In this document: positions 1 through 64,000 of the stretch, piece after piece
Numbering within the stretch: the first letter of the stretch is position 1
How the letters are laid out: each line of letters opens with the position of its first letter
Origin: Thermodesulfobacteriota bacterium
GTDB taxonomy: Bacteria; Desulfobacterota_D; UBA1144; Nemesobacterales; UBA2774
DNA length: 64,000 bases
Assembly (NCBI GenBank): GCA_040754335.1
Contig: JBFMCV010000002.1
Coordinates: 434,001-498,000, forward strand
Reading direction: 5' to 3'
The notes under the pieces: model-generated
What the model was told of the DNA's origin: nothing
What the model saw: only the letters and a program-made list of their open reading frames with translations
Databases searched by the model: none
Made by a program: the position numbers and the translations under genes

Positions 1-317
1 TCGATGGCCTTCAAGGCCGGGTTATCATACGTCTGGCCGGTTTTATCGTTTACGAGTCTCAGTACCTCGTCCGAAGACGCCCCGCGGGCTTTCTGGATGC
101 TCCACCCGGTGAGCCTCTCGGCTACGGGGTTGAAGAGGAGTATGTCCCGCTCTTTGTCGACGATGATGATGCCGTCGCCGATGCTGTGGAACGCGACCGA
201 CAGCTTGGATATGTTCTTGTCGAGCTCCTTGATTTTATTCTTGCATTTCGTCAGATCGATGAGCAGATCGATATTTTCATTAATCAGCTCTTGTCTGCTT
301 TTCTCATCGTAGTTCAT
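1..317 (-). CDS. PAS-domain sensor protein, N-terminal part (cut by window edge)
   Basis: This reading frame is open on the minus strand from an ATG at 315-317 to the window edge, so only about 105 N-terminal residues are visible. Residues 1-35 are a charged, coiled-coil-like lead-in. They are followed by a typical PAS start (GDGIIIVDKERDILLFNPVA, then ERLTGWS). PAS domains bind small ligands or cofactors and feed an output domain such as a histidine kinase, cyclase or sigma-54 AAA module; here the output lies outside the window. No membrane segment is seen, so the visible part is probably cytoplasmic. The plus-strand ORF over the same bases has no recognisable content and is taken as its shadow. 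Confidence 0.8.
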   Translation of the reverse strand, partial: MNYDEKSRQELINENIDLLIDLTKCKNKIKELDKNISKLSVAFHSIGDGIIIVDKERDILLFNPVAERLTGWSIQKARGASSDEVLRLVNDKTGQTYDNPALKAI

Positions 318-857
318 TAATAGTCGTTACCTCGCCCGGCCCCCTGCCGTATGTATAAATTTTAATGCCGATTTCGGATAAAGTGGTTACGTGGGCTATG
401 AGCCGGGATATTTAATAATCTGCGGCCTTATCCTCTTAAAATATTTATTTTTTTTGTGTTGCCATGGTTCCGTATGTTGAGTAAAGGATAAGGGCGGATT
501 AAAGCTCGGTTAATGAATCACTCAACTGCAGGAGCGGCTTTCCTGAATCAAGCTTCCGTCTTCGCCAAAGTTTACACCGGACAAGCAGGACAGGCGAAGG
601 GAATTAAAGGATTAATAGCGAAAGTGTAACTTTTCCCCCTTTGAAAAAGGGGGATTTAAAATAAGAAAAGAAAAATCTTCCCTAACCCTCCTTTTCCAAA
701 GGAGGGAATGTAAGGAAAAGATAGATTTCTCCTCTTGGCGAAGAGCCCACATTCGCCCTGTTCAGCTTACAGCGAGCGCTTCGGCCTTCCTTTACTAACC
801 CCGCGGTCTTTTATATCATTCCCCTGTGTCTCACGTAAAAAAAGACGGGGTAAGCGT
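318..857. other. Intergenic region with one hairpin pair
   Basis: No gene is supported. The region holds the divergent upstream sequences of the PAS gene and the phosphodiesterase gene, an AT-rich tract near 420-480, and one copy of the common paired hairpin repeat: a CCCCC/GGGGG hairpin at 635-653 and a CCCTCC/GGAGGG hairpin at 686-706. The open frame from 735 leading into the downstream gene is not protein-like and is left out of that gene. Confidence 0.6.
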
Positions 858-1646
858 GTGAGGGTCCTGAAAATCCTAGCCGCGCTCGTAGCGCTCAATA
901 TAGCGCTCCAGCTCGTCTTCGCTTCCCTCACGGAGAGGGGAGAGGTTTACCCGGTATCGCACAGGGGAGCGGCGGGGCTCGCCCCCGAGAATACGCTCGC
1001 GGCGGTGAAGGCTGGCGTGAATTCAGGCGCGCCTTATATAGAGATCGACGTCCGCCTCACTTCGGACGGCGTGCCCGTGCTCATGCACGACGGCACGCTC
1101 GACAGGACTACGGACGGCGCGGGACGGGTGAATGAGCGGACGCGGGAGTACGTGAGGAATCTCGACGCGGGGAGTCATTTCTCTCCCAAATTCAATGGAG
1201 AGCCCGTCCCGGACCTGGGCGCGGTACTCGAATACATGAAAGGTACGCGGTCAACTCTCGTGATAGAAGTGAAGAGTCCCGGAGATTATCCCGATATCGG
1301 GAATGTGCTTGCTGACTATCTCAATAAATACGGTATGGAGAAAAGGGTGGTCGTCATATCGTTCGACCCCGGCTGGATCGGGGAATTCCGCAAGCTCGCG
1401 CCGGGAGTCCCTCTCGGAGCGCTGTACGTCTATCCCTTCTCCATCCCGCCCGCCAGCGAGGTGAAGTACGTGAGCGTCTTCTGGCCGGCGTATGCGCTCG
1501 ACCCTTCTCTCGCGTGGAGGCTCAGGCGCGGGGGATACGCGGTCTGGGCGTGGAACGTGGGCAATTACTACGTCGCAAGGTTCCTCGCGTGGAAGGGTGT
1601 GGAGGGGATAGTCCTCGACAGGCCGGGGATGATGAGGGGGGATTGA
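858..1646 (+). CDS. Glycerophosphodiester phosphodiesterase, membrane-anchored
   Basis: GDPD-family TIM-barrel enzyme, expected to hydrolyse glycerophosphodiesters to glycerol-3-phosphate and an alcohol. Counted from the GTG start, residues 4-24 form a hydrophobic anchor or uncleaved signal. The family motifs follow: HRG (35-37), ENT (44-46), E62 and D64 in the metal site, and the catalytic HD at 77-78. The C-terminal VWAWNV stretch is also usual for the family, and the 262-residue length is normal. The start was set at GTG 858 because the upstream open frame from 735 is low-quality sequence and the hydrophobic N-terminus begins right after this codon. The protein likely acts outside or at the cytoplasmic membrane. 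It appears monocistronic. Confidence 0.88.
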   Translation: MRVLKILAALVALNIALQLVFASLTERGEVYPVSHRGAAGLAPENTLAAVKAGVNSGAPYIEIDVRLTSDGVPVLMHDGTLDRTTDGAGRVNERTREYVRNLDAGSHFSPKFNGEPVPDLGAVLEYMKGTRSTLVIEVKSPGDYPDIGNVLADYLNKYGMEKRVVVISFDPGWIGEFRKLAPGVPLGALYVYPFSIPPASEVKYVSVFWPAYALDPSLAWRLRRGGYAVWAWNVGNYYVARFLAWKGVEGIVLDRPGMMRGD

Positions 1647-1666
1647 AAGAAAAGTACGGATAAACT

Positions 1667-1757
1667 AAATCCTCCCTAACCCTCCTTTTTCTAAGGAGGG
1701 AATTACAGACTTAGAAGCGAAAGTATAACAATTTCCCCCTTTGTAAAGGGGGATTCA
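1667..1757. repeat. Paired hairpin repeat (CCTCC/GGAGG + CCCCC/GGGGG), type copy
   Basis: A hairpin CCCTCC-loop-GGAGGG is followed after about 30 bases by a second hairpin CCCCCTTT-AAAGGGGG, with AAATC/GATTT-like edges. The same pair or one half of it recurs at about 635-706, 5068-5103, 16595-16672, 21508-21585, 23566-23690, 28830-28865, 31550-31625, 39091-39132, 40888-40965, 42693-42790, 48888-49008, 49380-49420 and 61820-61848, in both orientations. The sites are always between genes or at gene ends. There is no T-tract typical of a terminator, and the symmetry suggests a dispersed palindromic repeat, although it could still slow or end transcription. Confidence 0.8.
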
Positions 1758-1848
1758 GGTGGATTTTTCATCATCCGCCATACGACACATCCGCAGAGTA
1801 TAGCCTCCCCGGATCTGTCGGATTGTCGGATTCCTTAAACTTGCCTGT

Positions 1849-1908
1849 GTAGGAGCGGCTTCCAGCCGCGACCATCCTGTGTATCGCGCCAAGATGGCGC
1901 TCCTACAG
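1849..1908. repeat. REPIN-like inverted REP doublet
   Basis: GTAGGAGCGGCTTCCAGCC begins one palindromic unit at 1849-1871 and CGCGCCAAGATGGCGCTCC belongs to the inverted partner ending near 1908. A GTAG tetranucleotide next to a GC-rich hairpin is the hallmark of REP sequences moved by RAYT (TnpA-REP) transposases, and the inverted doublet is the REPIN arrangement. Single copies lie at 2159-2180, 22673-22696, 31769-31793, 32741-32763, 42570-42592, 43037-43060 and 51419-51441, with another doublet at 62368-62460. No RAYT gene is present in the window. Confidence 0.75.
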
Positions 1909-1978
1909 TTTGAAATGACTGGATTCCCGATAAGGGCATCCGGGAATGACAAATGAAAAGGAAAAGGCTGTATGCTTT

Positions 1979-2136
1979 CTTCTTTTCCTTGATGAAAAGA
2001 AGCAAAAATCATCCGACAGAACATAATTTGCTAAAAATATCATATTAAGGCTAAAATCGTTCAATTCCGCCCACACCCCTGAACGATTTTCACGCCTTAA
2101 TAATCTATTTTCTATACGCAAATTATGTAATGTCGG
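1979..2136 (-). repeat. Long palindromic MITE-like element, copy A
   Basis: A 9-bp hairpin (CTTCTTTTC/GAAAAGAAG, 1979-2002) is followed by CAAAAATCAT and then a palindrome of about 124 bases (2013-2136). The palindrome's arms begin CCGACA and end TGTCGG, with long internal complementary segments (ACATAATTTG/CAAATTATGT and AAATCGTTCA/TGAACGATTT) around a central ATTCCGCCC loop. The same arrangement, in the opposite direction, is found at 12561-12715. It has no coding capacity. Confidence 0.8.
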
Positions 2137-2189
2137 GAAAGAAAAAAGAAGAGATCATCGAGGCTGGAAGCCGCTCCTACGATAATTAA

Positions 2190-2630
2190 TCACTTCGTCA
2201 CGGGATACCCCGCGTCCTGCCAGCCGACGATGCCGTCCTGCATCCAGTAGATATCGGTGAACCCCATCTCCTCCATCACCTCGACCGCGGTCTCGCTCCT
2301 CCGCCCGGTGCGGCAGTGGACGAGGTAAGTCTTCGACCTGTCGAGCTTGCCGACCTCGTCACTGAACGATTCCGATTTCACGTCGATGTTCCGGGCGCCC
2401 TCGATGTGCCCGCCGGAGAATTCCTCGGCCGTCCTCACGTCGAGAATTATAAAGCCGGGCTTACCTTTATTCTCATCGATTATCACTTTCGCCTCTTCGG
2501 ATTCGATTACCTTTACGGGTTTCTGCCCGCTTTCACCTGAGCCTTGCTCGTCCGCGCGCGAGTACGGCCCGTGCTCAGCGGCCAGTGTAACCAACATAAC
2601 GAAGATTAAATATGCTATTCGCCTTTTCAT
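2190..2630 (-). CDS. Periplasmic rhodanese-like sulfurtransferase
   Basis: A single-domain rhodanese of 146 residues with an N-terminal signal peptide (about residues 1-26). Residues 60-66 carry the family IILDVRT segment and the active loop is CRTGRRS at 106-112, with Cys106 expected to carry the persulfide. GHIEGARNI at 74-82 is also characteristic. Such exported rhodaneses move sulfane sulfur or bind thiols in the periplasm; the acceptor cannot be told here. The gene is alone, divergent from the sensor kinase that starts at 2789. Confidence 0.88.
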   Translation of the reverse strand: MKRRIAYLIFVMLVTLAAEHGPYSRADEQGSGESGQKPVKVIESEEAKVIIDENKGKPGFIILDVRTAEEFSGGHIEGARNIDVKSESFSDEVGKLDRSKTYLVHCRTGRRSETAVEVMEEMGFTDIYWMQDGIVGWQDAGYPVTK

Positions 2631-2734
2631 TTTGTCCCCCTGCGGTGTTTCCGTCAGAACCGATTGATTCCAATATTAAGTCTAGCACACGGATACACGG
2701 TTTCACCCGCTTTGAAGCCGGCCGCGGCTGTCAC

Positions 2735-2764
2735 TTGCGCAACCAATTCATCAGTAGATATAAT
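2735..2764 (+). promoter_or_regulatory. Sigma-70-type promoter of the hybrid kinase gene
   Basis: TTGCGC at 2735-2740 and a perfect TATAAT at 2759-2764 are separated by 18 bases. The start codon of the kinase gene is 24 bases past the -10 box. Confidence 0.55.
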
Positions 2765-2788
2765 TAGCGCTATCGGGACGACTCAGGA

Positions 2789-5017
2789 ATGGAAATAAAA
2801 CAGTCTTTAAGACTGCCCAGACGAATAGCAGACAATCTAAGGGTATTGATAAAGGTCGTAGAAGCGGTGCACAGCTCGTCCGACCTGAAGGACATATACG
2901 ACAAGGCGTTCGACCTCGTCATGGAGCTCGAGAAGGTGGACATGGCGGCCGTATACCTCGTCGACGAGGGCTCGAACTCGGCGGTCCTTAAGGGGCACAG
3001 GAATTTCCCTCCGGAGTACGTGGAGAAGGCGTCCGTCATACCCTGTCCGGTCGGGATCACGTGGAAGGTTATTAACTCCTCAAGGATTCTCAACATAGAC
3101 GACATACACAAGGTGAAGGATATAGGCCCTGCCGGCAAGAGTGCCGGGTTCCACGGCATTCTCGGCGTGCCCATACTCCTCGAAGGCAGGGCCATAGGCG
3201 TCATCTGGTTCGCAAGGTACGAGGAAGAGAGGTTCACGCGGAGCGAGGTCGAGCTGCTCACGACGATAGGGAACCAGATCGGCTTCGCCATCGCGAGGGC
3301 CAAGCAGACTCTCGAGCTCGAGGAGAGGAACGAGAACCTGTCCGTGCTGAGCGTGATAGGGGAGAAGGTGCACGGCTCGGCCGACCTCAAGCTCATACTC
3401 GAGACGTTCCTCGACATGATCGGCGGGGTGAAGATGGTGGACATCATGTGCATATACCTCGTCGAGGAAAACGGCGGCTCGCGCGAGGCCGTACTCCGCA
3501 TTCACCGCGGGCTTCCCGACGAATATATGAAGAAGGCGGGGAGGATCCCTTATCCCAGGGGCGTGACTTGGAAGGTCATAAACTCGGGCGAGCCCGTTTA
3601 TTTCAGGAGGCTCCCCGGAGAGCCGTGCCCGCTCGGGCCCGCCGGTCAGGCGGTTTCGCCGGGGGTCGTGCTGTCGCTGCCTCTCAAGCACAGGGGGCAG
3701 ACCATAGGGGTCATCCATTTCACCAGGAAAGAAAAGGGGCAGTTCGAAAAGCACGAGCTCGACATACTGTATTCCCTCGGCAACCAGATAGGCACGGCCG
3801 TCTCCAAGGCTAAGATGTTCGAAGAGGCCGGGGAGCGCACGAAGGAGCTCGAAAGGCTCTACCACGACCTCAAATTGACGCAGGACCAGTTGATACAGAC
3901 CGAGAAGCTTGCCTCGCTCGGGCAGCTCGTCTCGAGCATAGCGCACGAGATAAACAACCCCCTCACGCCTATACTGGGGTATTCGCAGATGCTCCTCGCT
4001 TCGCCCGATACCGACGAGGAAAAGAGGCAGAGGTTCATAGAGGTCATACATAATTCGGCGGACAAGGTGAGGAAGATAGTCGAGAACCTCCTGTCCTTCG
4101 CCCGGAAAGACAAGCCGAGAAGGGAGTACGTGGACATAAACGAGATATTGAGGAGCGCGGTCGAGTTCAGGCAGTACCAGCTCGAGCTCGAGAACATCGG
4201 CGTCGTCATGGACCTCGACAGCGAGCTGCCGAAGACCATGGCCGATTCGACTCAGATCGACCAGGTGTTCACGAACCTCATACTGAACGCCTGCCACGCC
4301 ATAAGCGGCTCCTCCATTAACGGGGGCACGATCACGATAAAGACGAGAAAGGGGATGAGGGGCGATATCGAAGCCGTCATCTCGGACACGGGGCCCGGCA
4401 TACATGAAGACGTCGTGCGCAGGATATTCGACCCGTTCTTCACTACGAAGCCCCCCGGCGTAGGGACCGGACTCGGCCTCTCGGTCTCGTACGGGATAAT
4501 GAAGGAGCACGACGGCGAGATCTCCGTCGAGAGCGAGCCCGGCAGGGGAGCGTCTTTCACCGTGAGGCTCCCCGTGCGCGACTACAGGGACTATCTCCTC
4601 ACTGAGGAGGAGCCCGAGGCGGCGGAGGAAAAAGAGCCACGGCCCGAGAGGAGAGGGCGGACCGTGCTCGTGGTCGACGACGAGGAGCTCGTCACGAGCC
4701 TGATAGGCGGCATCCTAGAGGGCGAGGGGTATGACGCCGACTTCGTTTCCAACGGGGAAGATGCGCTCTCGATGATAAGGGATGGGGCGTACAGCGTCAT
4801 CATCTGCGACATAAAGATGCCCAACATGAACGGCATGGAGTTTTACAGGCGGGTGAGGGAGACGGACCCGGCACTTGCCGGAAAGATGCTGTTCATGACG
4901 GGGGATCCGAGCACCGAGACACTCGATTTCATAATCGGCACCGGCAACAGATACCTGTCGAAGCCGTTCAAGATAGAAGATTTCAAAGAGGCAATGAGAG
5001 AGGTCGAGGCTACGTGA
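2789..5017 (+). CDS. Hybrid sensor histidine kinase (GAF-GAF-HisKA-HATPase-REC)
   Basis: A cytoplasmic two-component sensor of 742 residues. Two GAF domains (about 20-170 and 185-345) are followed by a coiled linker and a HisKA dimerisation helix with the H-box IAHEINNPLTP, phospho-acceptor His386. The ATPase domain (about 480-595) has the N box (NLILNACHAI), G1 (DTGPGI), F box (FDPFFTTK) and G2 (GTGLGLS). The C-terminal receiver (about 628-740) has acidic DDE, the phospho-acceptor Asp674 (CDIKMPNMNG), Thr/Ser switch and KPF lysine. There is no transmembrane segment, so it senses a cytoplasmic ligand through the GAF domains. No response regulator gene adjoins it; the attached receiver may pass phosphate to an unlinked phosphotransfer protein. 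Confidence 0.93.
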   Translation: MEIKQSLRLPRRIADNLRVLIKVVEAVHSSSDLKDIYDKAFDLVMELEKVDMAAVYLVDEGSNSAVLKGHRNFPPEYVEKASVIPCPVGITWKVINSSRILNIDDIHKVKDIGPAGKSAGFHGILGVPILLEGRAIGVIWFARYEEERFTRSEVELLTTIGNQIGFAIARAKQTLELEERNENLSVLSVIGEKVHGSADLKLILETFLDMIGGVKMVDIMCIYLVEENGGSREAVLRIHRGLPDEYMKKAGRIPYPRGVTWKVINSGEPVYFRRLPGEPCPLGPAGQAVSPGVVLSLPLKHRGQTIGVIHFTRKEKGQFEKHELDILYSLGNQIGTAVSKAKMFEEAGERTKELERLYHDLKLTQDQLIQTEKLASLGQLVSSIAHEINNPLTPILGYSQMLLASPDTDEEKRQRFIEVIHNSADKVRKIVENLLSFARKDKPRREYVDINEILRSAVEFRQYQLELENIGVVMDLDSELPKTMADSTQIDQVFTNLILNACHAISGSSINGGTITIKTRKGMRGDIEAVISDTGPGIHEDVVRRIFDPFFTTKPPGVGTGLGLSVSYGIMKEHDGEISVESEPGRGASFTVRLPVRDYRDYLLTEEEPEAAEEKEPRPERRGRTVLVVDDEELVTSLIGGILEGEGYDADFVSNGEDALSMIRDGAYSVIICDIKMPNMNGMEFYRRVRETDPALAGKMLFMTGDPSTETLDFIIGTGNRYLSKPFKIEDFKEAMREVEAT

Positions 5018-5444
5018 GGGAGTAGAGCTTGCGAGGTTCTATGCATGTTGGGGAAAGGCAAAAACTAAATCCACCCTAACCCTCCTTTACAAAGGAGGGA
5101 ATTAAAAATAACATGCAGAATATATATTTCTTGACTTTGCCGAGAAATGACACCTCTTTTTCGTCATGCTGAACTTGTTTCAGCATCTCATCTTTATCAG
5201 CCATTGACTGTCCTTCGACCCTTCGACTTCGCTCAGGACAGGCTCGCAGATCGGTATTGTCCTTACTCCGTTATTCGGCGAAAGCCGAGGAGTGACGGAG
5301 CAATTATATATGAGCGCAGATTCTGCGCCTCAGGACGAATGGTGTGGGTTGATGTGATGAGTGTCTGCGTACGCTTTAAATACCGCCATAAACCGCCTAA
5401 CGGAAGTATAATTGTATGGTTATGAAATACCGAAGGGAGCCTCA
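5018..5444. other. Intergenic region with palindromic repeats
   Basis: No gene is supported. It holds a CCCTCC/GGAGGG hairpin (about 5079-5100), an uninterrupted TGCTGAA/TTCAGCA palindrome (5167-5190) and a CTTCGACTTCGCTCAGGAC-type repeat (about 5214-5245). The uninterrupted palindrome is an empty counterpart of the sites occupied at 32786-32876 and 45538-45627. Confidence 0.6.
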
Positions 5445-6431
5445 ATGAAAAACGTTCTCCGCTTCGCGGCGGCTCTCATATTGTTAACGCTTCCGCTCCG
5501 GGCGGGTTTTGCCGGAGACTACTCGGTCGAGACCATTGCGAGCGGCGTACTGGGCAGGGAGCCCGGGGTGAAGAACGCCGTCATAAGGTCGGGCGGCGAG
5601 TTTGCTGAGGCCGGGGAAGCGCTCGGCATAAAGAGCCCGCTCCCTCCCGTGGATTTCACGAAAAACGCGATCCTCCTGATAGCACCCGGCTATGGGACCG
5701 GCGGGATCATAGAGGTTTCGGGCGTGAGCCCCGCCGCGGGCGGCGCGCTCGAGGTCAGGTACAGGATGAGGGCCGAAGGGCCCGCGCCGGCTTCCCCGGG
5801 CAAGGCATCCTACCCCTATCTCATGGCGAAGCTGAGCCCTGCCCCGGCTTCAGACGCCCCGGTGAGGTTCATAGACGAGGACTACGTGAACGCGATCTCG
5901 TCCGGCACGGGGCTCGGGCAGTTCAGGGAATACACGAACGTGCTCTCGGGCGGGGAGAACGCGCGCATCGCGGAATACCTTCCGCTCGACAAGGGGAACA
6001 CGTGGACCTACAAGGCGGAAACGAAAAAGGGCCCGTCCGAGGTCACGAACTCGGTCGTTTCGGAGTCGGACGGCTGGTCCGTCTTCGACTCGTTCTTCGG
6101 AGTCCCTGGAGTCGGCATGAAGATATCCCGGGGCGGCGAAATATTAATCTCGTCGAAAGGCGGCGTGGGGACGTTCTACGGCCCGGACGTCGTAACGGAA
6201 TTTCCCGAAGAGCCCGTCACGACCCCTGCGGGCGTGTTCAGTGGAGTGATGGTCGTGACAATGCCCGGGGGAGGGGACTTCTGGTTCAGGGACGTCTACG
6301 CGAGGGGGGTCGGACTCATATCGCACGAGCAGAATTCACGGAAGGGACGCGCCGCGTATACGCTCGTCGGCGCGCGCGTCGGAGGGGCCGAGTATCCTTC
6401 CTCCCGGAATAGCAGCAGCGGAAAAAACTAA
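5445..6431 (+). CDS. Secreted protein with PrcB-like domain
   Basis: A 328-residue protein with a clear signal peptide (cleavage expected after AGFA, about residue 23). The start at 5445 is preceded by AAGGGAG; an upstream in-frame ATG at 5412 lacks such a site. Roughly residues 35-145 resemble the C-terminal PrcB protease-complex/protealysin-associated domain (FTKNAILLIAPG, GTGGIIEVSGV, YPYLMAKL). The C-terminal half contains EYLPLDKGNTWTYK and GVGLISHE, a pattern seen in bacterial periplasmic or outer-membrane lipoproteins of unknown function. There is no lipobox. The function is unknown; protein binding is the best guess. It stands alone. Confidence 0.6.
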   Translation: MKNVLRFAAALILLTLPLRAGFAGDYSVETIASGVLGREPGVKNAVIRSGGEFAEAGEALGIKSPLPPVDFTKNAILLIAPGYGTGGIIEVSGVSPAAGGALEVRYRMRAEGPAPASPGKASYPYLMAKLSPAPASDAPVRFIDEDYVNAISSGTGLGQFREYTNVLSGGENARIAEYLPLDKGNTWTYKAETKKGPSEVTNSVVSESDGWSVFDSFFGVPGVGMKISRGGEILISSKGGVGTFYGPDVVTEFPEEPVTTPAGVFSGVMVVTMPGGGDFWFRDVYARGVGLISHEQNSRKGRAAYTLVGARVGGAEYPSSRNSSSGKN

Positions 6432-6857
6432 GCGCCCCTTGCACGCACCATATCCTCGGGTCGTTTCCGCCTCCCGATTTTTCAATTTTCTCTTCTCCGG
6501 AAAAATTTTTTTCCAGGGACATTATCCCGGCGTTCCGGCACGTTACGCTCCGTTTCTACATAGATACCCTAAATAAAATACAGGCATTACCCGATTGAAA
6601 TGGCCCCTCCGTTTTCGGATAATTGATTCCCGGATACATATCGACCGCGATTTCGAGAGGGGGACTCTCAGGTTCAGGCGGCAGCAATCACACACCCGCG
6701 AAGTATTCGAGTGCGGGTCCCGCAGCGCGGCTCTGGTGCGTACGCGCGGGGAAGGTGCGAGAAACTATTCCGCCCGGACGTCCGGACACATATTCGGAAG
6801 CCGGCCCTCGGACGGAAACACGGTCGACGGCCATGACCGCAGGAAGGGAGAGGCTTT
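6432..6857. other. Gap without a recognisable gene
   Basis: Two short open frames cover part of this stretch, but their translations are arginine- and serine-rich and match no family. I looked here for a helix-turn-helix domain that could have been split from the downstream S24-type gene and saw none in any frame. An A/T palindrome (GGAAAAATTTTTTTCC, near 6501-6516) may act as a terminator for the upstream gene. Confidence 0.45.
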
Positions 6858-7211
6858 TTGACGGAGCTTGCGAAATTCGATCCCGCTCTGGCGATCGAGA
6901 TACCGAAGGAGCTGTTTGAAGAAGGTTTCATAGTGTTCCGGAACAGGGGGGATTCGATGGAGAAGCTCATCATGGACGGGGCGAGCGTGGTCATAGACAT
7001 ATCGTCGAGGGAGATAATATCGGGCTCGATCTACGCCCTCAGCATACCGAAGGAGGGCTGCATTTTGAGGGAGTGCCATGCGGGTCCGGTGGGGTTACTC
7101 CTGAGGCCTTACAACAGGAACTATACGCCCACATTGCTCGGCTGGGGCGAGTTCGACCCTGAGATGGTCGTGGGCAGGGTGTTCTGCAGCGTGATAAACG
7201 TGTTCAGGTAG
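6858..7211 (+). CDS. Stand-alone S24/LexA-type C-terminal domain protein
   Basis: A 117-residue protein matching only the peptidase-like half of LexA/CI repressors. It starts at TTG 6858 behind GGAAGGGAGAGG, with an in-frame stop at 6834 just upstream. FRNRGDSMEKLIMDGASVVID aligns with the S24 core and keeps the nucleophile Ser of the GDSM motif, and GSIYALSI and LRPYNRNYTP follow the usual pattern. At the place of the catalytic lysine (usual VKR) the sequence reads ILRE, so the Ser-Lys dyad seems incomplete and no Ala-Gly cleavage site or DNA-binding domain precedes it. It may be a ligand- or dimer-forming remnant of a repressor, or a partner of a separate regulator. Confidence 0.65.
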   Translation: MTELAKFDPALAIEIPKELFEEGFIVFRNRGDSMEKLIMDGASVVIDISSREIISGSIYALSIPKEGCILRECHAGPVGLLLRPYNRNYTPTLLGWGEFDPEMVVGRVFCSVINVFR

Positions 7212-7568
7212 GGGGGCGGGGGGTGCGGGAGGCGGCGTCAGCGCGATTGGGAAGACTCGCGGCATTATGCAGCGATATTAATGAAGCTTTAACATTGCGG
7301 ATACAAACTATTTTTTGCATGGCGGAGTAATGAAAGACGAGCATGCGGACAGTTGCGGATACGGGAAGCGGGGATATTATATGTATATGCACTGTTTTAA
7401 GGACGGGCTGCTGTTCCAGCTTCGCCTCACGCGGACAGGCCGTGCGCCCTATGGAGGATGTCCGCGTGAAGCGGGGCGCTTGCGGCGCATCCGGGCGGCC
7501 GGTCCGCGTCAGGCGTTAAGGCAGCCCGCGCCGTATTTCAGCTATCACGGATTGAAGGGAGGATCGAG
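7212..7568. other. Gap without a recognisable gene
   Basis: Nothing was identified beyond the ribosome-binding site of the next gene. The open frame at 7315-7683 overlaps that gene in another frame and has no family features. No palindromic repeat of the usual families was found here. Confidence 0.4.
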
Positions 7569-8105
7569 ATGGATCTCATATATGCTGTTTCTGAATTTTC
7601 TGACGCCGGGGGAGACTTCAGGGGGGCCTACTGGGGCATGTCGAAGGACGAGGTCAAACGCTCGGAGGGTCTCGTCCCCCTGAGCGAGGGGGAGGGCTAC
7701 ATCACCTACGGGGAGCGGGTAATGGGACTCGACTCCGTGGTGGGCTATCATTTCCGGGACGGCGCGCTGGTCGAGGCGGGATATGCGTTCAGGGAGCCGC
7801 TCGGCGGCGGGCGCGTATACATACGCGAATACTCGAAGGTGAAGGGCATGCTCACGGGCTCTTACGGGGAGCCCGCCCTCGACGAGGGAGAGTACAGGGA
7901 ATGCGGGGATTTTTGCGTGAGATGCTCCGGCGGGGAGTGCAGTGATGCGCGCCCGCTCATATATCTGAGCGAATGGATGACCGGCCGCTCTGTCATAAGG
8001 CTAGTCCTCATGGACGGGGAGAGCGGCTACGACTTCGGGCTGCTGCACAGGTCGAGGGAGCACGAGAGGACGTTGAGTTGCCGCGAACATATGGACATGA
8101 AGTAA
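7569..8105 (+). CDS. Hypothetical WGM-motif protein
   Basis: A 178-residue protein with a good ribosome-binding site (AAGGGAGG, 6 bases before the ATG). It lacks a signal peptide. Residues 17-29 (FRGAYWGMSKDEV) carry a WGM-x-x-(D/E)-E-(V/I)-K motif found again in the next gene, and residues 99-130 hold a cysteine cluster (CGDFCVRCSGGEC). The pattern of an early WGM motif followed by an alpha/beta domain of about 150 residues is familiar from small proteins of environmental Gram-negatives without assigned function. I do not recognise a catalytic motif. Confidence 0.6.
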   Translation: MDLIYAVSEFSDAGGDFRGAYWGMSKDEVKRSEGLVPLSEGEGYITYGERVMGLDSVVGYHFRDGALVEAGYAFREPLGGGRVYIREYSKVKGMLTGSYGEPALDEGEYRECGDFCVRCSGGECSDARPLIYLSEWMTGRSVIRLVLMDGESGYDFGLLHRSREHERTLSCREHMDMK

Positions 8106-8590
8106 TTCCTTAGGCATGAGCAGGAACAACCCGTTCGTGCTGAGCTTGTCGAAGTATGGACGGGTTGGGCTATGGTTGTTGGGAGGGCGGAGGAGGTACA
8201 AAAGAGGCGGAGGAGGTACAAAAAAATAGTAGAAACACACTGTGTGTGGATTTCCGAGAAATGCATCCGGGAATGACAAAAATATTCGTAATTAAGGTAC
8301 ACCCCCACCCTTAACCCTGTTTTGTTTTAGGCAACATTGAGCTGGAAGTTAATGTGCCTCTGTGTCGCTGTTCCAGGGCGACTGATTGCACGCTCGCTTG
8401 CAATCATCCCTCCAATAGAGGGGGAGGGAAATAAATTTGAAAGACTGGATAGCCATGCGGTGTTTAGCCCCAGTAACGGCGAAGTAGTACAGCTCCTCCC
8501 TATGTAAAAACCATTTCCATTTCCGCCGCCCTTATTTTATAGTTCTTGTATAAGAATATTCCAACTTTTCATTCATACCCGGAGGCCGTC
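8106..8590. other. Intergenic repeat region
   Basis: No gene is supported. It contains a CGTTCGTGCTGAGCTTGTCG-type repeat (about 8129-8165), a 20-base tandem duplication (8186-8205 and 8206-8225, GGCGGAGGAGGTACAAAAGA), a CACACTGTGTGTG palindrome near 8234-8248, and an invading element copy (8317-8408) inside a CCCCCACCC...GGGGGAGGG palindrome. Confidence 0.6.
8317..8408 (+). repeat. Hairpin-invading element, copy 1
   Basis: Starts TGTTTTGTTTTAGGCAACA and ends in the hairpin GATTGC-ACGCTCGCTT-GCAATC (about 8383-8404). Flanked by the two arms of a C-rich/G-rich host palindrome (CCCCACCC and GGGGGAGGG). Confidence 0.7.
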
Positions 8591-9121
8591 GTGACAAGAG
8601 CGTCGATCGCTGTTCTGTTGCTTGCGTTTCTATTCATATCCGCGGAGGGAGCGCGTGCCGCCCAGAAGCCTCCTGACGTCTTCGGCTGGGACAAGCTCAA
8701 ATGGGGCATGACCGGGGACGAGATAAAGGCCGCATACGGGAAGGAGATAAAGGTGCACAAGGCGAGGGAGGACGCGAGCGAAGGCGTCTTCAGCAACCTC
8801 GAGCTCACTGGAATCTCGATCGGCGGCGAGCCCTTCAGGGCGAGCCTCTGGATGGGCACCGGCACGAAGAAGCTCTCGAAGATAGTGTTCGTCCCCAGGG
8901 GCGAGCCCGAGGGATACGCCTGGGCCGGGACTTTCATAAAGGTCGAGGAGTATCTCGTCTCAATGTACGGCGACCCGGATCAGGAAGAGACGTCAAACGA
9001 CCCCGGCACGTCAGCCGAGCGCAAATGGGCGTTCCCTTCTACGACGATCGAGCTCTCGTACCTGCGAATCGAAGGCACGGAGCTCCTGCTGCTAGTGTTC
9101 TCGGAGATCCCGAAGTCATAG
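8591..9121 (+). CDS. Secreted WGM-motif protein, related in pattern to the upstream gene
   Basis: A 176-residue protein from GTG 8591, which sits 5 bases after GGAGG; the longer open frame from 8546 adds residues before a clear signal peptide and is rejected. The signal peptide ends near ARAA. The mature part begins with WDKLKWGMTGDEIKAAYG, the same WGM motif as in the gene at 7569, and continues as an alpha/beta domain with no cysteines. It is probably periplasmic. The two proteins may be distant paralogues with different locations. Function unknown. Confidence 0.65.
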   Translation: MTRASIAVLLLAFLFISAEGARAAQKPPDVFGWDKLKWGMTGDEIKAAYGKEIKVHKAREDASEGVFSNLELTGISIGGEPFRASLWMGTGTKKLSKIVFVPRGEPEGYAWAGTFIKVEEYLVSMYGDPDQEETSNDPGTSAERKWAFPSTTIELSYLRIEGTELLLLVFSEIPKS

Positions 9122-9821
9122 AAATAGGGGGGTTATCTTTCCGGCTGTCGGCGGCCATGGAAATCTCACCCCTTCCTGTCTTTGCGAGCCGCAGGCGAAG
9201 CAATCTCATGATAAAAGCGAGATCGCCACGACCACTTCGTGGTCTCGCGAAGACGGAAAAAGGCTGTCTTTGCGAGTCCTTCGATGTACTCAAGACAGGC
9301 TCCGCGTGGCAATCTCATTCTTTTTTCTGTCATTCCCGAATAACGGTTCTGAACGTGTGCAAGAACCGGTCACTCACGGTTGATTGCAAGTTAGCCCCAT
9401 TATTCCGACGCACAAGTATCACAAGCCAGAACAAATCGGGAATCCATATCTTTAAATCAAAACAAGAAAAAACTAGATTCCCGATCGGTGTCGGGAATGA
9501 CAAAAAAATAGATCGCCACGTCGCTTCCGACTTCGCCATCCTACTTCGCTAATCCCCCGACGGCTCATAGCCTATGGGCGACGTGCCGAGCTTCGAAGGA
9601 TAAAAAGGCTACACCGGATCACCCTACGGCTCAAAGCCTTCGGGTGACGTGCCGCAAGCAGTGCGAACGGGTTTGGTTGAATGAATGAAAGGTGTCACCC
9701 CCACCTTAATCCTCCCCCCTCAAGGGGGAGGAAATTTATTTGTGGGTATTCACCCGCCGCCGATTCTGTGAATGTCGGGAAAGACAAACCCCCCCGCGAT
9801 GACGGGAAAAAAGGCCTCGTG
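9122..9821. other. Intergenic repeat region
   Basis: No gene is supported. It contains inverted copies of the GAGATCGCCACG/CGCAATGAC-type repeat (about 9180-9320), an invading element copy (9340-9435) splitting an ATTCCCGA/TCGGGAAT palindrome, an uninterrupted copy of the same palindrome at 9478-9502, and a CCCCCACC...GGGGGAGG hairpin (about 9700-9732). The occupied and empty palindromes lie within 50 bases of each other. Confidence 0.65.
9340..9435 (-). repeat. Hairpin-invading element, copy 2
   Basis: Inserted between TCATTCCCGA (9330-9339) and TCGGGAATCC (9436-9445). In its own orientation it ends with the CGGTTCT/AGAACCG hairpin with loop TGCACACGTTC. It aligns over its whole length with the copy at 51296-51390, which occupies the same kind of palindrome in the other direction. 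Confidence 0.8.
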
Positions 9822-10586
9822 CTATTTCCCTATATTCTGCAGCGCTTCCACGAGAGGCTCGCTCGGCATGCGGAGAACCCCGTCGAACGGCCTGTTGAGC
9901 TCCATTATTACAAAGAGCGCGAGCGTGACGGCCAGTGCGGATATTATGAGCGTCGCCACTACAGTCCCGTTCGTCGGGGCGTAGAGTCCGAAGCTGAAGA
10001 ATATGGCGACGAACCAGAAGAGGATTATGCCCAGCAGGATGAAAAATACTCCGGGAATAGACCTCGTCTGCCCCATCACGAGCGTGTCGCGCGCCTGCGC
10101 GAGGTCGTATGTGAGTGAAACCGCCTCGTCGCGTATCGCGCGCCTGACATCGTTGTCCGGAGTAAGAGAGAGGATTTGGTAGTAAAGGGTTTCTGCTCTG
10201 GATTCGGGCGTCTCTATCATCGCACCTCCGGAGCCGTCTTTGGGCCAGAACTGATTAATAGTGCGTTCGAGCGAGCTGCGCAGCACCTGGCGTGCTCCTT
10301 CCGCCCCGGGTCCGTAATCGGCGAGCAGCTTGTCGAGGAAGATTATCTTGGCCGACATGTCTATGAGGTCGCTGCGCTGGTTGTTGAAATTGGTCTGCGC
10401 CCCCTGTATCATGAGCCCGACCGCGAGCGCCGCCATGGTGGCGACGATTCCCATGCCGATCGTGACCATGTTCCTCGATTCGTCGCTAAGGTGACGCTCG
10501 GGCAGCATTTTGCGGAGGAATATGCCGATAAACGCTCCTCCGATTATGCACACGAATATGATGAGACTGATTACTACCGCTTTCAA
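9822..10586 (-). CDS. DUF4239-type membrane protein
   Basis: A 254-residue integral membrane protein with four probable membrane segments: two near the N-terminus (about 2-24 and 40-62) and two near the C-terminus (about 180-205 and 215-238), with a soluble middle part. This layout and the segment MGIVATMAALAVGLMI match the bestrophin-like DUF4239 family, whose function is unknown though channel activity is suspected. The start chosen is TTG 10584-10586, 7 bases behind GGGAGG and at the onset of the hydrophobic segment; an ATG at 10662-10664 would add 26 polar residues. It is divergent from the transporter gene at 10827. Confidence 0.7.
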   Translation of the reverse strand: MKAVVISLIIFVCIIGGAFIGIFLRKMLPERHLSDESRNMVTIGMGIVATMAALAVGLMIQGAQTNFNNQRSDLIDMSAKIIFLDKLLADYGPGAEGARQVLRSSLERTINQFWPKDGSGGAMIETPESRAETLYYQILSLTPDNDVRRAIRDEAVSLTYDLAQARDTLVMGQTRSIPGVFFILLGIILFWFVAIFFSFGLYAPTNGTVVATLIISALAVTLALFVIMELNRPFDGVLRMPSEPLVEALQNIGK

Positions 10587-10826
10587 GACGCACCTCCCGG
10601 CGGGATCTCCTTCTTGCTGGTTGAGCGGGCTGCGGGTCTGTTCATGGGATACCGCTGCCGCCATCCCGTTTCGCCGATATAGACGTATTTATAAATCAAT
10701 GCGAGGAAAAATTCAATAAACGTCTCACAATCCCTCCCCGGCTTCACCTGCGGGTTGACATTTAATACGCCGTAATTACATTTACCGCACCCGCGCCTGA
10801 CGGGCCGGGCTGCCCGCGCCCTATCC

Positions 10827-12350
10827 ATGAACAGAGAACATTCCCACAAGTGGCTTACGCTCATCGCGATGACGGGGTCGCTCTCCATGATCTTCGTCGA
10901 CCAGACGGTCGTGAGCGTGGCGCTCCCGAGGATACAGTCCGACCTTGCCGTGTCGCAAACGGGCCTCGAATGGATTGTGAACGCGTACGTGCTCGCTCTC
11001 GCGGTCACTGTCGCGCTGGGCGGGAAGCTTGGGGACATATTCGGGAGGGTGCGCGCTTTCGTCACGGGCGTAGTCGTCTTCGCGGTAGCCTCGGCGCTGT
11101 GCGGCCTCGCGCCCGATGAAGGCGTCATAATCGCCGCCCGCGCTCTCCAGGGCCTGGGCGCGGCGCTCATGCTGCCGTCTTCCGCGGCGATTGTCATCGA
11201 ATCGTTCGACATAAGGGAGAGGGGGAAGGCGATGGCGATATACGTAGGCGTGGCGCAGGCGTTCCTCGCGTTAGGCCCTCTGTTAGGCGGTTTCCTGACC
11301 GAGTACCTCTCCTGGCGGTGGGTGTTCTGGATAAACCTCCCGGTGGGCGCGCTCGCTATCCTGATGACCTGGTATTCCAAACCCGCCGGAATGGAATCCG
11401 CCGGAGGCAAGGTGCGGCCCGCATACGCGCTTTTACTCATACTCGGCATGTTCGCGTTCGTGTTCGGGCTCCAGCAGGGGCACCTCTGGGGGTGGTCTTC
11501 GCCCGTGACGCTCGGCTTCCTCGCATCAGGGCTCGTGCTGCTCGAAATATTCTCGTTCATACAGATAAAGAGCGACGACCCGCTCATACAGCTGAGGCTC
11601 TTCAGGAACCCGGCGTTCGCGATAGACTGTGCGCTCCTCTTCTGCATACAGTTCGCCATGATAAGCCTGATAGTCTTCGGCGCTATTTACCTCCAGAAGA
11701 ACCTCGGGTTCACGCCTTTGCAAGCGGGGCTCGGGATCATGCCCATCATCATCGCCGTGGTGATAATGTCCCAGGTGTCGGGCCGCCTCTTCGACAGGGT
11801 GGGGGTGAAGGTCCCGGCTCTCACGGGAGCGTTCCTCATCGCGCTCGGCTTCTTCGCGCAGGCGCCTTTCCTCGAAGGGGGCGATTTCTTAAAGGTGCTG
11901 CCGGGGATGATAGTGCTCGGCTTCGGGATCGGGTTCGTCATGGTGCCGACTAGCACGGACGCGCTTAACCGCGCGGGGAGCGAGTACAGGGGGCAGGCCT
12001 CGGGCGTCGTGCAGACGATGAGGCAGATAGGTGCGACCGTGGGGCTCGCGTCGATAGGCGGGCTCGTGGCTACAGTGCAGAAGGGCGAGGTGTCGGGGAT
12101 TATAAACGGGTTCGCGGGCCCTGACAGCGTGAAGGCGGGCCTCGCGCCCCTCGTAGACGGCGCGCTCAAGGGACAGGCGGACGCGATAAGGGAGCTCACG
12201 GCGGTCTCGCCCGCGCTCGTCGCGGAGTTAAACGCCGGAGTGGCGAGGAGCATTGCGGCCGGGTACTACTTCGCGGGCTCTGTCGTGCTCGCGGCCTTCT
12301 TCGTCGCGCTCATATTCATGCGCACGGGCAGGCAGAGTGAAGACGGGTGA
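10827..12350 (+). CDS. MFS multidrug exporter, DHA2 (EmrB/QacA) family
   Basis: A 507-residue transporter with about 14 membrane segments, as expected for the drug:H+ antiporter-2 family. Signature stretches include the N-terminal DQTVVSVALPRI, NAYVLALAVTVALGGKLGD, LQGLGAALMLPSS and the motif-C-like region ALGPLLGGFLTEYLSWRWVF in segment 5. It likely exports lipophilic compounds using the proton gradient. No membrane-fusion partner or TetR/MarR regulator adjoins it. A second member of the family lies at 59401. No clear ribosome-binding site precedes the ATG. Confidence 0.9.
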   Translation: MNREHSHKWLTLIAMTGSLSMIFVDQTVVSVALPRIQSDLAVSQTGLEWIVNAYVLALAVTVALGGKLGDIFGRVRAFVTGVVVFAVASALCGLAPDEGVIIAARALQGLGAALMLPSSAAIVIESFDIRERGKAMAIYVGVAQAFLALGPLLGGFLTEYLSWRWVFWINLPVGALAILMTWYSKPAGMESAGGKVRPAYALLLILGMFAFVFGLQQGHLWGWSSPVTLGFLASGLVLLEIFSFIQIKSDDPLIQLRLFRNPAFAIDCALLFCIQFAMISLIVFGAIYLQKNLGFTPLQAGLGIMPIIIAVVIMSQVSGRLFDRVGVKVPALTGAFLIALGFFAQAPFLEGGDFLKVLPGMIVLGFGIGFVMVPTSTDALNRAGSEYRGQASGVVQTMRQIGATVGLASIGGLVATVQKGEVSGIINGFAGPDSVKAGLAPLVDGALKGQADAIRELTAVSPALVAELNAGVARSIAAGYYFAGSVVLAAFFVALIFMRTGRQSEDG

Positions 12351-13018
12351 GGGTAAGTTTTAATTTTATTTGTCATTTCCAACCCTGAATAGATCCCGTG
12401 TCGCGGCACGGGACATGGTTCAGGGCAAGCACCGATCGGGAATCTCGCTTTTTCATGAGATTGCCGCGTCACTTCCGGCTTTGCCTAAAGACTACGCCGG
12501 GACAAATCGCTCCTTGCAATTGTAGATGTTAAATAATTCGTGGCTGGAATTTCTCTGGATGACATTCACAGAATCCGGCGTTAAGAAATATCTTATAGGC
12601 GTAAAAATCTATCAGGTCTGGGGCGGAATTGATAGATTTTAGCCGTAATAAGATATTTTAGCCAGGATTCTGTGCTGTCGGATGATTTTTGCTTCTTTTC
12701 ATCAAGGAAAAGAAGAAAAATATATATCGCTTTATTATGTATTCAGATGGGACAACTTTTGTCCACGAATTACTTGACATCTACAGCAATGACAAGAACA
12801 TTAATGTACCCCCTCACCCTTCACCCTCTCCCTCGGGGGGGAGAGGGAAGAAAAAACTCGGAATAGCGACCCCGCAAAATTCTTGAGGAAAAATGACGTA
12901 AAACCCTATAGACTATTTACGTTGTTTTCGGTGCGTCCTGCGGGCCTCGGGAAATACCTGAGTAATAATTCCGGAAAACAGGTAAAATTTCAGCACCAGC
13001 ACAACGGGAGGTATTAGA
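12351..13018. other. Intergenic region with MITE-like copy B
   Basis: No gene is supported. It includes fragments of an ATCCCG/CGGGAT repeat and a GAGATTGCCGCGTCACTTCC-type repeat (about 12384-12510), the long palindromic element (12561-12715) and a CCCCCTC...GGGGGGGAG hairpin (about 12810-12850). The open frames at 12672-12886 run through these repeats and are rejected. Confidence 0.6.
12561..12715 (+). repeat. Long palindromic MITE-like element, copy B
   Basis: Palindrome from GACA (12561) to TGTCGG (12681), with paired inner segments CACAGAATCC/GGATTCTGTG and AAATCTATCA/TGATAGATTT around a GGGCGGAAT loop. It is followed by ATGATTTTTG and the 9-bp hairpin CTTCTTTTC/GAAAAGAAG (12692-12715). 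It is copy A in the opposite direction: the flank with its hairpin is identical, while the arms differ in sequence but keep pairing. Confidence 0.8.
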
Positions 13019-13438
13019 ATGTTCAAAGGTTCATTGTTCGGTTTGAAGCCCGCGGCTTCTGCCATGGCTCTTCTGCTCATAGCGGCCGGGCTCTATTTCG
13101 GCGCATGCTCGAAAGACGAAGAAAAGGGGACGGAGAAGGTCGAGGAGACCGAGTCCGTCGAGGTAGAAACTACGGAGGAGTCGGCGGTTACGCCTGCGCC
13201 TGAAGCGGATAAGGAAAAAGGCGAGAGGGCCGAAGGGCTGCCGCCTGAAATCACGGAGCCCTGCAGCGGGAAGAACGAAGGCGACGCCTGCGTGGTGACA
13301 GCCACGGGCGGAATGGAAATAAAAGGCACCTGCATAATGACGAAGAGGAACATACTCGGCTGCAATCCCGAGCCGATACCGGGAAAGAAGAAACCGGGTT
13401 CAAGGCCTGCGACCCCTGAGCCTTCCGAGAGCCAGTGA
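13019..13438 (+). CDS. Small Cys-containing lipoprotein
   Basis: A 139-residue protein with a hydrophobic N-terminus ending in YFGAC, a plausible though imperfect lipobox (Cys30), followed by a charged, Glu/Lys/Thr-rich linker (31-85). A small domain with three further cysteines (EPCSGKNEGDACVVTATG, KGTCIMTKRNILGC; four counting Cys115 pair partners) forms residues 80-116, and a Pro-rich tail ends the protein. GGGAGG lies 8 bases before the ATG. The domain resembles short Cys-rich secreted domains of unknown role. Probably anchored in the envelope. Confidence 0.65.
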   Translation: MFKGSLFGLKPAASAMALLLIAAGLYFGACSKDEEKGTEKVEETESVEVETTEESAVTPAPEADKEKGERAEGLPPEITEPCSGKNEGDACVVTATGGMEIKGTCIMTKRNILGCNPEPIPGKKKPGSRPATPEPSESQ

Positions 13439-13697
13439 ATCGTTCCGCGTCTCGCGGTCATGTCCCTTCGGGGACGAGGACAATCGACAATATTATACTC
13501 CGGCTGCGCGTGCGGGCTTCTTCCCCGCGCGCTGACCGGAGCATCGCCCTGCCGCCGATTGTTAAGATTTTTATCATGCGCGCCGATTGCCTGTATAATT
13601 AATCCCTGCTCCGGATTCATCTCCGCTTAACGGCGTTTTAACGCCGCCTTAACAAATATGCTGCACAGCGGGGACTGCCGGGCGGGGAGATGTGACG

Positions 13698-16343
13698 ATG
13701 CATGTGCGCGCGCTGCTCTTTATCGCGGCGGCCCTTACGGCGGGCCTGTTCCTGAGCGGCAGGTTAAACGCGTTCCTTTCCATATCCATCAAGGATAAAG
13801 ACCTCGGGGAGACCGCGTCCCCCGTATCCCGGGACCTGCCCCCGCTCCAGTTCAGGATGGTCGACCTGGGCGGCGTGGGCATAGAGGCCGACGCGGAAGC
13901 CTGGGGCAAGGACTATTCCCATAATACGAGGCGCTTCGACGGCGTGTTCCTCTCTGAGGAGCCTTTCGTTGACCGGGCGGAAGCCGACCGCGTGTTCTCC
14001 CAGTTCCGCGATTACGCGGACAGGATGTCGGCCTTAGGTTTCAACGCCATCGAGTTCCAGGCGTTCCTCGAGCTCGTCGACTTCGACGGTCTCGGCGGGG
14101 GCTTCGACGTGTACCCCGAGGGGAGCGTCGAGAGGAAGAGACACGAGGCGCTCCGGGCGTTCTACTCCCGTTTCTTCGACTACGCCCGCTCGAAGGGCCT
14201 CCGCGTCATACTCAGCACCGACATGGTCGCGCTCACGCCCGCGCTCAGTCGGTATCTGGGCGGCCTGCCGGGCGGCATGGACGTCGAGAGCCCGGAATTC
14301 TGGAGCGTCTACTCGGAAGGACTCTCCGAGCTCTTCGATACGATGCCCCAGGTGGACGGCCTCATGATAAGGATAGGGGAAGCGGGCCCTCTCTATAACC
14401 GGACCGGCTGGGACTACACGAGCGAGCTCATGGTGAGGAGCGTCGCGTCTGTGAAGGAGATGCTGAGGTCGCTCACGAAAACCGCCGAGGAGCACGGCAA
14501 GCACATAATATTCCGCACGTGGTCGGTCGGCGTGGGCGAAGTGGGGAGCATGCACACGGACACCGCCGTCTACGAGCGCATACTCGGGGACATCCGTTCC
14601 GACAGCCTCATAATCTCGACCAAGCTCACGAAGGGGGATTTCTGGAACAGCGTTCCCTATAACCCGACCCTCTATTCGGGCGGGCACAAGCGCATAGTGG
14701 AGCTCCAGGCGCGGAGGGAGTTCGAAGCGTTCAACGTGATACCTAATTACGTGGCGCCTGATTATCGGGACGCGCTACTCGGATTCATGAAGCGTAACCC
14801 CGAAATCGTCGGCGTCTGGGTATGGACGCAGGCCGGGGGGCCTATAAGGCAGGGGCCGATGATGATATACCCGTTCACGGGGCACTGGCTCTGGACCGAC
14901 GCGAACGTGTTCGCCTCGGCGATGATAGCCGCCCGTCCCGGAGAGCCTGTCGAGAAGTGGACGAGGCAGTGGGTGAGGGACACGTTCGGCGGAGATAAAG
15001 AGGTCGAGGACGGGCTTACCGAGCTCCTTACTCTCTCCCACGGGACGGCGGTAAAGGGGCTCACCATACCGCAGTTCGCGCGTAAAGAGGTGACGGGCGT
15101 CGGAATGGAAATACCGCCCGTCATATACAGCTACTGGGACCTGATGGAGAGCTCGACCTCGGTGATGAGCCTCGTGTATGAGGCTTCGAGGGGAGAGCTC
15201 GGAAACGCGGTCAGGGACGGCTTCGCCGCGGTCTCCGAGGTGAGGCGCATGAAGGATATACTCGCCTCGGTCGAAGGCGGCATAGAGAAGGGCAGGGAGT
15301 GGATACCCGGAATGAAGGCGTCTCTCGATTACGAGGAAAACCTCTTCTCGACTCTCGCGTGGCACAAGAAGTTCATGCTCGGGTTCTACGAGTGGCTCGA
15401 CAAGGGCGGGGACGAGAGGGAGGCCCGGTGGAAAGATTCAGCCGCCGAGTACAAGAGGGCGAGAGGCGCGCACATGGAGAGGTATCAGGGGAACCTCGAC
15501 TTCCCCGCCTACAACTTCGCGATGGCGGATAACGGCGTCAGGCAGGCGGAGAGGACGGATTATGCCGTGTGGACATCGAGGGCACTGCTCCTGGTGCTAT
15601 TCATTTTTGCCGCGCTCGTCGTACTGAAGGGCAGGGACGCGGGCTCGGGGCTCGGGACGCCGCTCTTCCTTTCCGTATTCACTTTCGGGATGCTCGAGGC
15701 GTTCACGTCCTTCGGCGCGCCGCTCTTCGTGTTGACGACTGTCGCGCCCGCGCTCATCTACTTCCTCGGTCTCAGGTTCACGGTGTTCGGCCCGCGGGGA
15801 GGGTTCGCGTACTCGCTGCTGCCCGTGCTCGCGTTCCTGGGCCTCATACTCGCCGTCACGTCCGTGAGGGGGCCTTACTACTTCTGGTACAACGTATGGA
15901 CGAGCGGCGGGTTCCGCACCGCTCTCGCGTCCTCAGCCGTGATACTGCTGCTCGCGCACTTCTACCTCGTATATTCATACGCGCGCGGGAGGCTCGGGGC
16001 ATGGAGGCTTACCGGGAGGGTGTTCTTCCTCACTGGTTCGATCGTCGCGCTCTACGGCCTCGTTTACATCGTCTTCGGCATCGACCGGACGCTCGGGAGG
16101 ATCAACGACGAGATACTCATGATGCCCGTCATGGTCTCGCGCGTGCTCGGTTTCTCGACGCACCTCGATTTCTTGGTCGTCATCAACGAGGCGGCCGTGA
16201 AGGCGGGCGCGGTGCTCGCCGCCGGAGGGCTGCTCATGTCCGGGTTCGGACGCGGGAAGCGCGCTCCGGGCGGGGACGGCGCCGCCGCTCAAAACATTTC
16301 CGCCGGCAGCGCTGAGACTGTGAGGATACGCAAGGGGAAGTAG
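13698..16343 (+). CDS. Large glycosidase-like protein with polytopic C-terminus
   Basis: A protein of about 881 residues. An N-terminal hydrophobic anchor (about 3-24) precedes an extracytoplasmic region of roughly 600 residues that reads like a TIM-barrel glycoside hydrolase: GVFLSEEPFVDR, YADRMSALGFNAIEF, VDGLMIRIGEAGPLYN and VGVWVWTQAGG. The stretch EKWTRQWVRDTFGGDKEV resembles the C-terminal part of GH67 alpha-glucuronidases. Residues from about 625 to 855 contain six or seven membrane segments, which is not normal for GH67 or GH20 enzymes. The start was set at ATG 13698, 8 bases after GGGGAG; GTG 13692 is an alternative. Substrate and activity are unknown; a membrane-tethered glycan-acting protein is the inference. 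Confidence 0.6.
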   Translation: MHVRALLFIAAALTAGLFLSGRLNAFLSISIKDKDLGETASPVSRDLPPLQFRMVDLGGVGIEADAEAWGKDYSHNTRRFDGVFLSEEPFVDRAEADRVFSQFRDYADRMSALGFNAIEFQAFLELVDFDGLGGGFDVYPEGSVERKRHEALRAFYSRFFDYARSKGLRVILSTDMVALTPALSRYLGGLPGGMDVESPEFWSVYSEGLSELFDTMPQVDGLMIRIGEAGPLYNRTGWDYTSELMVRSVASVKEMLRSLTKTAEEHGKHIIFRTWSVGVGEVGSMHTDTAVYERILGDIRSDSLIISTKLTKGDFWNSVPYNPTLYSGGHKRIVELQARREFEAFNVIPNYVAPDYRDALLGFMKRNPEIVGVWVWTQAGGPIRQGPMMIYPFTGHWLWTDANVFASAMIAARPGEPVEKWTRQWVRDTFGGDKEVEDGLTELLTLSHGTAVKGLTIPQFARKEVTGVGMEIPPVIYSYWDLMESSTSVMSLVYEASRGELGNAVRDGFAAVSEVRRMKDILASVEGGIEKGREWIPGMKASLDYEENLFSTLAWHKKFMLGFYEWLDKGGDEREARWKDSAAEYKRARGAHMERYQGNLDFPAYNFAMADNGVRQAERTDYAVWTSRALLLVLFIFAALVVLKGRDAGSGLGTPLFLSVFTFGMLEAFTSFGAPLFVLTTVAPALIYFLGLRFTVFGPRGGFAYSLLPVLAFLGLILAVTSVRGPYYFWYNVWTSGGFRTALASSAVILLLAHFYLVYSYARGRLGAWRLTGRVFFLTGSIVALYGLVYIVFGIDRTLGRINDEILMMPVMVSRVLGFSTHLDFLVVINEAAVKAGAVLAAGGLLMSGFGRGKRAPGGDGAAAQNISAGSAETVRIRKGK

Positions 16344-16483
16344 CGTCAGGCGTTATCACTGATCGATGTTACTTACCTTCCCTTTCAGTGAAAGTCAGGC
16401 GGTCATGCTGAACCATGTTCCGGGCTCTGATCCGGGATCAATCCGGCATCTCGTCTATAACCTTTTTATTCCCTCCTTTGGAA

Positions 16484-16578
16484 AAGAACGGATGCGAACG
16501 AGTGAGCATTCGGACGTCATTACAACAAAGGCGCCTAAGCAATTCAAATCCCGGCTGGATGTTTATTAAGACCAAATA
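16484..16578 (-). repeat. Hairpin-invading element, copy 3
   Basis: Lies between CCCTCCTTTGGAAA and GGTAGGGAGG. In its own orientation it starts TATTTGGTCTTAATAAACAT and ends with the hairpin CGAATGC-TCACTCGTTC-GCATCCG. It is nearly identical to the copy at 42793-42888, with about four base differences over its length, all transitions. Confidence 0.85.
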
Positions 16579-16842
16579 GGTAGGGAGGATTTTCTTTCCT
16601 TATTTTAAATCCCCCTTAATCCCTCCTTCGACAAGCTCAGGACGGGCTCTTTTTCTAAGGGGGAAATTTTTATTCATTCAACTGGTGGTGTGATGAGTAA
16701 GTTCACACTGGACAGGTAAGCAGCGAAAAATCTATATAAATATTTCTCATTCAGGAATAACGCTTGTAAACAACAGCTCTGAGAAATTGAGCAATTGATC
16801 GCTATTGGTTGATGGCAACAAGATGACCCCAACCTCACAACG

Positions 16843-16870
16843 AAGAAGCCCGGAGCGAGCCGGGCTTCTT
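16843..16870 (-). terminator. Strong hairpin terminator
   Basis: A perfect 11-bp stem (AAGAAGCCCGG/CCGGGCTTCTT) with a 6-base loop, pyrimidine-rich on its 3' side, lies about 40 bases beyond the stop codon of the small secreted-protein gene. It is probably its factor-independent terminator and could work in both directions. Confidence 0.7.
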
Positions 16871-16910
16871 TCTCACTCTGTCAATTGTCTGCGCGCACTG
16901 CGCGCATCCG

Positions 16911-17189
16911 TTATATGACATCTGATCCGCTCACACGGATGCCGAATACGGTATAGACGTTCTCGTATACCTCTTCGTCCGACGGAGCGGCTTCGCTGTC
17001 GCCAGAGAGCGTCTGGACGTGGAAGGTGTCGTTCAGACCCTTGGGCACGTATCCGCCTTTCACATTGTCGGGAGCCGCGCTCTGACCGTAGGGGAGCTGC
17101 ACTCCGAAAGCGTTTATATCCGCCGCCTGCGACGCGAACGGGAACGCCAAAGCCGCTACTATTGTACCTGCAACTATTAACTTCTTCAT
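16911..17189 (-). CDS. Small secreted protein
   Basis: A 92-residue protein with a textbook signal peptide (MKKLIVAGTIVAALAFPFASQAA, cleavage about residue 22). The mature part of about 70 residues is acidic and has no cysteines; DNVKGGYVPKGLNDTFHV is its most structured stretch. AAGGAGG precedes the ATG by 8 bases. The gene has its own terminator and probably its own promoter, so it is an independent unit. Periplasmic location is likely; no family recognised. Confidence 0.7.
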   Translation of the reverse strand: MKKLIVAGTIVAALAFPFASQAADINAFGVQLPYGQSAAPDNVKGGYVPKGLNDTFHVQTLSGDSEAAPSDEEVYENVYTVFGIRVSGSDVI

Positions 17190-17613
17190 TTTACTGCCTC
17201 CTTAAAAAATGTATTTGCCTGTTTAGTTGCTCTTGCAACGATGATGGATTCATAACGTGAAAAATAGTTTTATCCAACGATTCTAACGGGATACCCGCCG
17301 CAATTACCAACTGTGTTAATTGATACGGGATTGCTGCGGAAATAGATTCATGGGGGTGGAAAAATTAGGGGTGAACGCCCGTGGGCATACGATCCTCAGC
17401 ACCGACTCTGCTCAACCAAACCCGTTCGCACTGAGCGTGTCGAAGTGCGTATATTTAGCCGAGATTCTGTGCTGTCTTTTCATAGACCACACTACGTATG
17501 TGATTATTGCTTCTGATTGTCAATGATAAGATGAAGTATAATTGTCGCAAAAAGATGAGATCCTGAAATAAATTCAGGATGACATAATTAAAGCAAATAA
17601 GCGGAACAGGAGT
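17190..17613. other. Intergenic region with MITE-like remnant
   Basis: It holds the upstream region of the small secreted-protein gene, with a possible promoter on the minus strand (TTGGAT and TATGAA 17 bases apart, near 17240-17268). There is a CCGTTCGCACTGAGCGTGTCG-type repeat (about 17423-17446) and a partial MITE-like arm AGCCGAGATTCTGTGCTGTC at 17458-17477 followed by a CCACACTACGTATGTG palindrome. A TGAGATCCTG...CAGGATGACA half-palindrome lies at about 17553-17584. No gene is supported. Confidence 0.5.
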
Positions 17614-20600
17614 TTAAACCGACGACTTTCTCCGCGTCTCTTTAATATGACCGTCGAGGGTGACGGGTGAGACGACGGGGTCTCTGTGCAGGTCTGGCGC
17701 GAGGCTGAACTCGTACACTTCATCTCTCGTCCTCTCCGTGAGCGGGACGAAGAGTATGCCGGTCAGTATAACGACGAGGGAAATATAGACGGCCGTGTTC
17801 ACGGCATACGGCTTTATCAGCTCCGCGATCAGCGGGTGCGCTGTTATCAGCCCGAGCGCGAGGAGCGATACGGAGAAGAATAAAATCCTCTTCGGCCACG
17901 GCCTCACCGGCGTCGAGAGCCACCACCTCCAGAGGGAAGGCTTCGAATAGTTCTTCCATACGTTCATGAGGACGCGGTTCACTTCGGATGTATTTTCAGG
18001 ATTCATGCGCGCGCATTCCCTGAGCGCCGCGACCGTTTTATCGTAATCGCCGAGCCTGAAGAGGCACCTCGCCTTGAAATAGAGGACGTCGGATAAAAGT
18101 TTCGCGTCTTTATCGCCGAGCTTCTTCATCTCCCGCGGCATCCACGGCGGGAGCGTTTCGTCTCTCTCTTCGGGCAGGGTCAGCCTGTGAGCCTTGTCGA
18201 GCGCGCTCAATACGGACGAGATCCTGTCCCTGTATACGTTTACGTCGTCGGCGGAATACGTCTCGGCCGAGAGATAATCGGCGTATGCCCGCCACAAGAG
18301 ATTCGCCGGGTTGCCGGGGTCGCGCTCCAGCGCCTCGCTGAACGAAACGGACGCAGACCCGTACTCCAGCCCTGCTAACTCTATGAATCCCCTCGCCGCC
18401 ACGAGCCCTGCGTCTTTGCCGATCTCTGAAATCGCCTTCTCCGCGGTCTCGCGGGCCTGCTCTATGCTCCCGAGCGCGAGGTAGAGGCTCGCCTTCCCTA
18501 TACGAGGCTCCGTCCACCATCCCGCAATGCCCCTCGCCCTCTCGAATGCGGATTCGGCCGCCCTGAAGTCCCCGAGCTCGTATAGCGCGAGCGCCTTGTT
18601 CAACCACGCGGGCGCGTTTCCGGGGTCAAGCCCGATCGCCCTGTCGTACGCCTCTATCGCGTCCGCATATTTTTTCATGTGGTATAACGCCGCGCCCTTG
18701 CCGTTCCACGAGGAGGAGTCGCCTGGATCGGCGGCGATGACCTTATCGAATGAATCCGCCGCTTCCGCGAACCTCCCCGAATATACGAGCGCGACCCCTC
18801 TCCCGTACATGGCGCGCGCGCCGCCCGCGTCGAGAGCGAGAGACCTGTCGAAAGCCCTGACCGCATCCGCGTACTTGCCTGCGGACGCGAGGGCCTCGCC
18901 CATCCGCGCCGGATAGCCGGCATCGGCTGCGTTCAGCTCGGACGCGCGAGCGTATGCCTCCGCGGCCTGGGAGTATTCGCCGAGCTCAGCAAACGCCTCG
19001 GCCTTCCCCCGCCAGGCGCGCTCCGACGAACGGTCGAGCACTAAAGCGCCGTCGAAGGATTCGAGCGCTTCGCCCGTGTGCCCAATTCTCAGCAGCGCAT
19101 CTCCCTTCCCCCTGTGCGCAGGCTCGTATCCGGGGTCAGTTGCGATCGCGCGGTCGTACGCCTGTATCGCGTCCCCCGGCGCGCCCATGCGTGAGAGCGC
19201 GTCGCCTTTCCCCGTCCACGCGCGGGGGTCCGTGCGGTCGAGCTCAATAGCCCTCTCGTAAGAGCCGAGGGCTTCAACGAGACTGTCCAGACCGAGGAGC
19301 GCGTCTCCTTCCCCTCGCCACGCGGGCTCGTGCCCGGGCGTAACGGTTATCGCGCGCCCGAATATCTCCCGCGCTTCTGCGTATTTTCCGATACGGTTTA
19401 ATGCGTCCCCTTTTTTCGTGAGAGCGTCCGGGTCGCCCGGCAATATCGTGATGGCATCCTCGTACGATCTCACCGCTTCCTCGTATCTCTTCATTCCGGC
19501 AAGCGCGTCCCCCTTCCTCAGATACGGGACCGGGTCGTCAGGTCTTAATTTAAGCGCGAGCTCGAAAGCGCTGGCCGCATCGCCGAACTTCCCTATGCCG
19601 TAGAGCGCGTCGCCCTTGGCTATCCATGCGGCGTGCGAGTAGGGGTTTATCTTTATCGCCTTGTCGTACGAGTCGAAAGCCTCGTCGTATCTCCCGAGCG
19701 CGGCGAGCGTCCTGCCTTTCTCAATTAGCGCGTCCGCGCGCGAGGGTTTGACTTTCACGGTCTCGTCGAATAGGGCTATAGCGTCGCCTGTCCTGCCGAG
19801 GGACGCAAGCGCGCGTCCTTTTTCGTAGAGCGCGTCCGCGTATGCGGGGTTCAGCCTGAGCGCCCTGTCGTACGCCTCTATCGCGTCCGCGTATTTGCCG
19901 AGCTCCGCAGAGGCCCGGCCCCTGCTGTACCAGTCGTTTTCGTAATCGGGTTTTATGCCTATCGCGCGGTCGTACGCCTCTATTGCCGCGTAATTGTTGC
20001 CGAGCCTTGAGAGCGCGTGCCCCTTCCTCCTCCATGCGTGATGGAGGTCGGGGTCGAGCCCGGTCGCCCTGTCGTAGGATTCGATCGCGCTCTCGTCCAT
20101 CCGGAGCGCGAAGAGCGAGTCCCCTCTGCCTATCCATGCCGCGTGCGATCCGGGCGCGAAGCTGACCGCCTCTCCGTACGCGGCGGCCGCCTCGGAGTGC
20201 TTCCCCAGCGCCGTGAGTATCTCGCCCTTGCCGATCCACGCCATGTGGAAATCGAACTCGAACTTGACGGTCTCCCCCGATGCGCCGGATGACCCCGACT
20301 GCTCCCGCATGTAATAAGGGACGAAGCCGTTCCCTTCGGCGGCCTTCAGGTGGCCGGGTTTGAGCCTGATTGCCTCGTCGTACGCGGCGAGCGCCTCCGG
20401 GTATCTGTCCATCGAGGCGAGCGCGTTCCCTTTCCCTATCCAGGCGGAGTAATAATCGGGCCTGAGCTTTATGGCCCTCTCGTATGCGGCGACCGCGCCT
20501 GAGAAATCGCGGTGCACGCAAAGGACGTTCCCCTTCTTGTGCCAGTCCTCGGCCGTGGGGGCCGGCTTGTCCTTCCGGCCGAGCAGGGAAAAGGGAGTGA

Positions 20601-20622
20601 GGAGAGATGTCTTGATGTCCAT
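17614..20622 (-). CDS. Giant TPR-repeat protein with C-terminal membrane hairpin
   Basis: A 1002-residue protein built almost wholly of about 20 tetratricopeptide repeats (roughly residues 25-790). Each is a 34-residue unit with the typical pattern of Trp/Gly/Ala/Tyr positions (for example AWIGKGNALASMDRYPEALA, then AYDEAIRLKP). One insert of about 15 residues after repeat two (around MREQSGSSGASGE) breaks the register. Residues about 905-965 hold two membrane segments near the C-terminus, followed by a cytoplasmic tail. There is no signal peptide, so the repeats most likely face the cytoplasm and act as a scaffold tethered to the membrane. The partner is unknown. Confidence 0.85.
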   Translation of the reverse strand: MDIKTSLLTPFSLLGRKDKPAPTAEDWHKKGNVLCVHRDFSGAVAAYERAIKLRPDYYSAWIGKGNALASMDRYPEALAAYDEAIRLKPGHLKAAEGNGFVPYYMREQSGSSGASGETVKFEFDFHMAWIGKGEILTALGKHSEAAAAYGEAVSFAPGSHAAWIGRGDSLFALRMDESAIESYDRATGLDPDLHHAWRRKGHALSRLGNNYAAIEAYDRAIGIKPDYENDWYSRGRASAELGKYADAIEAYDRALRLNPAYADALYEKGRALASLGRTGDAIALFDETVKVKPSRADALIEKGRTLAALGRYDEAFDSYDKAIKINPYSHAAWIAKGDALYGIGKFGDAASAFELALKLRPDDPVPYLRKGDALAGMKRYEEAVRSYEDAITILPGDPDALTKKGDALNRIGKYAEAREIFGRAITVTPGHEPAWRGEGDALLGLDSLVEALGSYERAIELDRTDPRAWTGKGDALSRMGAPGDAIQAYDRAIATDPGYEPAHRGKGDALLRIGHTGEALESFDGALVLDRSSERAWRGKAEAFAELGEYSQAAEAYARASELNAADAGYPARMGEALASAGKYADAVRAFDRSLALDAGGARAMYGRGVALVYSGRFAEAADSFDKVIAADPGDSSSWNGKGAALYHMKKYADAIEAYDRAIGLDPGNAPAWLNKALALYELGDFRAAESAFERARGIAGWWTEPRIGKASLYLALGSIEQARETAEKAISEIGKDAGLVAARGFIELAGLEYGSASVSFSEALERDPGNPANLLWRAYADYLSAETYSADDVNVYRDRISSVLSALDKAHRLTLPEERDETLPPWMPREMKKLGDKDAKLLSDVLYFKARCLFRLGDYDKTVAALRECARMNPENTSEVNRVLMNVWKNYSKPSLWRWWLSTPVRPWPKRILFFSVSLLALGLITAHPLIAELIKPYAVNTAVYISLVVILTGILFVPLTERTRDEVYEFSLAPDLHRDPVVSPVTLDGHIKETRRKSSV

Positions 20623-21119
20623 ATAGGGTTCAGCCGCCAGCCCGCCTTGTATATACGACTGAGTATTTTACAGGAATCTGGGTAAATAACCATGCCGGGG
20701 GCGTCTGTCTCGGTTTTTGTTTTTTATAGGACATGCACAGAATCGGCGGCACACAATGTGTGCAGATATACGATTCTTTCCAACCTCATCTGCATAGTCA
20801 ACTCCTCACCCAACCCGTTCGCCCTGAGCAGGAGCCTGTCCTGAGCAAAGTCGAAGGATCGAAGGGTTGAACGGGTGTCACTCCCGTAGGATTACAGTTG
20901 GAATTGCTAGATTTTTAGTGTTTACGGACGATTTCTTAACGCCGATTCTGTGCATGTCATAGACAGGCTCCGTCCTTCGACACGCTCAGGACGAACGGTT
21001 GTTACTGATCTAATGAATAAAAGCGAACAGGCGAGTCATGCATCCGCACGGCATGCAACTTACGCGGGGCTAACCCCGTCTTCACACCGCCTTAACCAAA
21101 GTCAGCTATCCTTTTCCGC
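20623..21119. other. Intergenic region with inverted-repeat element
   Basis: No gene is supported. A 19-bp perfect inverted repeat bounds 20730-20958 (separate entry). Inside it lie a CACAATGTGTG palindrome and a CCGTTCGCCCTGAGCAGGAG-type repeat (about 20816-20866). After it comes a GACACGCTCAGGACGAACGG repeat half (about 20978-20999). Confidence 0.6.
20730..20958. repeat. MITE-like element with 19-bp terminal inverted repeats
   Basis: The ends GACATGCACAGAATCGGCG (20730-20748) and CGCCGATTCTGTGCATGTC (20940-20958) are perfect reverse complements. The outer GACA...CACAGAATC is shared with the palindromic element at 12561-12715. The 190-base interior carries another repeat family and no coding sequence. 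Confidence 0.75.
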
Positions 21120-21497
21120 ATGATAGAGACAAAAAAATACGCGACAGGCGCAGGAGATGCTGCGCAGAAGCCCCGGAAGGGGCGCGGCACGGTAACGTTC
21201 TACTGTGTCCTTTATATCGACAGGTTTTCGAACAGGGTGCTCAAGGCCGTCTTTTCCGAAAGGAAAAAAGCCGAGGCGTTCAGGAACCAGTCCCCGAGGA
21301 ACCTGCACATCGAGCCCGAGGAGGTTTCGGGTTATTCGGGCGGCGACACGCTCTGGTGCTCGAACGAATGGGGCCCGGAGGGCGTGCTCTCGTTCGTGAA
21401 CCTCCATGCCTCGCACGATGCGGCGCTCGCTTCGTCAGGCGGCGGGAAGCCGAGCCCGGTCAGCATCGGGGACAGGGGCAGGGTTTACAGCAGCTGA
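21120..21497 (+). CDS. Hypothetical protein, unrecognised
   Basis: A 125-residue basic protein without signal peptide or membrane segment. Residues 24-60 (TVTFYCVLYIDRFSNRVLKA, then VFSERKKAEAFRNQ) look like a small alpha/beta domain and its base composition is like that of neighbouring genes. There is no good ribosome-binding site before the ATG, so the start is uncertain. The C-terminal third is Gly/Ser-rich. No family is recognised. Confidence 0.45.
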   Translation: MIETKKYATGAGDAAQKPRKGRGTVTFYCVLYIDRFSNRVLKAVFSERKKAEAFRNQSPRNLHIEPEEVSGYSGGDTLWCSNEWGPEGVLSFVNLHASHDAALASSGGGKPSPVSIGDRGRVYSS

Positions 21498-21815
21498 GGC
21501 TTTAATAAAATCCTCCCTAACCCTCCTTTTCGAAAGGAGGGGACTAAATACCTAATGAATCTTTTTCCCCCTTTGTAAAGGGGAACAATTCCGAGCAAGC
21601 GAGGAATTGGTCGATGTCGGCTAGCGGCAAAGGAATTCCTTAATCGAAGTGTCTCAGCAAGTTAAGCCAAATTCAGTGGGATTTTGAATTTTCGTCCTTC
21701 GAGAAGTTCATGAGGAATTGGTCCGGGCCCCGGCTTGCCACCATCCCGAATGATGGTAAAATTCTGATGGCCGGATAAAGTATTCCGGTCTCGGGTCGGG
21801 GGCTGGCGGCTATAA
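21498..21815. other. Intergenic repeat region
   Basis: No gene is supported. A paired hairpin repeat (21508-21585) has its second hairpin split by an invading element copy (21583-21676), after which GTGGGATTTT continues the host repeat. A GGTCCGGGCCC palindrome is near 21720-21731. Confidence 0.6.
21583..21676 (-). repeat. Hairpin-invading element, copy 4
   Basis: Inserted after CCCCCTTTGTAAAGGGG of a host hairpin. In its own orientation it begins near TGAATTTGGCTTAACTTGC and ends with the hairpin CAATTCC-TCGCTTGCTC-GGAATTG. Confidence 0.75.
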
Positions 21816-22514
21816 ATGGTACTGTCCCACAAGTACAAATTCATATTCATAAAGACGCGCAAGACCGCGGGGTCGAGCATACAGATTTATCTCTCGCATC
21901 TCTGCGGGGATAAGGATATTCTTTCGCCCATCGACAGGCCCGAGCAGCCGTACACCCCCCGGAACTTCAGGGGGTTCTTTAACCCTCTCCCGGAGCTCGC
22001 CGAAAGGAATAACTTTTCACAGGTGCTGAGGACGCTCGGGCGGTTCGTCACCCTCAAGAAATTCCAGAGCCACATAAAGGCGCGCGAGGTGAGGGACAGG
22101 ATACCGCGCGATGTCTGGGACGGCTATTTCAAATTCACGGTCGACAGGAACCCCTGGGACAAGGCGCTCTCGCACTACCACTTCGTGAGGCAGCGCTACA
22201 AGAAGTACGGTCCCGACATCTCGTTCGAGAAATACCTCGAGACGGCGGACCTGCCCTACAACTACGCGAAGTACACGGACCTCGAAGGCAAAATCATCGT
22301 AGACCGCGTGCTCAGGTACGAGAACCTGAACGAGGAGCTCGCCGACGTTTTCGGGATGCTGGGCGTGCCGTTCGAAGGCTCTCTAGGGGCGACCGAAAAG
22401 TCGCACTACAGGCAGGACAGGCGCCCGTACAGGGAGGTCTACACCCCCGACTGGAGGGCCGCGGTAGAGAGGCTCTTCAGCCGCGAGATCGAGCTGCTGG
22501 GGTATGAGTTTTAG
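21816..22514 (+). CDS. Sulfotransferase-family protein
   Basis: A 232-residue cytoplasmic protein with the PAPS-binding P-loop of sulfotransferases near its start (FIKTRKTAGSSIQIYL, residues 8-23) and the 3'-phosphate-binding segment DRNPWDKALSHYHF around residues 111-124. The later YENLNEELADVFGMLGVP region is also typical of the Sulfotransfer_2/3 type. It is expected to transfer sulfate from PAPS to a carbohydrate or other hydroxyl acceptor. The length is normal for a soluble bacterial member. No PAPS-synthesis or glycan-building gene adjoins it, so the acceptor cannot be guessed. Confidence 0.8.
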   Translation: MVLSHKYKFIFIKTRKTAGSSIQIYLSHLCGDKDILSPIDRPEQPYTPRNFRGFFNPLPELAERNNFSQVLRTLGRFVTLKKFQSHIKAREVRDRIPRDVWDGYFKFTVDRNPWDKALSHYHFVRQRYKKYGPDISFEKYLETADLPYNYAKYTDLEGKIIVDRVLRYENLNEELADVFGMLGVPFEGSLGATEKSHYRQDRRPYREVYTPDWRAAVERLFSREIELLGYEF

Positions 22515-22547
22515 GGGGCGGAGTTTTTTTGGATTTGTCATTCCCGA

Positions 22548-22641
22548 AACGATTGTGATGAATAAGAGCAACCAGTCGCAGCCGGATGATTGCTTAGATA
22601 TCTATTGTTCATGAGCTTCGGCAAGATAAGCTAAATCTTTA
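22548..22641 (-). repeat. Hairpin-invading element, copy 5
   Basis: Inserted between CATTCCCGA (22539-22547) and TCGGGAATCC (from 22642). Its terminal hairpin is imperfect (GGTTGC...CAATCG in its own orientation). A REP-like sequence follows at 22673-22696. Confidence 0.7.
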
Positions 22642-22783
22642 TCGGGAATCCAGTTCTTTAAATCTAATTCAATCGCGGCTGGAAGCCGCTCCTACAATTC
22701 TTTGTCATTTCGAACAACGGTTCTTGCACACGCTCAGAACCGTTACTCGGGAATGACAAACTTCTTGGTCCTGAGCAGCTCTC

Positions 22784-23482
22784 TCACAGATCCCCCTTCT
22801 CCGAAATGTACGCGCTGAAGACGAGCGACTTCCAGAAGAGGCGCGTGTTCATGAACCCCGCTTTAGCGTAGAGGTCGAGCGTCTCGTGGTGAGAGAGGAT
22901 GTCGAGGTCGCGGCGGGTGTGATAGAGCCTCTCGTCCACTTCCTTCTTCTCCGTAGTCGCGAGCATATACTCCTCCCACGCCCTCGCGAACGTTTCGAAC
23001 TCGTACGATTCCCTGTCGCATGTGAAGTCCGCCGTTACGAGCACGCCTCCCGGAACGAGCCTGAAATTTATTCCCCTCAGGAAATCGAGCTTGTCCTCGT
23101 ACGGGATGAAGTGCATTATCAGCAGCGCAGTGGCCGCGTCGAAGGACTCCTGGAGCACGTCGTCGAGGGTGCCGTGGATGAGCTCGACCCTGCCCTCGAG
23201 CCCGTGCTTCTTAATCTTGTCGGACGCGGCGTTTATCATGTTCTCCGCGATGTCGAACCCGCTAACTCGCCAGCCGGGGTTGCGGAGGGCGGCCGCTACG
23301 GTCTCGTTCCCCGTGCCCACGCCCGCAACAAGGATGAAAGCGTCCTCGGGGAGCGCGGTCTCGAGCAGGTGGAGGGCGTTCGAGTGGAGCGCGTCGTATC
23401 CGGGGATTATCTTGTGTATGTCCGCGTCGTAGACGGACGCCCTTTCGTTGAACCGCTTCTCGGGGTCGAATTTTTCCTGCAT
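22784..23482 (-). CDS. Class I SAM-dependent methyltransferase
   Basis: A 232-residue Rossmann-fold methyltransferase. The start is the ATG at 23480-23482 (MQEKFDPEKRFNERASVYD); the longer open frame adds 41 low-complexity residues and is rejected. Motif I is ILVAGVGTGNETVAAAL, with the second acidic motif at GFDIAENMI and a motif IV region at SFDAATALLIMHFI. Such YXK-less small enzymes act on small molecules, but the acceptor is unknown. No operon partner is evident and no strong ribosome-binding site is seen. Confidence 0.83.
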   Translation of the reverse strand: MQEKFDPEKRFNERASVYDADIHKIIPGYDALHSNALHLLETALPEDAFILVAGVGTGNETVAAALRNPGWRVSGFDIAENMINAASDKIKKHGLEGRVELIHGTLDDVLQESFDAATALLIMHFIPYEDKLDFLRGINFRLVPGGVLVTADFTCDRESYEFETFARAWEEYMLATTEKKEVDERLYHTRRDLDILSHHETLDLYAKAGFMNTRLFWKSLVFSAYISEKGDL

Positions 23483-23849
23483 GGAGTAATAGTGTAATGG
23501 ATAAAGCGGGGAGGGGAAGGGGGGTGGGGAAGCTGCGGCGTTGTCCATCAAAGTGGAAAAACTTAAATCCTCCCTCACCCTCCTTTTTCTAAGGAGGGAA
23601 CTCAAGGCATAAAGTAAGGATGATAAAAAATTCCCCCTTAGAAAAAGAGCCTGTCCTGAGCTTGTCGAAGGAGGGATTCAGGGGGATTTAAATGAAGAGG
23701 TTAGATTGCTTCGCGGAGTTTATCCTGAGCGTAGTCGAAGGACACGCAATGACAGGAAGTTTAATGTACCCCCCCGCCCGGGCCCTCCCCCTCTGAATAG
23801 GGGGAGGGAATTTTTTTTGCGGGGTTGGTATATTTGCCGTATCCAACTT

Positions 23850-24908
23850 TCACGGCCGGGCTTCGAGTATGAGGTTGAACGGGGTCTCTGCCGCCCTTCT
23901 GAAGCGTGTGAACCCGCCCTTGGTCACTACCTCCCTGAGACGCGCCTCGCCCGCCTGTGCGCCTAACGCCGCGCCTACTTCCTGAGCGAGAGACGCGGGG
24001 GTGCAGATGAATGTCGACGCTCCGAAGTACGCTCTGCCCACGGGGTTAAGGTTGTCCTCCAGGCTATCGTTCGCGTATGGCTCGACTATCATCCACGTGC
24101 CGTCACTCGATAGCGACCTCAGCACGTGCGCCGAAGCGCCCGCCGGGTCGCCCATGTCGTGCAGGCAGTCGAAGAACGTGACGAGGTCGAAGTCCGTCCC
24201 CGGATATTCCTTCGATGCGGCGACCTCGAACGACGTATTGCCCGACACGCCCTCCTCGCGCGCGGCCTTGCGAGCCCACTCGACCGAGGGCTTGTGGTAG
24301 TCGTAGCCGATGAACGTGGATTTGGGATAGGCCTTCGCCATGAGAATCGTCGATGCTCCGTGCCCGCACCCGACGTCCGCGACGAGCGCGCCTTTCCTCA
24401 GCTTGTCCTCGACCCCGTCGAGCGCGGGTATCCATGAGCTCACGAGATTCGCGGCGTAGCCCGGCCTGAAGAACCGCTCGGTCCCTTCGAAGACGCCGTG
24501 CTTGTGTTCGTGCCATCCGAACCCTTCGCCGGTACTGAAGCGCTTCTCGATCTCGGGAAGTGACATGATTGCCGATACCGCCACCTGAAAAGCGCCGGGC
24601 AGGAACGCCGGGCTCGTCTCGTCGGCCAGCATCAACACCTGCTCTTCCGAGAGGCAGAATTTCCTGGACTCGGGACAGTAGGTCACGTAACCGCCCGCGG
24701 CCTGACAGGAGAGCCACTCCCTCACATACCTCTCCGCCGTGCCCGTCTTCTTCGCCAGCTCCGCCGGGGTGAGGGGGCCTGACTCGGCTAACGCCTTGTA
24801 AAGACCGAGCCTGTCCCCTATTACAGTCAGTGCGGCGTGGTAAGTGCCTCCGAAGTCCACTATCGCTTTCCCCAGCTGCTCGTTAAGCCTGTTCTGATCG
24901 ATTGACAT
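23850..24908 (-). CDS. Winged-helix/SAM methyltransferase (Rv2258c-like layout)
   Basis: A 352-residue two-domain protein. Residues about 20-100 form an N-terminal winged-helix domain (TPAELAKKTGTAERYVREWL), and residues about 165-330 are a SAM-binding Rossmann domain with VADVGCGHGASTILMAKAYP and FFDCLHDMGDP. This matches the layout of O-methyltransferase-like proteins such as mycobacterial Rv2258c. A good ribosome-binding site (AAGGAGG) precedes the ATG. A -24/-12-like promoter at 24951-24967 suggests control by sigma-54 and probably by the activator encoded at 26535-28484. Confidence 0.82.
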   Translation of the reverse strand: MSIDQNRLNEQLGKAIVDFGGTYHAALTVIGDRLGLYKALAESGPLTPAELAKKTGTAERYVREWLSCQAAGGYVTYCPESRKFCLSEEQVLMLADETSPAFLPGAFQVAVSAIMSLPEIEKRFSTGEGFGWHEHKHGVFEGTERFFRPGYAANLVSSWIPALDGVEDKLRKGALVADVGCGHGASTILMAKAYPKSTFIGYDYHKPSVEWARKAAREEGVSGNTSFEVAASKEYPGTDFDLVTFFDCLHDMGDPAGASAHVLRSLSSDGTWMIVEPYANDSLEDNLNPVGRAYFGASTFICTPASLAQEVGAALGAQAGEARLREVVTKGGFTRFRRAAETPFNLILEARP

Positions 24909-24950
24909 TTTACTTGCCTCCTTGTCGGAAATGGATTTTAATTGAATTAT

Positions 24951-24967
24951 GTGCAGGGACTGTGCCA
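24951..24967 (-). promoter_or_regulatory. Sigma-54-type promoter of the methyltransferase gene
   Basis: On the minus strand TGGCAC-AGTCC-CTGCA has the GG and GC dinucleotides exactly 10 bases apart and differs from the consensus TGGCAC-N5-TTGC by one base. The expected transcription start is about 30 bases before the ATG. Confidence 0.6.
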
Positions 24968-25134
24968 GATATTTACAGACTAATATATATTACGTGATTA
25001 CAGTTTATTATGCGAGTCATCGTGCGATATGACACAGCGCGGGATAAAACAAACCGTGAGATTTAGCGGCAATTGAACGTGAAATATAACGATTCGTGCG
25101 GTCATTCGGCTCTTTCCTGAAACTTCCGGAAACT

Positions 25135-25151
25135 TGTCAGGGAAGCTGACA
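25135..25151. promoter_or_regulatory. Candidate activator-binding palindrome
   Basis: TGTCAG-GGAAG-CTGACA is a perfect 6-bp inverted repeat, about 90-180 bases upstream of both sigma-54-like promoters, the usual distance for an enhancer-type site. The protein that binds it is inferred, not shown. Confidence 0.4.
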
Positions 25152-25222
25152 TTCCTTTTCATTCGGATATCTCATAAAATCATAATATCAATTATCCATG
25201 CAGGTTGCGCCTGGGCATTTGA

Positions 25223-25238
25223 TGGCAACTAATATGCG
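25223..25238 (+). promoter_or_regulatory. Sigma-54-like promoter of the 88-residue gene
   Basis: TGGCAA-CTAAT-ATGC keeps the invariant GG and GC with 10 bases between them and lies about 43 bases before the start codon of the next gene. Confidence 0.5.
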
Positions 25239-25279
25239 CTCTAAAATGTACGATAAACGATCTGCACAAGGAGGTTAAA

Positions 25280-25546
25280 ATGCAATTCATGATCACTCAG
25301 CTTCACGACCCGCAGGACTGTCCGAAGGACATCGGCGGCTTCAGAAAGGTGTTGATAAACGAGAAGGTGAGGGGGCTGACCTTGCAAAACGTGTACGTCG
25401 AGCACGGCTCTCATACTATCGTCTATATAGTCGAGACCGACGATTATAACAGCATCGTCAAGTTCCTCGAGCCGGGGATGATGACGTGCACGTCGTCCAT
25501 CACTCCCGTTTCCTCGATGGCCATGGCCGAGATTATGAAGAAGTGA
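25280..25546 (+). CDS. Small hypothetical protein (probable sigma-54 regulon member)
   Basis: An 88-residue soluble protein with a strong ribosome-binding site (AAGGAGG, 6 bases before the ATG). It reads as a small alpha/beta fold with one cysteine at position 13 and another in MMTCTSSITPVSSM near the end. The segment HTIVYIVETDDYNSIVKFL resembles a ferredoxin-like dimeric domain of the kind found in small stress or aromatic-metabolism proteins, but I cannot name the family. The gene faces the methyltransferase gene across a shared regulatory gap. Confidence 0.7.
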   Translation: MQFMITQLHDPQDCPKDIGGFRKVLINEKVRGLTLQNVYVEHGSHTIVYIVETDDYNSIVKFLEPGMMTCTSSITPVSSMAMAEIMKK

Positions 25547-25629
25547 GAGGGGACGTTTTAGTTACCCTCCCCCTTGAGGGGGGAGGGTTAGGGTGGGGTG
25601 ATAAATCTACTCTGCGAAGGAGTTGACTT

Positions 25630-26040
25630 CTACTTCGCAAGCGTGGTCTTAAACCAGTACTCGACAGGCGCCTGGCCTTCCTTGGTCCACACGGCCGTGC
25701 CCGTGAGCTCGTCGCCCTTCACCGTGCCCGACCAGTGCATCTTCCCTTCTTTCGCGCTCACGGTGTCGGCCTCGAACGTGGTAGTGCCGCCGCTTGTCGT
25801 GGTCGTGTAAGCGGCGTCTCCGAAACCGTACTTCTCGCAGGCTACGGAGCTGAACTTCCCGTCCTTGAAGACGAGCTCGTCCTTGTCGCCCTTGTCCTTG
25901 CCCGTCTCGCCCATCTCGCCCGTGAAGGTCTTGCCGTCGAGCGCGCCTTCCTGGGCTTCCGCGAGCATAGAAATCGACAGGACGGAGAGGACAAAGACCA
26001 GGAGTACATAAACGATACCGATGACATATGCTTTCTTCAT
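25630..26040 (-). CDS. Secreted protein of unknown function (probable sigma-54 regulon member)
   Basis: A 136-residue protein with a long N-terminal hydrophobic signal (about residues 5-29, cleavage near AEAQ). The mature part has the pattern DELVFKDGKFSSVACEKYGFGDAAY, followed by beta-strand-like stretches (HWSGTVKGDELTGTAVWTKE and EYWFKTTLAK). This is a small periplasmic beta-domain family seen in environmental Gram-negatives. GGAGG lies 9 bases before the ATG. A -24/-12-like promoter sits just upstream. Confidence 0.7.
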   Translation of the reverse strand: MKKAYVIGIVYVLLVFVLSVLSISMLAEAQEGALDGKTFTGEMGETGKDKGDKDELVFKDGKFSSVACEKYGFGDAAYTTTTSGGTTTFEADTVSAKEGKMHWSGTVKGDELTGTAVWTKEGQAPVEYWFKTTLAK

Positions 26041-26077
26041 TTCTTAACACCTCCTGTTAAGGTTTTTAATATTTATG

Positions 26078-26093
26078 TGCATTAAATGTGCCA
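26078..26093 (-). promoter_or_regulatory. Sigma-54-like promoter of the secreted-protein gene
   Basis: On the minus strand TGGCAC-ATTTA-ATGCA has the GG and GC exactly 10 bases apart and one mismatch to the -12 consensus. The predicted start of transcription is about 25 bases before the ATG. Confidence 0.55.
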
Positions 26094-26247
26094 TGAGGAT
26101 GTGTTTGAAAATTCGTGCGTGCCTGCGGGGGGTTGCATGAATTCCGGCTGACAGGGGGAGGGCGCGGTTTTCAGAGGTGCGCGAGATTTCGCAGTGTGGG
26201 AGCGTGAAATTACACGCCGGTGTTAGTCTTTTATGTCATCGCGAGGA

Positions 26248-26340
26248 GCAACGATTGCGAGCAAGTGAGCAATCGGACGCCATACGCAAAAGGCAATTAT
26301 GTTCCTATACATTGGAATGAAGTGATAATAATATAGTGCG
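26248..26340 (-). repeat. Hairpin-invading element, copy 6
   Basis: In its own orientation it ends TATGGCGTC followed by the hairpin CGATTGC-TCACTTGCTC-GCAATCG. It is flanked by the GCGAGG and CGTGGCGA arms of another repeat family. Confidence 0.7.
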
Positions 26341-26395
26341 ACGTGGCGATCTCATATTTTTCAGGAGATTGCCGCGCTACACTCACTATCGTTCC

Positions 26396-26487
26396 GTAAT
26401 TTGGGTTGTGTGACTCTTTAGCATCAATACTTTAGCATTCTTGCAATCAGCCGAAGGCAACCGATTGCTCTTATTCATCGCAATCGT
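26396..26487 (+). repeat. Hairpin-invading element, copy 7
   Basis: Starts GTAATTTGGGTTGTGTGACT and ends with the hairpin CGATTGC-TCTTATTCATC-GCAATCG, whose loop is less conserved than in other copies. The flanking sequence CGCAATGACA is a half of a common host repeat. Confidence 0.65.
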
Positions 26488-26534
26488 TGCTCGCAATGAC
26501 AGGAATATTAATGTACACACTTCGCCCTTAACGC

Positions 26535-28484
26535 TCACCCGCCGTTATCGTACTTCTTTATTCCGAGCGCTTTCATGCGCGAGCGCAGCGTCGACGGGTT
26601 CATTCCCAGGAGCGACGCTGCGCCGCCCTCTCCGTAAATCCTGCCGTGGGCGGTGACGAGAGCCTTCAGTATGTTTTCCCTCTCCATGCTTTTCATCTCG
26701 TCGAGTGTGAGCACAGGCGCCCCGGTCCCGGCCTCTCCGGGGTTTCCGCCGTTCTGAGCCGCGGGCGGCGACATTTCCGGCAGGGCGCGATCGAGGTCGA
26801 GACGGTTCCCCCGGGATGTGATGACAGCCCTTTCAATCACGTTCTGGAGCTCCCTCACGTTCCCCGGCCACGAGTAGGACATGAGCCTCCTGATGCATTC
26901 GTCGGTCAGCGGCTCGAACTCCCGTCCCATCCTCCTCGCGAATTTTTCGGCGAACGCCTGCGCGAAAAGCCCTACGTCTTCGCCTCTTTCCCTGAGAGGC
27001 GGAAGATTTATCGGGAACACGTTGAGCCTGTAATATAAGTCTTCCCGGAACTCCCCTTTCCCGACGCTCTTCTTCAAATCGCGGTTCGTGGCCGCGAGCA
27101 CGCGCACATCCACTTTTTTCGTGCTCGAGCTCCCCACGGGCTCGAACTCCCCTTCCTGGAGCACGCGCAGGAGCTTCGCCTGGAGGTCGAGGGAAAGCTC
27201 TGCCACCTCGTCGAGGAATATAGTGCCGCCGTCGGCGAGGGTGAACCTGCCGTCGCGCTTCCGGGTCGCGCCCGTGAACGCGCCCGCTTCGTGCCCGAAG
27301 AATTCGCTCTCTATTAAATGCGCCGGGATCGCCGCGCAGTTGACCTTTATGAGCGGCCTCCCGCTCCTCCCGGAGAGCTCGTGTATCGTCCTCGCTATCA
27401 CTTCCTTCCCCGTGCCGGTCTCGCCGAGTATGAGCACCGTGCTCCCGGTCCCGGCGACCTGCCTGACGTCCCGCATGACTTCAGCCATCGGTGCGCTCCT
27501 GCCTATCACTTCGTCGAAGTTGCCCAGGTCCTTTATCTCCTCCTCCAGATATTTCGCTTCGTCCATGAGCGAGTGGATGCGCTTCGCGGCCTCTATGCGC
27601 TCGTTCACGTTCCTGAGTATGAGGGTGTAGAAGATTTTTTTGCCCGCCTCGTAAGCGGATATCGTCGCCTCAGCCGAGAATTTGCTTCCCGAATGCGTTA
27701 CGGCTTCGAGGCCGCCCGGTATCCATACGTACTTCCTTCCGTCGGGACGCATGTGGAGGTCCTTGATGATCTCTGCGAGCTTCACGCGGCTCTCCTTCGA
27801 GAGGAAACGCGTGAAGTCGTTGCCCGAGAGCGCTCCCGGTCCGAACCCGAACAGTTTTTCGGCGGCGGAATTCACGAGGTTGATCCTGAGCCCTGAGTCG
27901 AGCTCTATTATCGAGTCCATCGCCGAATCGAAGAGGCTCGAGAGCTTCATCTCGCGCTCTCTTATCGTGGCCTCGGCCCTGATCCTCGACAGCTCGGCCG
28001 CGGCCCTGTCGGCGAATATGTTGAATATGCCGAGCAGGCGCTCGTCCATGTGTATGGGGCGCGTGTCGAGCACGGAAAGGTAGCCGAGCGTCACGCCGTC
28101 GGAGTCCTTGAGCGGCGCGCCCATGAAGCTCACGGCCTTGAACGACTTGAGCGTGTCGCTCTCAGGGTATATGTCCATTACGTTGTCGGGATGGTGGACT
28201 AGCTCGTCGGCCATCACGACCTCCTCGCAAATGGACCCCGTGAAGTCGTACTCGTAGTCCTCGAGCCACTCTCCATTCATAAGGAAAGCGAGCGCCTTGA
28301 GCGTGCGCTTCTCCTTGTTGAGCACGGTGACCCACGCTCCTTCCGTCCCCAGCGCTTTCGAGAGGTTCTCGACGATCGAATAGAAAAACCTCTCGCCCGT
28401 CGCGGACGCCGTGCATTCCATCAGGCGGCGCAGCACCGTGTCTTCGTCTATCTCGCGCATGGATAACTGCGGCTCTGCGGTCAT
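26535..28484 (-). CDS. Sigma-54-dependent activator (GAF-PAS-AAA-Fis HTH)
   Basis: A 649-residue enhancer-binding protein. It has a GAF domain (about 20-165), a PAS domain (about 180-295), and the AAA+ domain (about 325-560) with Walker A GETGTGKE (354-361), the sigma-54 contact loop GAFTGA (401-406) and Walker B GGTIFLDEV (419-427). A C-terminal Fis-type helix-turn-helix follows (GGAASLLGMNPSTLRSRMKA). There is no receiver domain, so activity is probably set by a ligand through GAF/PAS. GGGGGT precedes the ATG by 7 bases. The three preceding genes (at 23850, 25280 and 25630) all have -24/-12-like promoters, so they are the likely local targets. Confidence 0.93.
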   Translation of the reverse strand: MTAEPQLSMREIDEDTVLRRLMECTASATGERFFYSIVENLSKALGTEGAWVTVLNKEKRTLKALAFLMNGEWLEDYEYDFTGSICEEVVMADELVHHPDNVMDIYPESDTLKSFKAVSFMGAPLKDSDGVTLGYLSVLDTRPIHMDERLLGIFNIFADRAAAELSRIRAEATIREREMKLSSLFDSAMDSIIELDSGLRINLVNSAAEKLFGFGPGALSGNDFTRFLSKESRVKLAEIIKDLHMRPDGRKYVWIPGGLEAVTHSGSKFSAEATISAYEAGKKIFYTLILRNVNERIEAAKRIHSLMDEAKYLEEEIKDLGNFDEVIGRSAPMAEVMRDVRQVAGTGSTVLILGETGTGKEVIARTIHELSGRSGRPLIKVNCAAIPAHLIESEFFGHEAGAFTGATRKRDGRFTLADGGTIFLDEVAELSLDLQAKLLRVLQEGEFEPVGSSSTKKVDVRVLAATNRDLKKSVGKGEFREDLYYRLNVFPINLPPLRERGEDVGLFAQAFAEKFARRMGREFEPLTDECIRRLMSYSWPGNVRELQNVIERAVITSRGNRLDLDRALPEMSPPAAQNGGNPGEAGTGAPVLTLDEMKSMERENILKALVTAHGRIYGEGGAASLLGMNPSTLRSRMKALGIKKYDNGG

Positions 28485-29049
28485 CGCTTTACCCCCGGTG
28501 TATGAATCATGAACCGGCCCGTACCTGCTGATCCCCTGAGGACTGTAAACGCTGCCGGTAACGTTCGCCGGTCAACGATAAAATTCTAACACAAATGATC
28601 GTCGGAAATAAAGGGGGTAGGGGAGGGTGCGAGATGCAGGATGCGGGATACAGGAGGAGGGATGGTGTTCTATGACCATTCGTCCTGAGGCGCAGAACCT
28701 GCGCACGTATACAAACCTTATGTCACCCCTTAGCTTAGCCAAATAATGGAGCCATAATAATACTTAACTGCGCGCCTGTCCTGAGCGAAGTCGAAGGATC
28801 GAAGGATGAGCGGATGCTGAAAGAAAAAATCCTCCCTCGCCCTCCTTTCTCTAAGGAAGGAGTTGAAAAAGCAAAAGACGAGATTCTGAAACGATCCTGA
28901 AACAAGTTCAGGACATGGTTCAGAATGACAACTTAAAAAAACTGGATTTCTCCCCCTGCTCTCGAAATGACAATAAAGCATGAGCCCGTTCACAACTGGA
29001 AGTGCTGAATAAATCTGGTAAAATCCTTGCGGAAGAGAAACACCCTGCC
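28485..29049. other. Intergenic region with repeats
   Basis: No gene is supported. It holds the upstream region of the activator gene, a short degenerate tandem (GATGCAGGATGCGGGATAC, about 28633-28651), a CCTGTCCTGAGCGAAGTCGA-type repeat (about 28775-28803), a CCCTCC/GGAAGGAG hairpin (about 28839-28861) and a TGAAACAAGTTCAGGACATG-type palindrome (about 28895-28925). Confidence 0.5.
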
Positions 29050-29436
29050 ATGAAGGACATCACGTGTAGAAAAGACGTCGAGCTCCTCGTAGAGAGGTTT
29101 TACGAGCGAATGATGGAGGACCCCGTCATCGGGTTCATATTCACCTACTACGCGAAGATCGACCTCAAGAGCCACCTTCCGGTGATTAGCGATTTCTGGG
29201 AGACGGTGCTGTTCCAGAACCCGGTCTATCAGGGAGGAGCGCAGGCGATGAACGTCCACGTAGACCTCCACAAGAAGGTCCCCTTCAAGAACCAGTACTT
29301 CACGAGATGGCTCTTCCTCTTCCACAGGACCGTGGACGAGCTCTTCCAAGGCCCGACCGCCGTCAAGGCGAAGGAGCGCTCCTCATCGATCGCCGAGCTC
29401 ATGAAGAAGAGGATGGGGGTACTACCCGACTGCTGA
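29050..29436 (+). CDS. Group III truncated haemoglobin
   Basis: A 128-residue globin from ATG 29050. A GTG at 29002 in the same frame would add 16 residues without a better ribosome-binding site. RKDVELLVERFYERMMEDP is the typical helix B region with its FY pair, ISDFWETVLF follows, and the proximal His should be one of those in NVHVDLHKKVPF. Group III truncated globins (Ctb-like) bind oxygen or nitric oxide in the cytoplasm. It is a single gene, not linked to a respiratory operon. Confidence 0.85.
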   Translation: MKDITCRKDVELLVERFYERMMEDPVIGFIFTYYAKIDLKSHLPVISDFWETVLFQNPVYQGGAQAMNVHVDLHKKVPFKNQYFTRWLFLFHRTVDELFQGPTAVKAKERSSSIAELMKKRMGVLPDC

Positions 29437-29588
29437 GCGGCGGGGCCGCCGCGGACATACGGGTGTGTAGTATTTCTTGGGAAAGTGGAAGAAAAACCCG
29501 TTCGTCCTGAGCCTGTCGAAGGATTGAACGGGTTATACAACAGAACAGCGGGACGCCGCGCAGCGGATCGTTAATCATTCCCAGGCTC

Positions 29589-30242
29589 TCACGTTCGGAA
29601 AACCTCGCGCACTTTTAAAAACAGGTAAGCGATCACCGTACCCTCGACGAGGCCGTCGATGAAACCCCACGCGGCCCAGGCGAGAGCGCCCGCGAGATTT
29701 TTGGGGAAATACATGTACGAATCCCGGAGCGGAAGGAGGAAGTCGGGAACCCCCAGCTTCGACCAGAAGTAAAACGCGAGCCACACGGGCCTCACTGTGA
29801 AATCGAAAGACACTATGCCCACGCCGTACGTCATGCACGTAAGCGCGAGGAGTACCGAAGCAACGCCGAGCGCGATGCCTGCCGCAACGCCGAAAGATAA
29901 CGCCTTCCTGACGATGCTTCCGCCCTTGCCCCGGTTGATAGCGTTATATATGAGCGCTATGACTAAGCCGCTCGCGAATCCGTCGGCGAATGAGACCGCC
30001 GCGCAGAAGATTACGTGCAGCGGAGTTACCGGGAGCCCGGTCTCCGCGTAGAACGCGAGGCCGCTCACGCTGTCTCCGAACCCGAGCGCGTTCGCGGCTA
30101 GGAACAGCGCGCCCGAGAGAATCCTGAAATCGAGCTCCACCCAGGCGAACCTGTAGCCTATCATCACGGACGCTACGATAAGTATGAGCGATACGAGCGT
30201 CCATAATATTCCCGCATAAAATCCGAACCTGACTGCGTTCAT
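29589..30242 (-). CDS. Integral membrane protein, unrecognised
   Basis: A 217-residue protein with five or six hydrophobic segments (about 8-30, 45-62, 78-100, 115-140, 175-205) and few charged loops. FGDSVSGLAFYAETGLPVTP and AWAAWGFIDGLVEGTVIAY are distinctive but match no family I know. No ribosome-binding site is clear. A long perfect inverted repeat lies directly before the start codon, in what would be the leader. Function unknown. Confidence 0.65.
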   Translation of the reverse strand: MNAVRFGFYAGILWTLVSLILIVASVMIGYRFAWVELDFRILSGALFLAANALGFGDSVSGLAFYAETGLPVTPLHVIFCAAVSFADGFASGLVIALIYNAINRGKGGSIVRKALSFGVAAGIALGVASVLLALTCMTYGVGIVSFDFTVRPVWLAFYFWSKLGVPDFLLPLRDSYMYFPKNLAGALAWAAWGFIDGLVEGTVIAYLFLKVREVFRT

Positions 30243-30250
30243 AGTGGGAA

Positions 30251-30284
30251 CATCTTACACCAGCGGAGGGGGAGGTGTAAGATG
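30251..30284. promoter_or_regulatory. Inverted repeat next to the membrane-protein start
   Basis: CATCTTACACC (30251-30261) and GGTGTAAGATG (30274-30284) are perfect 11-bp complements around a 12-base loop, 8 bases before the start codon of the gene that ends at 30242. It may be an operator or a leader hairpin that hides the ribosome-binding region. It does not belong to the dispersed repeat families. Confidence 0.5.
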
Positions 30285-30418
30285 GTCCTGCGGGAGTCAC
30301 GCAACAGATCGCCAGCACTCCGTAAGAGCCGGGCTCTCAGCGTATGTTCATGAAATTCATCCTTGTGCGTTACCATCGGTTATTCTATTAATTAATAGAC
30401 CACGGATCGGAGGATGGC

Positions 30419-31465
30419 ATGCGAAATGGAAGACTAATTGGTATAGCGCTTTTACTGGCGCTCTCGTTCGGAATAGCGGGAGGATGCAATAACGGAGGGG
30501 GAGGAGGCTTCGGTGAAGAGCCCCCGCCCCAAAAACCGCCTTTCGATCTCGAAACGGCGATCGACCTCGGCGAGCTGAGCCTGGTAGCCTACAATCAGCT
30601 GCAAGAGTGCATAGATTCAGGAAAGGACGCGATAACAGTTCCTTCTCCCTGGACGCTCCGGGAGGTAATTTACGAATCCGTCGATACCACTTTTAACAGC
30701 ACATGCAAGGATGACTTCGGCGTCGTACCCATGGCGTTCATAGCGACCGAGGGCAGCGGCATATACCTCGCCTTCAGGGGTACGTCAAATCCCTCGGACG
30801 CTCTTTCGGACGCTCTCGCCCTGCAGACGGATTATTTCTATATCGACAACGGCGGCAGGGTATCCCAGGGGTTTCTCGATACGTACGAGGGCACGGGCGA
30901 CAACCCCGTCGAGCAGGACATTCTCGCTGTGCTCGACAACCTCGTAATGACGGGTGGCTACGACACGTTGTACATTACGGGACACAGCCTCGGGGGAGCG
31001 CTGGCGGTGCTCGCTTTCCCCGATCTCTCGCAGAAGGTTTCGATAGAGAACGTGTTAATGTACAACTTCGCCGGGCCCGCGGTGGGGAACAGTGATTTCG
31101 TAAGCGCGTACGAGGATGAATACGGCACTAACCGCGTGAGCTGGCGGATCGTCAACACGAACGACGTCGTGCCCAAGCTTCCTCCGCTCGGTCTCGACTG
31201 CCCCGATTTCTCGTACTTCCACGTGAGCGGTGAGTACCAGATAGAGTTCGGCGTGCCGCTGCCCGCGCTCCCCGATTTCAGCGCGGACAAATGCAATCTT
31301 ATCTCGATAGGCGCAGATCTCCTGACATACGGTCTCAACAATCAGGACGGCATAATCAAGGACCACAGCATGTGCACTTATTTTATGACTCTCTGCGAGC
31401 AGGGGTCCGACCCTTCGACGTGCGCCGAAAAGGCCATCGGGTGCGGCGGGGAAGAGAGCCCGTAA
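30419..31465 (+). CDS. Class 3 lipase, lipoprotein
   Basis: A 348-residue protein with a lipoprotein signal (lipobox IAGGC, lipidated Cys23) and a Gly-rich spacer. The rest is a class 3 alpha/beta-hydrolase: the oxyanion-side FRGTSNPSD, the nucleophile elbow GHSLGGA with Ser190, a probable catalytic Asp in NTNDVVPKLPP and His in KDHSMCTYF near the C-terminus. Four or more cysteines after residue 250 may form disulfides. It is expected to hydrolyse acylglycerols or other esters at the cell envelope. GGAGG precedes the ATG. No foldase gene adjoins it. Confidence 0.9.
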   Translation: MRNGRLIGIALLLALSFGIAGGCNNGGGGGFGEEPPPQKPPFDLETAIDLGELSLVAYNQLQECIDSGKDAITVPSPWTLREVIYESVDTTFNSTCKDDFGVVPMAFIATEGSGIYLAFRGTSNPSDALSDALALQTDYFYIDNGGRVSQGFLDTYEGTGDNPVEQDILAVLDNLVMTGGYDTLYITGHSLGGALAVLAFPDLSQKVSIENVLMYNFAGPAVGNSDFVSAYEDEYGTNRVSWRIVNTNDVVPKLPPLGLDCPDFSYFHVSGEYQIEFGVPLPALPDFSADKCNLISIGADLLTYGLNNQDGIIKDHSMCTYFMTLCEQGSDPSTCAEKAIGCGGEESP

Positions 31466-31972
31466 TGTGGGGTCGGCGCGGCTCCGCCGCTGGCTCGTCA
31501 CTATCTGTCTGAGATTGCCGCGCTGCGCTCGCAATGACAATAAATACAAATCCACCCTGTCCCTCCTTTACAAAAGGAGGGAATTTAAAGCAGAGAATTT
31601 TGTTTTCCCCCTTTCGTAAAGGGGAACAATTCCGAACGAGCGAGGAATTGGTCAGAGTTGAATGATGGCAAATGAGCCCTTTATTCCAACGACTCTGTTA
31701 TTAACGCCAAATGCAGGGGGATTTAATATTTCCATCCTTCGCCCGGCAAGCAAGACGAACGGGTTTCTATCGCGGCTGGAAGCCGCTCCTACGAGGCGGC
31801 TTGTCAATTCGTCTGTACCTGCAATATTCATATTTACTCCGGTGCCTGGCTGTACTATAATAGGAGCTAATTCAGTGCGGATTACGGCTTTTGCAGGATC
31901 GGCCGATCGATTCGTATAGCCGGCAAGTCCCCTAAGCCCATTTAATTTAATACATTAAGGAGGAGTAGGGAA
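31466..31972. other. Intergenic repeat region
   Basis: No gene is supported. It contains a TGAGATTGCCGCGCTGCGCTC-type repeat end (about 31510-31535), a paired hairpin repeat (31550-31625) split by an invading element (31625-31714), a REP-like unit (31769-31793) and a good -10 box (TATAAT at about 31856-31861) with TTTACT 17 bases upstream, which could serve the next gene. Confidence 0.55.
31625..31714 (-). repeat. Hairpin-invading element, copy 8
   Basis: Follows CCCCCTTTCGTAAAGGGG and is followed by AGGGGGATTT of the same host repeat. In its own orientation it begins GCATTTGGCGTTAATAACAG and ends with CAATTCC-TCGCTCGTTC-GGAATTG. Confidence 0.8.
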
Positions 31973-32503
31973 ATGAGAAGATGTACGGAATCCGTGGTCT
32001 GCTTGTGTGCGTTGTTCGTTCTCGTTTTTGCTGTACACCCACGCCAGGCGACAGCCGGGCCTCCTGTATCGGGCTGTTCGATCGGGATAACGAAAGAGGC
32101 GATACCGCCCGTCGATCTGTCATTCAATTTTCTTACGGAATCTACTGCGGACCCGGACCATGAATTTTCCCTGCCCGCCGGAACCTCTACGAATGAGTTT
32201 TTGGTAGTCGGCGAGACGGTTGTCATCACCGAGCTGCCTCTCGAGGGATGGCAGCTGATCGATGTCGAATGCGAAGACGGGGGCCCCGGCATCAGTGTAT
32301 CCGTGGATGAGGAAAACAGGGTCGTGGCGAGCTGTTCGTCTCAAGGTTTCTCCGCATGTACCTTTACCAACCAGGCGCTGCCGAACATTCCGACGCTCTC
32401 CGAGTGGGGCATGATCGCGGCGGCAGCGGGGTTGATGCTCATTGGAATATTCTTCACGGTGAGACGACTGCGAGCAAGTAAGGAGTCGGACGCCATTGGC
32501 TGA
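31973..32503 (+). CDS. IPTL-CTERM surface protein
   Basis: A 176-residue exported protein. It has a signal peptide (about 1-28), one small beta domain (about 33-125; ITKEAIP, FSLPAGTSTN, VVITELPLEGWQLIDVEC) of the kind repeated in SpaA/prealbumin-like surface proteins, and the C-terminal sorting signal NIPTLSEWGM followed by a membrane helix and RRLR. IPTL-CTERM tails are read by an exosortase-type enzyme, so the protein is expected to be processed at the outer surface. A strong AAGGAGGAG site precedes the ATG. The last ~13 codons are supplied by a repeat: bases 32461-32497 match the hairpin end of the invading element. Confidence 0.85.
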   Translation: MRRCTESVVCLCALFVLVFAVHPRQATAGPPVSGCSIGITKEAIPPVDLSFNFLTESTADPDHEFSLPAGTSTNEFLVVGETVVITELPLEGWQLIDVECEDGGPGISVSVDEENRVVASCSSQGFSACTFTNQALPNIPTLSEWGMIAAAAGLMLIGIFFTVRRLRASKESDAIG

Positions 32504-32505
32504 TT
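32461..32505 (-). repeat. Hairpin-invading element, partial copy at a gene end
   Basis: ACGACTGCGAGCAAGTAAGG followed by AGTCGGACGCCATTGG matches the terminal hairpin and the conserved GGCGTC part of the element as seen in copy 6 (26248-26340). It forms the 3' end and stop codon of the IPTL-CTERM gene. How far it extends to the right is unclear. Confidence 0.55.
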
Positions 32506-32785
32506 GCGGAAGAGGGAATTGCACTATGCGACGCGGGAGCGGAAACAATAAGAGAAGGGCAGCTGCTGTCTGATGCGAGATAATGTCCTGTAACCCGTTC
32601 ATACTTCGACACGCTCAGTACGAACGGGTTTTTCTTTTTTGCTGTCATGCTGAACTCGTTTCAGCATCTCGTCGTTTCTTTTTTTGATTTAAAGGTATGG
32701 ATTCCCGATACAAGAGAGGGGAATCAAAAGACAAATAACTGTAGGAGCGGCTTCCAGCCGCGATACTCTTTTTTGTCATGCTGAA

Positions 32786-32876
32786 CTACGGTTCTGAACA
32801 GGTGCAAGAACCGGACGCCATAGTAAGAATGCAACGTAGAGATTGCTCCTCGGATATAATTTGTTAATCCAAAATA
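32786..32876 (-). repeat. Hairpin-invading element, copy 9
   Basis: Lies exactly between GTCATGCTGAA (32775-32785) and TTCAGCATCTCG (32877-32888), the two arms of a host palindrome present empty at 5167-5190. It aligns well with the copy at 45538-45627, including the TATGGCGTCCGGTTCTTG core. Confidence 0.85.
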
Positions 32877-32929
32877 TTCAGCATCTCGTCTTTTCTTGCA
32901 TTATTAAGGAAATATCACCCCCATCCTAA

Positions 32930-33020
32930 CTATTTGGCTCAGGCATCGTCGAGCCAGCAGTTTAGATGCTTCGTTGCTCTTGTTGCGAGAGCGACCTACT
33001 TCTCGCTCGCTCGAAGCAGT
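32930..33020 (+). repeat. Hairpin-invading element, copy 10
   Basis: Starts TATTTGGCTCAGGCATCGTC and ends with the hairpin CTACTTC-TCGCTCGCTC-GAAGCAG. The host flanks are CACCCCCATCC and CCCCCTCAAGGGGG. Confidence 0.75.
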
Positions 33021-33249
33021 TCCCCCTCAAGGGGGAAGGAATTATAAATAAAGGGCAAATGGGTGCACAGATAAACCAATTTCTTAAGTACTCAGCTTAA
33101 ATTCCGGCCGGAATGCCTATAAAATAAACCCGCTATGTATAGAATATAGGCAATTTCACCATCCCTTCACAATTCTTTTGCAACTGCTAATAACTGTAAA
33201 GTCTGGGAATCTAATAAAAATCGCCGAAAAAACCCTTTATTTTCAACAT

Positions 33250-33265
33250 TGGCACGAAAATTGCC
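33250..33265 (+). promoter_or_regulatory. Consensus sigma-54 promoter
   Basis: TGGCAC-GAAAA-TTGC (33250-33264) matches the -24/-12 consensus fully, with the GG and GC 10 bases apart. It faces the 33395 gene and the ATP-grasp/Anbu cluster, with a leader of about 120 bases. Confidence 0.75.
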
Positions 33266-33394
33266 TATTATAAATACGTGCGTGTTTGGGTTAAAATATA
33301 CGCAAATGCGTACGGTAATGAGGAGCTTTAGCGGGTTAAAAGGGGGGACGGGTCGGAAAGCATCTGAAAAAACTCTATGGAGGAGGAAAGGACG

Positions 33395-33787
33395 ATGGAC
33401 AACGACAGCGCGGCAAACTCGATAAAGGCAGCATTCAACCTGGGAGTGTGGATGAGGCAGAACGAGCCCGGAAAGGACGTCTTCGAAGCCGGGCGCTCTC
33501 TCAGGGAAATCATTCATATGAACCTCCGTCAGCCGGAGGAAGGGCAATACCCGAAGGACGTGATCGAGGCGAACGTGAGCTACCTCACGGACATATCGCT
33601 CCTGGGCTTCCTGATGTCGGGCGTATGTTCGTACGACCCCGAGATAAAGGAAAAGATACCGTACCTCATCGAGAAGAAGCTGGTAAGCGGGAGCTTCGCC
33701 GACTCGCCCGGCGATTACAGCGGGTCCGTTTCGGAGAAAGAGGACGGCGATTTTTACGCGAGGCCCAAAGCAGTGGGAATGAATTGA
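33395..33787 (+). CDS. Hypothetical protein heading the Anbu cluster
   Basis: A 130-residue soluble protein. ATG 33395 is chosen because AGGAGG lies 8-10 bases upstream; ATG 33377 in frame lies before that site. The protein is mostly helical and acidic, with KAAFNLGVWMRQNEPGKDVF, REIIHMNLRQPEE and SYLTDISLLGFLMSGVCSYD as its main segments. No family is recognised and no catalytic motif is seen. It is 280 bases upstream of the ATP-grasp gene and shares the sigma-54 promoter side, so a role in the same system is possible but unproven. Confidence 0.65.
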   Translation: MDNDSAANSIKAAFNLGVWMRQNEPGKDVFEAGRSLREIIHMNLRQPEEGQYPKDVIEANVSYLTDISLLGFLMSGVCSYDPEIKEKIPYLIEKKLVSGSFADSPGDYSGSVSEKEDGDFYARPKAVGMN

Positions 33788-34075
33788 CTCCAATGACGAA
33801 TATAATCTCATTTCTTCATACCTCCTTATGTAGCCGGAGGCGGGAATATGCGGGTGTTCCCGTCTCCGGGTGTTTTATGCGGCCGGGAAACTCACGCGGG
33901 CCGCTCCGGACTATTAATCAGACACACCTTTAGCCTATCCCCGGGCCATCCCCCCTGTCTCTCTTGGCCCGGGGAAAATTAAAAGAAACCGGGGACGGCC
34001 GGATGCGGCCGGCGGCGGGTTGAGAGAAGCAAAAATGAGAGGATGACGAGAAAATGTTAGACTAGAGGTATGGTC

Positions 34076-35509
34076 ATGTATTACAAGGACTATGACACAG
34101 AAGGTTTTTTCGACGAGTACTTCCACGCGGACGGGAGTCCGAGGGAAGGCGCGTCGGTGCTGCTCAAGAGGCTCGAGCAGCTCCCCGGAGGCGAGCTGCT
34201 GAGGCGGCAGAAGGCGACAGAGGCTCGGCTCTTCCAGATGGGGGTAACTTTCACTGTCTACGGCGAGGAGGAGGGGACCGAGAGGATATTCCCGTTCGAC
34301 ATTATCCCCAGGGTCATAGAGGCCCGCGAGTGGGAGGCGCTGGAGAAGGGGCTCAAACAGAGGATATACGCGCTCAACCTGTTCATAGACGACATCTACA
34401 ACGAAAAGAAAATACTGAAAGACGGCGTGCTGCCGGAAGATCTCTTAAAGACCAGCAAGTGCTACAGGCCGCAGTGCGAAGGTTTCAGGCCGCCCCGCGG
34501 CATCTGGTGCCATATCTCGGGAACGGACCTCGTGAGGGGAGGGGACGGCGTATATTACGTGCTCGAGGACAACCTCAGGTGCCCTTCCGGCGTCTCGTAC
34601 GTTCTCGAGAACAGGGAGGTGCTCAAGCGCACGTTCCCCCGCATATTCGAGGACTTGAAGATCAGGCCCGTCGACGACTACCCCTACAGGCTTCGTGAGA
34701 TGCTCCAGTACATGGCGCCCGGGGGGCTGCAGTCTCCGACCGTGGTCCTGCTCACGCCGGGTATATGTAACTCCGCATATTTCGAGCACTCGTTCCTCGC
34801 ACAGCAGATGGGCATAGAGCTCGTCGAAGGGGGCGACCTCGTCGTCACTGACGGCTGCGTCTACATGAAGACGACCAAGGGGCTCCAGAAGGTGGACGTC
34901 ATATACAGGCGCATCGACGACGACTTCATAGACCCGCTAGCGTTCAGGGAAGACTCGCTCCTGGGCGTGCCGGGGATAATGGACGTGTACAAGTCAGGCC
35001 GCGTGGCGTTAGTCAACGCCATAGGGACCGGCATTGCGGACGACAAGATAATCTACGCGTACGTGCCCAAGATAATAAAATACTACACGGGGGAGGATCC
35101 GATCCTGCCGAACGTCCCGACATACGTGTGCTGGGAGGAACTCGACAGGAAATACGTTCTGGAGAACCTGGAAAGCCTTGTAGTCAAGCCCGCCAACGAA
35201 TCGGGCGGGTACGGGATAATGATAGGGCCCAAGGCGAGCGCAAGCGTGAGGGAGGAGTTCCGCGTCAAGATACTTAAAGACCCGCGCAACTACATCGCGC
35301 AGCCGACGGTGTCGCTATCGAGAGTCCCGATACTGGCGGGCGAGCGTTTCGAGGGCAGGCACGTGGATTTCAGACCCTATACGCTCTACGGCGAGGACAT
35401 ATACGTCATGCCCGGAGGGCTCACCAGGGTCGCGCTCAAGAAGGGTTCACTGGTGGTAAACTCGTCTCAGGGGGGCGGGAGCAAGGACACGTGGGTGCTC
35501 AGGGACTGA
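34076..35509 (+). CDS. Circularly permuted ATP-grasp protein (DUF404/407, COG2308)
   Basis: A 477-residue protein of the circularly permuted type-2 ATP-grasp family. Recognisable parts are [20 protein letters not shown] at the N-terminus, [51 protein letters not shown] and the nucleotide-binding [17 protein letters not shown], ending with [16 protein letters not shown] 34076 is preferred over 34070 because AGAGGT ends right before 34070. Comparative work (Iyer, Aravind and colleagues) assigned these proteins to putative peptide- or amide-ligating systems with alpha-E, transglutaminase-like and Anbu partners, all three of which follow here. Confidence 0.92.
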
Positions 35510-35919
35510 TACCCAAGGGCCGCGTCGATCCACTTTCTCCCGTGAAAAACAAGATATATGTAATTAAGAATATCGTTGCAGAGGATTTGATATCTAACCC
35601 GTTCGTCCTGAGCTTGTCGAAGGATCGAATGGGTTAGATGATGAGACACTGAATAGATCCTGAAATAAATTCAGGACATGGTTCAGGGTGACAAGAAGAG
35701 AGCGATCGCCACGGCTCCTTCGCGCAAGGCTACGGAGCCTCGCGATGACAAAAAGAGGTGTCATTGCGAGGGAGCGAAGTAAGCGACCGCGGCAATCTCA
35801 TAAAAAAGATGAGAACCTGAATAGATCCTGAAAAAATCCCGGATCGGAGTCCGGGACATGGCTCAGGACATGGTCATGATGACGAAAGCGGGAAATCAAA
35901 CTCTTTAAAGAAGATATAT
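35510..35919. other. Repeat-filled gap inside the Anbu cluster
   Basis: No gene is supported. It contains a CCGTTCGTCCTGAGCTTGTC-type palindrome (about 35598-35636), a CTGAAATAAATTCAG palindrome (about 35659-35680), a GCGATCGCCACGGCTCCTTC/CGCGATGACA repeat (about 35702-35750), its inverse (about 35760-35805), and a CCCGGATCGGAGTCCGGG palindrome (about 35837-35856). The repeats separate two genes that are normally adjacent. Confidence 0.6.
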
Positions 35920-36897
35920 ATGCTTAGCAGAGTAGCGAATTCCATATACTGGATGTCGAGATACATGGAGCGCGCTGAGAACGTGGCGAGGTTCATAGAG
36001 GTGAGCCTCCACCTGATGCTCGACATGCATACGGACGAAGGACAGTGGGAGCCTCTCGTCAGCACGACGGGCGACCTCGACATGTTCAGGGAGCGCTACG
36101 GGGTGCCTACCCGGGAGAACGTGCTCGATTTCCTCACGTTCGACAGGGAGAACCCGAACTCCATACTCTCCACGCTCACGATGGTGAGGGAGAACGCGAG
36201 GTCGATAAGGGAGATAATCTCGTCCGAGATGTGGGAGCAGATAAACAAGTTCTACTATTTCGTCAGGGACTCCGCGCTGAGCGGCGTCGCCGTCGACACG
36301 CCGCAGGACTTCTACCAGAGAGTGAAGTCGGAGAGCCACCTCTACGCGGGGATCGCGGATTCGACCATGAACAGGGGCGAGGACTGGCACTTCGCGCGCA
36401 TGGGGAAGCTCATCGAGCGCGCGGACAAGACGTCCCGTATAATAGACGTTAAGTACTTCATACTCCTGCCCAAGCCCGAGGACGTGGGGACGCCGATAGA
36501 CAACATCCAGTGGGCGGCGCTGCTCAAATCGGCGAGCGCGCTCGACATGTACAGGAGGAAGTACGAGCAGATAACGCCCGAGTCGGTCGTGCAGTTCCTG
36601 CTCCTCGACAGGAACTTCCCGCGCGCGATACTCTACTGCGTGATAATGGCCGAGGCGTCGCTCCATTCGATAACGGGCACGCCCGCGGGCATGTTCCAGA
36701 ACGAGGCCGAGAGGCGTATGGGCAGGCTTCACGCCGAGTTAACCTACGCGCGCATTGACGAGATAATAAAGCGTGGGCTGCATGAATACCTGGACAGGTT
36801 CCAGATAGAGCTCAACGGCATAGGGGATTCCATAAAGGATACGTTTTTCGCTGCGCGTCCCGCAGCTTTCAAAACAGCAGGAGGTATGGAAGAGTGA
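35920..36897 (+). CDS. Alpha-E domain protein (DUF403, COG2307)
   Basis: A 325-residue all-helical protein. The N-terminus LSRVANSIYWMSRYMERAENVARFIEV is the family signature, and VRENARSIREIISSEMWEQIN and ERADKTSRIIDVKYF are further typical helices. Alpha-E proteins accompany the permuted ATP-grasp proteins in nearly all known clusters and are thought to work with them in the ligation step. Its stop codon overlaps the start of the Anbu gene (GTGA), so the two are probably translated together. Confidence 0.92.
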   Translation: MLSRVANSIYWMSRYMERAENVARFIEVSLHLMLDMHTDEGQWEPLVSTTGDLDMFRERYGVPTRENVLDFLTFDRENPNSILSTLTMVRENARSIREIISSEMWEQINKFYYFVRDSALSGVAVDTPQDFYQRVKSESHLYAGIADSTMNRGEDWHFARMGKLIERADKTSRIIDVKYFILLPKPEDVGTPIDNIQWAALLKSASALDMYRRKYEQITPESVVQFLLLDRNFPRAILYCVIMAEASLHSITGTPAGMFQNEAERRMGRLHAELTYARIDEIIKRGLHEYLDRFQIELNGIGDSIKDTFFAARPAAFKTAGGMEE

Positions 36898-37625
36898 CGT
36901 TCTGTGTGGGCATGAAGGTGAGAAAGGGTTTGGTGGGGATAGCGGATACGCTCGTGACTACGGGCGCAGAGAGCATTACTGCGAGGAAGGTGACGATACA
37001 CCAGTACGGCAGGCACTCGCTCTTCCTCATGACTTCGGGGCTCCGCTCTGTGAGGGACAAGGCGCTCACGTACTTCAGCGAGGTGCTCGACCACGACGAC
37101 AGCACGTTCGACAGATTATACAAGGCCGTCAACGCGTTCGCGGCGCAGGTGAGGCGCGTCGCAGACGAGGACAAGAAGGCCCTTGAGGAAAGCGGGCTCC
37201 ATTTCGACCTCTTCTCGATCATAGGCGGCCAGCTCGAGAAGGACAATGAACATAAACTCTACATGCTCTACCCGCAGGGGAACTGGGTGGAGGTGGGGCA
37301 GGGGACCCCTTATTACCTTATAGGCGAGTCGAGCTACGGGAAGCCCATCATGGACAGGGCGTTATCCTACGAGCTCAACATGGAGACCGCGCTCAAGATA
37401 GGCTACCTCGCGTTCGACGCCACGAGGACGAGCGCTATAGACGTCGACTTCCCCATCGACGTGGTCCTCTACAGGGCGGATACGTACGACATAGTGGAGC
37501 ACAGGTACGAGCGGGCGGAGCTGATACAGATTTCCGAATGGTGGCAGAAGCGGATAAGGGAGGCGATAAGAGAGCTCCCACACGACTGGGTGGAGGCGGC
37601 TTTCTCCAAGCTCGGCGGCGGGTGA
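36894..37625 (+). CDS. Anbu-type proteasome-like peptidase
   Basis: A 243-residue NTN-hydrolase of the ancestral beta-subunit (Anbu) family. After removal of the first residue, the N-terminal Thr1 of TFCVGMKVRKGLVGIADT would be the nucleophile, with Asp17 and a Lys around position 31 (TARKVTIH) completing the site, as in proteasomal beta subunits. The later HSLFLMTSGLRSVRDKALTYF and FSIIGGQLE fit the family. Known Anbu proteins form open helical rings rather than closed barrels. The start is GTG 36894, overlapping the alpha-E stop. It is predicted to hydrolyse the product of the ATP-grasp system. Confidence 0.92.
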   Translation: MTFCVGMKVRKGLVGIADTLVTTGAESITARKVTIHQYGRHSLFLMTSGLRSVRDKALTYFSEVLDHDDSTFDRLYKAVNAFAAQVRRVADEDKKALEESGLHFDLFSIIGGQLEKDNEHKLYMLYPQGNWVEVGQGTPYYLIGESSYGKPIMDRALSYELNMETALKIGYLAFDATRTSAIDVDFPIDVVLYRADTYDIVEHRYERAELIQISEWWQKRIREAIRELPHDWVEAAFSKLGGG

Positions 37626-37826
37626 GCACCCGCGGGCATACGGTCCTATTCACCGACTCTGCTCAACCATACCCGTTCGCCCTGAGCAGGAGCCTGTCCT
37701 GAGCGAAGTCGAAGGATCGATGGGTTGTACGGGCGTCACTCCCGCAGGAGTGTGAAGGGAATGGGGCAACATTTGTCCTCGATTTACTCGACATCTAAAG
37801 ATATGACAAACAACGGGAGTACGGCG

Positions 37827-38681
37827 ATGATTATCAGGATAAAACACACGACGAGATACAAATATACCGAGCAAGTGTTCCTCGACCCGCAGACTATCAG
37901 GCTAAGGCCCAAGAGCGACGGCTCGCAGAGGCTAATCAGCTTCGAGATAGACATAGACCCCGTGCCCGACGGCATCACTGACATAGTGGACGTCGCCGGG
38001 AACGACAGCACCTGCGTGTGGTTCTCGGGGAAGCACGACCACCTGACGATAACGACGCGCTCCGAGGTCGAGACTCTAAGGACTAATCCGTTCGATTACG
38101 TCATCACGGAGCATTCCGTGATGAAGTTACCGGTCTTCTACCCGAAATACTACGTCCCATCGCTCAGGCCCTATTGCATGCGCAACACGGAGCCCGAAGG
38201 GCAGGTCGACAAGTTCGTCGCGGACGTGATAGACGAGTCGGGAGTAGAGACACTGCCGTTCCTCACCGCGCTCAATAACCGCATATACGAGAACTTCGAG
38301 CAGCTGGTCAGGCACGAAGGGCCTCCTTACCCGGCAGAGATAACGCTCGGCACGGGGAGGGGGGCGTGCAGGGACCTCACGGTCCTCTTTATGGAGGCGT
38401 GCAGGGCCGTGGGTATAGCGGCGCGTTTCGTGAGCGGGTACAGGGAGAACGAGATGATGGGCGACGAGAGGCAGCTCCACGCGTGGGCCGAGGTGTACCT
38501 GCCGGGCGGAGGCTGGAGGGGATACGACCCCTCGGAAGGGCTCGCTACGGCCGACCAGCACGTAACGGTGTCCGCCGGAGTGATACCCGAAGAGGCGGCT
38601 CCTCTCACGGGCACGTATAGAGGAAGCGGCGCGAGGTCGATAATCGACTTCGATATAGAAATAGAGTCGCAAAGCAGTTGA
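37827..38681 (+). CDS. Transglutaminase-like cysteine peptidase (COG1305)
   Basis: A 284-residue protein beginning MIIRIKHTTRYKYTEQVFLD, the usual N-terminal beta domain of this family. It is followed by a transglutaminase-like core with Cys181 (GRGACRDLTVLFMEACRAVG), His218 (LHAWAEVYLP) and Asp234 (GYDPSEG). ATG 37827 is used because GGGAG lies 7 bases before it; the open frame from 37725 runs into repeat sequence. In related clusters it is thought to cut or transfer amide bonds together with the ATP-grasp, alpha-E and Anbu proteins. A 200-base gap with a GAGCACCCGCGGGCATACGG and GTTCGCCCTGAGC-type repeat separates it from Anbu. Confidence 0.9.
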   Translation: MIIRIKHTTRYKYTEQVFLDPQTIRLRPKSDGSQRLISFEIDIDPVPDGITDIVDVAGNDSTCVWFSGKHDHLTITTRSEVETLRTNPFDYVITEHSVMKLPVFYPKYYVPSLRPYCMRNTEPEGQVDKFVADVIDESGVETLPFLTALNNRIYENFEQLVRHEGPPYPAEITLGTGRGACRDLTVLFMEACRAVGIAARFVSGYRENEMMGDERQLHAWAEVYLPGGGWRGYDPSEGLATADQHVTVSAGVIPEEAAPLTGTYRGSGARSIIDFDIEIESQSS

Positions 38682-38775
38682 GTTAGACGGGGACAGGCGT
38701 TAGAATTCTGAGGGGGGGGCGGAATGGAGCCGGTTTTCCCCGCTTTAAAACTTTCCCCGAAAGGAGCGGAAGACG

Positions 38776-39051
38776 ATGCCTGGACTCAAAGACCTGAGAA
38801 AAGTATTCCTAGTCATAATCTTGATCTTATCTCTTGCTGTCCCGTTTGCGTTTGCGGATGATGACGACAGCGACGTCGAGAAATTCCCTCTCGCTCCGAA
38901 CGACCCCGACATATCGGACGTCTGCACGCTCTCCGACTGCAATCCCGCAAAGCCCTGCGCCGATCCGGACGAGAACTGCTACACGCTCAACGGCGTCTTT
39001 TACTGCTGCACCATGGCCCCCGACCCGGGGATGGAAGCCGTGGGGGATTGA
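38776..39051 (+). CDS. Small Cys-rich secreted protein
   Basis: A 91-residue protein with a signal peptide (about 1-27, cleavage after FAFA). The mature part starts with five acidic residues and carries seven cysteines in about 30 residues (CTLSDCNPAKPCADPDENC, then YCC), suggesting a disulfide-bonded domain. AAGGAGCGG precedes the ATG by 8 bases. It lies 94 bases after the transglutaminase-like gene in the same direction, but nothing else links it to that cluster. Confidence 0.7.
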   Translation: MPGLKDLRKVFLVIILILSLAVPFAFADDDDSDVEKFPLAPNDPDISDVCTLSDCNPAKPCADPDENCYTLNGVFYCCTMAPDPGMEAVGD

Positions 39052-39207
39052 TTATTCTCTTCTGACTTTATATCCGTGGCATTAGACATACCATTTCCCC
39101 CCTTTAGCAAAGGGGGGTTCGGGGGGATTTATAATTCTGTCCTTCGACAAGCTTAGGACGATCGGGGGTTGTTGGATGAGTAAGTGAAAGGTATCACCCC
39201 CATCCAT

Positions 39208-39303
39208 ACCTTTATTTGGGTCAGGCAACGACGAGTAGGGATTGAGCAACTCCCCCGACTTTGTTGCGGTAGTGACCGATTGCTCTTGTCCATCACAATC
39301 GTC
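39208..39303 (+). repeat. Hairpin-invading element, copy 11
   Basis: Starts ACCTTTATTTGGGTCAGGCA and ends with the hairpin CGATTGC-TCTTGTCCATC-ACAATCG. Host flanks are CACCCCCATCC and CCCTCAAGGGG. It fills most of the 39052-39348 gap together with a CCCCCCTTTAGCAAAGGGGGG hairpin (39097-39118). Confidence 0.65.
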
Positions 39304-39348
39304 CCTCAAGGGGCAAGGAGTTATTAATAAGGACGAACAGGACGATGT

Positions 39349-39633
39349 TCACTCAGCGTTGCTCTCCTTCATCATCTCCGCGCGGACCTCGTCGACGAGC
39401 CCTTCGGGGAGCGAGCGGAGGGCGATGAAGACGAGCGCGGGGAGGATGATTATGTCGTCCAGGTATCCGAGCACCGGGATGAAATCGGGGATGATGTCCA
39501 CGGGCGAGAGAGCGTAGGCGACGGCCGCGCCGAGGCATATGCGCGCTAACCTCGGGCAGCGGGGGTGGGTTATCACCCGCCTGTAGACGTTCACTTCGTG
39601 CTTGATGCGTGACGCGAGGGACTGTTTCTTCAC
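39349..39633 (-). CDS. DUF1232 (YkvA-like) small membrane protein
   Basis: A 94-residue protein with the family signature YALSPVDIIPDFIPVLGYLDDIIILPALV (residues 40-68), which forms a membrane-embedded helical hairpin; a short basic N-terminal helix precedes it. DUF1232 proteins are common in bacteria and have no settled function. It stands alone between repeat-filled gaps. Confidence 0.88.
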   Translation of the reverse strand: MKKQSLASRIKHEVNVYRRVITHPRCPRLARICLGAAVAYALSPVDIIPDFIPVLGYLDDIIILPALVFIALRSLPEGLVDEVRAEMMKESNAE

Positions 39634-39943
39634 TCTGGAAAAGTATATTGGATATCGCGGGGAAGGGAATTGTTTCTTTTCCTGTCATCCTGAACCCTGT
39701 CCCGGACATGTTCCGGGATCTATTCAGGATCTCATCTTTTTCATGAGATTGCCGCGCGGAGTTTATCCTGAGCGTAATTGAAGGACTCGCAATGACAGGA
39801 TCATAATTTACACCCCCACCCGATCCCTCCCCCTCTGTGAGGGGGAGGGAAGTATTAAAGATTCAGCATGAACGGGATATGCAAATGTTGCCGGTCGTGC
39901 AAAAGATTCTCGGCAGAATCATAAAACACACTACGTGTGTGCG
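39634..39943. other. Intergenic repeat region
   Basis: No gene is supported. It contains a GTCATCCTGAACCCTG...CAGGATCTCATC palindrome with a CCCGGACATGTTCCGGGA inner hairpin (about 39683-39732), a GAGATTGCCGCGCGGAGTTT...CGCAATGACA repeat (about 39743-39798), a CCCCCACCC...GGGGGAGGG hairpin (about 39811-39850), and CACACTACGTGTGTG (39927-39941) right at the end of the next gene. Confidence 0.55.
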
Positions 39944-40267
39944 CTAGTGTTTGGTGATGTCGCCTGTGCCGGCGGAGGGCTCGGCGAAGCCCCCTGTGCG
40001 GACGATTTCCACCTCTCCGCTATCCTGCTCGCGGAGCTCGTATCCGCCCTCGAAAAAGCGCCCGGCGAACTCCCTTATCTCCTCCTCCGAACACTCTATG
40101 GAGATCTTCGTTACGGCCTCATTTTCCAATATTGCCAATGGCTTAAGCGTAAACGGGTTGGCCTTCCCCGGGAAGAACTTCGAGATGTACGAGCTCAGCT
40201 TGGTCGAGTACTCGATGAGCTCGCCGCGGGGTATGGAAAGCACGAAATAATATTTTTTTTCGGCCAT
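39944..40267 (-). CDS. Hypothetical protein, divergent from SprT-like gene
   Basis: A 107-residue cytoplasmic protein. The start at 40265-40267 is supported by GGAAGGGA 8 bases upstream, although the frame stays open further. KKYYFVLSIPRGELIEYSTK and ILENEAVTKISIECSEEEIR suggest a small alpha/beta fold; the tail is Thr/Gly-rich. I recognise no family. It shares a 54-base divergent promoter region with the SprT-like gene at 40322. Confidence 0.65.
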   Translation of the reverse strand: MAEKKYYFVLSIPRGELIEYSTKLSSYISKFFPGKANPFTLKPLAILENEAVTKISIECSEEEIREFAGRFFEGGYELREQDSGEVEIVRTGGFAEPSAGTGDITKH

Positions 40268-40321
40268 GCAAATTGTCCCTTCCATATTCATTATACACGG
40301 TATAATAATAACCTGTCCGAT

Positions 40322-40849
40322 ATGACTTCCCGTGAAAAGATAGCGAGAATTTGGGCGAGGGAACAGGAGAAATGGGGCCTCGAAGACTGGAGGCTGGTGT
40401 TCTCGAACCAGAGGCGGCACTTGGGCTACTGCAAGCCCCGGAGGAGGATAATATCGCTCTCTCTCGCGTTCATGAACGTGAATCCTTACCCCGTGATGAA
40501 GGACACGCTCCTTCACGAGATCGCGCACGCGATACACTACATCGAGACCGGGAAGACCAACCACGACAACGGGTGGAGGGAGGTCGCGAGGAGGGTAGGG
40601 TGCAGGCCAGAGAGGTGCGCGCCCGTCGACGGTCTCGTCATGCCGAGGGGGAAGTACGTGGGCGTGTGTCCCGTATGCAGGAAGGCCGTGCATTTTTACA
40701 GGAAGGTGAGGAGGAGTTATTCCTGTAACGACTGCACGAACGGCTACGATTCCAAGTACAAGCTCAGGATGATGACCACAGATAAGTACGAGATGAACGG
40801 AGGCAGGCTCCGCACGCCGATCGTCTACAAGAAAGCCCGCTCGAAGTGA
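40322..40849 (+). CDS. SprT-like zinc metallopeptidase
   Basis: A 175-residue protein. The SprT-type zincin motif HEIAH lies at residues 65-69 with a third ligand expected at His81 (TNHDNGWREVARRVGC). A zinc ribbon follows, with Cys116/Cys119 (CPVC) and Cys135/Cys138 (CNDC). SprT/Spartan-like domains are metalloproteases linked in some organisms to DNA-protein crosslink repair; the bacterial role is open. The start is ATG 40322. A longer in-frame extension to 39935 would overlap the divergent gene completely and is rejected. Confidence 0.87.
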   Translation: MTSREKIARIWAREQEKWGLEDWRLVFSNQRRHLGYCKPRRRIISLSLAFMNVNPYPVMKDTLLHEIAHAIHYIETGKTNHDNGWREVARRVGCRPERCAPVDGLVMPRGKYVGVCPVCRKAVHFYRKVRRSYSCNDCTNGYDSKYKLRMMTTDKYEMNGGRLRTPIVYKKARSK

Positions 40850-41129
40850 TCGGCACGGAAGGTGTTAGTAGGGGCGAATACGAAAATCCTCCCTAACCCT
40901 CCTTTTCCAAAGGAGGGAATTAAGACTTAGAAGCGATAGCAATTTCCCCCTTAGAAAAAGGGGGAGGGGATATTATCGGAGCAATCTCGCTTTATTGTCA
41001 TGCTGAACTTGTTTCAGCATCTAAACTTTTTCATGAGATTGCCACGTTGCGCTAACTTCGTTAGCTCCGCTCGCAAAGACAAGAGAAGAATGCACCTTTC
41101 TTGGCTGTTAGTCCGGTCGGTCGACATCC

Positions 41130-41594
41130 TCAAGTCCGCCAGTTTAGCAGCTCGATGATATTCCCCTCGGGGTCGGTCATGTAGACGAACGTGACCGTGC
41201 CGAGGCCGTCTATTTCCTTCTCCGAGATTTCGCCCAGCCTGCCGCCGCTGTTCTTGAGAACGAGCTTGTGAATCCTCGCGAGCTCCTCCGGGGTTTCGAC
41301 TTCGAAAGCGACGTGCCTTAATCCGGGAGTATTCGCCGCGGGGGTGGCGCTCGCTCCGGCTTTCCCCGTGTATTCTATTATTTCGAGGAGCGCGCTGCCC
41401 GGCTCATCGTCCGGTAATTTCAGATGCACCCGCTTTATCCCCGCGCCGGGTACTCCCGTGCCTTTATCAAGCCATTTGCCTGAGAATTCCCTCTCGGGCT
41501 TGGTCTCAACGAACCCGAGCGCCTTCTCGTAGAACTCCCTCAGCTTCGAGAGGTCCTTGGCGGTGATGCTTACGTGCGCGAGGCGTATTCTCAT
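41130..41594 (-). CDS. VOC-family (glyoxalase-like) protein
   Basis: A 154-residue two-module vicinal-oxygen-chelate protein. Candidate metal ligands are His7 (LAHVSI), the His of LRHVAFEVETPEEL and the Glu of DPEGNIIELLNW, at the standard positions. FYEKALGFVETKPE is the usual first-module helix and strand. Members include glyoxalases, dioxygenases and epimerases. The substrate cannot be told, and a methylmalonyl-CoA epimerase or glyoxalase I role is not supported by context. Confidence 0.85.
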   Translation of the reverse strand: MRIRLAHVSITAKDLSKLREFYEKALGFVETKPEREFSGKWLDKGTGVPGAGIKRVHLKLPDDEPGSALLEIIEYTGKAGASATPAANTPGLRHVAFEVETPEELARIHKLVLKNSGGRLGEISEKEIDGLGTVTFVYMTDPEGNIIELLNWRT

Positions 41595-41709
41595 ATACCG
41601 GATAGTAAGGATATATGAAGGGGCGGAGGAGGCAAGGGGAAGGCCCGGGCTCCCATTTCCGGGCTGTCTTGAAATGCCGGGCGTAAGTCCTTAGAATTAT
41701 TGGACGCGG

Positions 41710-42501
41710 ATGTATGAAAAGCTGAAGTACAGGATCCACGACGTGATGGAGCCCGACGACACGAGCCCGCTCGCCGAGCAGGTGTTCGTGCTCTTCATCA
41801 TGGGTCTCATCGTGCTCAATGTCCTTGCCGTGATATTCGAGACCATGGACAGCGTCTCCGCCAGGTGGGGCGGGTTCTTCCGCGTATTCAACATCATCTC
41901 GGTCGTGATATTCACCGTGGAGTATATCCTCAGGCTCTGGACGTGCACGGTCGACGAGAGATACAGCCATCCCGTCACGGGCAGGATAAGATACGTGTTC
42001 TCGACGTTCGCTCTCATAGACCTCGTCGCGATACTCCCGTTCTATCTCCCGTTCATCACGCACCTCGACCTCCGGTTCCTCCGCGTGCTCAGGCTGCTGA
42101 CGCTCTTGAAAATGACCCGGTACGCGGACGAGTTCAAGCTCTTCGGGAACGTGCTCGGCGCGAAGAAGAGAGAGATAATCGTCTCTGCGATACTCGTCCT
42201 CATGCTCATCATACTCGCGTCGAGCCTCATGTACTACATCGAGCACGACCAGCAGCCGGAGGCGTTCTCGAGCATCCCGGCAGCGATGTGGTGGGCCGTC
42301 GTGACTCTGAGCACGGTCGGATACGGGGACGTGCTCCCGCTCTCGCCGCTGGGGAAGTTCGTCGCCGCGTGCGTGTCCATACTCGGAATCGCGCTCTTCG
42401 CGATACCGGCGGGTATTATCGCGTCCGGGTTCGTCGAGGAGATGCGGAGGAGGGGTGCTCAGGTCAAAGTGTGCCCGCATTGCGGGAAGAGGATTGAGTA
42501 G
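41710..42501 (+). CDS. Voltage-gated potassium channel (Kv-type, six segments)
   Basis: A 263-residue channel. S1-S3 lie within about residues 20-115, S4 carries regularly spaced arginines (LRFLRVLRLLTLLKMTRYAD), and S5-pore-S6 follow with the potassium filter TVGYGD at about 198-203 preceded by MWWAVVTLS. A short C-terminal tail ends in a CPHCGKRIE zinc-finger-like motif, which is unusual and may bind a metal. No regulatory ligand-binding domain is present. The divergent VOC gene ends about 115 bases away. Confidence 0.9.
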   Translation: MYEKLKYRIHDVMEPDDTSPLAEQVFVLFIMGLIVLNVLAVIFETMDSVSARWGGFFRVFNIISVVIFTVEYILRLWTCTVDERYSHPVTGRIRYVFSTFALIDLVAILPFYLPFITHLDLRFLRVLRLLTLLKMTRYADEFKLFGNVLGAKKREIIVSAILVLMLIILASSLMYYIEHDQQPEAFSSIPAAMWWAVVTLSTVGYGDVLPLSPLGKFVAACVSILGIALFAIPAGIIASGFVEEMRRRGAQVKVCPHCGKRIE

Positions 42502-42792
42502 GGTGGGTTACGTTTGGCGGGTTCCGCGTATAACTCGAGCGAAGTCTGCAGCGAGATGACATCTCCATAGTAGGAGCGGCTTCCACCCGCGATGGAATGA
42601 AACCACAAAGGCGAGATTCCCGATCGGCGCCTGCCCTGAACCATGTCCCGTACTTGATACGGGATCTATTCAGGGTCGGGAATGATAAAATCATTTTCCC
42701 CCTTAGAAAAAGGGGGATTTAGGGGGATTAAGTCTTTCAAGTTAAATTGGACAAGATAAAGAAAAGGAAAAATAAATATAAATCCTCCCTAC

Positions 42793-42888
42793 CTATTTGG
42801 TCTTAATAAACATCCAGCCGGGATTTGAATCGCTTAAGCGCCTTTGTTGTAATAGCGTCCGAATGCTCACTCGTTCGCATCCGTTCTT
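42793..42888 (+). repeat. Hairpin-invading element, copy 12
   Basis: Between AATCCTCCCTACC and TTGCCAAAGGAGGG. It is nearly identical, in reverse orientation, to the copy at 16484-16578, and carries the hairpin CGAATGC-TCACTCGTTC-GCATCCG. Confidence 0.85.
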
Positions 42889-43085
42889 TGCCAAAGGAGG
42901 GAATATAATGATAAATATAATGATAGAGGATGAGATTGCCGCGTCACTTCCGGCTTCGCCATCCTCCTCCGCCAAGGCTTCGGAGGACAAGAGGCTACGC
43001 CGGACGAGTCGCTCCTCACAACGACAGGTTTTATTATCGCGGCTGGAAGCCGCTCCTACAAAAGGTATCACCCCCATCCTCACCT

Positions 43086-43178
43086 TAATTTGGTTTAGGC
43101 AGCATTGAGGCTGAAGTCGATTGGACACATCGGCTTCGTTGTAGGTCCGACCGGTTCTTACGCACGCTAAGAACCGTC
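43086..43178 (+). repeat. Hairpin-invading element, copy 13
   Basis: Starts TAATTTGGTTTAGGCAGCAT and ends CGGTTCT-TACGCACGCTA-AGAACCG. Host flanks are CACCCCCATCC and CCCTCAATGGGG. Confidence 0.8.
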
Positions 43179-43214
43179 CCTCAATGGGGAAGGAATTATT
43201 GTGTGGTATTCTTC

Positions 43215-44513
43215 TTACCTCAACTCGCTTCTGTACGTCTCCTTCGCCATCAGCACCGCAATCAGCGAGATCGCCGAAGAGGCGGCCAGGTATATCCCGG
43301 GCGCGGTGACGTCTCCTGTCCTGTCGATGAGGTAGGACGCGATGAGAGGCGCCGAGCCGCCGAATACCGAGAACCCGATGACGTTCCCCATCGATATACC
43401 GCTCATCCTCACCCGCGTCGGGAAGCTCTCGACCATGTAGGCCGCGAACGCCCCCGCGAAGAGCACGTTCATGAGCCCTGCTCCGAACTGGACTATAATC
43501 TTGAGCGGGAGGTCGTCCCCGGCGAACACCCTGAACAGCAGGTAGCCCATGACGACCTCGCCCGCGCACCCGATGACGAGTGCGGGCTTCCTCCCGGCCC
43601 TGTCCGAGAAGTATCCGCTCAGCGGCACTAGCATCGTGCAGAGCGCCAGGTTGAGCGTGTTTATGTTGAGTATCTGCGAGAGAGTCATGCCCCCGTATCT
43701 GGTCGCGTACGTCGGGAGATAGACGAAGATGAGGTAGAAGCTCACGGCGAACATTATCGTCGCGGCGAGGATTATGAGCACCGGCTTCCAGTGCCCGGTG
43801 AGGGACTCTCTCACCGGGGAATCGGACGTCTTTCCCGACTTCTTGAGGTCGAGGAACATACCCGACTCCTCGACGGTTTTTCTAAGGAAATATGCCGCGA
43901 CGCCGGATACAGTCCCGAGGAGGAACGGTATCCTCCATCCCCACGAGAGGAGCTCCTCTCGCGTGAGCGCGCTCGAGACGAGTCCGCATACGAGCGAGGC
44001 GAGGAGTATCCCCGCCGTCGTGCTGAAGAGGGACATGCTCCCGTAAAGGCCGCGGAGGTTGGGCGGGGCCAGCTCCGCAAGGAGGGATAATGTCGCAGAC
44101 CTCTCCCCGCCGACCGAGAGCGCCTGGGCGATTCTCAGAATAATGAGGAGCACCGTCGCCGCGATGCCTATTCCCGCATAAGCGGGGAGGACGCCTATAA
44201 GCACGGTCGGGAACGTCATCAGTATCACTGTGAATATGAACGCGTTCTTCCTGCCAAACCTGTCGCCGAGGCTCGATATGACGACCGAGCCCAGCGGGCG
44301 GAACAGGAAGGAGAGCGCGAAGACCATGAACGTCGAGAGGAGGGCGGTCGTCTCGTCGGTGAACGGGAAGAAGAGCTCGGAGAGCACGACCGCGTAGAAG
44401 CCGAAGATCGAGAAGTCATACCATTCGAGGATAATGGCGAGGGAGCTCGCGACGACTGTTTTTTTGTGGGGCAGGAGCTGGGCAGTTTGCGCGGGCTTTT
44501 CGACGGGGGGCAT
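43215..44513 (-). CDS. MFS transporter, metabolite:H+ symporter (MHS/ProP-like) family
   Basis: A 432-residue transporter with 12 membrane segments. The N-terminal segment LAIILEWYDFSIFGFYAVVL and the loop GDRFGRKNAF are typical of the MHS family (ProP, KgtP, ShiA). LSVGGERSATLSLLAELAPPN corresponds to the usual G-E-x-x-G-A region, here altered. Family substrates are organic acids, betaine, proline or shikimate taken up with protons. No linked catabolic genes tell which. Confidence 0.88.
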   Translation of the reverse strand: MPPVEKPAQTAQLLPHKKTVVASSLAIILEWYDFSIFGFYAVVLSELFFPFTDETTALLSTFMVFALSFLFRPLGSVVISSLGDRFGRKNAFIFTVILMTFPTVLIGVLPAYAGIGIAATVLLIILRIAQALSVGGERSATLSLLAELAPPNLRGLYGSMSLFSTTAGILLASLVCGLVSSALTREELLSWGWRIPFLLGTVSGVAAYFLRKTVEESGMFLDLKKSGKTSDSPVRESLTGHWKPVLIILAATIMFAVSFYLIFVYLPTYATRYGGMTLSQILNINTLNLALCTMLVPLSGYFSDRAGRKPALVIGCAGEVVMGYLLFRVFAGDDLPLKIIVQFGAGLMNVLFAGAFAAYMVESFPTRVRMSGISMGNVIGFSVFGGSAPLIASYLIDRTGDVTAPGIYLAASSAISLIAVLMAKETYRSELR

Positions 44514-44623
44514 TTTGAGGGGATTATAGTATTTTCGGGATTTTATTGCAATCGGGGGGGAGGAGGCTCCCCTCTCATTACAACCGTATCAAAGGCGCCG
44601 TCGAGGTTTATATGGCTCACGGT

Positions 44624-45148
44624 TTAAACCGTTTCTTCTTTAAGCAGTTTTTCAATTGTCCTCATCGGCAGAAACATCCGGTTAGCATGACCGGGCAGTT
44701 CCATGAAGCCGTAGCTCGCGTAAAACTCCACAGCGCCTTCGTAGGCATCGACTATAAGGCAGAATACCGCGATCTCACTATCGAGGCAGCGCCTCATGGC
44801 GTCCATAAGCAGGTGTTCGCCTAACCTCCGGCCCTTGTACTTCGTATCCACTGCCAACCTTCCCAGCAGTGCCGCGGGAATATCGGGATAGCGCGGGAGA
44901 TGCCTCCTTGTCTCCTCCGGGAGGTCATTGAGAAGGACGCTGTTCATAGACAGAGTGTAAAACCCCGCGATCGAGCCGCTGTCACGATCGACCAGAACGA
45001 ATGTCGCGGCGACGTTCTTTTTCTGGTCCTGACTTGCCTGCTGCCGGATATACCTGTCGAGCGCATCGTCGCCGCAGGAAAAATCCTCGCGCCTGTGCGA
45101 TTTCTTCAGGCGTTCGATGGTGAAATTAAATACCGGCTGTTTTTTCAC
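44624..45148 (-). CDS. GNAT acetyltransferase toxin (TacT-like)
   Basis: A 174-residue GNAT-fold protein matching the TacT/AtaT2-type toxins: FSCGDDALDRYIRQQASQDQ near the N-terminus, IAGFYTLSMNSVLL, PRYPDIPAALLGRLAVD, the acetyl-CoA-binding YKGRRLGEHLLMD and EFYASYGFMELP. Such toxins acetylate the amino group of charged tRNAs and stop translation. Its start overlaps the antitoxin stop by 4 bases, so the pair is one operon. The 110 bases after it contain no gene. Confidence 0.9.
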   Translation of the reverse strand: MKKQPVFNFTIERLKKSHRREDFSCGDDALDRYIRQQASQDQKKNVAATFVLVDRDSGSIAGFYTLSMNSVLLNDLPEETRRHLPRYPDIPAALLGRLAVDTKYKGRRLGEHLLMDAMRRCLDSEIAVFCLIVDAYEGAVEFYASYGFMELPGHANRMFLPMRTIEKLLKEETV

Positions 45149-45456
45149 TTGCCTGCTGTTCGGTCTTTATAAAGGCGCGCCGCTCTTTTCAGTTTTTTAT
45201 TCGGCGCAGGCGGGTTTAAAAGCGTCCTGACGAAGGTCTCACTATCGGCATTAGATAACTTGATCAAGGTTTCTTCCTCATGCTTTCTGATGACGTTCTC
45301 TGCGGCCTTTTTCAGCGAATCCTGCATGAAATCGGTAACTGTACGTCCTTCGAGCTCGGCTGCACGCTGAATCAGCCTTTTTACGCGGGAAGTAGTCCTG
45401 GCCTCAAGGCGTTCCTTCTTCGTTGGTTTCTCATTCTGATTGTTAACCGTCCGCAT
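45145..45456 (-). CDS. DUF1778 antitoxin (TacA-like)
   Basis: A 103-residue ribbon-helix-helix antitoxin. The DNA-binding part is at about 17-60 (RLEARTTSRVKRLIQRAAEL, then EGRTVTDFM). The C-terminal toxin-binding part has LSNADSETFVRTLLNPPAPN, the conserved DUF1778 ending. It should neutralise the downstream GNAT toxin and repress its own promoter. AAGGAGA precedes the ATG by 9 bases. The operator lies within the promoter just upstream. Confidence 0.9.
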   Translation of the reverse strand: MRTVNNQNEKPTKKERLEARTTSRVKRLIQRAAELEGRTVTDFMQDSLKKAAENVIRKHEEETLIKLSNADSETFVRTLLNPPAPNKKLKRAARLYKDRTAGK

Positions 45457-45482
45457 GATCTTCGGTCTCCTTCACCATCCAT

Positions 45483-45511
45483 AGTGTACGGCAAATAGCC
45501 GTACAAATCAA
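45483..45511 (-). promoter_or_regulatory. Toxin-antitoxin promoter with embedded operator
   Basis: On the minus strand TTGATT (45506-45511) and TACACT (45483-45488) are 17 bases apart. Between and overlapping them is a perfect inverted repeat TGTACGGC-5 bases-GCCGTACA (45485-45505). A bound ribbon-helix-helix antitoxin would block RNA polymerase. Confidence 0.7.
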
Positions 45512-45537
45512 GGCAAAGACAAAAATGAGATGCTGAA

Positions 45538-45627
45538 CATTTTGGGTTAACCAATATTATCCGAGAACAATAGCTGCATTGCACTCTGCCTATGGCGTCC
45601 GGTTCTTGCGCACGCTCATAACCGTAG
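45538..45627 (+). repeat. Hairpin-invading element, copy 14
   Basis: Exactly between TGCTGAA (45531-45537) and TTCAGAATGAC (from 45628), the arms of a host palindrome. Starts CATTTTGGGTTAACCAATAT and ends TATGGCGTC then CGGTTCT-TGCGCACGCTC-ATAACCG. Confidence 0.85.
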
Positions 45628-45710
45628 TTCAGAATGACTGAAAAGAAAGGAGTGTCAGGGGTCCTTACGGAGAGAGAGATACCCCTGACACCGGTTTTGG
45701 CGGACTGTTT

Positions 45711-47777
45711 TCAGTCCTTACCATATATACGTAAGGACCTCCTCAAATAGATTAATACCGGTAAAAACAGGAGAGGCAGGAGCGCTGCCGGTGTTTCCGT
45801 GCTTCGGGATAATACGAGAGCGCAGCTCCCTCCCTTGTCCCCGCTGCTCTCGGGGTCGAGCTGGTCGGGTATGCCGTCGCCGTCGGAGTCCCTTATCACT
45901 AGCGGAGCTCCGCCCCTCTCCGGATCGAATATGTCGAGGAGCCCGTCACCGTTCGAGTCTTCGGTCGAATCCGGCAGCCCGTCGCCGTCAGCGTCCGTTC
46001 CGCCGTTCTCCTCGTAATCGGACCCGCCCTGGTCGTCGGAATTAATGTCGTGCGAGTCGGCTATACCGTCCCCGTCCGTGTCCGCGCACTTGAGCATATT
46101 GCCTCCCTCGGCGGGGTCGTATTCGTCCGGAAGGCCGTTCTGGTTCGCGTCAACATCGGAATCGACCTCGCCGTCGTCGTCCGCGTCGCCTGATCCGCCG
46201 CACTCGTAATGGTCCGTGAGCCCGTCGTTATCGGAATCGAGGTCGCGCCTGTTGGGGATGCCGTCCGCGTCCGCGTCGTTCGGCGTGCCGACGAGGTCGC
46301 CCTCTGCGTTCGTTGTGACGGCCTGGTTCCCGGACTCCGCGCTGTTCATGACCCCGTCGTTGTCCGTGTCCGCGTCGCCCGAATTCTGCACGCCGTCCCC
46401 GTCCGTATCGTTCGGGCAGAAGTTGACCGTGTAGTTGACGGCCTGGTTTCCTGAATTCTGGCAAGCAAAAAGCTTTATCGCGTCGTCGTAAGGGAATGCG
46501 TATGAAGTCGGGCTGGATGTGTTGAATACCACTGCGACAGGCTGGGCTATGGACTGCCAGTCGGAGTTATTCCCCGCCACGCACGCGCCGTCGGGCGCGC
46601 CGTTAGGATATCCCGGCGCCCAGGATGGGCACCCGCAGCAGTTGGAGTCGGTCGTGCCCGTCGTGAAACACGAGCCCGCGTTCGGCCCCGAGCACGCCCA
46701 GAGGTTGCCGTATGTGGTGATGCCGTCCGTGGTAGCTGTGTCGCAGTCGGCGCCGAGTATGACGGGGTTCGCCTTCGACTGCTCGCAGTAGCCCGAAGCC
46801 CCGCAGTTGAACGTATACGGGGGGCCGCAGTCGCCGTCCTGCGAGCACGCCTGCCTGCAGAATTTCTGGGGCGCAAAGCAGCCGGCGTAGGTCGTTCCCT
46901 GGTTCTGGTCGCTATTCAATATAAGCTCGGAAGGACAGTTCGCCTGGGAGACGGCAAGTCCCGACGAGCCCGTCCACGGGGACGAGGGGAGGTCTGACTG
47001 CGCGAGCCCGCTAGGGGCGCATCCGGAGGTGTCGGTACAGCCGGGGCTCCCGCAGAAGAAGGGGTTCACGCACATGTTCAGATTGGGGTCGCATTTCCAT
47101 TTGTAGCCGAACCCGAAGAGCTGGTAGCAGTCCGAATCCTGCGTGCAGGTGGACGAGCTTGTGCCCGGAAGATTGCCGGTGAATATGCAGTTGCTGTTGC
47201 CGGAGCAGGTGTAGTCGGAGGAGTTAGGGATTATTTCGACCGCGACGTTGCCGCCGTCGACCATGCTGACGTCGTAATTATCTTGTCCTCCAACCCCTGA
47301 AGCGAGAGTGAACTCGGCGAGCGTCGCCGGCGGCAGGCCCGGATTTACGCAGTTGAGCACGAAGTTTCCTCCTCCGTCCGTGCATCCCCCCGTGTCGCAG
47401 CAGTTGGCTATGACGTAATTGTTGCCGTTCACGTTCACGGTCTGACCGGTGCAGCCGTCAGACGCGTTGAAGCTGCAACCAGTCCGTCCCCAGAACCTAC
47501 CCGAATAGTTGTTCGGCACGGTAACGGTGGCCGTGGCGTTCTGATCGAGCTCCCATCCGCTGAGCGTGCTTATGGCCCCGGGGTCACTTCCGCCCGATAT
47601 GGTACCCGAGGTTATGCCGGGGACAGCCCCGACCCATATGGTCTCAGAGCAGTAGTTGTTTATGGTTATCGTCGCCTGGGCATGTGCGGTCTTGCCGCCG
47701 CCCGCGTTAATGAGAAGCGCCATAAATGAAGCGAGGATGATTAAAGAAGACAGTCTAGTGAATTCCGTAAATCGCAT
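45711..47777 (-). CDS. Thaumatin-family surface protein with type-3 calcium repeats
   Basis: A 688-residue exported protein. After a signal peptide (about 1-33) comes a thaumatin-like domain (about 34-270 with Cys-rich extension): ITINNYCSETIWVGAVPG, GRFWGRTGCSF and LAEFTLASG...YDVSMVDGGNVAVEI. A Cys-rich middle region (to about 440) follows. Residues about 455-645 are thrombospondin type-3-like repeats (DTDGDGVQNSGDADTDNDGV and similar), which bind calcium. The C-terminus SCALVLSRS...TPAALLPLLFLPVLIYLRRS looks like a Cys-containing CTERM sorting signal. AAAGGAGG precedes the ATG. It is expected at the cell surface; bacterial thaumatin-like proteins have no settled role. Confidence 0.85.
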   Translation of the reverse strand: MRFTEFTRLSSLIILASFMALLINAGGGKTAHAQATITINNYCSETIWVGAVPGITSGTISGGSDPGAISTLSGWELDQNATATVTVPNNYSGRFWGRTGCSFNASDGCTGQTVNVNGNNYVIANCCDTGGCTDGGGNFVLNCVNPGLPPATLAEFTLASGVGGQDNYDVSMVDGGNVAVEIIPNSSDYTCSGNSNCIFTGNLPGTSSSTCTQDSDCYQLFGFGYKWKCDPNLNMCVNPFFCGSPGCTDTSGCAPSGLAQSDLPSSPWTGSSGLAVSQANCPSELILNSDQNQGTTYAGCFAPQKFCRQACSQDGDCGPPYTFNCGASGYCEQSKANPVILGADCDTATTDGITTYGNLWACSGPNAGSCFTTGTTDSNCCGCPSWAPGYPNGAPDGACVAGNNSDWQSIAQPVAVVFNTSSPTSYAFPYDDAIKLFACQNSGNQAVNYTVNFCPNDTDGDGVQNSGDADTDNDGVMNSAESGNQAVTTNAEGDLVGTPNDADADGIPNRRDLDSDNDGLTDHYECGGSGDADDDGEVDSDVDANQNGLPDEYDPAEGGNMLKCADTDGDGIADSHDINSDDQGGSDYEENGGTDADGDGLPDSTEDSNGDGLLDIFDPERGGAPLVIRDSDGDGIPDQLDPESSGDKGGSCALVLSRSTETPAALLPLLFLPVLIYLRRSLRIYGKD

Positions 47778-47948
47778 GGAAAATCCTCCTTTTTTGGATG
47801 TGCCGCCGCTGTAACTACCCTTTAATACAGGTACGTACGGAGGGACGGGATCGGATGAGAATTGCGAGCATTACCGCCCGGCTATCCCTGACGACAGGCT
47901 GACTAATTGTAATGCTGATTCGAGACGGAAGGAAGGGGGGAGGGGGGT

Positions 47949-48800
47949 TTATATGATGATTTTAGACTTTTCTTTAACTTTGGTTTCTTGTATGTCGTTG
48001 TACATTACATCATGGGTGAAATTAATTAATTCTGCTGTCATATGGTCAAACACGAATTTATTGTTTAAACCTAGTCTTAGTTCGTTGACTGGTTGAAGAT
48101 CAAACTTAGGATTGTTTTGTGCTAATAATGACCTGCTGATTATACTGGTCAATACGTCTATGAATCTTTTTCTTTTGTCATTAGGTGAACTTAAAAACTT
48201 TATTGGCTCAAGAGATATTTGTGTATCAGTCTTTGTATCAATGTCGTGTAATTCTTTGAGGCGTTGTTGAAGACTTTCTGTAGAATAATCGACAATAATG
48301 TGTATATCTGTTTTTGGATAATTCCAATTATCTATTAATATTTCAAATCTATGCTTACCAGTGTTTTTTTCTAAGAACCTTGAAATAACATCGAATAAGC
48401 ATGTTCCTAGAATTTGACTGTGGAGGAAGTGTGCATCCTTCCTTTCATCTACTCCCCTGAATATACGACGACTGAAATTCCCGAATAAAGTATAATTTTC
48501 CGTATTATTTCGTAGTATGTTATTAGCCAAATCTATGCATTTTGCTGTTATGTATAAATTATGTTGACATATTTGCTTCGCAATATTCACTGCTCTTTGA
48601 TTCTCAATTCTATCATTTTTCAATGATGTTGAGTTTGATAAACCCATAAGTCTATCAAGAGCGTTGAATATTTGATCTTCGTCAGATAATTCATATAACA
48701 CAGCTACACCCAAGAAATAATCGCTCGTATTATTGTTCTTGAATGTGGGAGTTCCAAACTCATCGAATAAGACTATTATTTCCTTTTCTTTTGTCGCCAT
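47949..48800 (-). CDS. DUF3800-like protein in AT-rich patch
   Basis: A 283-residue protein from ATG 48798-48800; the longer frame would add 16 hydrophobic residues. IIVLFDEFGTPTFKNNNTSD and YFLGVAVLY correspond to the N-terminal D-E-(S/F)-G motif of DUF3800, an RNase-H-like fold, and a later acidic pair is in RFEILIDNWNYPKTD. Members are often found near mobile or defence genes. Its base composition is far more AT-rich than the surrounding genes, which suggests recent transfer. Confidence 0.65.
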   Translation of the reverse strand: MATKEKEIIVLFDEFGTPTFKNNNTSDYFLGVAVLYELSDEDQIFNALDRLMGLSNSTSLKNDRIENQRAVNIAKQICQHNLYITAKCIDLANNILRNNTENYTLFGNFSRRIFRGVDERKDAHFLHSQILGTCLFDVISRFLEKNTGKHRFEILIDNWNYPKTDIHIIVDYSTESLQQRLKELHDIDTKTDTQISLEPIKFLSSPNDKRKRFIDVLTSIISRSLLAQNNPKFDLQPVNELRLGLNNKFVFDHMTAELINFTHDVMYNDIQETKVKEKSKIII

Positions 48801-48967
48801 TATCGCACCGATAATTTTTACACTGAGAATAAAGGATAATTTGTACAATGGGCCATATCAATAGATGGCCAAGCATAGAAAAGGAAAAATCCTCCCTACC
48901 CCTCCTTTTTCTAAGGAGGGAATGAAAGGCTAAGGAGAGGAGTTACTTCTCAATCAATGGAGAATAA

Positions 48968-49351
48968 TCATTCTCCCCCTTTGACAAAGGGGGATACAGG
49001 GGGATTTAAATTCAAATAGATTTGTTCAAGTACGCCGTCAATATTTTGCAGCACATCGAGGTTTGAGAACCTTAATACTTTCAAGCCGAGACGGATCAAT
49101 TTATTGTCACGAATTTGATCGCTTTCTTGTTTTTCTCCATAATAATGCTGTCCACCGTCGATTTCCACGACCAACTTGGCTGCCGGGCAATATAAGTCTA
49201 CGATATAGTCTCCAATTATTGCTTGTCTGTAAAATTGTAGCCCCGCAATTTGCTTCATTCTAACTTTAGACCAGAGGAGTATCTCAGCATCGGTCATATT
49301 TTTTCTGAGCTTCTGTGCGAGAGGCTTCAGGTTTTTGTTGTAGTTTAGCAT
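48968..49351 (-). CDS. DUF559 endonuclease-like protein
   Basis: A 127-residue protein of the DUF559 (very-short-patch-repair-like) group: LRKNMTDAEILLWSKVRMKQ, FYRQAIIGDYIVDLYCPAAK and LVVEIDGGQHYYGEKQESDQ, DNKLIRLGLKVLRFSN hold the restriction-endonuclease-fold core with D/E-x-D-type residues. The last 12 residues (NPPVSPFVKGGE) are encoded by the common hairpin repeat just downstream (48978-49008), so the repeat supplies the stop codon. It is flanked on both sides by paired hairpin repeats and lies in the AT-rich patch. Confidence 0.85.
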   Translation of the reverse strand: MLNYNKNLKPLAQKLRKNMTDAEILLWSKVRMKQIAGLQFYRQAIIGDYIVDLYCPAAKLVVEIDGGQHYYGEKQESDQIRDNKLIRLGLKVLRFSNLDVLQNIDGVLEQIYLNLNPPVSPFVKGGE

Positions 49352-49499
49352 GAGCTAACTATATCAGAATGCTAAAAGAAAATCCTCCCTGACCCTCCTT
49401 TTTCTAAGGAGGGAATTAGAGCACGAAAGACGAGATCCTGAATAGATCCTGAAACGAGTTCAGGACATGGTTCAGGATGACTAAATTATCACTCCATCC

Positions 49500-51230
49500 T
49501 CACCCCGCCATGGTCCGTTTACGCCACGCGCGCCAGATTAGGAATACGACGAGGAGCACGGCGAGCACCATGAGCGGGCCCGTGAATATCATGAACAAGG
49601 TCCTGTCGCTCGTGGCCTTGGCTTCCCTCAGGCTTGCCGCCTCGTCCCGTATCCTCGCCAGGTGCCCGAGCACGTCAGCGTAGCCGTACCACCACGCGTA
49701 ATCGGGGCTCATGTGGAATGCGCCTTTATAGGATTTCAGGTTCGAGAAGAAGAACATGTCGAAGTATTCCCGTTCTATCGCCGATACGTTGAAGTAAAGC
49801 CCCGCGGGCCAGTGCTGCGCGAACCCGCCCGGTATGTCGATCGCCGTGAACCGGGGGCCCGGCAGGAGTCCTGCCGCCATTTGGCCGTGGCTCGGCTTGA
49901 TGAGCCCGTCGTCGTAGAGCCCTTTCAATATATCCCTTGCCTCGACCACGAGAGCGTCGCCCGCGAGCTTGTGCGCGTCCGCAGATTCGAGATAGTATCT
50001 TGCCTTATCCTCCGAATGGCACGTGAGACAGACCTTTATCATCTCGACCCGCTTCGCCTGATTTTCCGGCTCGAGCGTTATGTCCTTGAGATCGCCGAGC
50101 GCGGCCTGTGTCCCCATACCCCAGATAATCTTCCGCGTCATGTTGTGGCTCGAATACCGCTTGCCGTCGTTGTCGACGTAGAGCATGTGGCAATACGAGC
50201 AGGTAGGCGTGCCGTACTTGGCCTCGGCGAGGGGTACTGACCAGTCCCACGCGCTCCCGCGGGCGGAGTAAATGGAGCCGTGCTTCGAGCTCATGTAGGC
50301 CTCAAAGTTCGGGTGGTCGGGGCCCATGTGGCATGTGTAGCAGGCTTCGGGCTTCCGCGCTTCTTCGAGGTTGAACGAGTGTCGCGTATGGCAGGCGATG
50401 CAGCCGTTCCTGTAATCGAGGCTGCTCATGTCTATGTATTTCAACTGTTCGTCGCTCCAGTATTTCGCGTCCGTAGCGCCCGCCTGCGCGTGGCATGGGT
50501 CGCAGCCCATCTGCATGACCTTCCTCGGCATCTGCTTGTAGTTGGGCACGCCGATGTTGCGCTCCCAGTTTATTCCGATGTCGCCCGGGCCCGGACCGTA
50601 CGAATGCCCCGCGTCGAGGACGTGCTCCTTATATATCTGCGCGTGGCACGCGGCGCACATGGTCTCCGGGACGCGTCCCTTGGACGCCATTATCACGTCG
50701 TGGTCGGTGCCGTGGCAGTTGGCGCAAGTAAGCTGTTTGAGCGGGAAATCGACGCGCGGGTTCTGCGCGCCTTCCATCCCCATCGCGCTCGACTCGAACT
50801 GGCTCACTATCTCGGGATGGAGCGTCTTGTGGCAAGGGGCGCACGTCTCGGGGCCGAGTTCTCCCTTAGGGATGTCCTTCTGTATCCTCTCTGCGGGAGG
50901 GGGGACGTCTTTAAGGTACGCGTAGATTTCGCGCGCGTCCCCGTCGCTGACCGCCTGGGCGGGAAACGCGGGCATGATGTCCCTCGGGTGGCGGAGCTGG
51001 CTCAGGAACGCATCGAACGTGAGGGCGGTATGCGCGAGCGCGGGCCCGACACCGCCGCGGCCGCTCACGCCGTGGCAGCCCATGCAGCCTTTCGATATGA
51101 AAAGCGTGCCGCCGCTCTCTTTTTCTTCATCGGCCCGTGACGGGAATGCGAGCGTTACGAGGAGCAGGAGAAACCACACAGGGCCGATTAATTTTATCGT
51201 TGCCCTTATTCCCGGCATGTCTCCTATCAT
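49500..51230 (-). CDS. Nine-haem cytochrome: cytochrome c domain fused to HAO-type octahaem protein
   Basis: A 576-residue membrane-anchored periplasmic cytochrome. After a signal segment (about 12-33) it has nine CxxCH sites: Cys49, 130, 169, 192, 243, 277, 297, 344 and 401 start them. The first belongs to a small cytochrome c-like domain (GCMGCHGVSGRGGVGPAL, then MPAFPAQAVSDGDAREIYAYL). The other eight follow the hydroxylamine oxidoreductase pattern (CHMGPDHPNFEAYMSSKHGS, CSYCHM, SHN). A C-terminal membrane helix (about 545-568) is followed by a basic tail. HAO relatives oxidise hydroxylamine or hydrazine, or reduce nitrite or hydroxylamine; the catalytic tyrosine must be checked by alignment. 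No other nitrogen gene adjoins it. Confidence 0.88.
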   Translation of the reverse strand: MIGDMPGIRATIKLIGPVWFLLLLVTLAFPSRADEEKESGGTLFISKGCMGCHGVSGRGGVGPALAHTALTFDAFLSQLRHPRDIMPAFPAQAVSDGDAREIYAYLKDVPPPAERIQKDIPKGELGPETCAPCHKTLHPEIVSQFESSAMGMEGAQNPRVDFPLKQLTCANCHGTDHDVIMASKGRVPETMCAACHAQIYKEHVLDAGHSYGPGPGDIGINWERNIGVPNYKQMPRKVMQMGCDPCHAQAGATDAKYWSDEQLKYIDMSSLDYRNGCIACHTRHSFNLEEARKPEACYTCHMGPDHPNFEAYMSSKHGSIYSARGSAWDWSVPLAEAKYGTPTCSYCHMLYVDNDGKRYSSHNMTRKIIWGMGTQAALGDLKDITLEPENQAKRVEMIKVCLTCHSEDKARYYLESADAHKLAGDALVVEARDILKGLYDDGLIKPSHGQMAAGLLPGPRFTAIDIPGGFAQHWPAGLYFNVSAIEREYFDMFFFSNLKSYKGAFHMSPDYAWWYGYADVLGHLARIRDEAASLREAKATSDRTLFMIFTGPLMVLAVLLVVFLIWRAWRKRTMAG

Positions 51231-51746
51231 AACAAAAATTTTCCCCGAATTGAAGAAAAATTGTTGGCGAGGATTATAAGGAAATGGATTCCCGATTTAT
51301 TTTGGCTTGTGAATCGTGTCTGCCGGAATAAAGAGGCTCGATTGCAATCAGCGGAGGACGACCGGTTCTTGCGCACCTTCATAACCGTTATTCGGGAATC
51401 CACTCTTTATAATAATCTGTAGGAGCGGCTTCCAGCCGCGATAATCCCGTTCGCCCTCTTGATAATTCTCTCTCCCTTGAGGGAACGATTGCGAGCTGGT
51501 GAGCATTCGTTCTCTGCCTAAGGAGGGAATCAAGGTAAAAAACGAGATTGCCGCGGCTCATTCTGAGCCTCGCAATGACAGTATTGTTGGCCTTTGCGTT
51601 CGGGACGCAGAGGCCGGCGGGGAAGGATTCATATATGGAAGTATTTCAATATATAAAACCACTTAACAATGCCCTCAAAATGTGTCAATATAGTATCGTG
51701 TCGATATGAATTTGGAGTATATAATATAATGAGAGGGGGTATGTAT
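51231..51746. other. Intergenic repeat region
   Basis: No gene is supported. It contains an invading element copy inside an ATTCCCGA palindrome (51296-51390), a REP (51419-51441), a partial invading hairpin CGATTGCGAGCTGGTGAGCA (about 51486-51505) within CTCCC/GGAGGG arms, a GAGATTGCCGCGGCTCATTC/CGCAATGACA repeat (about 51543-51582), and a TATCG-TGT-CGATA small palindrome (51694-51706) upstream of the next operon. Confidence 0.55.
51296..51390 (+). repeat. Hairpin-invading element, copy 15
   Basis: Between GGATTCCCGA (ending 51295) and TTCGGGAATCC (from 51391). Starts TTTATTTTGGCTTGTGAATC and ends CGGTTCT-TGCGCACCTTC-ATAACCG. Full-length match to copy 2. Confidence 0.85.
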
Positions 51747-52355
51747 ATGGCCGCAAACAGCTGGAAGCTGGACGGGACGTATTTCGAAGCGTGCAACTGC
51801 GACGTCGCCTGCCCGTGCGCGTTTACAAGCGCGCCTACGGAAGGGGAATGCAAGGCCCTCGTAGCCTGGCATATCGACAAGGGACATTTCCAGGACGTTA
51901 ATCTCGACGGTCTTAACCTCGCGATCGCCGTTTACTCGCCGGGGCATATGCTGGAGGTGAAGTGGAGCATCGCGGTGTATGTCGACGAGAGGGCGAGCGA
52001 TGAACAGAGGAGCGCCCTGTTCACTATATTTTCGGGGCAGGCCGGAGGGCACCCTGCGGCAATCGCTTCGTTCGTAGGGGCCATTCTGGGCGTCAAGAGC
52101 GTCGCGATCGATTACCGCGCCGACGGCAGGACGCGCAGCATCCGCCTGGGAGACATCGCCGACATGGAGATCGAGGCGCTGCCCGGCCAGGGAGGCGCGG
52201 ATATTACGGTGACAAACGCGCCGTTCTGCGTCGCGCCGGGGTATCCGTCGGTAGTCGCCAAATCGAAACAATTAAACCTTAAAGACGGCGGGCTCAACTG
52301 GTATATAACGAACAAGAACGGATACTACTCGCCGTTTTCTTATTCGGCCGCATGA
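51747..52355 (+). CDS. DUF1326 protein, copy 1
   Basis: A 202-residue cytoplasmic protein of the DUF1326 family. The N-terminal motif GTYFEACNCDVACPCAFTSA holds four cysteines (16, 18, 22, 24) in a C-x-C-x3-C-x-C arrangement that could bind a metal. AHVSIDKG-like and YVDERASDEQRSALFTIFSG segments fit the family. ATG 51747 has GAGAGGGGG 7 bases upstream. The stop overlaps the next start (ATGA), so it is cotranslated with the DUF2182 protein. Function unknown; a metal or redox role is the inference. Confidence 0.88.
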   Translation: MAANSWKLDGTYFEACNCDVACPCAFTSAPTEGECKALVAWHIDKGHFQDVNLDGLNLAIAVYSPGHMLEVKWSIAVYVDERASDEQRSALFTIFSGQAGGHPAAIASFVGAILGVKSVAIDYRADGRTRSIRLGDIADMEIEALPGQGGADITVTNAPFCVAPGYPSVVAKSKQLNLKDGGLNWYITNKNGYYSPFSYSAA

Positions 52356-53155
52356 GCTTGGACACAGGACAAAACATTTCCATCATAGAGTCCGCCCTCA
52401 GGCGGGACCGTGTTATCGTATTGCTCGGACTCGCGTGCATTGCGGCGCTCGCCTGGGCCTATACCGTGCACGAGGCATGGGTAATGAATAACATGGACAT
52501 AGAGACGTGCATGGGCCTGTCCGCCAGGAGCTGGGGCCTGACCGACCTCTTCCTTTTATTCCTCATGTGGACGGTGATGATGGCAGCGATGATGATACCG
52601 TCGGTCTCGCCGGTGGTGCTCCTTTACGCGCGTTATGTGAGGACGAAGGGATGCGGAGGCGGGGTCATAAGCCTGACGGGCTTGTTCGCGCTCGGCTACC
52701 TGGCTTCGTGGACCGGGTTCAGCCTTATCGCTGCGCTTGCGCAGTGGGGCCTCCATGAAGCCGCTCTCATATCGCCGATGATGGTGAGCACGAGCCCCGT
52801 GCTGGGCGGCGCGATACTCGTAGCCGCCGGGGTATTCCAGTGGACCCCGCTCAAGCACGCCTGTCTCAGTCAATGCCGCACGCCGATCGGGTTCCTCATG
52901 ACTGAGTGGCGGGAAGGGGCGGGCGGGGCGTGCGTTATGGGGCTCAGGCACGGGACTTACTGTGTAGGCTGCTGCTGGCTGCTCATGGCGGTGCTGTTCG
53001 TTACGGGCGTAATGAACATCCTCTGGGTCGCTCTTATCGCGGCGTTCGTGCTCGTAGAGAAGCTCGCGCCTTCGGGCGAGTGGGCGGCGAGGACGGCAGG
53101 GGTACTGCTCGCGGGCTACGGCTTGTGGATGATCGGCCAGAAACTTGTTTCCTGA
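52352..53155 (+). CDS. DUF2182 metal-binding membrane protein
   Basis: A 267-residue integral membrane protein with about seven membrane segments, matching DUF2182 (described as a predicted metal-binding membrane protein). Characteristic parts are LMWTVMMAAMMIPSVSPVVL, CLSQCRTPIGFL and GLRHGTYCVGCCWLLMAVLF, rich in Met, His and Cys that could coordinate a metal. DUF2182 and DUF1326 genes occur together in many genomes; here they overlap by 4 bases. Confidence 0.88.
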   Translation: MSLDTGQNISIIESALRRDRVIVLLGLACIAALAWAYTVHEAWVMNNMDIETCMGLSARSWGLTDLFLLFLMWTVMMAAMMIPSVSPVVLLYARYVRTKGCGGGVISLTGLFALGYLASWTGFSLIAALAQWGLHEAALISPMMVSTSPVLGGAILVAAGVFQWTPLKHACLSQCRTPIGFLMTEWREGAGGACVMGLRHGTYCVGCCWLLMAVLFVTGVMNILWVALIAAFVLVEKLAPSGEWAARTAGVLLAGYGLWMIGQKLVS

Positions 53156-53230
53156 AGCGGAGACGCGTGCTCCTCGATTACTTCCTCAATCCGCCGCCTG
53201 CGGCGCATGCTTCCGGGGGAGGGCGGGCCG

Positions 53231-53839
53231 CTAGACGTTATACTCGACCTCGGAAAGAAATGCGCTCGAGTTCTCATGCCGGAACGAGAGCCCTTCGACG
53301 TTAACGTCGCAGCGTTTGGTATTCACTATTTCGCTATCCTTCCATATGAATCCGCCGGGCAGGACCATGCGGGCGTTCGCTTCCGACTTGTCCATATCGG
53401 AAATTATCGGCTCGATGTCGGCGCTGGCGGCGCTGCCAAGCCGCAGGGTTGCCCTCTTGCCGCTGCGAGATACCTGGACCGGGCCGTAGACGACCCTGGC
53501 GGGACTCGAATAGGTAGTAGAGAAAATCTCGAACGGACCGCCGAGACCGGCTTTGCCCGTGCCGATCTTGGCAAGCGCTTCTCTTTGCGACTCGTCGGCA
53601 CGTTCGTCGATATACACGACCGCTTCGCCGTTGCCGTGATGTATGGGATTGGGCCAGCGGACGATCAGTGCGATCGTGAGACCGTCCAGCCGGACGCTCC
53701 CGTACGCCCCTTCCTTTATGCTCCAGACGTCGATTGCCTGGCATGTCCCGTCGGTCGGGATCATGGTCAGGTTGCAGGGACACCCGTACGCGCAGTTGCA
53801 TGTCTCATAATAATCTGCCTTCCACCACCAATCAGCCAT
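53231..53839 (-). CDS. DUF1326 protein, copy 2
   Basis: A second DUF1326 protein of exactly the same length (202 residues), encoded convergently with the DUF2182 gene. The motif YYETCNCAYGCPCNLTMIPT again has four cysteines (14, 16, 20, 22), and YIDERADESQREALAKIGTG matches the equivalent segment of copy 1. Outside these parts the two are clearly diverged. GGAGGGGG precedes the ATG by 8 bases. Having two copies around one DUF2182 gene suggests the proteins form alternative or paired partners of the membrane protein. Confidence 0.88.
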   Translation of the reverse strand: MADWWWKADYYETCNCAYGCPCNLTMIPTDGTCQAIDVWSIKEGAYGSVRLDGLTIALIVRWPNPIHHGNGEAVVYIDERADESQREALAKIGTGKAGLGGPFEIFSTTYSSPARVVYGPVQVSRSGKRATLRLGSAASADIEPIISDMDKSEANARMVLPGGFIWKDSEIVNTKRCDVNVEGLSFRHENSSAFLSEVEYNV

Positions 53840-53906
53840 TTTAACACCCCCTCCGCTAAGGTTTATTTAAATAATCATGTTTAATCATTAACCCCTTCTT
53901 ATTCCT

Positions 53907-53936
53907 ATTTTCTCACGGACGCGGCGCTCATGTCAA
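53907..53936 (-). promoter_or_regulatory. Sigma-70-type promoter of DUF1326 copy 2
   Basis: On the minus strand a perfect TTGACA (53931-53936) is followed after 18 bases by GAAAAT (53907-53912). The leader before the ATG would be about 60 bases. Confidence 0.5.
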
Positions 53937-54034
53937 GCGGTGTTTTTTTTGCCGGGGCTGACTAATAATAGTGGTGATTCGCATTTCCTTCCCCCTTGAG
54001 GGGGGAAGGGTAGGATGGGGGTGTACTAAATCAA

Positions 54035-55012
54035 TTAGGGACTTCTATCTGAGTCATCTCTGAGTATACAAGCCAGATCATTTACCTTTTCTCTGAATTG
54101 TCTGTAGTTAATGATATTTTCTAGATTAGGTTTTTGTGTTGCTATATTGATATCGTACTGCGCATCTAACTCTTGTAAAATTGTAGGGGCGATGGTGAAA
54201 GAAAAGTTGTATTTATAGATTATTGGCCATCTTCTTTTTAAATCTAAGTCACCATTATTTACAGAGTGATAATTATTTCCCATGACTTCCTCCATAATAT
54301 CAAGAGATTTCTTATTTACATTCATTTTCTTTGTATCACCATAAAAAGGTGCATCATATAATGGAGGAAGAGGAGGTGATAGAAATAGACCCTTCTGTGC
54401 ATTTAAATATTTATTTCTAGCTGTTGGCACTTCAAAATGATCTATAGTACAGCAGGAGTTATTTAAATAGTCTTTGTCCAACATCCATAGTGAAAAATGA
54501 TTATTTGACTCCGGAATTTTGTCACATTCGCCTAGATACTTTCTCGTGACTTCCATCGCAGCGAAAAAAAGAGCCGTATAAGGATTAAAAGTAAAATCTA
54601 AATATCTGGTTTTAACACCGTAATGTTGAGCAATTGATATTACTTCTTTCCACCCAGCCTTAGTTGTACAATACCAATCATAGAAGCTCTTATCTTCGGA
54701 GATATTAAATTTAATGGGATTTAACAACTCGAATAGATCTCCGGGTAAATCGAATCCCATTCTATCAGCTATTATGACAAAATATGAAACATCGATATAT
54801 TCACGCATAATTCGTTCTCTTATAGATTCCATTGGAATTACATCATCACTGAAACCACGGAGAACTGAGGGAACAAGTCCCCAAATAGCTTCTGCTTGAC
54901 CTCTGAAGACAGTTTTATAGTGTTTGCGGTTCATTCTAATGTCTGAATAGGCAAGTTCGAATTCGTCAAAAGATGAAAGATAAATTTCTTTAAATGGGCT
55001 GTCATTGTTCAT
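54035..55012 (-). CDS. FRG-domain protein in AT-rich patch
   Basis: A 325-residue protein with the FRG domain: TVFRGQAEAIWGLVPSVLRG (about 34-53), AQHYGVKTRYLDFTFNPYTA (about 128-147) and LFFAAMEVTRKYL. The domain is thought to bind nucleotides or act on them and is common in mobile and defence settings; the biochemical function is not settled. The gene is much more AT-rich than neighbours and stands alone, as does the DUF3800 gene, so recent transfer is likely. Confidence 0.85.
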   Translation of the reverse strand: MNNDSPFKEIYLSSFDEFELAYSDIRMNRKHYKTVFRGQAEAIWGLVPSVLRGFSDDVIPMESIRERIMREYIDVSYFVIIADRMGFDLPGDLFELLNPIKFNISEDKSFYDWYCTTKAGWKEVISIAQHYGVKTRYLDFTFNPYTALFFAAMEVTRKYLGECDKIPESNNHFSLWMLDKDYLNNSCCTIDHFEVPTARNKYLNAQKGLFLSPPLPPLYDAPFYGDTKKMNVNKKSLDIMEEVMGNNYHSVNNGDLDLKRRWPIIYKYNFSFTIAPTILQELDAQYDINIATQKPNLENIINYRQFREKVNDLACILRDDSDRSP

Positions 55013-55542
55013 TGATAATTAATTATAACAATTCGAATTGCATTATTGCAAATCACATAATTTAACAGCCTGAGAAAGAGTGGATTATTTTCACCCCCAT
55101 CCTAACCTTCCCCCCTCAAGGGGGAAGGAAATTTAAATAAATGGGTAGATTGCCGCGGCTCTATCAGAGATTCGAAATGACAGATCTTTTGTCTTCGCGA
55201 GGGAGCGCCTGTCCTGAACCATGTCCTGAACTTGTTTCAGGATCGCTTCAGGAACTCCGATCCGGGATTGTTTCAGGATCGCGACCGTGGCGATCTCTCT
55301 TTTTCCTGATTTTGCAGAGGTGAACGATAGGACAATAAAGACGCTACGTATTGTTGCCGCCGATTATTTCTACTTCCTGAATTCTTCGCTGTAGGGGACG
55401 AAAGTTGTCGTAGCCGAAAGGCTGCCAGTCTGACGGCCCGAATGACTCGGATAGGTGTGCTCGATAAGATACGTGTAGAGCCAGCCGCCGGGGACCCTGT
55501 CTACCGTATAGTTGGGGAATTCGATGCGCTCGTGGAGCTTCA
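55013..55542. other. Intergenic repeats and one uncertain small gene region
   Basis: Up to 55370 no gene is supported. It holds a CACCCCCATCC...CCCCCTCAAGGGGG repeat (about 55090-55128), a GATTGCCGCGGCTCTATCAG/CGAAATGACA repeat (about 55147-55183) and a long complex palindrome built of CAGGATCGC/GCGATCTC units (about 55195-55305). From 55370 it is occupied by the small gene listed next. Confidence 0.5.
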
Positions 55543-55543
55543 T
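55370..55543 (-). CDS. Small hypothetical protein
   Basis: A possible 57-residue protein from ATG 55541-55543 (MKLHERIEFPNYTVDRVPGG, then WLYTYLIEHTYPSHSG). A GTG at 55574-55576 in the same frame would add 11 residues. The sequence is protein-like, with aromatic residues at regular positions, but no family is recognised and the ribosome-binding site is weak. Confidence 0.45.
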   Translation of the reverse strand: MKLHERIEFPNYTVDRVPGGWLYTYLIEHTYPSHSGRQTGSLSATTTFVPYSEEFRK

Positions 55544-55694
55544 GGCGTATATATCCTGATTTTCCCGGTCAGCCACGGCAGTCAGCCCGCTTATATGATT
55601 TTGCGCTCATGCAATTAAGATACAGGGGTTTCTTCGATTAGTAAATTCGGCTCGCGCTGCCCGGAACGACAGGTTGACGATGAGACCGCCGCGG

Positions 55695-56768
55695 TCAGGA
55701 CTCCGCGCTCTTCTCCGGCTTCGTTTCCGGAAGCGGGATGACGGGCTCCTCAGCGGCGCGGGCGCGCCCGTCCGCCTCCATGTCCTTGTTCGTGAAATCG
55801 ACTATCCGCTTTACAGCCATCGTGAGGGGGACGCCGAGGATCGCGCCTATCGCGCCCATGAGCCATCCCCAGAAGAGCAGCGACAGGAACACGACCAGTA
55901 TCGACATCTTGAATTCCTTGCCCAGGAACCTGGGCTTGATGACGTTGTCGATGATGGAGTTGAAGACAACGTAGCCGACGACGACCAGTATGCAGTGCCC
56001 CCAGCCGAATTCGAGCAGCGCGAGTAGCGCCGGGGGGACGACCGAGAGCACGAACCCGATGTTCGGAATGAAGCTGAAGAGGAAGGCGAGGAACCCCCAG
56101 AGCACCGCGAAATCGACGCCTATTATCAGGAGAAGGACGAAGTCGGCTACGGCCGCGATGAGGCCCGCTATGGCGTTTATGGTCACGTACTTCTTCAGGT
56201 CTTCCGATATGTCGCCGAACCTGTGCTGCCAGGAGTCCTCGGCGAATTCGCCCCTGTCGGCTTTCACCGTTATGTCGGCGAACTCTATCAGAATGAACAC
56301 CATCAGCAGCACGACGAAGAAGAAGTTGCCGAATGTCGAGAATATGTTCTGGAGGAAGGTGGTCATGTAGCCTACGATCTTGTCGGGGCTGAAAATGTTG
56401 AGCTGCTGCACGTCGCTCACGTCTATCCCCCTCGCCGTGAGTGCGTTCATGCCCGCGTGGTAGAGCTCGGCTATCTTGTCCTGATAGAAGGGGGCCTTGC
56501 CTATGATGTTGTTTATCGCCACGCCGAGGATGGTGGATACTGACCCCATGATGACGATGACGATGAGTATGGTGACCGCGAGGGACGCGGCCTTGGGCCA
56601 GCCCCTCCGGAGCTGCCACGTGAGGAGCGGCGATACGGCCACCGCGAGCAGCAGCGCGACCAGGAATATGTTGAGCACGGGCGCTATCTCGCGCACCCCC
56701 GCAAGTATTATGACGATCGACGCGCCCGCAAGGAGCGGGTGAATGTTGAATTTCGTTCTCGTGGTCAT
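55695..56768 (-). CDS. AI-2E family transporter-like permease (PerM/UPF0118)
   Basis: A 357-residue membrane protein with about eight membrane segments. The family's conserved region AVLWGFLAFLFSFIPNIGFV, LSVVPPALLALLEFGW and NSIIDNVIKPRFLGKEFKMS is plain. The family was named for AI-2 export in one protein, but members include sodium/proton antiporters and others of unknown substrate. The C-terminal tail is charged and cytoplasmic. It stands alone. Confidence 0.9.
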   Translation of the reverse strand: MTTRTKFNIHPLLAGASIVIILAGVREIAPVLNIFLVALLLAVAVSPLLTWQLRRGWPKAASLAVTILIVIVIMGSVSTILGVAINNIIGKAPFYQDKIAELYHAGMNALTARGIDVSDVQQLNIFSPDKIVGYMTTFLQNIFSTFGNFFFVVLLMVFILIEFADITVKADRGEFAEDSWQHRFGDISEDLKKYVTINAIAGLIAAVADFVLLLIIGVDFAVLWGFLAFLFSFIPNIGFVLSVVPPALLALLEFGWGHCILVVVGYVVFNSIIDNVIKPRFLGKEFKMSILVVFLSLLFWGWLMGAIGAILGVPLTMAVKRIVDFTNKDMEADGRARAAEEPVIPLPETKPEKSAES

Positions 56769-57118
56769 GTGCGTGAGCGCGGGCGGCCTGGCCTTGCCGC
56801 AGCCCGGTAGAATTATACCATTTTGGGGAGGGAAGTTTTTATTGTGGAGGGGATTAGTCGAAGTATGACGGTTTTACCATTTCTGTCATCGCGAGGCTGC
56901 GACAGCAGCCGTGGCGATCTCGCTGTTCTTGTCATGCTGAACTTGTTTCAGCATCTCGCACTTTCATGAGATTGCCGCGGTCGCATACTGCGCTCCCTCG
57001 CAATGACAGGATAAATAATCCGTCCTTCGACACGCTCAGTGCGAACGGGTTTGGTTGAGCAGAATAGATGAATAGGACCGTATGCCCGCGGGTGCTCACC
57101 CGCCGCGGGCCGGAGAAT
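56769..57118. other. Intergenic repeat region
   Basis: No gene is supported. It contains an uninterrupted GTCATCGCGAGGCTGCGACA...CGTGGCGATCTCG palindrome (about 56885-56922; empty counterpart of the site split at 26248), a TGCTGAACTTGTTTCAGCAT palindrome (56936-56955), a GAGATTGCCGCGGTCGC...CGCAATGACA repeat (about 56968-57009) and a CCTTCGACACGCTCAGTGCG repeat (about 57023-57048). Confidence 0.6.
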
Positions 57119-58708
57119 TCAATCCGGTTTATTCAAGAAATCCTTTAAGTCCGCCTGATGTTTTTCGAGGACCCCGGGCGCGGGCATCCTGCCTAGCCTC
57201 ATGAGCTCTTCCGCGGCCGCCATTTCCGCGTCCCTGTTGTTCCCCGCGGCCGCCGCGACCTTGCCCCCCGATATGTAAAACGTGATAAAATCCTTATCCG
57301 CGACGTTCCCCCATGTAATCGTATTGTCCCAGGCGCGGGCGTGTCCGACGTATCTTAATTCCAGTCCCGCCTGCGCGGTCCAGAAGAACGGTACGCTCGA
57401 ATAAGGGACGTTTTTGCCGAGCATGTTGAGCGCCGCGATTTTCCCCTGCTGCTCCGCTGTCCTCCAGTGCTCGATCCTTCCGCGTACTCCCGTGACGGCG
57501 TTCGGGAACGAAGCTATGTCGCCTGCCGCGTAAACGTCCTCCGCAACGGCGAGGTAAATATCCGTTTTGAGGCTCCCGTCCGGATCGGGCTCGATGCCCT
57601 CTATAAATCCGGTCGCCGGGACTATCCCTATGCCGACGAGGACGAGGTCGGCGGGAATCTCTTTCCCGTCGTTGAATATTATTTTTTCGACTTTTCCGTC
57701 CCCGGCGAATCTCGACACGTTCGCGTCCATCTCGAACGCGATCCCGAGGTTCTTGTGCTCTTTCATGAATAACTCCCCGATCTCTTTCCCCAATGTCCTT
57801 TCGAACGGCAGGGATTCCTTGCCTATAACGGTAACGTCTATGCCGAGCACGGACAGGCTGTAAGCGGTTTCCATGCCTATGAAGCTCGACCCGATAACCG
57901 CGGCTCTGGACGCCTTTTCCGCAGCGGTTATGATTTCATCGGCGTTCCCGAAGCTCCTTAGCGTGAAGATATTGCCGAGGTCCGCTCCGGGGATGTCGAG
58001 GTTAAGAGGTTTCCCGCCCGAGGCGATGAGGATCTTGTCGAATACGAGGTTTTGCCCGTCGTCGAGCGTAAGCTCTTTGTTCCGTACGTCCAGCTTCAAG
58101 ACCTCTCTCCCCAGGACGGTATCGATACCGTGCTCGTCGTAAAATTTCCGGCCCCTGAGAGGCATCCAGTCCGCCTCGGCCTTGCCCTGCAGGTACTCTT
58201 TACTCAAATTCGGGCGGTCATACGGGAGTTCGTTCTCTTTCGTTATTATATAAATCCTGCCCTTAAAGCCGTTTTCGCGGAGCGTCTGGGCGGCCGAGTA
58301 GCCGGCCGCTCCCCCGCCGATTATAGCGAACTTCCTCATGTCTGATTTGTAGTCGGGTTTCGTTAGGCCGGGCAGCCGCCTTTTTTCGATCTTATCGGGG
58401 ACCGTGACGACGAGGTTCTCCCCCTCCGTCCTGAGCTCGTAAGCGGCCAGGGAATCGAATGCCGGCGGCTCGAGCAAATCCCCGTTCTTCGCACTGAAGC
58501 ACGAGTGGTGAAGCGGGCAGACGATCCTGCCATCGCTCAGCGCCCCTTCTTCGAGCGGCGCTCCGTAGTGTGTGCAGAATGGGCTCAGGGCGGAGAATTC
58601 CCCGCCTGACCTGCAAATCAGTATCTTGTCCCTGGAATCCCCGAGCACGACTGCTTTCATGCCGTCATCCTCGAAATCGCTCAATTTCCCTACTACTATT
58701 CGCCTGCT
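57119..58708 (-). CDS. Rieske-ferredoxin reductase fusion (AIF-like flavoprotein)
   Basis: A 529-residue protein. Residues 5-105 are a Rieske-type [2Fe-2S] domain with CTH (Cys46, His48) and CPLHH (Cys65, His68). Residues 127-450 are a pyridine-nucleotide-disulfide oxidoreductase domain with the FAD motif GGGAAGYSAAQTL (132-144), the NAD(P)H motif AAVIGSSFIGMETAYSL and DVYAAGDIASFPN, and a C-terminal reductase tail. This matches the AIFL/BenC-like reductases that pass electrons from NAD(P)H. ATG 58706-58708 has GGGGAGG upstream, and the longer frame adds 17 residues. Its electron partner is unknown. Confidence 0.92.
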   Translation of the reverse strand, partial: SRRIVVGKLSDFEDDGMKAVVLGDSRDKILICRSGGEFSALSPFCTHYGAPLEEGALSDGRIVCPLHHSCFSAKNGDLLEPPAFDSLAAYELRTEGENLVVTVPDKIEKRRLPGLTKPDYKSDMRKFAIIGGGAAGYSAAQTLRENGFKGRIYIITKENELPYDRPNLSKEYLQGKAEADWMPLRGRKFYDEHGIDTVLGREVLKLDVRNKELTLDDGQNLVFDKILIASGGKPLNLDIPGADLGNIFTLRSFGNADEIITAAEKASRAAVIGSSFIGMETAYSLSVLGIDVTVIGKESLPFERTLGKEIGELFMKEHKNLGIAFEMDANVSRFAGDGKVEKIIFNDGKEIPADLVLVGIGIVPATGFIEGIEPDPDGSLKTDIYLAVAEDVYAAGDIASFPNAVTGVRGRIEHWRTAEQQGKIAALNMLGKNVPYSSVPFFWTAQAGLELRYVGHARAWDNTITWGNVADKDFITFYISGGKVAAAAGNNRDAEMAAAEELMRLGRMPAPGVLEKHQADLKDFLNKPD

Positions 58709-59400
58709 CATAGCTGCCTCCCCGCAAGCATTAAATGTCCTGTCATATTTGTACTTCAAACGTTATACCACAAGACCGCGGCTATTAAAACCGGGACAAC
58801 AGCAATTAAAAACATTATCAGCTGCGCGAAACGGCAGCCTATGACATTTCGTATCCTCAATAATTTCCTCTCCCCTTGAGGAATGGTTCTGAGCGTGCGC
58901 AAGAACCGGTCGGAGCCACCACTAAACTGATGCGACCAATCGACTTCAGCCCAAATTCCTCTAAACCAAATTAGGTTAAGATGTGTGTGTCATCACCCGT
59001 TCATTATTTCAAAAAACCGTTCGTACTGAGCATGTAGAAGTATGAGCGGGTTTACATATTAAAGTACCCCCTCACCCTTCACCCTCTCCCACATGATAGG
59101 GGAGAGGGAAATAATTGTAGTACTTCGACAAGCTTCCGGCTCCACGAAGGCTTCCCCCTTCGCCAAGGCTTCGGGGGACGGGACGCCGGACAGTCCGGCT
59201 TCGCCTACAGGCTTCGCCGGATCACCTGACGGCTCAAACCTTCGTGGACAAACGTGGGTGATACCCGTTCAACCCTTCGACAAGCTCAGGGCGAACGGGT
59301 TATGTTATTGGTTAGAGCAGAGTAGATAGAGAGAATCGTAAAATCACACTATGTGTGTGCGGTTTACATTTGCGGCGTATAGTGTTTACTTTACGGCTTT
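58709..59400. other. Intergenic repeat region
   Basis: No gene is supported. It contains an invading element copy (58881-58973) inside CTCCCCTTGAG and CACCC-type arms, a CCGTTCGTACTGAGCATGTA...GAGCGGG repeat (about 59019-59051), a CCCCCTCACC...GGGGAGAGGG hairpin (about 59066-59110), a set of CGCCAAGGCTTCGG/CCGAAG inverted pieces (about 59125-59245), a CCCTTCGACAAGCTCAGGGCG palindrome (about 59273-59300) and TCACACTATGTGTGTG (59346-59361). Confidence 0.6.
58881..58973 (-). repeat. Hairpin-invading element, copy 16
   Basis: In its own orientation it starts TAATTTGGTTTAGAGGAATT and ends CGGTTCT-TGCGCACGCTC-AGAACCA. It is similar along its length to the copy at 43086-43178 and sits in the same type of host repeat in the opposite direction. 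Confidence 0.8.
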
Positions 59401-60990
59401 ATGGCTCTGATCGGAAAACCCCCCGTGATAGCTCCCGCCGTCGAGACGGGCGTCGAGACGGCTTCCGCGAGGAGGACCGCGGGCAGGTGGGTGCTTGCAG
59501 CTACAATCCTCGGGTCGAGCATCGCTTCGATAGACGGCACGGCCGTGAACGTCGCCCTGCCCGCGCTCCAGGAGAAGCTGGGCGCGACCATCACGGACGC
59601 GCAGTGGGTGATAGAGGCGTACACTCTCTTCCTCGCGGCGCTCATACTCGTGGGAGGCGCGCTCGGGGACAGGTACGGGAGGAGGCGCGTCTACGCGCTG
59701 GGAGTCGGGCTCTTCGCGCTTTCGTCGGTGCTCTGCGGCCTCTCGCAGTCCGTATACCAGCTCATAGGGTTCCGCGCTCTCCAGGGGGTGGGAGGCGCGC
59801 TCCTCATACCGGGGAGCCTCTCGATAATCACCGTCTTCTTCAGCCCCGGCGAAAGGGGGAGGGCCATAGGCACCTGGTCCGCGTTCTCCGCGATCACCAC
59901 GGCGCTCGGCCCCGTGCTCGGCGGATGGCTCATAGAGAACGTCTCGTGGAGGTGGATATTCTTCATCAACGTGCCTATCGCGGCCGCGGTGCTGACGATA
60001 CTCTTCCTCCGCGTCCCGGAGAGCAGGCGCGTGGATACGGCCGGAAGGGTCGACTGGGCGGGCGGACTGCTCGCGACGCTCGGCCTGGGCGGAATACTGT
60101 TCGGCCTCATCGAAAGCTCGAACCACGGGTTCGGAAGCGCGCTCGTAATAGCGTCGCTCGCGTTAGGGACGCTCGCGCTCCTCACGTTCGTCGTCGTCGA
60201 GGCGAGGGAGGAATCTCCAATGATGCCGCCTTCTCTCTTCCGCTCCGTCACGTTCTCGGGCACGAACGCCGCCACGCTGTTCATGTACGGAGCGCTCGGC
60301 GGAGTGTTCTTCTTCCTGCCTTTCGCGCTCATACAGGTGTACGGGTATACGGCGACCGAGGCGGGGGCGTCGCTCCTTCCGATAATCCTCATAATATTCG
60401 TCCTCTCGCGCTGGGCGGGAGGGCTCACGGATAAATACGGTGCGAGGCTGCCGTTCGCGGCGGGGACCGTGCTGGGCGCGGCGGGATACCTCTCGCTCGC
60501 ACTCTTCAACGGTGAGGGGAGCTTCTTCACCACCGTATTCCCCGGCATATCGCTCGTCGGGCTCGGCCTAGCGCTCAGCATTGCGCCGCTGACCACGGCG
60601 GTGATGAACGCGGCCGACGTCGGTTATTCGGGCACCGCTTCGGGCATAAACAACGCTGTCGCCAGGATGGCGGGGCTGCTCACGATAGCGGTGCTAGGGA
60701 TCGTCATACTCCACGCTTTCAACGGCTGCCTCGACGCGGGCATGGACGCGGCTTCCGTCCCTCAGCACGTGAGAGACCTCATCGAGGGCGAGAGGATAAA
60801 GATGGCGGGGGCGGAGATACCCGCCTCTCTCGGCCCTGAGACAGCCGCCGCGCTCGGACGAATAGTGCGGGACTCGTTCATCGGCGGTTTCGACCTGGTG
60901 CTGTATATAGCAGCCGCGATGTCGCTCCTTGCGTCTGTGACGGGGCTCCTCACCATAGGGAGCAAGACCGAGCATTCGTCCGGAAAGTAG
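59401..60990 (+). CDS. MFS multidrug exporter, DHA2 (EmrB/QacA) family, second copy
   Basis: A 529-residue transporter with about 14 membrane segments. Markers are GSSIASIDGTAVNVALPALQ, WVIEAYTLFLAALILVGGAL-GDRYGRRR, LQGVGGALLIPGSLSII and ALGPVLGGWLIENVSWRWIF. The end contains a periplasmic loop of about 70 residues before the last segment, seen in several DHA2 proteins. It is likely a proton-driven exporter of drugs or other amphipathic molecules. It differs from the 10827 copy enough to be a separate subfamily. No regulator adjoins it. Confidence 0.9.
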   Translation: MALIGKPPVIAPAVETGVETASARRTAGRWVLAATILGSSIASIDGTAVNVALPALQEKLGATITDAQWVIEAYTLFLAALILVGGALGDRYGRRRVYALGVGLFALSSVLCGLSQSVYQLIGFRALQGVGGALLIPGSLSIITVFFSPGERGRAIGTWSAFSAITTALGPVLGGWLIENVSWRWIFFINVPIAAAVLTILFLRVPESRRVDTAGRVDWAGGLLATLGLGGILFGLIESSNHGFGSALVIASLALGTLALLTFVVVEAREESPMMPPSLFRSVTFSGTNAATLFMYGALGGVFFFLPFALIQVYGYTATEAGASLLPIILIIFVLSRWAGGLTDKYGARLPFAAGTVLGAAGYLSLALFNGEGSFFTTVFPGISLVGLGLALSIAPLTTAVMNAADVGYSGTASGINNAVARMAGLLTIAVLGIVILHAFNGCLDAGMDAASVPQHVRDLIEGERIKMAGAEIPASLGPETAAALGRIVRDSFIGGFDLVLYIAAAMSLLASVTGLLTIGSKTEHSSGK

Positions 60991-61156
60991 CGGCGGGGGT
61001 CTCCCGGCCGGAAACCCTCGCAATCATATACCGTATTCTCAACGCCCTAAGAAACCCGTTGCAGTCCGCGTCTCCACGCTTTAAAATCTTATTGTTCGTA
61101 ATTCGGTCGGGGTGCGCGAGCGTCCCGGCCGTCGAACGTCACGGGGGGATACGGCC

Positions 61157-61774
61157 ATGCTTAAAAACACGTCCTTCATAATGTTCTGCGTTACTGCGAT
61201 CGTTATATCGGCGGGGTGCGCGAGCCTGGCGGGGGACGAGGCCCCTCATGTGTGCGGCGGGGCGCTCGAGGTCGCATGCCCGGACGGGCAGTTCTGCGAA
61301 ACGCCCGCGGGCAAGTGTTCCACGGTCGGGATCGAGGGTCTCTGCACGGACAAGCCCCAGATCTGCACGAGGGAGTATAAGCCCGTATGCGGGTGCGACG
61401 GCAGGACATACGGGAACGACTGCGAAAGGAAATCGGCCGGGGTGAGGAAGGACCACGACGGGAAGTGCGGCGAGGCCGCGAGCTCGCGCAAGGAGCCGGG
61501 ACAGGCGTGCGGAGGTCTCGACAACGTCAAATGCCCGGAGGGGCAGTTCTGCGAGATACAGTTCGGGAGGTGCAAGGGGTTGAACGAGATCGGGGAATGC
61601 ATGGTGAAGCCCGAGATGTGCACGCAGGACTACGTGCCCGTCTGCGGGTGCGACGGCAAGACCTACGGGAACGACTGCGCGAGGATGGGGGCCGGCGTGG
61701 CGAAGGACCACGACGGGGAATGCGGGGTGGCGGAGGAAGAAGCGGAGCCTGAGGAAGAGGAGCCGGAGAAATAG
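61157..61774 (+). CDS. Lipoprotein with two Kazal-type inhibitor domains
   Basis: A 205-residue lipoprotein. The signal ends with lipobox ISAGC (Cys20). It has two repeats of about 80 residues, each made of a short Cys-rich lead (CPDGQFCETPAGKCS and CPEGQFCEIQFGRCK) and a Kazal domain (PVCGCDGRTYGNDCERKSAG and PVCGCDGKTYGNDCARMGAG). Kazal domains inhibit serine proteases by substrate-like binding. The C-terminal tail is Glu-rich. ATG 61157 is used since the lipobox follows it at the right distance; GGGGGG is upstream. It may protect the envelope against secreted proteases. Confidence 0.9.
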   Translation: MLKNTSFIMFCVTAIVISAGCASLAGDEAPHVCGGALEVACPDGQFCETPAGKCSTVGIEGLCTDKPQICTREYKPVCGCDGRTYGNDCERKSAGVRKDHDGKCGEAASSRKEPGQACGGLDNVKCPEGQFCEIQFGRCKGLNEIGECMVKPEMCTQDYVPVCGCDGKTYGNDCARMGAGVAKDHDGECGVAEEEAEPEEEEPEK

Positions 61775-62094
61775 GTGCGGAATTAAAGATTGAGGGGAAA
61801 TTAATTGTTCATTCGTAGTTTTCCCCCTTTGACAAAGGGGGATTTAGTTTTATCCCGTTTGTCCTGAGTTTAGCCTGTCCTGAGCGAAGTCGAAGGGTCG
61901 AAGGACGTGCTATTTATCCTGTCTTTGCGAGCGGAGCTGACGAAAGTCAGCGTAGCGCGGCAATCTCCTGAAAAATATGAGATCGCTACGATCCAAATAC
62001 GCTCTCGCGATGACAGTAAGGTTTTGTCACTCTGAGCCATGTCGTGAACTCGTTACAGGATCGTTTTAGAATCTCGTTTTAAATCCTCCCTAAC

Positions 62095-62277
62095 CTATTT
62101 TGACTTTAGCAACATTCAACCGGAAGTTAATTTACTACTATGACTTTGCTGTCATGGAGTCCGGTTCTTACTATTATGGCTTCTGTTGCTACGGTGCGAA
62201 GAATTAGTAAATTTCGTGGACTCATCCATTAGAGACCAATTCCTCATTCGCTCGGAATTGTTGCTCAGAACCGTTCT
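62095..62277 (+). repeat. Hairpin-invading element, copy 17 (nested double)
   Basis: Host arms are AATCCTCCCTAACC and CTAAAGGAGGG. The outer copy starts TATTTTGACTTTAGCAACAT and reaches CGGTTCTTA at 62162-62170. The matching half CAGAACCG follows only at about 62266-62273. Between the two halves lies a second copy ending CAATTCC-TCATTCGCTC-GGAATTG (about 62237-62260). So one element sits in the terminal hairpin loop of another. Confidence 0.8.
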
Positions 62278-62367
62278 TTGCTAAAGGAGGGAATTAAACG
62301 CAAAGGATGGGAAAAAATCTCACCCCCACCTGAATCCTCCCCACTCAAGCGGGAAGGGATGTATGGA

Positions 62368-62460
62368 ATCGCGGCAAGATGCCGCTCCTACAGATTAGAG
62401 GATCCAAGCATTCGTAGGAGCGAGTTCCCGGGTCAAGCCCGGGACAGGCCAGCCGCGATT
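62368..62460. repeat. REPIN-like doublet with an invaded REP
   Basis: ATCGCGGCAAGATGCCGCTC at 62368 begins one inverted REP unit. The second begins GTAGGAGCGA at about 62415 and closes with CCAGCCGCGATT near 62460. It is interrupted in its loop by GTTCCCGGGTCAAGCCCGGG, a different palindrome. Confidence 0.7.
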
Positions 62461-62482
62461 GATTGTTACTTGATATAATGAA

Positions 62483-63238
62483 TCAATACGTCGTCCAGCC
62501 GCCGTCGACCACTATGCTCGCGCCCGTCATGTACTTGGACTCGTCGCTCGCCATATATACGCACGCGTACGCGATGTCGTCGGGCTCGCCGCGGTATCCC
62601 ATGGGCACTATCTGGGCCGCGATCTCGTCGAGCTTCGTCTGCGCGTCGTCGGGGTTGCCTATGAAGTCCACGTTCATCTTCGTCCTGATGAAGCCGGGGC
62701 AGATGGTGTTCGCCCTGATGCCTTCCTTCGCGTGGTCGACCGCGAGGCTCCTTGTTATCTGCATGACCGCGCCCTTGGACGTGTTGTACGCGAACACGTT
62801 CTGGCACCCTATGAACCCGGCGACGGACGCGTTGTTGATGATGGAGCCGCCGCCCTGCTTCACCATGTGGGGCACAACGTACTTGCACATGAGGTATATG
62901 CCCTTGACGTTGATGTTTATTATCTTGTCCCAGGACTCCGTGCTGGTCGTGACGGCGGTACCCGTCTCGAGCACGCCTGCGTTGTTGAAGAGTATGTCTA
63001 TCCTTCCGAACTTCTTCATGAACTCATCGACCGCGGCTTTCACCTGCTTTTCGTCGGAGACGTCGCTCTGTATGGCCGTTATCTTCCCTCCGCTCTCCTT
63101 TACCACGTCGTCGAGCATCTCCTTCCTCCGCCCCGTGACGGCCACTTTCGCCCCTTCCTTTACGAACATGAGCGCGGTCGCCCTGCCTATGCCTTCGTTC
63201 CCGCCAGTGATGAGGGCTGTCTTACCTTCGAGTCTCAT
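62483..63238 (-). CDS. Short-chain dehydrogenase/reductase
   Basis: A 251-residue classical SDR. The cofactor motif TGGNEGIG is at 11-18, NNAG at 85-88, and the catalytic tetrad is Asn110, Ser138, Tyr151 and Lys155 (AYNTSK). ALITGGNEG followed by an Arg pair at GRRKE (37-40) suggests preference for NADP(H). The C-terminal GASIVVDGGW is standard. GGAGG precedes the ATG. Substrate unknown; related proteins act on 3-oxoacyl or sugar alcohols. Confidence 0.92.
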   Translation of the reverse strand: MRLEGKTALITGGNEGIGRATALMFVKEGAKVAVTGRRKEMLDDVVKESGGKITAIQSDVSDEKQVKAAVDEFMKKFGRIDILFNNAGVLETGTAVTTSTESWDKIININVKGIYLMCKYVVPHMVKQGGGSIINNASVAGFIGCQNVFAYNTSKGAVMQITRSLAVDHAKEGIRANTICPGFIRTKMNVDFIGNPDDAQTKLDEIAAQIVPMGYRGEPDDIAYACVYMASDESKYMTGASIVVDGGWTTY

Positions 63239-63385
63239 GGAATGACCTCCGTTTGTGGAATGTAAGTATTAATATACATAAAGATGCACGATGCACGATG
63301 CAGGATGAAGCAGGGCGCTGCGGATTCAGCCGCCCGAGTCCCCTGCTCCGGGCCCCTATACGAGGAGTACGGGATGGGTCAGGCT

Positions 63386-64000
63386 CTAAAATACGCCAGA
63401 GTTGCGGTAGGCGGTCAGGAGCTTGTCATAAACCGCGCATTTGCCCGACTCACTTTCGTCCTGCGCTTGTATTCCGTACGCGCCGTTAGAAATCTGGTTA
63501 TTCATAAAGTCTGACCCGCAGTGCCGGAAATTGTAGAGATTTACCCCCATGTACAAATCGCCGATTCCGGAGGCTACGTATGCGCTCAGTAACGTAGGCA
63601 TCATCGTAATGTGAGGGACTGTGCCGCCGCAGCACTTTAGCACGCCGGGTATCGACGAGACAATGTGGAAAAATGTTTCGCGGTCGGTCAGCTTCGACCT
63701 GAATTTCTGATATTGCATAACCTCTTCAGACTCCATAATCCGTGCGTATTTTGCGAACGTGTACGGCTGGTGGTCGCCGTAAATAAGAAGTACGAAAGGT
63801 CGCCCCGTCAGCTTCTCCTGGTCCTCGAGATATTTTATCAGCTTAAGGAACCCGCGCTCGGTAGACCTGGTATGACGTATGAACTCGTTTAGGGCGCAGT
63901 TGGCTTCGTTGAACTCGTCTGAGCCCTCGAACGTAGTAACAAGCTTTTCCTTGCTGCTGAAATTTTTACATACGTGCGGAGAATGGTTCTCGATCGTTAT
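63386..64000 (-). CDS. Sulfatase/LTA-synthase-superfamily protein, C-terminal part (cut by window edge)
   Basis: The minus-strand frame is open from the window edge to a stop at 63386, giving about 204 C-terminal residues. IENHSPHVC at the edge and the motif VLLIYGDHQPYTFAKY (about residues 65-80 of the visible part) match the alkaline phosphatase/sulfatase fold of LTA-synthase-like and phosphoethanolamine-transferase-like proteins, where the GDH histidine is a metal ligand. The tail has a Cys-Cys pair and a GVNLYNF segment. An internal ATG at 63736 is not the real start because the protein-like frame continues upstream of it. The substrate cannot be told. Confidence 0.75.
   Translation of the reverse strand: MTIENHSPHVCKNFSSKEKLVTTFEGSDEFNEANCALNEFIRHTRSTERGFLKLIKYLEDQEKLTGRPFVLLIYGDHQPYTFAKYARIMESEEVMQYQKFRSKLTDRETFFHIVSSIPGVLKCCGGTVPHITMMPTLLSAYVASGIGDLYMGVNLYNFRHCGSDFMNNQISNGAYGIQAQDESESGKCAVYDKLLTAYRNSGVF

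Follow-up and report, generated by a model that had tools for sequence, protein, structure and literature searches.

A self-nesting, strand-locked hairpin repeat in one family of Candidatus Dadabacteria, probably a mobile DNA hairpin aimed at other hairpins

CGTC-tagged REPs, among them Rickettsia RPE-4 and RPE-6 and Neisseria dRS3, are short high-copy hairpins without an associated transposase, characterized in the available text of their description by a stem of 8-9 bp starting with AT, a loop of 4-5 bases and a CCA tail (PMC3733652); how such repeats move with no transposase beside them is left open there (Di Nocera et al. 2013, PMC3733652). GTAG REPs, which are associated with TnpA_REP (RAYT), are DNA hairpins with a single-strand mechanism. 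Some REP dimers, reported along with the CGTC-tagged kind, lie inside palindromes. Short palindromes are also described from Volvox carteri organelles, where insertion of one into another is frequent (PMC2670323), and from sponge mitochondria as repetitive hairpin elements (PMC2800124), their movement being treated as speculation only in the available portions of both papers. Finally, IS200/IS605 elements and their miniature derivatives are described as single-stranded and strand-specific, with hairpin ends. In some of these features, each of these kinds resembles the element reported here, which measures ~75-98 bases and has as its recognisable end a 7-bp DNA hairpin, usually with CGWC before it. 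It differs from the CGTC-tagged REPs in its stem (7 bp, first base C), loop (~10-11 bases) and tail (GTT, no CCA), as well as in having a conserved body before the hairpin, insertions in its own loop and units at tRNA ends; as to the tag itself, 114 of 173 matches have CGTC or CGAC within 16 bases around the foot of the stem, 47 have it one base off and 12 lack it (raw counts). The Volvox and sponge palindromes are organellar, and neither orientation lock, host-specific subfamilies nor recursion into a 3'-hairpin loop is reported in the available portions of their descriptions (PMC2670323, PMC2800124). No account of the element was found in the open-access literature searched, so that the first-pass annotation, for which no described family matched, holds for the element itself, but some of its hosts do resemble CGTC-tagged REPs (TGTCATTCCCGA..TCGGGAATCCA, with a TGTC tag, a stem starting with AT and a CCA tail, by eye), and nested palindromes have precedents.

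The window analyzed is a stretch of 64,000 nucleotides, for which the first-pass annotation had listed at least 17 copies of one element with a shared start and a terminal hairpin. Both claims were borne out, since all 17 places could be aligned over ~95 bases, with a common motif at the 5' end and a hairpin that covaries at the 3' end; the 5' motif, TATTTTGGYTTA, occurs in the window 16 times with up to two mismatches, against 4.6 expected. A covariance model was made from the 17 copies, which match it by construction, whereas other matches do not. Searching the genome and its relatives with such a model, as had been proposed, gave at least 150 matches at E ≤1 in the 3.26 Mb genome (a lower bound, with 150 of 641 candidates scored) and 172 matches at E ≤0.1 in 440,550 bases of genome stretches including the window. 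Of 16 genomes from the same family, 13 had matches, as against none of 25 from other families of the order, and those that bear a name belong to uncultured Candidatus Dadabacteria. The element is mostly intergenic, 33 of 173 matches overlapping an ORF (simple ORF caller). A plasmid similarity search of window positions 42700-43250 returned nothing. Three window copies lie beyond the 17: a weak one at 32461..32555 (minus strand, 38.5 bits; host unclassified), which overlaps the end of ORF 31973-32503, a 3' hairpin alone at 22718..22746 (plus, 26 bits), between TGTCATTTCGAAC and TCGGGAATGACA, and a nested one described below.

The hosts had been taken for palindromes distinct from the element, and indeed also occur empty in the window (10 CCTCC, 7 CCCCC and 4 TGCTGAA palindromes, counted leaving out rows of filled copies or other repeats). 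By eye, the element occupies the loop at TGCTGAA, TTCCCGA and GCGAGG hosts and in its own hairpin. The window copies of this kind are those in TGCTGAA loops at 32785..32877 (minus, 57.2 bits) and 45537..45628 (plus, 65.1 bits), in TTCCCGA loops at 9340..9436 (minus, 71.7 bits), 22546..22641 (minus, 45.7 bits) and 51295..51391 (plus, 74.7 bits), in a GCGAGG palindrome at 26248..26337 (minus, 57.7 bits) and in a GCGAGG-type palindrome at 26394..26490 (plus, 69.6 bits). At CCTCC, CCCC and CACCC hosts, in contrast, the 5' arm is abutted or replaced by the element, with no loop position (by eye), so the view that every copy lies between two host arms applies only to the former three types and to the element's own hairpin. 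Window copies of the abutting or replacing kind are those at CCTCC hosts at 16485..16581 (minus, 79.9 bits) and 42791..42887 (plus, 81.3 bits), those 5' of CCCCC hairpins at 21582..21677 (minus, 74.7 bits, with a CCC(CC)T repeat to either side) and 31623..31717 (minus, 73.5 bits), and those at CACCC hosts at 8315..8410 (plus, 76.1 bits), 32927..33023 (plus, 72.2 bits), 39209..39305 (plus, 63.2 bits) and 43083..43180 (plus, 80.3 bits), with a CACCC-like host at 58880..58976 (minus, 64.1 bits). Flanks vary among hosts and no fixed target motif emerged from them by eye. Arm-pairing scores separated the nested, TGCTGAA, CCTCC, CCCC, CACCC and TTCCCGA classes from any-swap controls, and did not separate the GCGAGG (4.44 vs 4.12) and tRNA (5.00 vs 4.75) classes; in the CCTCC, CCCC and CACCC classes own pairs scored about as high as same-class swaps, since the hosts resemble one another. 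Subfamily goes closely with host type, with 20 changes on a tree of 150 copies and 91 columns (81 of 147 inner branches open) against 82.5 when shuffled, and much of the spread may therefore be of composites of palindrome and element. A degenerate copy of the host right arm within the element body, as a hidden long target duplication would leave, found no support, own and foreign flanks scoring alike in four of seven classes; a slight nominal own-flank excess was seen for CCCC (5.38 vs 4.05-4.99), TTCCCGA (5.36 vs 4.31-5.19) and nested copies (5.24 vs 4.41-4.91). Compared with a MITE of a DDE transposon, which would have terminal inverted repeats and a short target duplication, the element shows no inverted ends in the alignment (by eye); its tRNA sites do carry direct repeats.

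The place annotated as a single copy at 62095 does carry the element, but as two nested units: an outer one at a CCTCC host at 62093..62276 (plus, end approximate; C2:496093, E 1.2e-8), whose 3' hairpin CGGTTCT...AGAACCG is split by an inner one at 62170..62264 (plus, 49.2 bits) lying in the hairpin loop between 7-bp outer arms. Of 28 copies tested for nesting, 23 lie between outer arms that match over 5 bp or more, where 2000 permutations gave a mean of 5.9 and a maximum of 14, and one inner subfamily occurs in outer units of both CCTCC and TTCCCGA hosts (by eye). By eye, nested copies give the impression of a C|T junction at either end, on which no claim is built; CT is reported, in the available text, for cutting by S. 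maltophilia TnpA_REP.

Tandem units of the element also follow tRNA 3' ends, where direct repeats of ~11-14 bases begin at the T-loop/T-stem border. Such an arrangement is reminiscent of tyrosine recombinase targets, and a tyrosine recombinase, integron-like or Xer-like, could use the palindromic arms as core sites and the loops as crossover, with folded single-stranded donors as for integron attC. Two Xer-length matches in each of four same-genus genomes, and matches of comparable length in many family members (candidate orthologs) to another gene of this genome, of 292 aa, are compatible with this explanation, which is nevertheless quite improbable. Nested units keep their whole hairpin, whereas attC-type exchange would swap arms. 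Furthermore, integrase matches, obtained with a general rather than integron-specific model, occur in all 16 genomes and show no correlation with the element: G004, G011 and G012, which lack it, have just as many (6, 5 and 18, respectively) as the 13 carriers (2-11); the presence of tyrosine integrases is uninformative as a driver signal.

The two sides of the 3' hairpin stem change together, as first noted, with 239 two-sided and 12 one-sided changes and 95.6% of cells paired, against 22-54% in slid controls (counted on the alignment fitted to the covariance model); the stem CTACTTC/GAAGCAG is an exception with one A-C mismatch. The loop TCGCTYGCTC, in contrast, thought to be conserved, is not enriched by itself (13 matches vs 15.4 expected), and several loop types occur instead, each tied to stem types. 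Such strong covariation is as expected of a DNA hairpin. Together with the mostly intergenic position and the conserved hairpin, it would also fit a family of structured non-coding RNAs or transcription terminators in intergenic repeats, and over all blocks slightly more than half of the copies with a known upstream gene point the same way as that gene (94 of 169). This explanation, including the earlier notion of a structured RNA carried by repeats, is however highly improbable, given that G-U intermediates are nearly absent from the stem, that Rfam at gathering score gave no match in the window, that the element nests recursively and has units at tRNA 3' ends, and that in locked blocks its orientation is independent of the flanking genes. 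Covarying intergenic hairpins in metagenomes, it may be warned, need not be RNAs.

Each chromosome block has its own locked orientation, which does not depend on genes and mostly accords with the GC skew, though not on contig C7. On C2 above 517 kb, 38 copies are plus and 1 is minus, with coding bases at 36.2 vs 30.8 kb and even flanking-gene configurations. The element's sense agrees with the sign of the coding skew in 56 of 65 copies in 11 of 17 stretches (the 17 being element-bearing and at least 7 kb long, the 11 having a strand-balanced coding skew of 0.03 or more in either direction); in stretch L080 the copies, 6 plus and 2 minus, oppose a coding skew of -0.039. Contig C7 carries 10 plus and no minus copies with a slightly negative raw skew in 5 of 6 stretches, which slightly lowers confidence in the reading as a mobile hairpin. 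Inner and outer nested copies share the same sense, so that these orientation counts are not all independent. On C4, C6 and C8 the elements are locked (5 vs 23) and empty hosts are not (11 vs 13). The RAYT-type GTAGGAGCGGC repeats, written in the sense opposite to that of the element, are locked on C2 above 517 kb (0 vs 19) and on C7+C5+C3 (0 vs 5), and unlocked on C1 at 355-672 kb (5 vs 2), on C4+C6+C8 (2 vs 3) and in the rest (7 vs 9). The single LSU rRNA match, on the minus strand, is close to a place where the skew flips weakly, but most coding bases of C3:285-305 kb are on the plus strand, and for this reason only the G-rich strand is named here, not leading or lagging.

None of three enzyme kinds is common to the carriers as a shared driver. 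As to the suspected Y1/RAYT partner, Y1_Tnp matched at E 0.001 in just 1 of 13 carrier genomes, leaving 12 with no match; RVT_1 matched in none, its only match being in element-free G012, which distinguishes the element from retrons, group II introns and bacterial SINEs, and the IS110 transposase (PF01548) matched in one (G001), which argues likewise against bridge-RNA elements that target REPs with a DEDD transposase. Y1, reverse transcriptase and IS110 were thus not found as shared genes, and any of them may have had a past role. The element differs from IS200/IS605 in that most carriers lack a TnpA match, in its flanks without a fixed motif and in having hairpins as targets. The composites might be REP units spread by TnpA_REP, a Y1 HUH enzyme since lost in most lineages, with loop insertions as mosaics from REP copying. 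In favour of this are the strand specificity and hairpin ends, which Y1 enzymes typically show in the available text (PMC6006769), the partial lock of the GTAGGAGCGGC repeats, the link between host and subfamily, and one RAYT-like gene retained at C8:99575. Nevertheless, this gene is flanked by its own GTAG repeats with the nearest element match ~0.9 kb away, the element hairpin has no GTAG tag (by eye), most carriers lack Y1, and G002 and G003, the partners in the filled/empty differences given below, both have no Y1 match, making this account unlikely.

That none of the three enzyme kinds is shared would also agree with a process without transposase, in which hairpins on one template strand stall replication and are opened or by-passed, template switching or repair picks up a segment of some other hairpin, and the lock comes from the fork. 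Several repeat families are likewise locked in part of the genome and nested in one another, and few bases have apparently been lost or gained at junctions (by eye). On the other hand, inserted units start near TTTGGYTT and end after the hairpin at about the same places, and the same subfamilies occur in different outer elements (by eye), arguing for recognised ends; the confinement of the element, among the genomes searched, to a single bacterial family also counts against this process, which is judged improbable.

A repeated, covarying hairpin, restricted to one family in the genomes searched, placed at palindromes that also occur empty, self-nesting and strand-locked over long chromosome blocks regardless of genes, is probably a REP/MITE-like mobile DNA hairpin, non-autonomous and strand-specific, with other hairpins as its targets. 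At the replication fork it would fold on one template strand and move as single-stranded DNA, a route supported by the orientation lock, and an enzyme in trans would join it into or beside folded hairpins, namely REP palindromes, its own hairpin and, in tRNA genes, the T-arm side. Each insertion would supply a new hairpin, hence the nested dolls, and composites of host and element would also spread as units, yielding host-specific subfamilies. The original proposal of insertion into single-stranded hairpin loops agrees with self-nesting, filled/empty sites, empty hosts and the lock, but not with some 5'-arm entries and the direct repeats at tRNA sites. The mobilising enzyme may be lost, host-encoded or new. 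More tentatively, an undescribed enzyme that recognises folded single-stranded hairpins might insert the hairpin-ended element into their loops, each insertion creating the next target, and the same machinery might also spread transposase-less CGTC/TGTC-type REPs and enter tRNA T-arms. For an element that looks related to CGTC-type REPs, nesting, lock and filled/empty sites form a readable record of such movement, set in genomes mostly without the three usual enzymes; the missing enzyme can therefore be searched for by gene content and tested in vitro.

Filled and empty states were compared at positionally orthologous sites. Two sites are filled in this genome and empty in a relative (L063:1571 vs G003; window 32927 vs G002), and two are empty here and filled in G003 (L063 at about 14600, and the GCGAGG-type palindrome at window 41035..41081, plus). 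At a further site, the single unit at window 39209 corresponds to four stacked units in G003 (stacking by eye).

Alignment of the 17 places named by the first-pass annotation confirmed that they carry one shared element, the copies aligning with one another over ~95 bases. The consensus begins near TTTGGYTTA, passes through a variable middle that frequently ends at about TTGCAATCAGCC, and closes with GGCGTCC or GCGACC, a 7-bp hairpin and GTT, in that order. The shared 5' motif occurs 16 times in the window against 4.6 expected; the hairpin-loop motif described as conserved was not enriched (13 against 15.4 expected). The covariance model proposed as a check, built from these copies (R1), gave at least 150 matches in the whole genome (the best 150 of 641 candidates scored) and 172, at rough E-values of up to 0.1, in stretches that total 440,550 bases and take in the window; the 17 listed copies match by construction and the remainder independently of it.

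RNAalifold recovered the 3' hairpin from the 17 copies, with two-sided changes at six of the seven pairs. Among 150 aligned copies, 95.6% of 1036 hairpin cells were paired, a figure favoured by the fitting of the alignment to the hairpin structure, and pairing fell to 22-54% in a control with the partner slid by 1-3 columns. The two sides of the stem do change together, as had been claimed (239 cells with two-sided versus 12 with one-sided differences). G-U intermediates are common in RNA helices but nearly absent here, which the fit does not explain; in our reading, therefore, the hairpin is under selection or correction as DNA.

Host palindromes were classed by simple rules for 173 matches (the 172 R1 matches and an interrupted copy at 62093). 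The element's own hairpin served as host for 29 (two doubtful), followed by the CACCC (25), GCGAGG (24), CCTCC (20), TGCTGAA (14), TTCCCGA (11) and CCCC (8) classes and by tRNA ends (8). Looser rules assigned a host to 20 of the 34 matches left unplaced, and eight of the final 14 were judged by eye to be outer halves split by a nested unit. Host palindromes without the element are frequent in the genome. The proposed position between the two host arms held, on inspection by eye, at GGATTCCCGATTAAGACATTCGGGAATGACA and GAGATGCTGAAACAAGTTCAGCATGACA, where the element enters the loop with a few bases lost, but not at CCTCC or CCCCC hosts: in the former it substitutes part of the 5' arm or sits 5' of an intact hairpin, and in the latter part of the 5' arm is present on either side. 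The sense of the element relative to its host is constant among the copies listed. Some copies of a longer non-coding repeat, whose arms are also long (TTAAGGCTAAAATCGTTCA .. TGAACGATTTTCACGCCTTAA; L083:16291-16554 and 10700-10900), hold the element, and four places in another genome, G001, match parts of this repeat. Pattern searches round the rRNA (~80 kb of contig C3:242000-325000, L164-L167) gave a single host-type repeat and a single element hairpin, against 82 host-type repeats in 100 kb of contig C2 beyond 517 kb, in stretches picked for holding matches.

Insertion of the element into its own kind was tested on 28 copies with a GWC-tagged stem start directly upstream, 23 of which have a matching 3' arm of at least 5 bp (18 of at least 6 bp) directly downstream, whereas permuted right flanks gave a mean of 5.9 and a maximum of 14 in 2000 permutations. 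Two of the five misses, L083:10852 and L083:16609, are probably not nested at all. The deepest stack in the window's genome comprises three units (L080:3596-3830), and one of four units, three keeping a recognisable 3' arm, occurs in the relative G003; R1 reports two units in each, the rest being seen by eye. Also by eye, one inner subfamily lies within CCTCC-host outer units (L083:9631 and window 62170) and a TTCCCGA-host unit (L082:17212), and a more distant one inside a CACCC unit (L080:2062). Inner units thus move on their own, one subfamily being shared by outer units of different host classes. Simple REPs nested in another REP's loop repeat this doll pattern in the absence of the 95-base element (window 28874-28929, 35637-35692, 49426-49481, 39681-39728, 42627-42674 and 55205-55252), for example with GATTCTGAA and GTTCAGAATGAC as outer arms and ACGATCCTGAAACAAGTTCAGGACATG inside.

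Orthologous sites, defined by position between matching genes, differ in state between genomes, a contrast that gain, loss or independent gain of the host repeat would all fit. L063:1571 is filled and its G003 counterpart empty; window 32927 is filled and empty in G002, where an N run hides the left side and only the right flank is common. Conversely, window 41035 (GCGAGG host) and L063 ~14600 (CACCC host) are empty and filled in G003, the latter carrying a nested unit, and the single unit at window 39209 corresponds to four stacked units there. The element at L063:1293 and L063:2227 is absent from G003, with no clear host seen at either, and three further sites were filled in both genomes by different units or lacked a common flank. 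On a weakly resolved tree of the 150 copies (91 columns, 127 host-labelled), host labels required 20 changes, versus 82.5 when shuffled and a minimum of 6. The subfamilies are thus largely host-specific but have switched hosts repeatedly. Composite spread and new insertion are both required.

Element orientation is locked by region: 38 plus and 1 minus in C2 beyond 517 kb, 2 and 18 in C1 355-672 kb, 20 and 1 in C7, C5 and C3, 5 and 23 in C4, C6 and C8, and 37 to 28 in the rest of the sampled genome, window included. In C2 beyond 517 kb, coding bases called by a simple ORF caller amount to 36.2 kb plus versus 30.8 kb minus, and the plus copies fall into the four flanking-gene configurations as 11, 9, 9 and 9. 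Empty hosts, searched with seven patterns, align with the lock in C2 beyond 517 kb (75 to 7), C7, C5 and C3 (18 to 1) and C1 (0 to 6), but not in C4, C6 and C8 (11 to 13), nor elsewhere (33 to 22). Strand-balanced coding skew reached 0.03 or more either way in 11 of 17 element-bearing stretches of at least 7 kb, and there element sense agreed with the skew sign for 56 of 65 copies. The element sense therefore lies mostly on the G-rich strand, despite C7 (elements 10 to 0, raw skew slightly negative in five of six stretches) and L080 (6 to 2 against the skew sign). The G-rich strand is the leading strand in most bacteria, and the element sense would therefore be the lagging-strand template.

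Under stricter filters, and with some genomes incomplete, R1 matched 13 of 41 genomes, every one in a single family: four of four in the genus (the window's own counted), nine of the remaining 12 family members and none of 25 genomes belonging to the order's other families. Within the family, G000, G001 and G003 are rich in the element, G008 and G013 poor, and G004, G011 and G012 free of it. The commonest hairpin, searched as a 29-base pattern, was present in 22 stretches of the genome collection, all in five Candidatus Dadabacteria assemblies, and in two IMG/VR contigs. One of these two, L181 (IMGVR_UViG_3300019458_000510), is filed as viral but carries seven matches to R1 with E-values up to 0.055, and so may represent a bacterial contig or the edge of a prophage.

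The suggested Y1/RAYT partner did not emerge as a shared gene: Y1_Tnp was matched in one of the 13 carrier genomes, the window's own, by a single RAYT-like gene (C8:99430-100030; L056 ~11430-12030) between GTAGGAGCGGC..GCCGCGA-type hairpins. RVT_1 was matched in none of the 13, DEDD IS110 in one, and Phage_integrase in all 16 family genomes, carriers or not; no driver was thus found among these four families. The RAYT-flanking GTAGGAGCGGC-type repeats are themselves orientation-locked in C2 beyond 517 kb (0 to 19). GTCAT-type hosts resemble the CGTC-tagged REPs, which are reported to have no associated transposase (PMC3733652). The element itself differs from CGTC-tagged REPs in stem, loop and tail features. 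REP dimers inside palindromes have also been described, as have Volvox organelle palindromes inserted into one another (PMC2670323). The element was filed as a REP/MITE-kind repeat working like a single-strand transposon that targets hairpins, with no transposase family assigned.

Units after tRNA-Arg(ACG) repeat the last 12-14 bases of the tRNA, from the T-loop/T-stem border, with differing hairpins. In Dadabacteria RIFCSPHIGHO2_12_FULL_53_21 (L156:287-613), this tRNA is followed by a tandem array of three units, alternating between two kinds, which differ from the two units behind the tRNA-Arg(ACG) of the window's genome. L060 and L073 hold tandem units behind tRNA-3'-end-like sequences not called by ARAGORN, and L074 one unit behind tRNA-Glu. 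The tRNA-site units look like a separate subfamily. An ARAGORN tRNA-Cys call (anticodon aca) at window 21514-21605 overlaps repeats and an element and is probably false. Finally, a 1002-aa ORF (17614-20622) contains repeats (window 18584-20500) whose spacings are multiples of 102 bases, resembling 34-residue TPR-like arrays, a name given by spacing only.

What the first reader, a model, noticed from the sequence alone, without database searches (positions are those of the whole stretch)
62095..62277. One invading element nested inside the terminal hairpin loop of another
The outer copy's hairpin stem CGGTTCT...AGAACCG is separated by about 95 bases, and these bases are another copy with its own CAATTCC/GGAATTG hairpin. 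So the element's own loop is a target. This supports the idea that the target is a hairpin structure rather than a fixed sequence, and gives an order of events.
Basis: seen in the sequence. Interest (0 to 1): 0.65.

Follow-up and report, generated by a model that had tools for sequence, protein, structure and literature searches.

The report
Mobile repeats nested in hairpin loops
In this Candidatus Dadabacteria genome, a short (about 91-base) repeat with no genes, present in well over 100 copies, has inserted itself into DNA hairpins, including the hairpin at its own end, so that copies sit inside copies like Russian dolls, up to four deep.

Summary
At 62,096-62,275 a ~91-nt repeat ('core') has its 3' hairpin stem split (62,162-62,168 / 62,267-62,273), and the gap holds a second core (62,172-62,262) with its own hairpin. 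Both lie inside a third palindromic repeat (62,081-62,297).

The core is a gene-less family: at least 149 copies here, present in 13 of the 16 sampled genomes of one Dadabacteria family, and in none of 42 other genomes of the phylum. Its 3' stem shows strong compensatory changes.

Nearly all 127 examined copies interrupt a palindromic repeat. About 37 sit in loops of TGTC-type REPs and about 25 in another core's 3' hairpin; most of the rest lie in the arm of C-rich palindromes. A stem of at least 6 bp spans the junction in 31% of copies, against 5% in controls. Uninterrupted versions exist in the same genome, and four cores are nested in one REP at another locus. Orientation follows GC skew regardless of gene direction.

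I judge these to be REP-like non-autonomous elements that inserted into folded, probably single-stranded, hairpins at replication. The enzyme is unknown: Y1, IS110, reverse transcriptase and IntI genes do not track the family. REP-in-palindrome insertion has precedent; this is a new, self-nesting variant.

The parts
62081..62095 (+). left part of the outermost layer, a C-rich palindromic repeat (AAATCCTCCCTAACC)
   Evidence: uninterrupted AAATCCTCCCTAACCCTCCTTTTCCAAAGGAGGGAATT copies elsewhere in the genome
62096..62171 (+). outer core, 5' part up to the interruption
   Evidence: profile/CM match; 83% identical composite at L011:8540-8772
62162..62168 (+). 5' arm (CGGTTCT) of the outer core's 3' hairpin
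62169..62171 (+). loop remnant TAC, left of the insert
   Evidence: intact loops are 10 or 11 nt; remnants here total 7 nt, so 4 nt are missing
62172..62262 (+). inner core, inserted in the loop of the outer core's 3' hairpin
   Evidence: CM R1 match E=4.4e-13 over 91/91 positions
62237..62243 (+). 5' arm (CAATTCC) of the inner core's 3' hairpin
62254..62260 (+). 3' arm (GGAATTG) of the inner core's 3' hairpin
62263..62266 (+). loop remnant GCTC, right of the insert
62267..62273 (+). 3' arm (AGAACCG) of the outer core's 3' hairpin
62274..62275 (+). TT, 3' end of the outer core
   Evidence: alignment A1
62276..62297 (+). right part of the outermost palindrome (CTTTGCTAAAGGAGGGAATTAA)

Best explanation
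The locus is a nest of two copies of one short non-autonomous mobile repeat inside a third palindromic repeat. SHOWN: the repeat is a dispersed family with a compensatorily conserved 3' hairpin; copies interrupt many different hairpin repeats and each other's 3' hairpin at recurrent positions, with about 4 nt of loop replaced (own hairpin and CTGAA-REPs) and no target duplication seen in the junctions inspected; the outer element is older than the inner one; orientation is tied to replication strand. INFERRED: insertion uses folded single strands exposed at replication. A hairpin-recognising nuclease or transposase acting in trans cuts a looped-out hairpin close to the loop, on the complement strand 3' of a purine-rich tetranucleotide, and joins the single-stranded core in place of about 4 loop bases. 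Because the core carries such a hairpin at its own end, each insertion creates a new target, which allows open-ended nesting. The enzyme is unidentified and may be extinct or unrecognised.
For: Family: 47 BLAST matches, at least 149 CM matches, and 0 of 42 genomes of the phylum outside the family. Stem covariation. Joined flanks match uninterrupted repeats in the same genome. Stems of >=6 bp across the junction: 30.7%, against 5.2% in partner-permuted flanks (maximum of 200 permutations 11%) and 5.0% at random intergenic points. Loop remnants: own hairpin 2+4 or 3+4 nt of 10 or 11; CTGAA-REP 0+1 of 5. Nested composites: 17, in 12 groups at 70% identity; four-deep nest at L010:16704-17075, with a copy of its third layer uninterrupted at L017:9237-9323. 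Orientation against GC skew 60/19 v 12/35, Fisher p = 4e-8, seen separately in co-directional, convergent and divergent gene pairs. Further nests in relatives: L045, L046, L048, L049.
Against: No enzyme follows the family. Y1_Tnp is absent from G001-G003 and G005-G010, most of which carry tens of copies, and G000 has one weak hit. IS110-type transposase is found only in G001, reverse transcriptase only in G012, which has no copies, and no integron integrase passes its cut-off. The strand inferred to fold (A-C mismatches 47 v G-T 21, conserved T.C mismatch = G.A on the complement) is the complement, whereas the lagging-strand template usually carries the + strand, so a plain IS608-like scheme does not fit. 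C-rich palindromes are hit in the arm, not the loop. Orientation bias could reflect retention rather than insertion. The mismatch counts are not corrected for shared descent. No orthologous empty site was found.
Confidence: 0.68

Rival explanations
1. One nesting event happened long ago and the composite was then copied as a unit (by transposition, gene conversion or duplication), so the many nested copies are not independent insertions.
For: The window composite and L011:8540-8772 are 83% identical over 233 nt; clusters {C2:421562, 546631, 496172} and {C8:116382, C2:632499} join at 70% identity.
Against: 17 composites form 12 groups at 70% and 15 at 75% identity. Outer copies lie in different host palindromes, inner copies come from different subfamilies, and one locus has four levels.
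Confidence: 0.12
2. The target is a short linear sequence (three purines plus one base on the complement strand) common in hairpin repeats; hairpin formation is irrelevant.
For: Flanks on that side read GAGC, GAAC, GAAT, GAGG, AAAG, GGGG, AAGT in all main classes.
Against: Such a motif occurs everywhere, yet nearly every copy lies in a palindrome, at recurrent offsets from stems of unrelated sequence. The stem excess over random intergenic sites is six-fold.
Confidence: 0.12
3. Insertion is random, but copies survive only where they interrupt already neutral repeats (selection or retention).
For: Copies are almost all intergenic (10 of 128 lie inside a called ORF). Hairpin repeats in the genome also show strand bias, which could reflect deletion of unfavourable orientations.
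Against: Random insertion would break stems as often as loops and would also hit the plain intergenic DNA. The recurrent 4-nt replacement at fixed loop positions is not explained by selection.
Confidence: 0.06
4. Not insertion: the repeats are structured RNAs or terminators that acquired internal helices by local evolution.
For: RNA folding of the region is better than shuffled sequence (z = -2.6).
Against: The inner part is a member of a dispersed family found alone in other contexts, and uninterrupted outer elements exist. Only the 3' hairpin covaries strongly.
Confidence: 0.02

Closest known systems
REP elements (GTAG- and CGTC/TGTC-tagged repetitive extragenic palindromes), Di Nocera et al. 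2013, PMC3733652
   Same: Short, gene-less, intergenic, high-copy; compensatorily conserved hairpin; CGTC/TGTC-REPs are one of the host hairpins here and are said there to lack a dedicated transposase. That paper also reports REPs inserted inside other palindromes (T. roseum GTAG-23, A. variabilis GTAG-15 dimers, H. neapolitanus CGTC-1 dimers).
   Different: The core is about 91 nt with a ~60-nt conserved body besides the hairpin, hits many unrelated hairpin families, and repeatedly inserts into its own hairpin.
IS200/IS605 and REP/RAYT (TnpA-REP) single-strand systems, Quentin et al. 2018, PMC6006769
   Same: Hairpin ends (including hairpin-bulge-hairpin REPs), strand/replication bias, no target duplication seen.
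   Different: No Y1 gene in most carrier genomes; no recognisable guide/cleavage tetranucleotide; about 4 target bases replaced; inferred folded strand is opposite to that expected.
Insertion sequences that target REP hairpins (ISPsy8, ISPa11, ISPpu9/10, ISRm19/22), PMC1525189
   Same: Insertion into palindromic repeats, for ISPsy8 at the symmetry axis of a predicted hairpin.
   Different: Those are kilobase-scale elements with transposase, each fitted to one REP consensus; here the insert is gene-less and targets many stems including its own.
Integron cassettes / attC sites (from general knowledge)
   Same: Recombination of folded single-strand hairpins, insertion next to an element that carries a similar hairpin.
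   Different: Insertion falls in the loop, not at the R-box boundary; no IntI above cut-off.
Bacterial MITEs (as defined in PMC3733652)
   Same: 70-300 bp, non-coding, dispersed.
   Different: No terminal inverted repeats of the core and no target duplication seen.

Membership tests
REP (GTAG/CGTC superfamilies) | 20-40 bp palindrome with unpaired GTAG or CGTC tag at one end | tested here: not met
   Core is about 91 nt; the hairpin is 7 bp with a 10-11 nt loop. A CGTC or CGAC precedes the stem on the + strand in many copies, but the hairpin is only the 3' third of the unit.
REP (GTAG/CGTC superfamilies) | high-copy, intergenic, compensatory stem changes | tested here: met
   at least 149 copies, mostly outside ORFs, covariation
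IS200/IS605 or RAYT-mobilised element | Y1 (HUH) transposase in the genome or flanking | tested here: not met
   PF01797 absent from G001-G003 and G005-G010; one weak hit in G000
IS200/IS605 or RAYT-mobilised element | orientation tied to lagging-strand template | tested here: met
   skew v orientation p=4e-8, though the inferred folding strand is the other one
IS110/IS1111 | DEDD transposase (PF02371) present | tested here: not met
   only in G001 of the family
Group II intron / retroelement | reverse transcriptase present | tested here: not met
   PF00078 only in G012, which has no copies
Integron cassette | integron integrase | tested here: not met
   TIGR02249: no match over cut-off; only Xer-like recombinases
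MITE | terminal inverted repeats and target-site duplication | tested here: not met
   core ends TAWTTTGG...CGTT are not inverted repeats; no duplication seen at the junctions inspected
Known RNA family | Rfam gathering-score match | tested here: not met
   no match in the window

The most novel reading that the evidence does not exclude
A lineage-specific class of tiny single-strand mobile elements whose insertion site is defined by hairpin shape, which replace about 4 loop bases, and which carry their own target, so that nesting is built into the life cycle; moved by an enzyme outside the known hairpin-targeting families.
Probability: 0.3. Interest if true: 0.78.

Novelty: new variant of a known kind. 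Interest (0 to 1): 0.62.

Why it matters
Hairpin-targeted insertion of short repeats has been noted only in passing in the papers found. This genome family offers over 100 natural insertion events into many unrelated stems, with order read from nesting, so that 'structure or sequence?' and 'which strand?' become testable questions. It also shows how one repeat can generate the mosaic, layered intergenic regions seen in many uncultured bacteria, and points to an unknown hairpin-cutting activity.

Tried and rejected
Orthologous empty site at the window locus: the SDR gene is found in G001, G002 and G006, but the intergenic region is rearranged or not alignable; a 20-kb comparison in the genus also showed turnover of intergenic repeats. 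Duplex-energy comparison of flanks was confounded by GC content and was replaced by perfect-stem counts. An exact pattern scan of GTDB contigs found nothing (own and near genomes may be left out). RAYT at C8:99575 as driver: rejected for lack of co-occurrence, although a core lies about 0.9 kb downstream of it. The target sub-classes were assigned by simple patterns plus inspection; the counts are approximate.

Full report
OBSERVATION. The sequence shows CGGTTCT at 62162-62168 and AGAACCG at 62267-62273, 98 nt apart, with CAATTCC (62237-62243) and GGAATTG (62254-62260) between them. A search of the window's own genome with 62050-62320 gave 47 matches. These split into three modules: the left part of the outer element, the inner part, and the right tail. 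Several copies consist of the left part directly followed by the tail, i.e. an uninterrupted outer element with a short loop such as CCGGTTCT-TACGCTTGCTC-AGAACCG (L011:11275, L012:160, L018:9324 minus, L019:14311, L020:666). A profile of these simple copies recognises the inserts of composites as copies of the same family (L011:8630-8757, E = 6e-9).

THE FAMILY. Iterated alignment gives a 91-column core: TAWTTTGGCTT..., a mid motif TTGCAATCAGCC (or GCCTTTGTTG), then GCGACC or GCGTCC and a 7-bp hairpin with a 10-11 nt loop. The stem is 95.4% paired with 88 double-changed cells and no shuffle of 500 reaching this. Mutual information recovers the same stem and a 2-bp mini-stem inside the loop, but no other strong helix. 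In the phylum it matches 13 of 58 genomes, all in the same family (4 genomes of the genus, 9 others) and none of 42 outside it. A window protein and the coordinates of G001/G058 identify the group as Candidatus Dadabacteria (G001 corresponds to RIFCSPHIGHO2_12_FULL_53_21). Eight genomes from outside the Dadabacteria, reached through loci with similarity to that cytochrome gene, have none. No Rfam family matches the window.

TARGETS. In 1.03 Mb of the genome, 128 full copies were catalogued. Flanks with the core removed match uninterrupted palindromic repeats elsewhere in the genome in most cases. Host repeats are (a) C-rich palindromes such as AAATCCTCCCTAACCCTCCTTTTCCAAAGGAGGGAATT; (b) TGTC-type REPs such as ATTCCCGA-loop-TCGGGAATGACA, ATSCTGAA-loop-TTCAGSATGACA and GATTGCC...CTCGCAATGACA; and (c) the 3' hairpin of other cores. 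Simple pattern sorting gives 58, 37 and 19, with 13 unsorted, most of which are visibly (b) or (c). A perfect stem of at least 6 bp spans the junction in 30.7% of copies, against 5.2% after permuting partners and 5.0% at random intergenic points. For own hairpins and CTGAA-REPs the loop most often loses exactly 4 nt relative to the 91-nt core (10 or 11 to 6 or 7; 5 to 1); the last core column may belong to the target, so 3-4 nt is the safe statement. In class (a) the junction is in the 5' arm, a few bp from the loop.

NESTING. 17 composites have a recognisable outer 5' half; they form 12 groups at 70% identity. At L010:16704-17075 four cores lie one inside another within a TGTC-REP, with the 3' arms in exact reverse order. 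A relative of the third layer with an uninterrupted hairpin is at L017:9237-9323. Relatives show further nests, some with an inner copy of another subfamily. The order outer-before-inner is therefore shown by paralogous empty sites, not by an orthologous one; the intergenic regions examined in relatives have turned over.

STRAND. Core orientation follows local GC skew (60:19 where positive, 12:35 where negative, p = 4e-8), in co-directional, convergent and divergent settings alike. The host REPs share a weaker bias (53:13 v 16:15, p = 0.007). A-C mismatches outnumber G-T in the stem on the + strand (47:21), and a conserved T.C mismatch on the + strand is a G.A on the complement, which points to the complement as the folded strand; single-strand DNA folding favours it only slightly. 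These counts ignore shared descent. [quoted passage not shown] The bias may instead come from differential loss of hairpins.

ENZYME. Searches for Y1 transposase, IS110-type transposase, reverse transcriptase and integron integrase found none that follows the family. The draft genomes are incomplete, but absence of Y1 from nine carriers is hard to ascribe to gaps. The copies are diverged, so the enzyme may be gone.

KNOWN OR NEW. REPs as targets of IS elements (PMC1525189) and REPs inserted in other palindromes (PMC3733652) are known. Repeated insertion of a gene-less element into its own end hairpin, and into many unrelated stems, was not found in the papers searched, which cover open-access texts only. 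I rate it a new variant of a known kind.

Noticed in passing
L010:16704-17075 (G000:C2:534704-535075): Four cores nested one inside another within a TGTC-type REP, all 3' arms in reverse order.
   Followed up: yes
L012:3232-3322 (G000:C2:561232-561322): A core appears to interrupt a stretch that looks coding (by eye DUF559-like, not tested); a similar uninterrupted stretch lies at L012:1619-1713 (81% over 95 columns).
   Followed up: partly
G000:C2:427566, 256896, 569561; C3:3057: Copies whose left and right flanks come from different host repeat classes, suggesting recombination between copies or adjacent deletion.
   Followed up: no
window 62263-62266 and other right junctions: Read on the complement, the four bases before the junction are nearly always three purines plus one base (GAGC, GAAC, GAAT, GAGG, AAAG, GGGG).
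   Followed up: partly
window 45711-47777 (-) and 61112-61774 (+): Proteins with a thaumatin domain and with Kazal inhibitor domains, both unusual in bacteria.
   Followed up: no
G000:C8:99575-99868 (L029): The only Y1 (RAYT-like) transposase match of the genome, with a core interrupting a GAGATTGCC-type REP about 0.9 kb downstream.
   Followed up: partly
held G000 stretches: TGTC-type REP hairpins themselves are oriented with GC skew (53:13 where positive, 16:15 where negative).
   Followed up: partly
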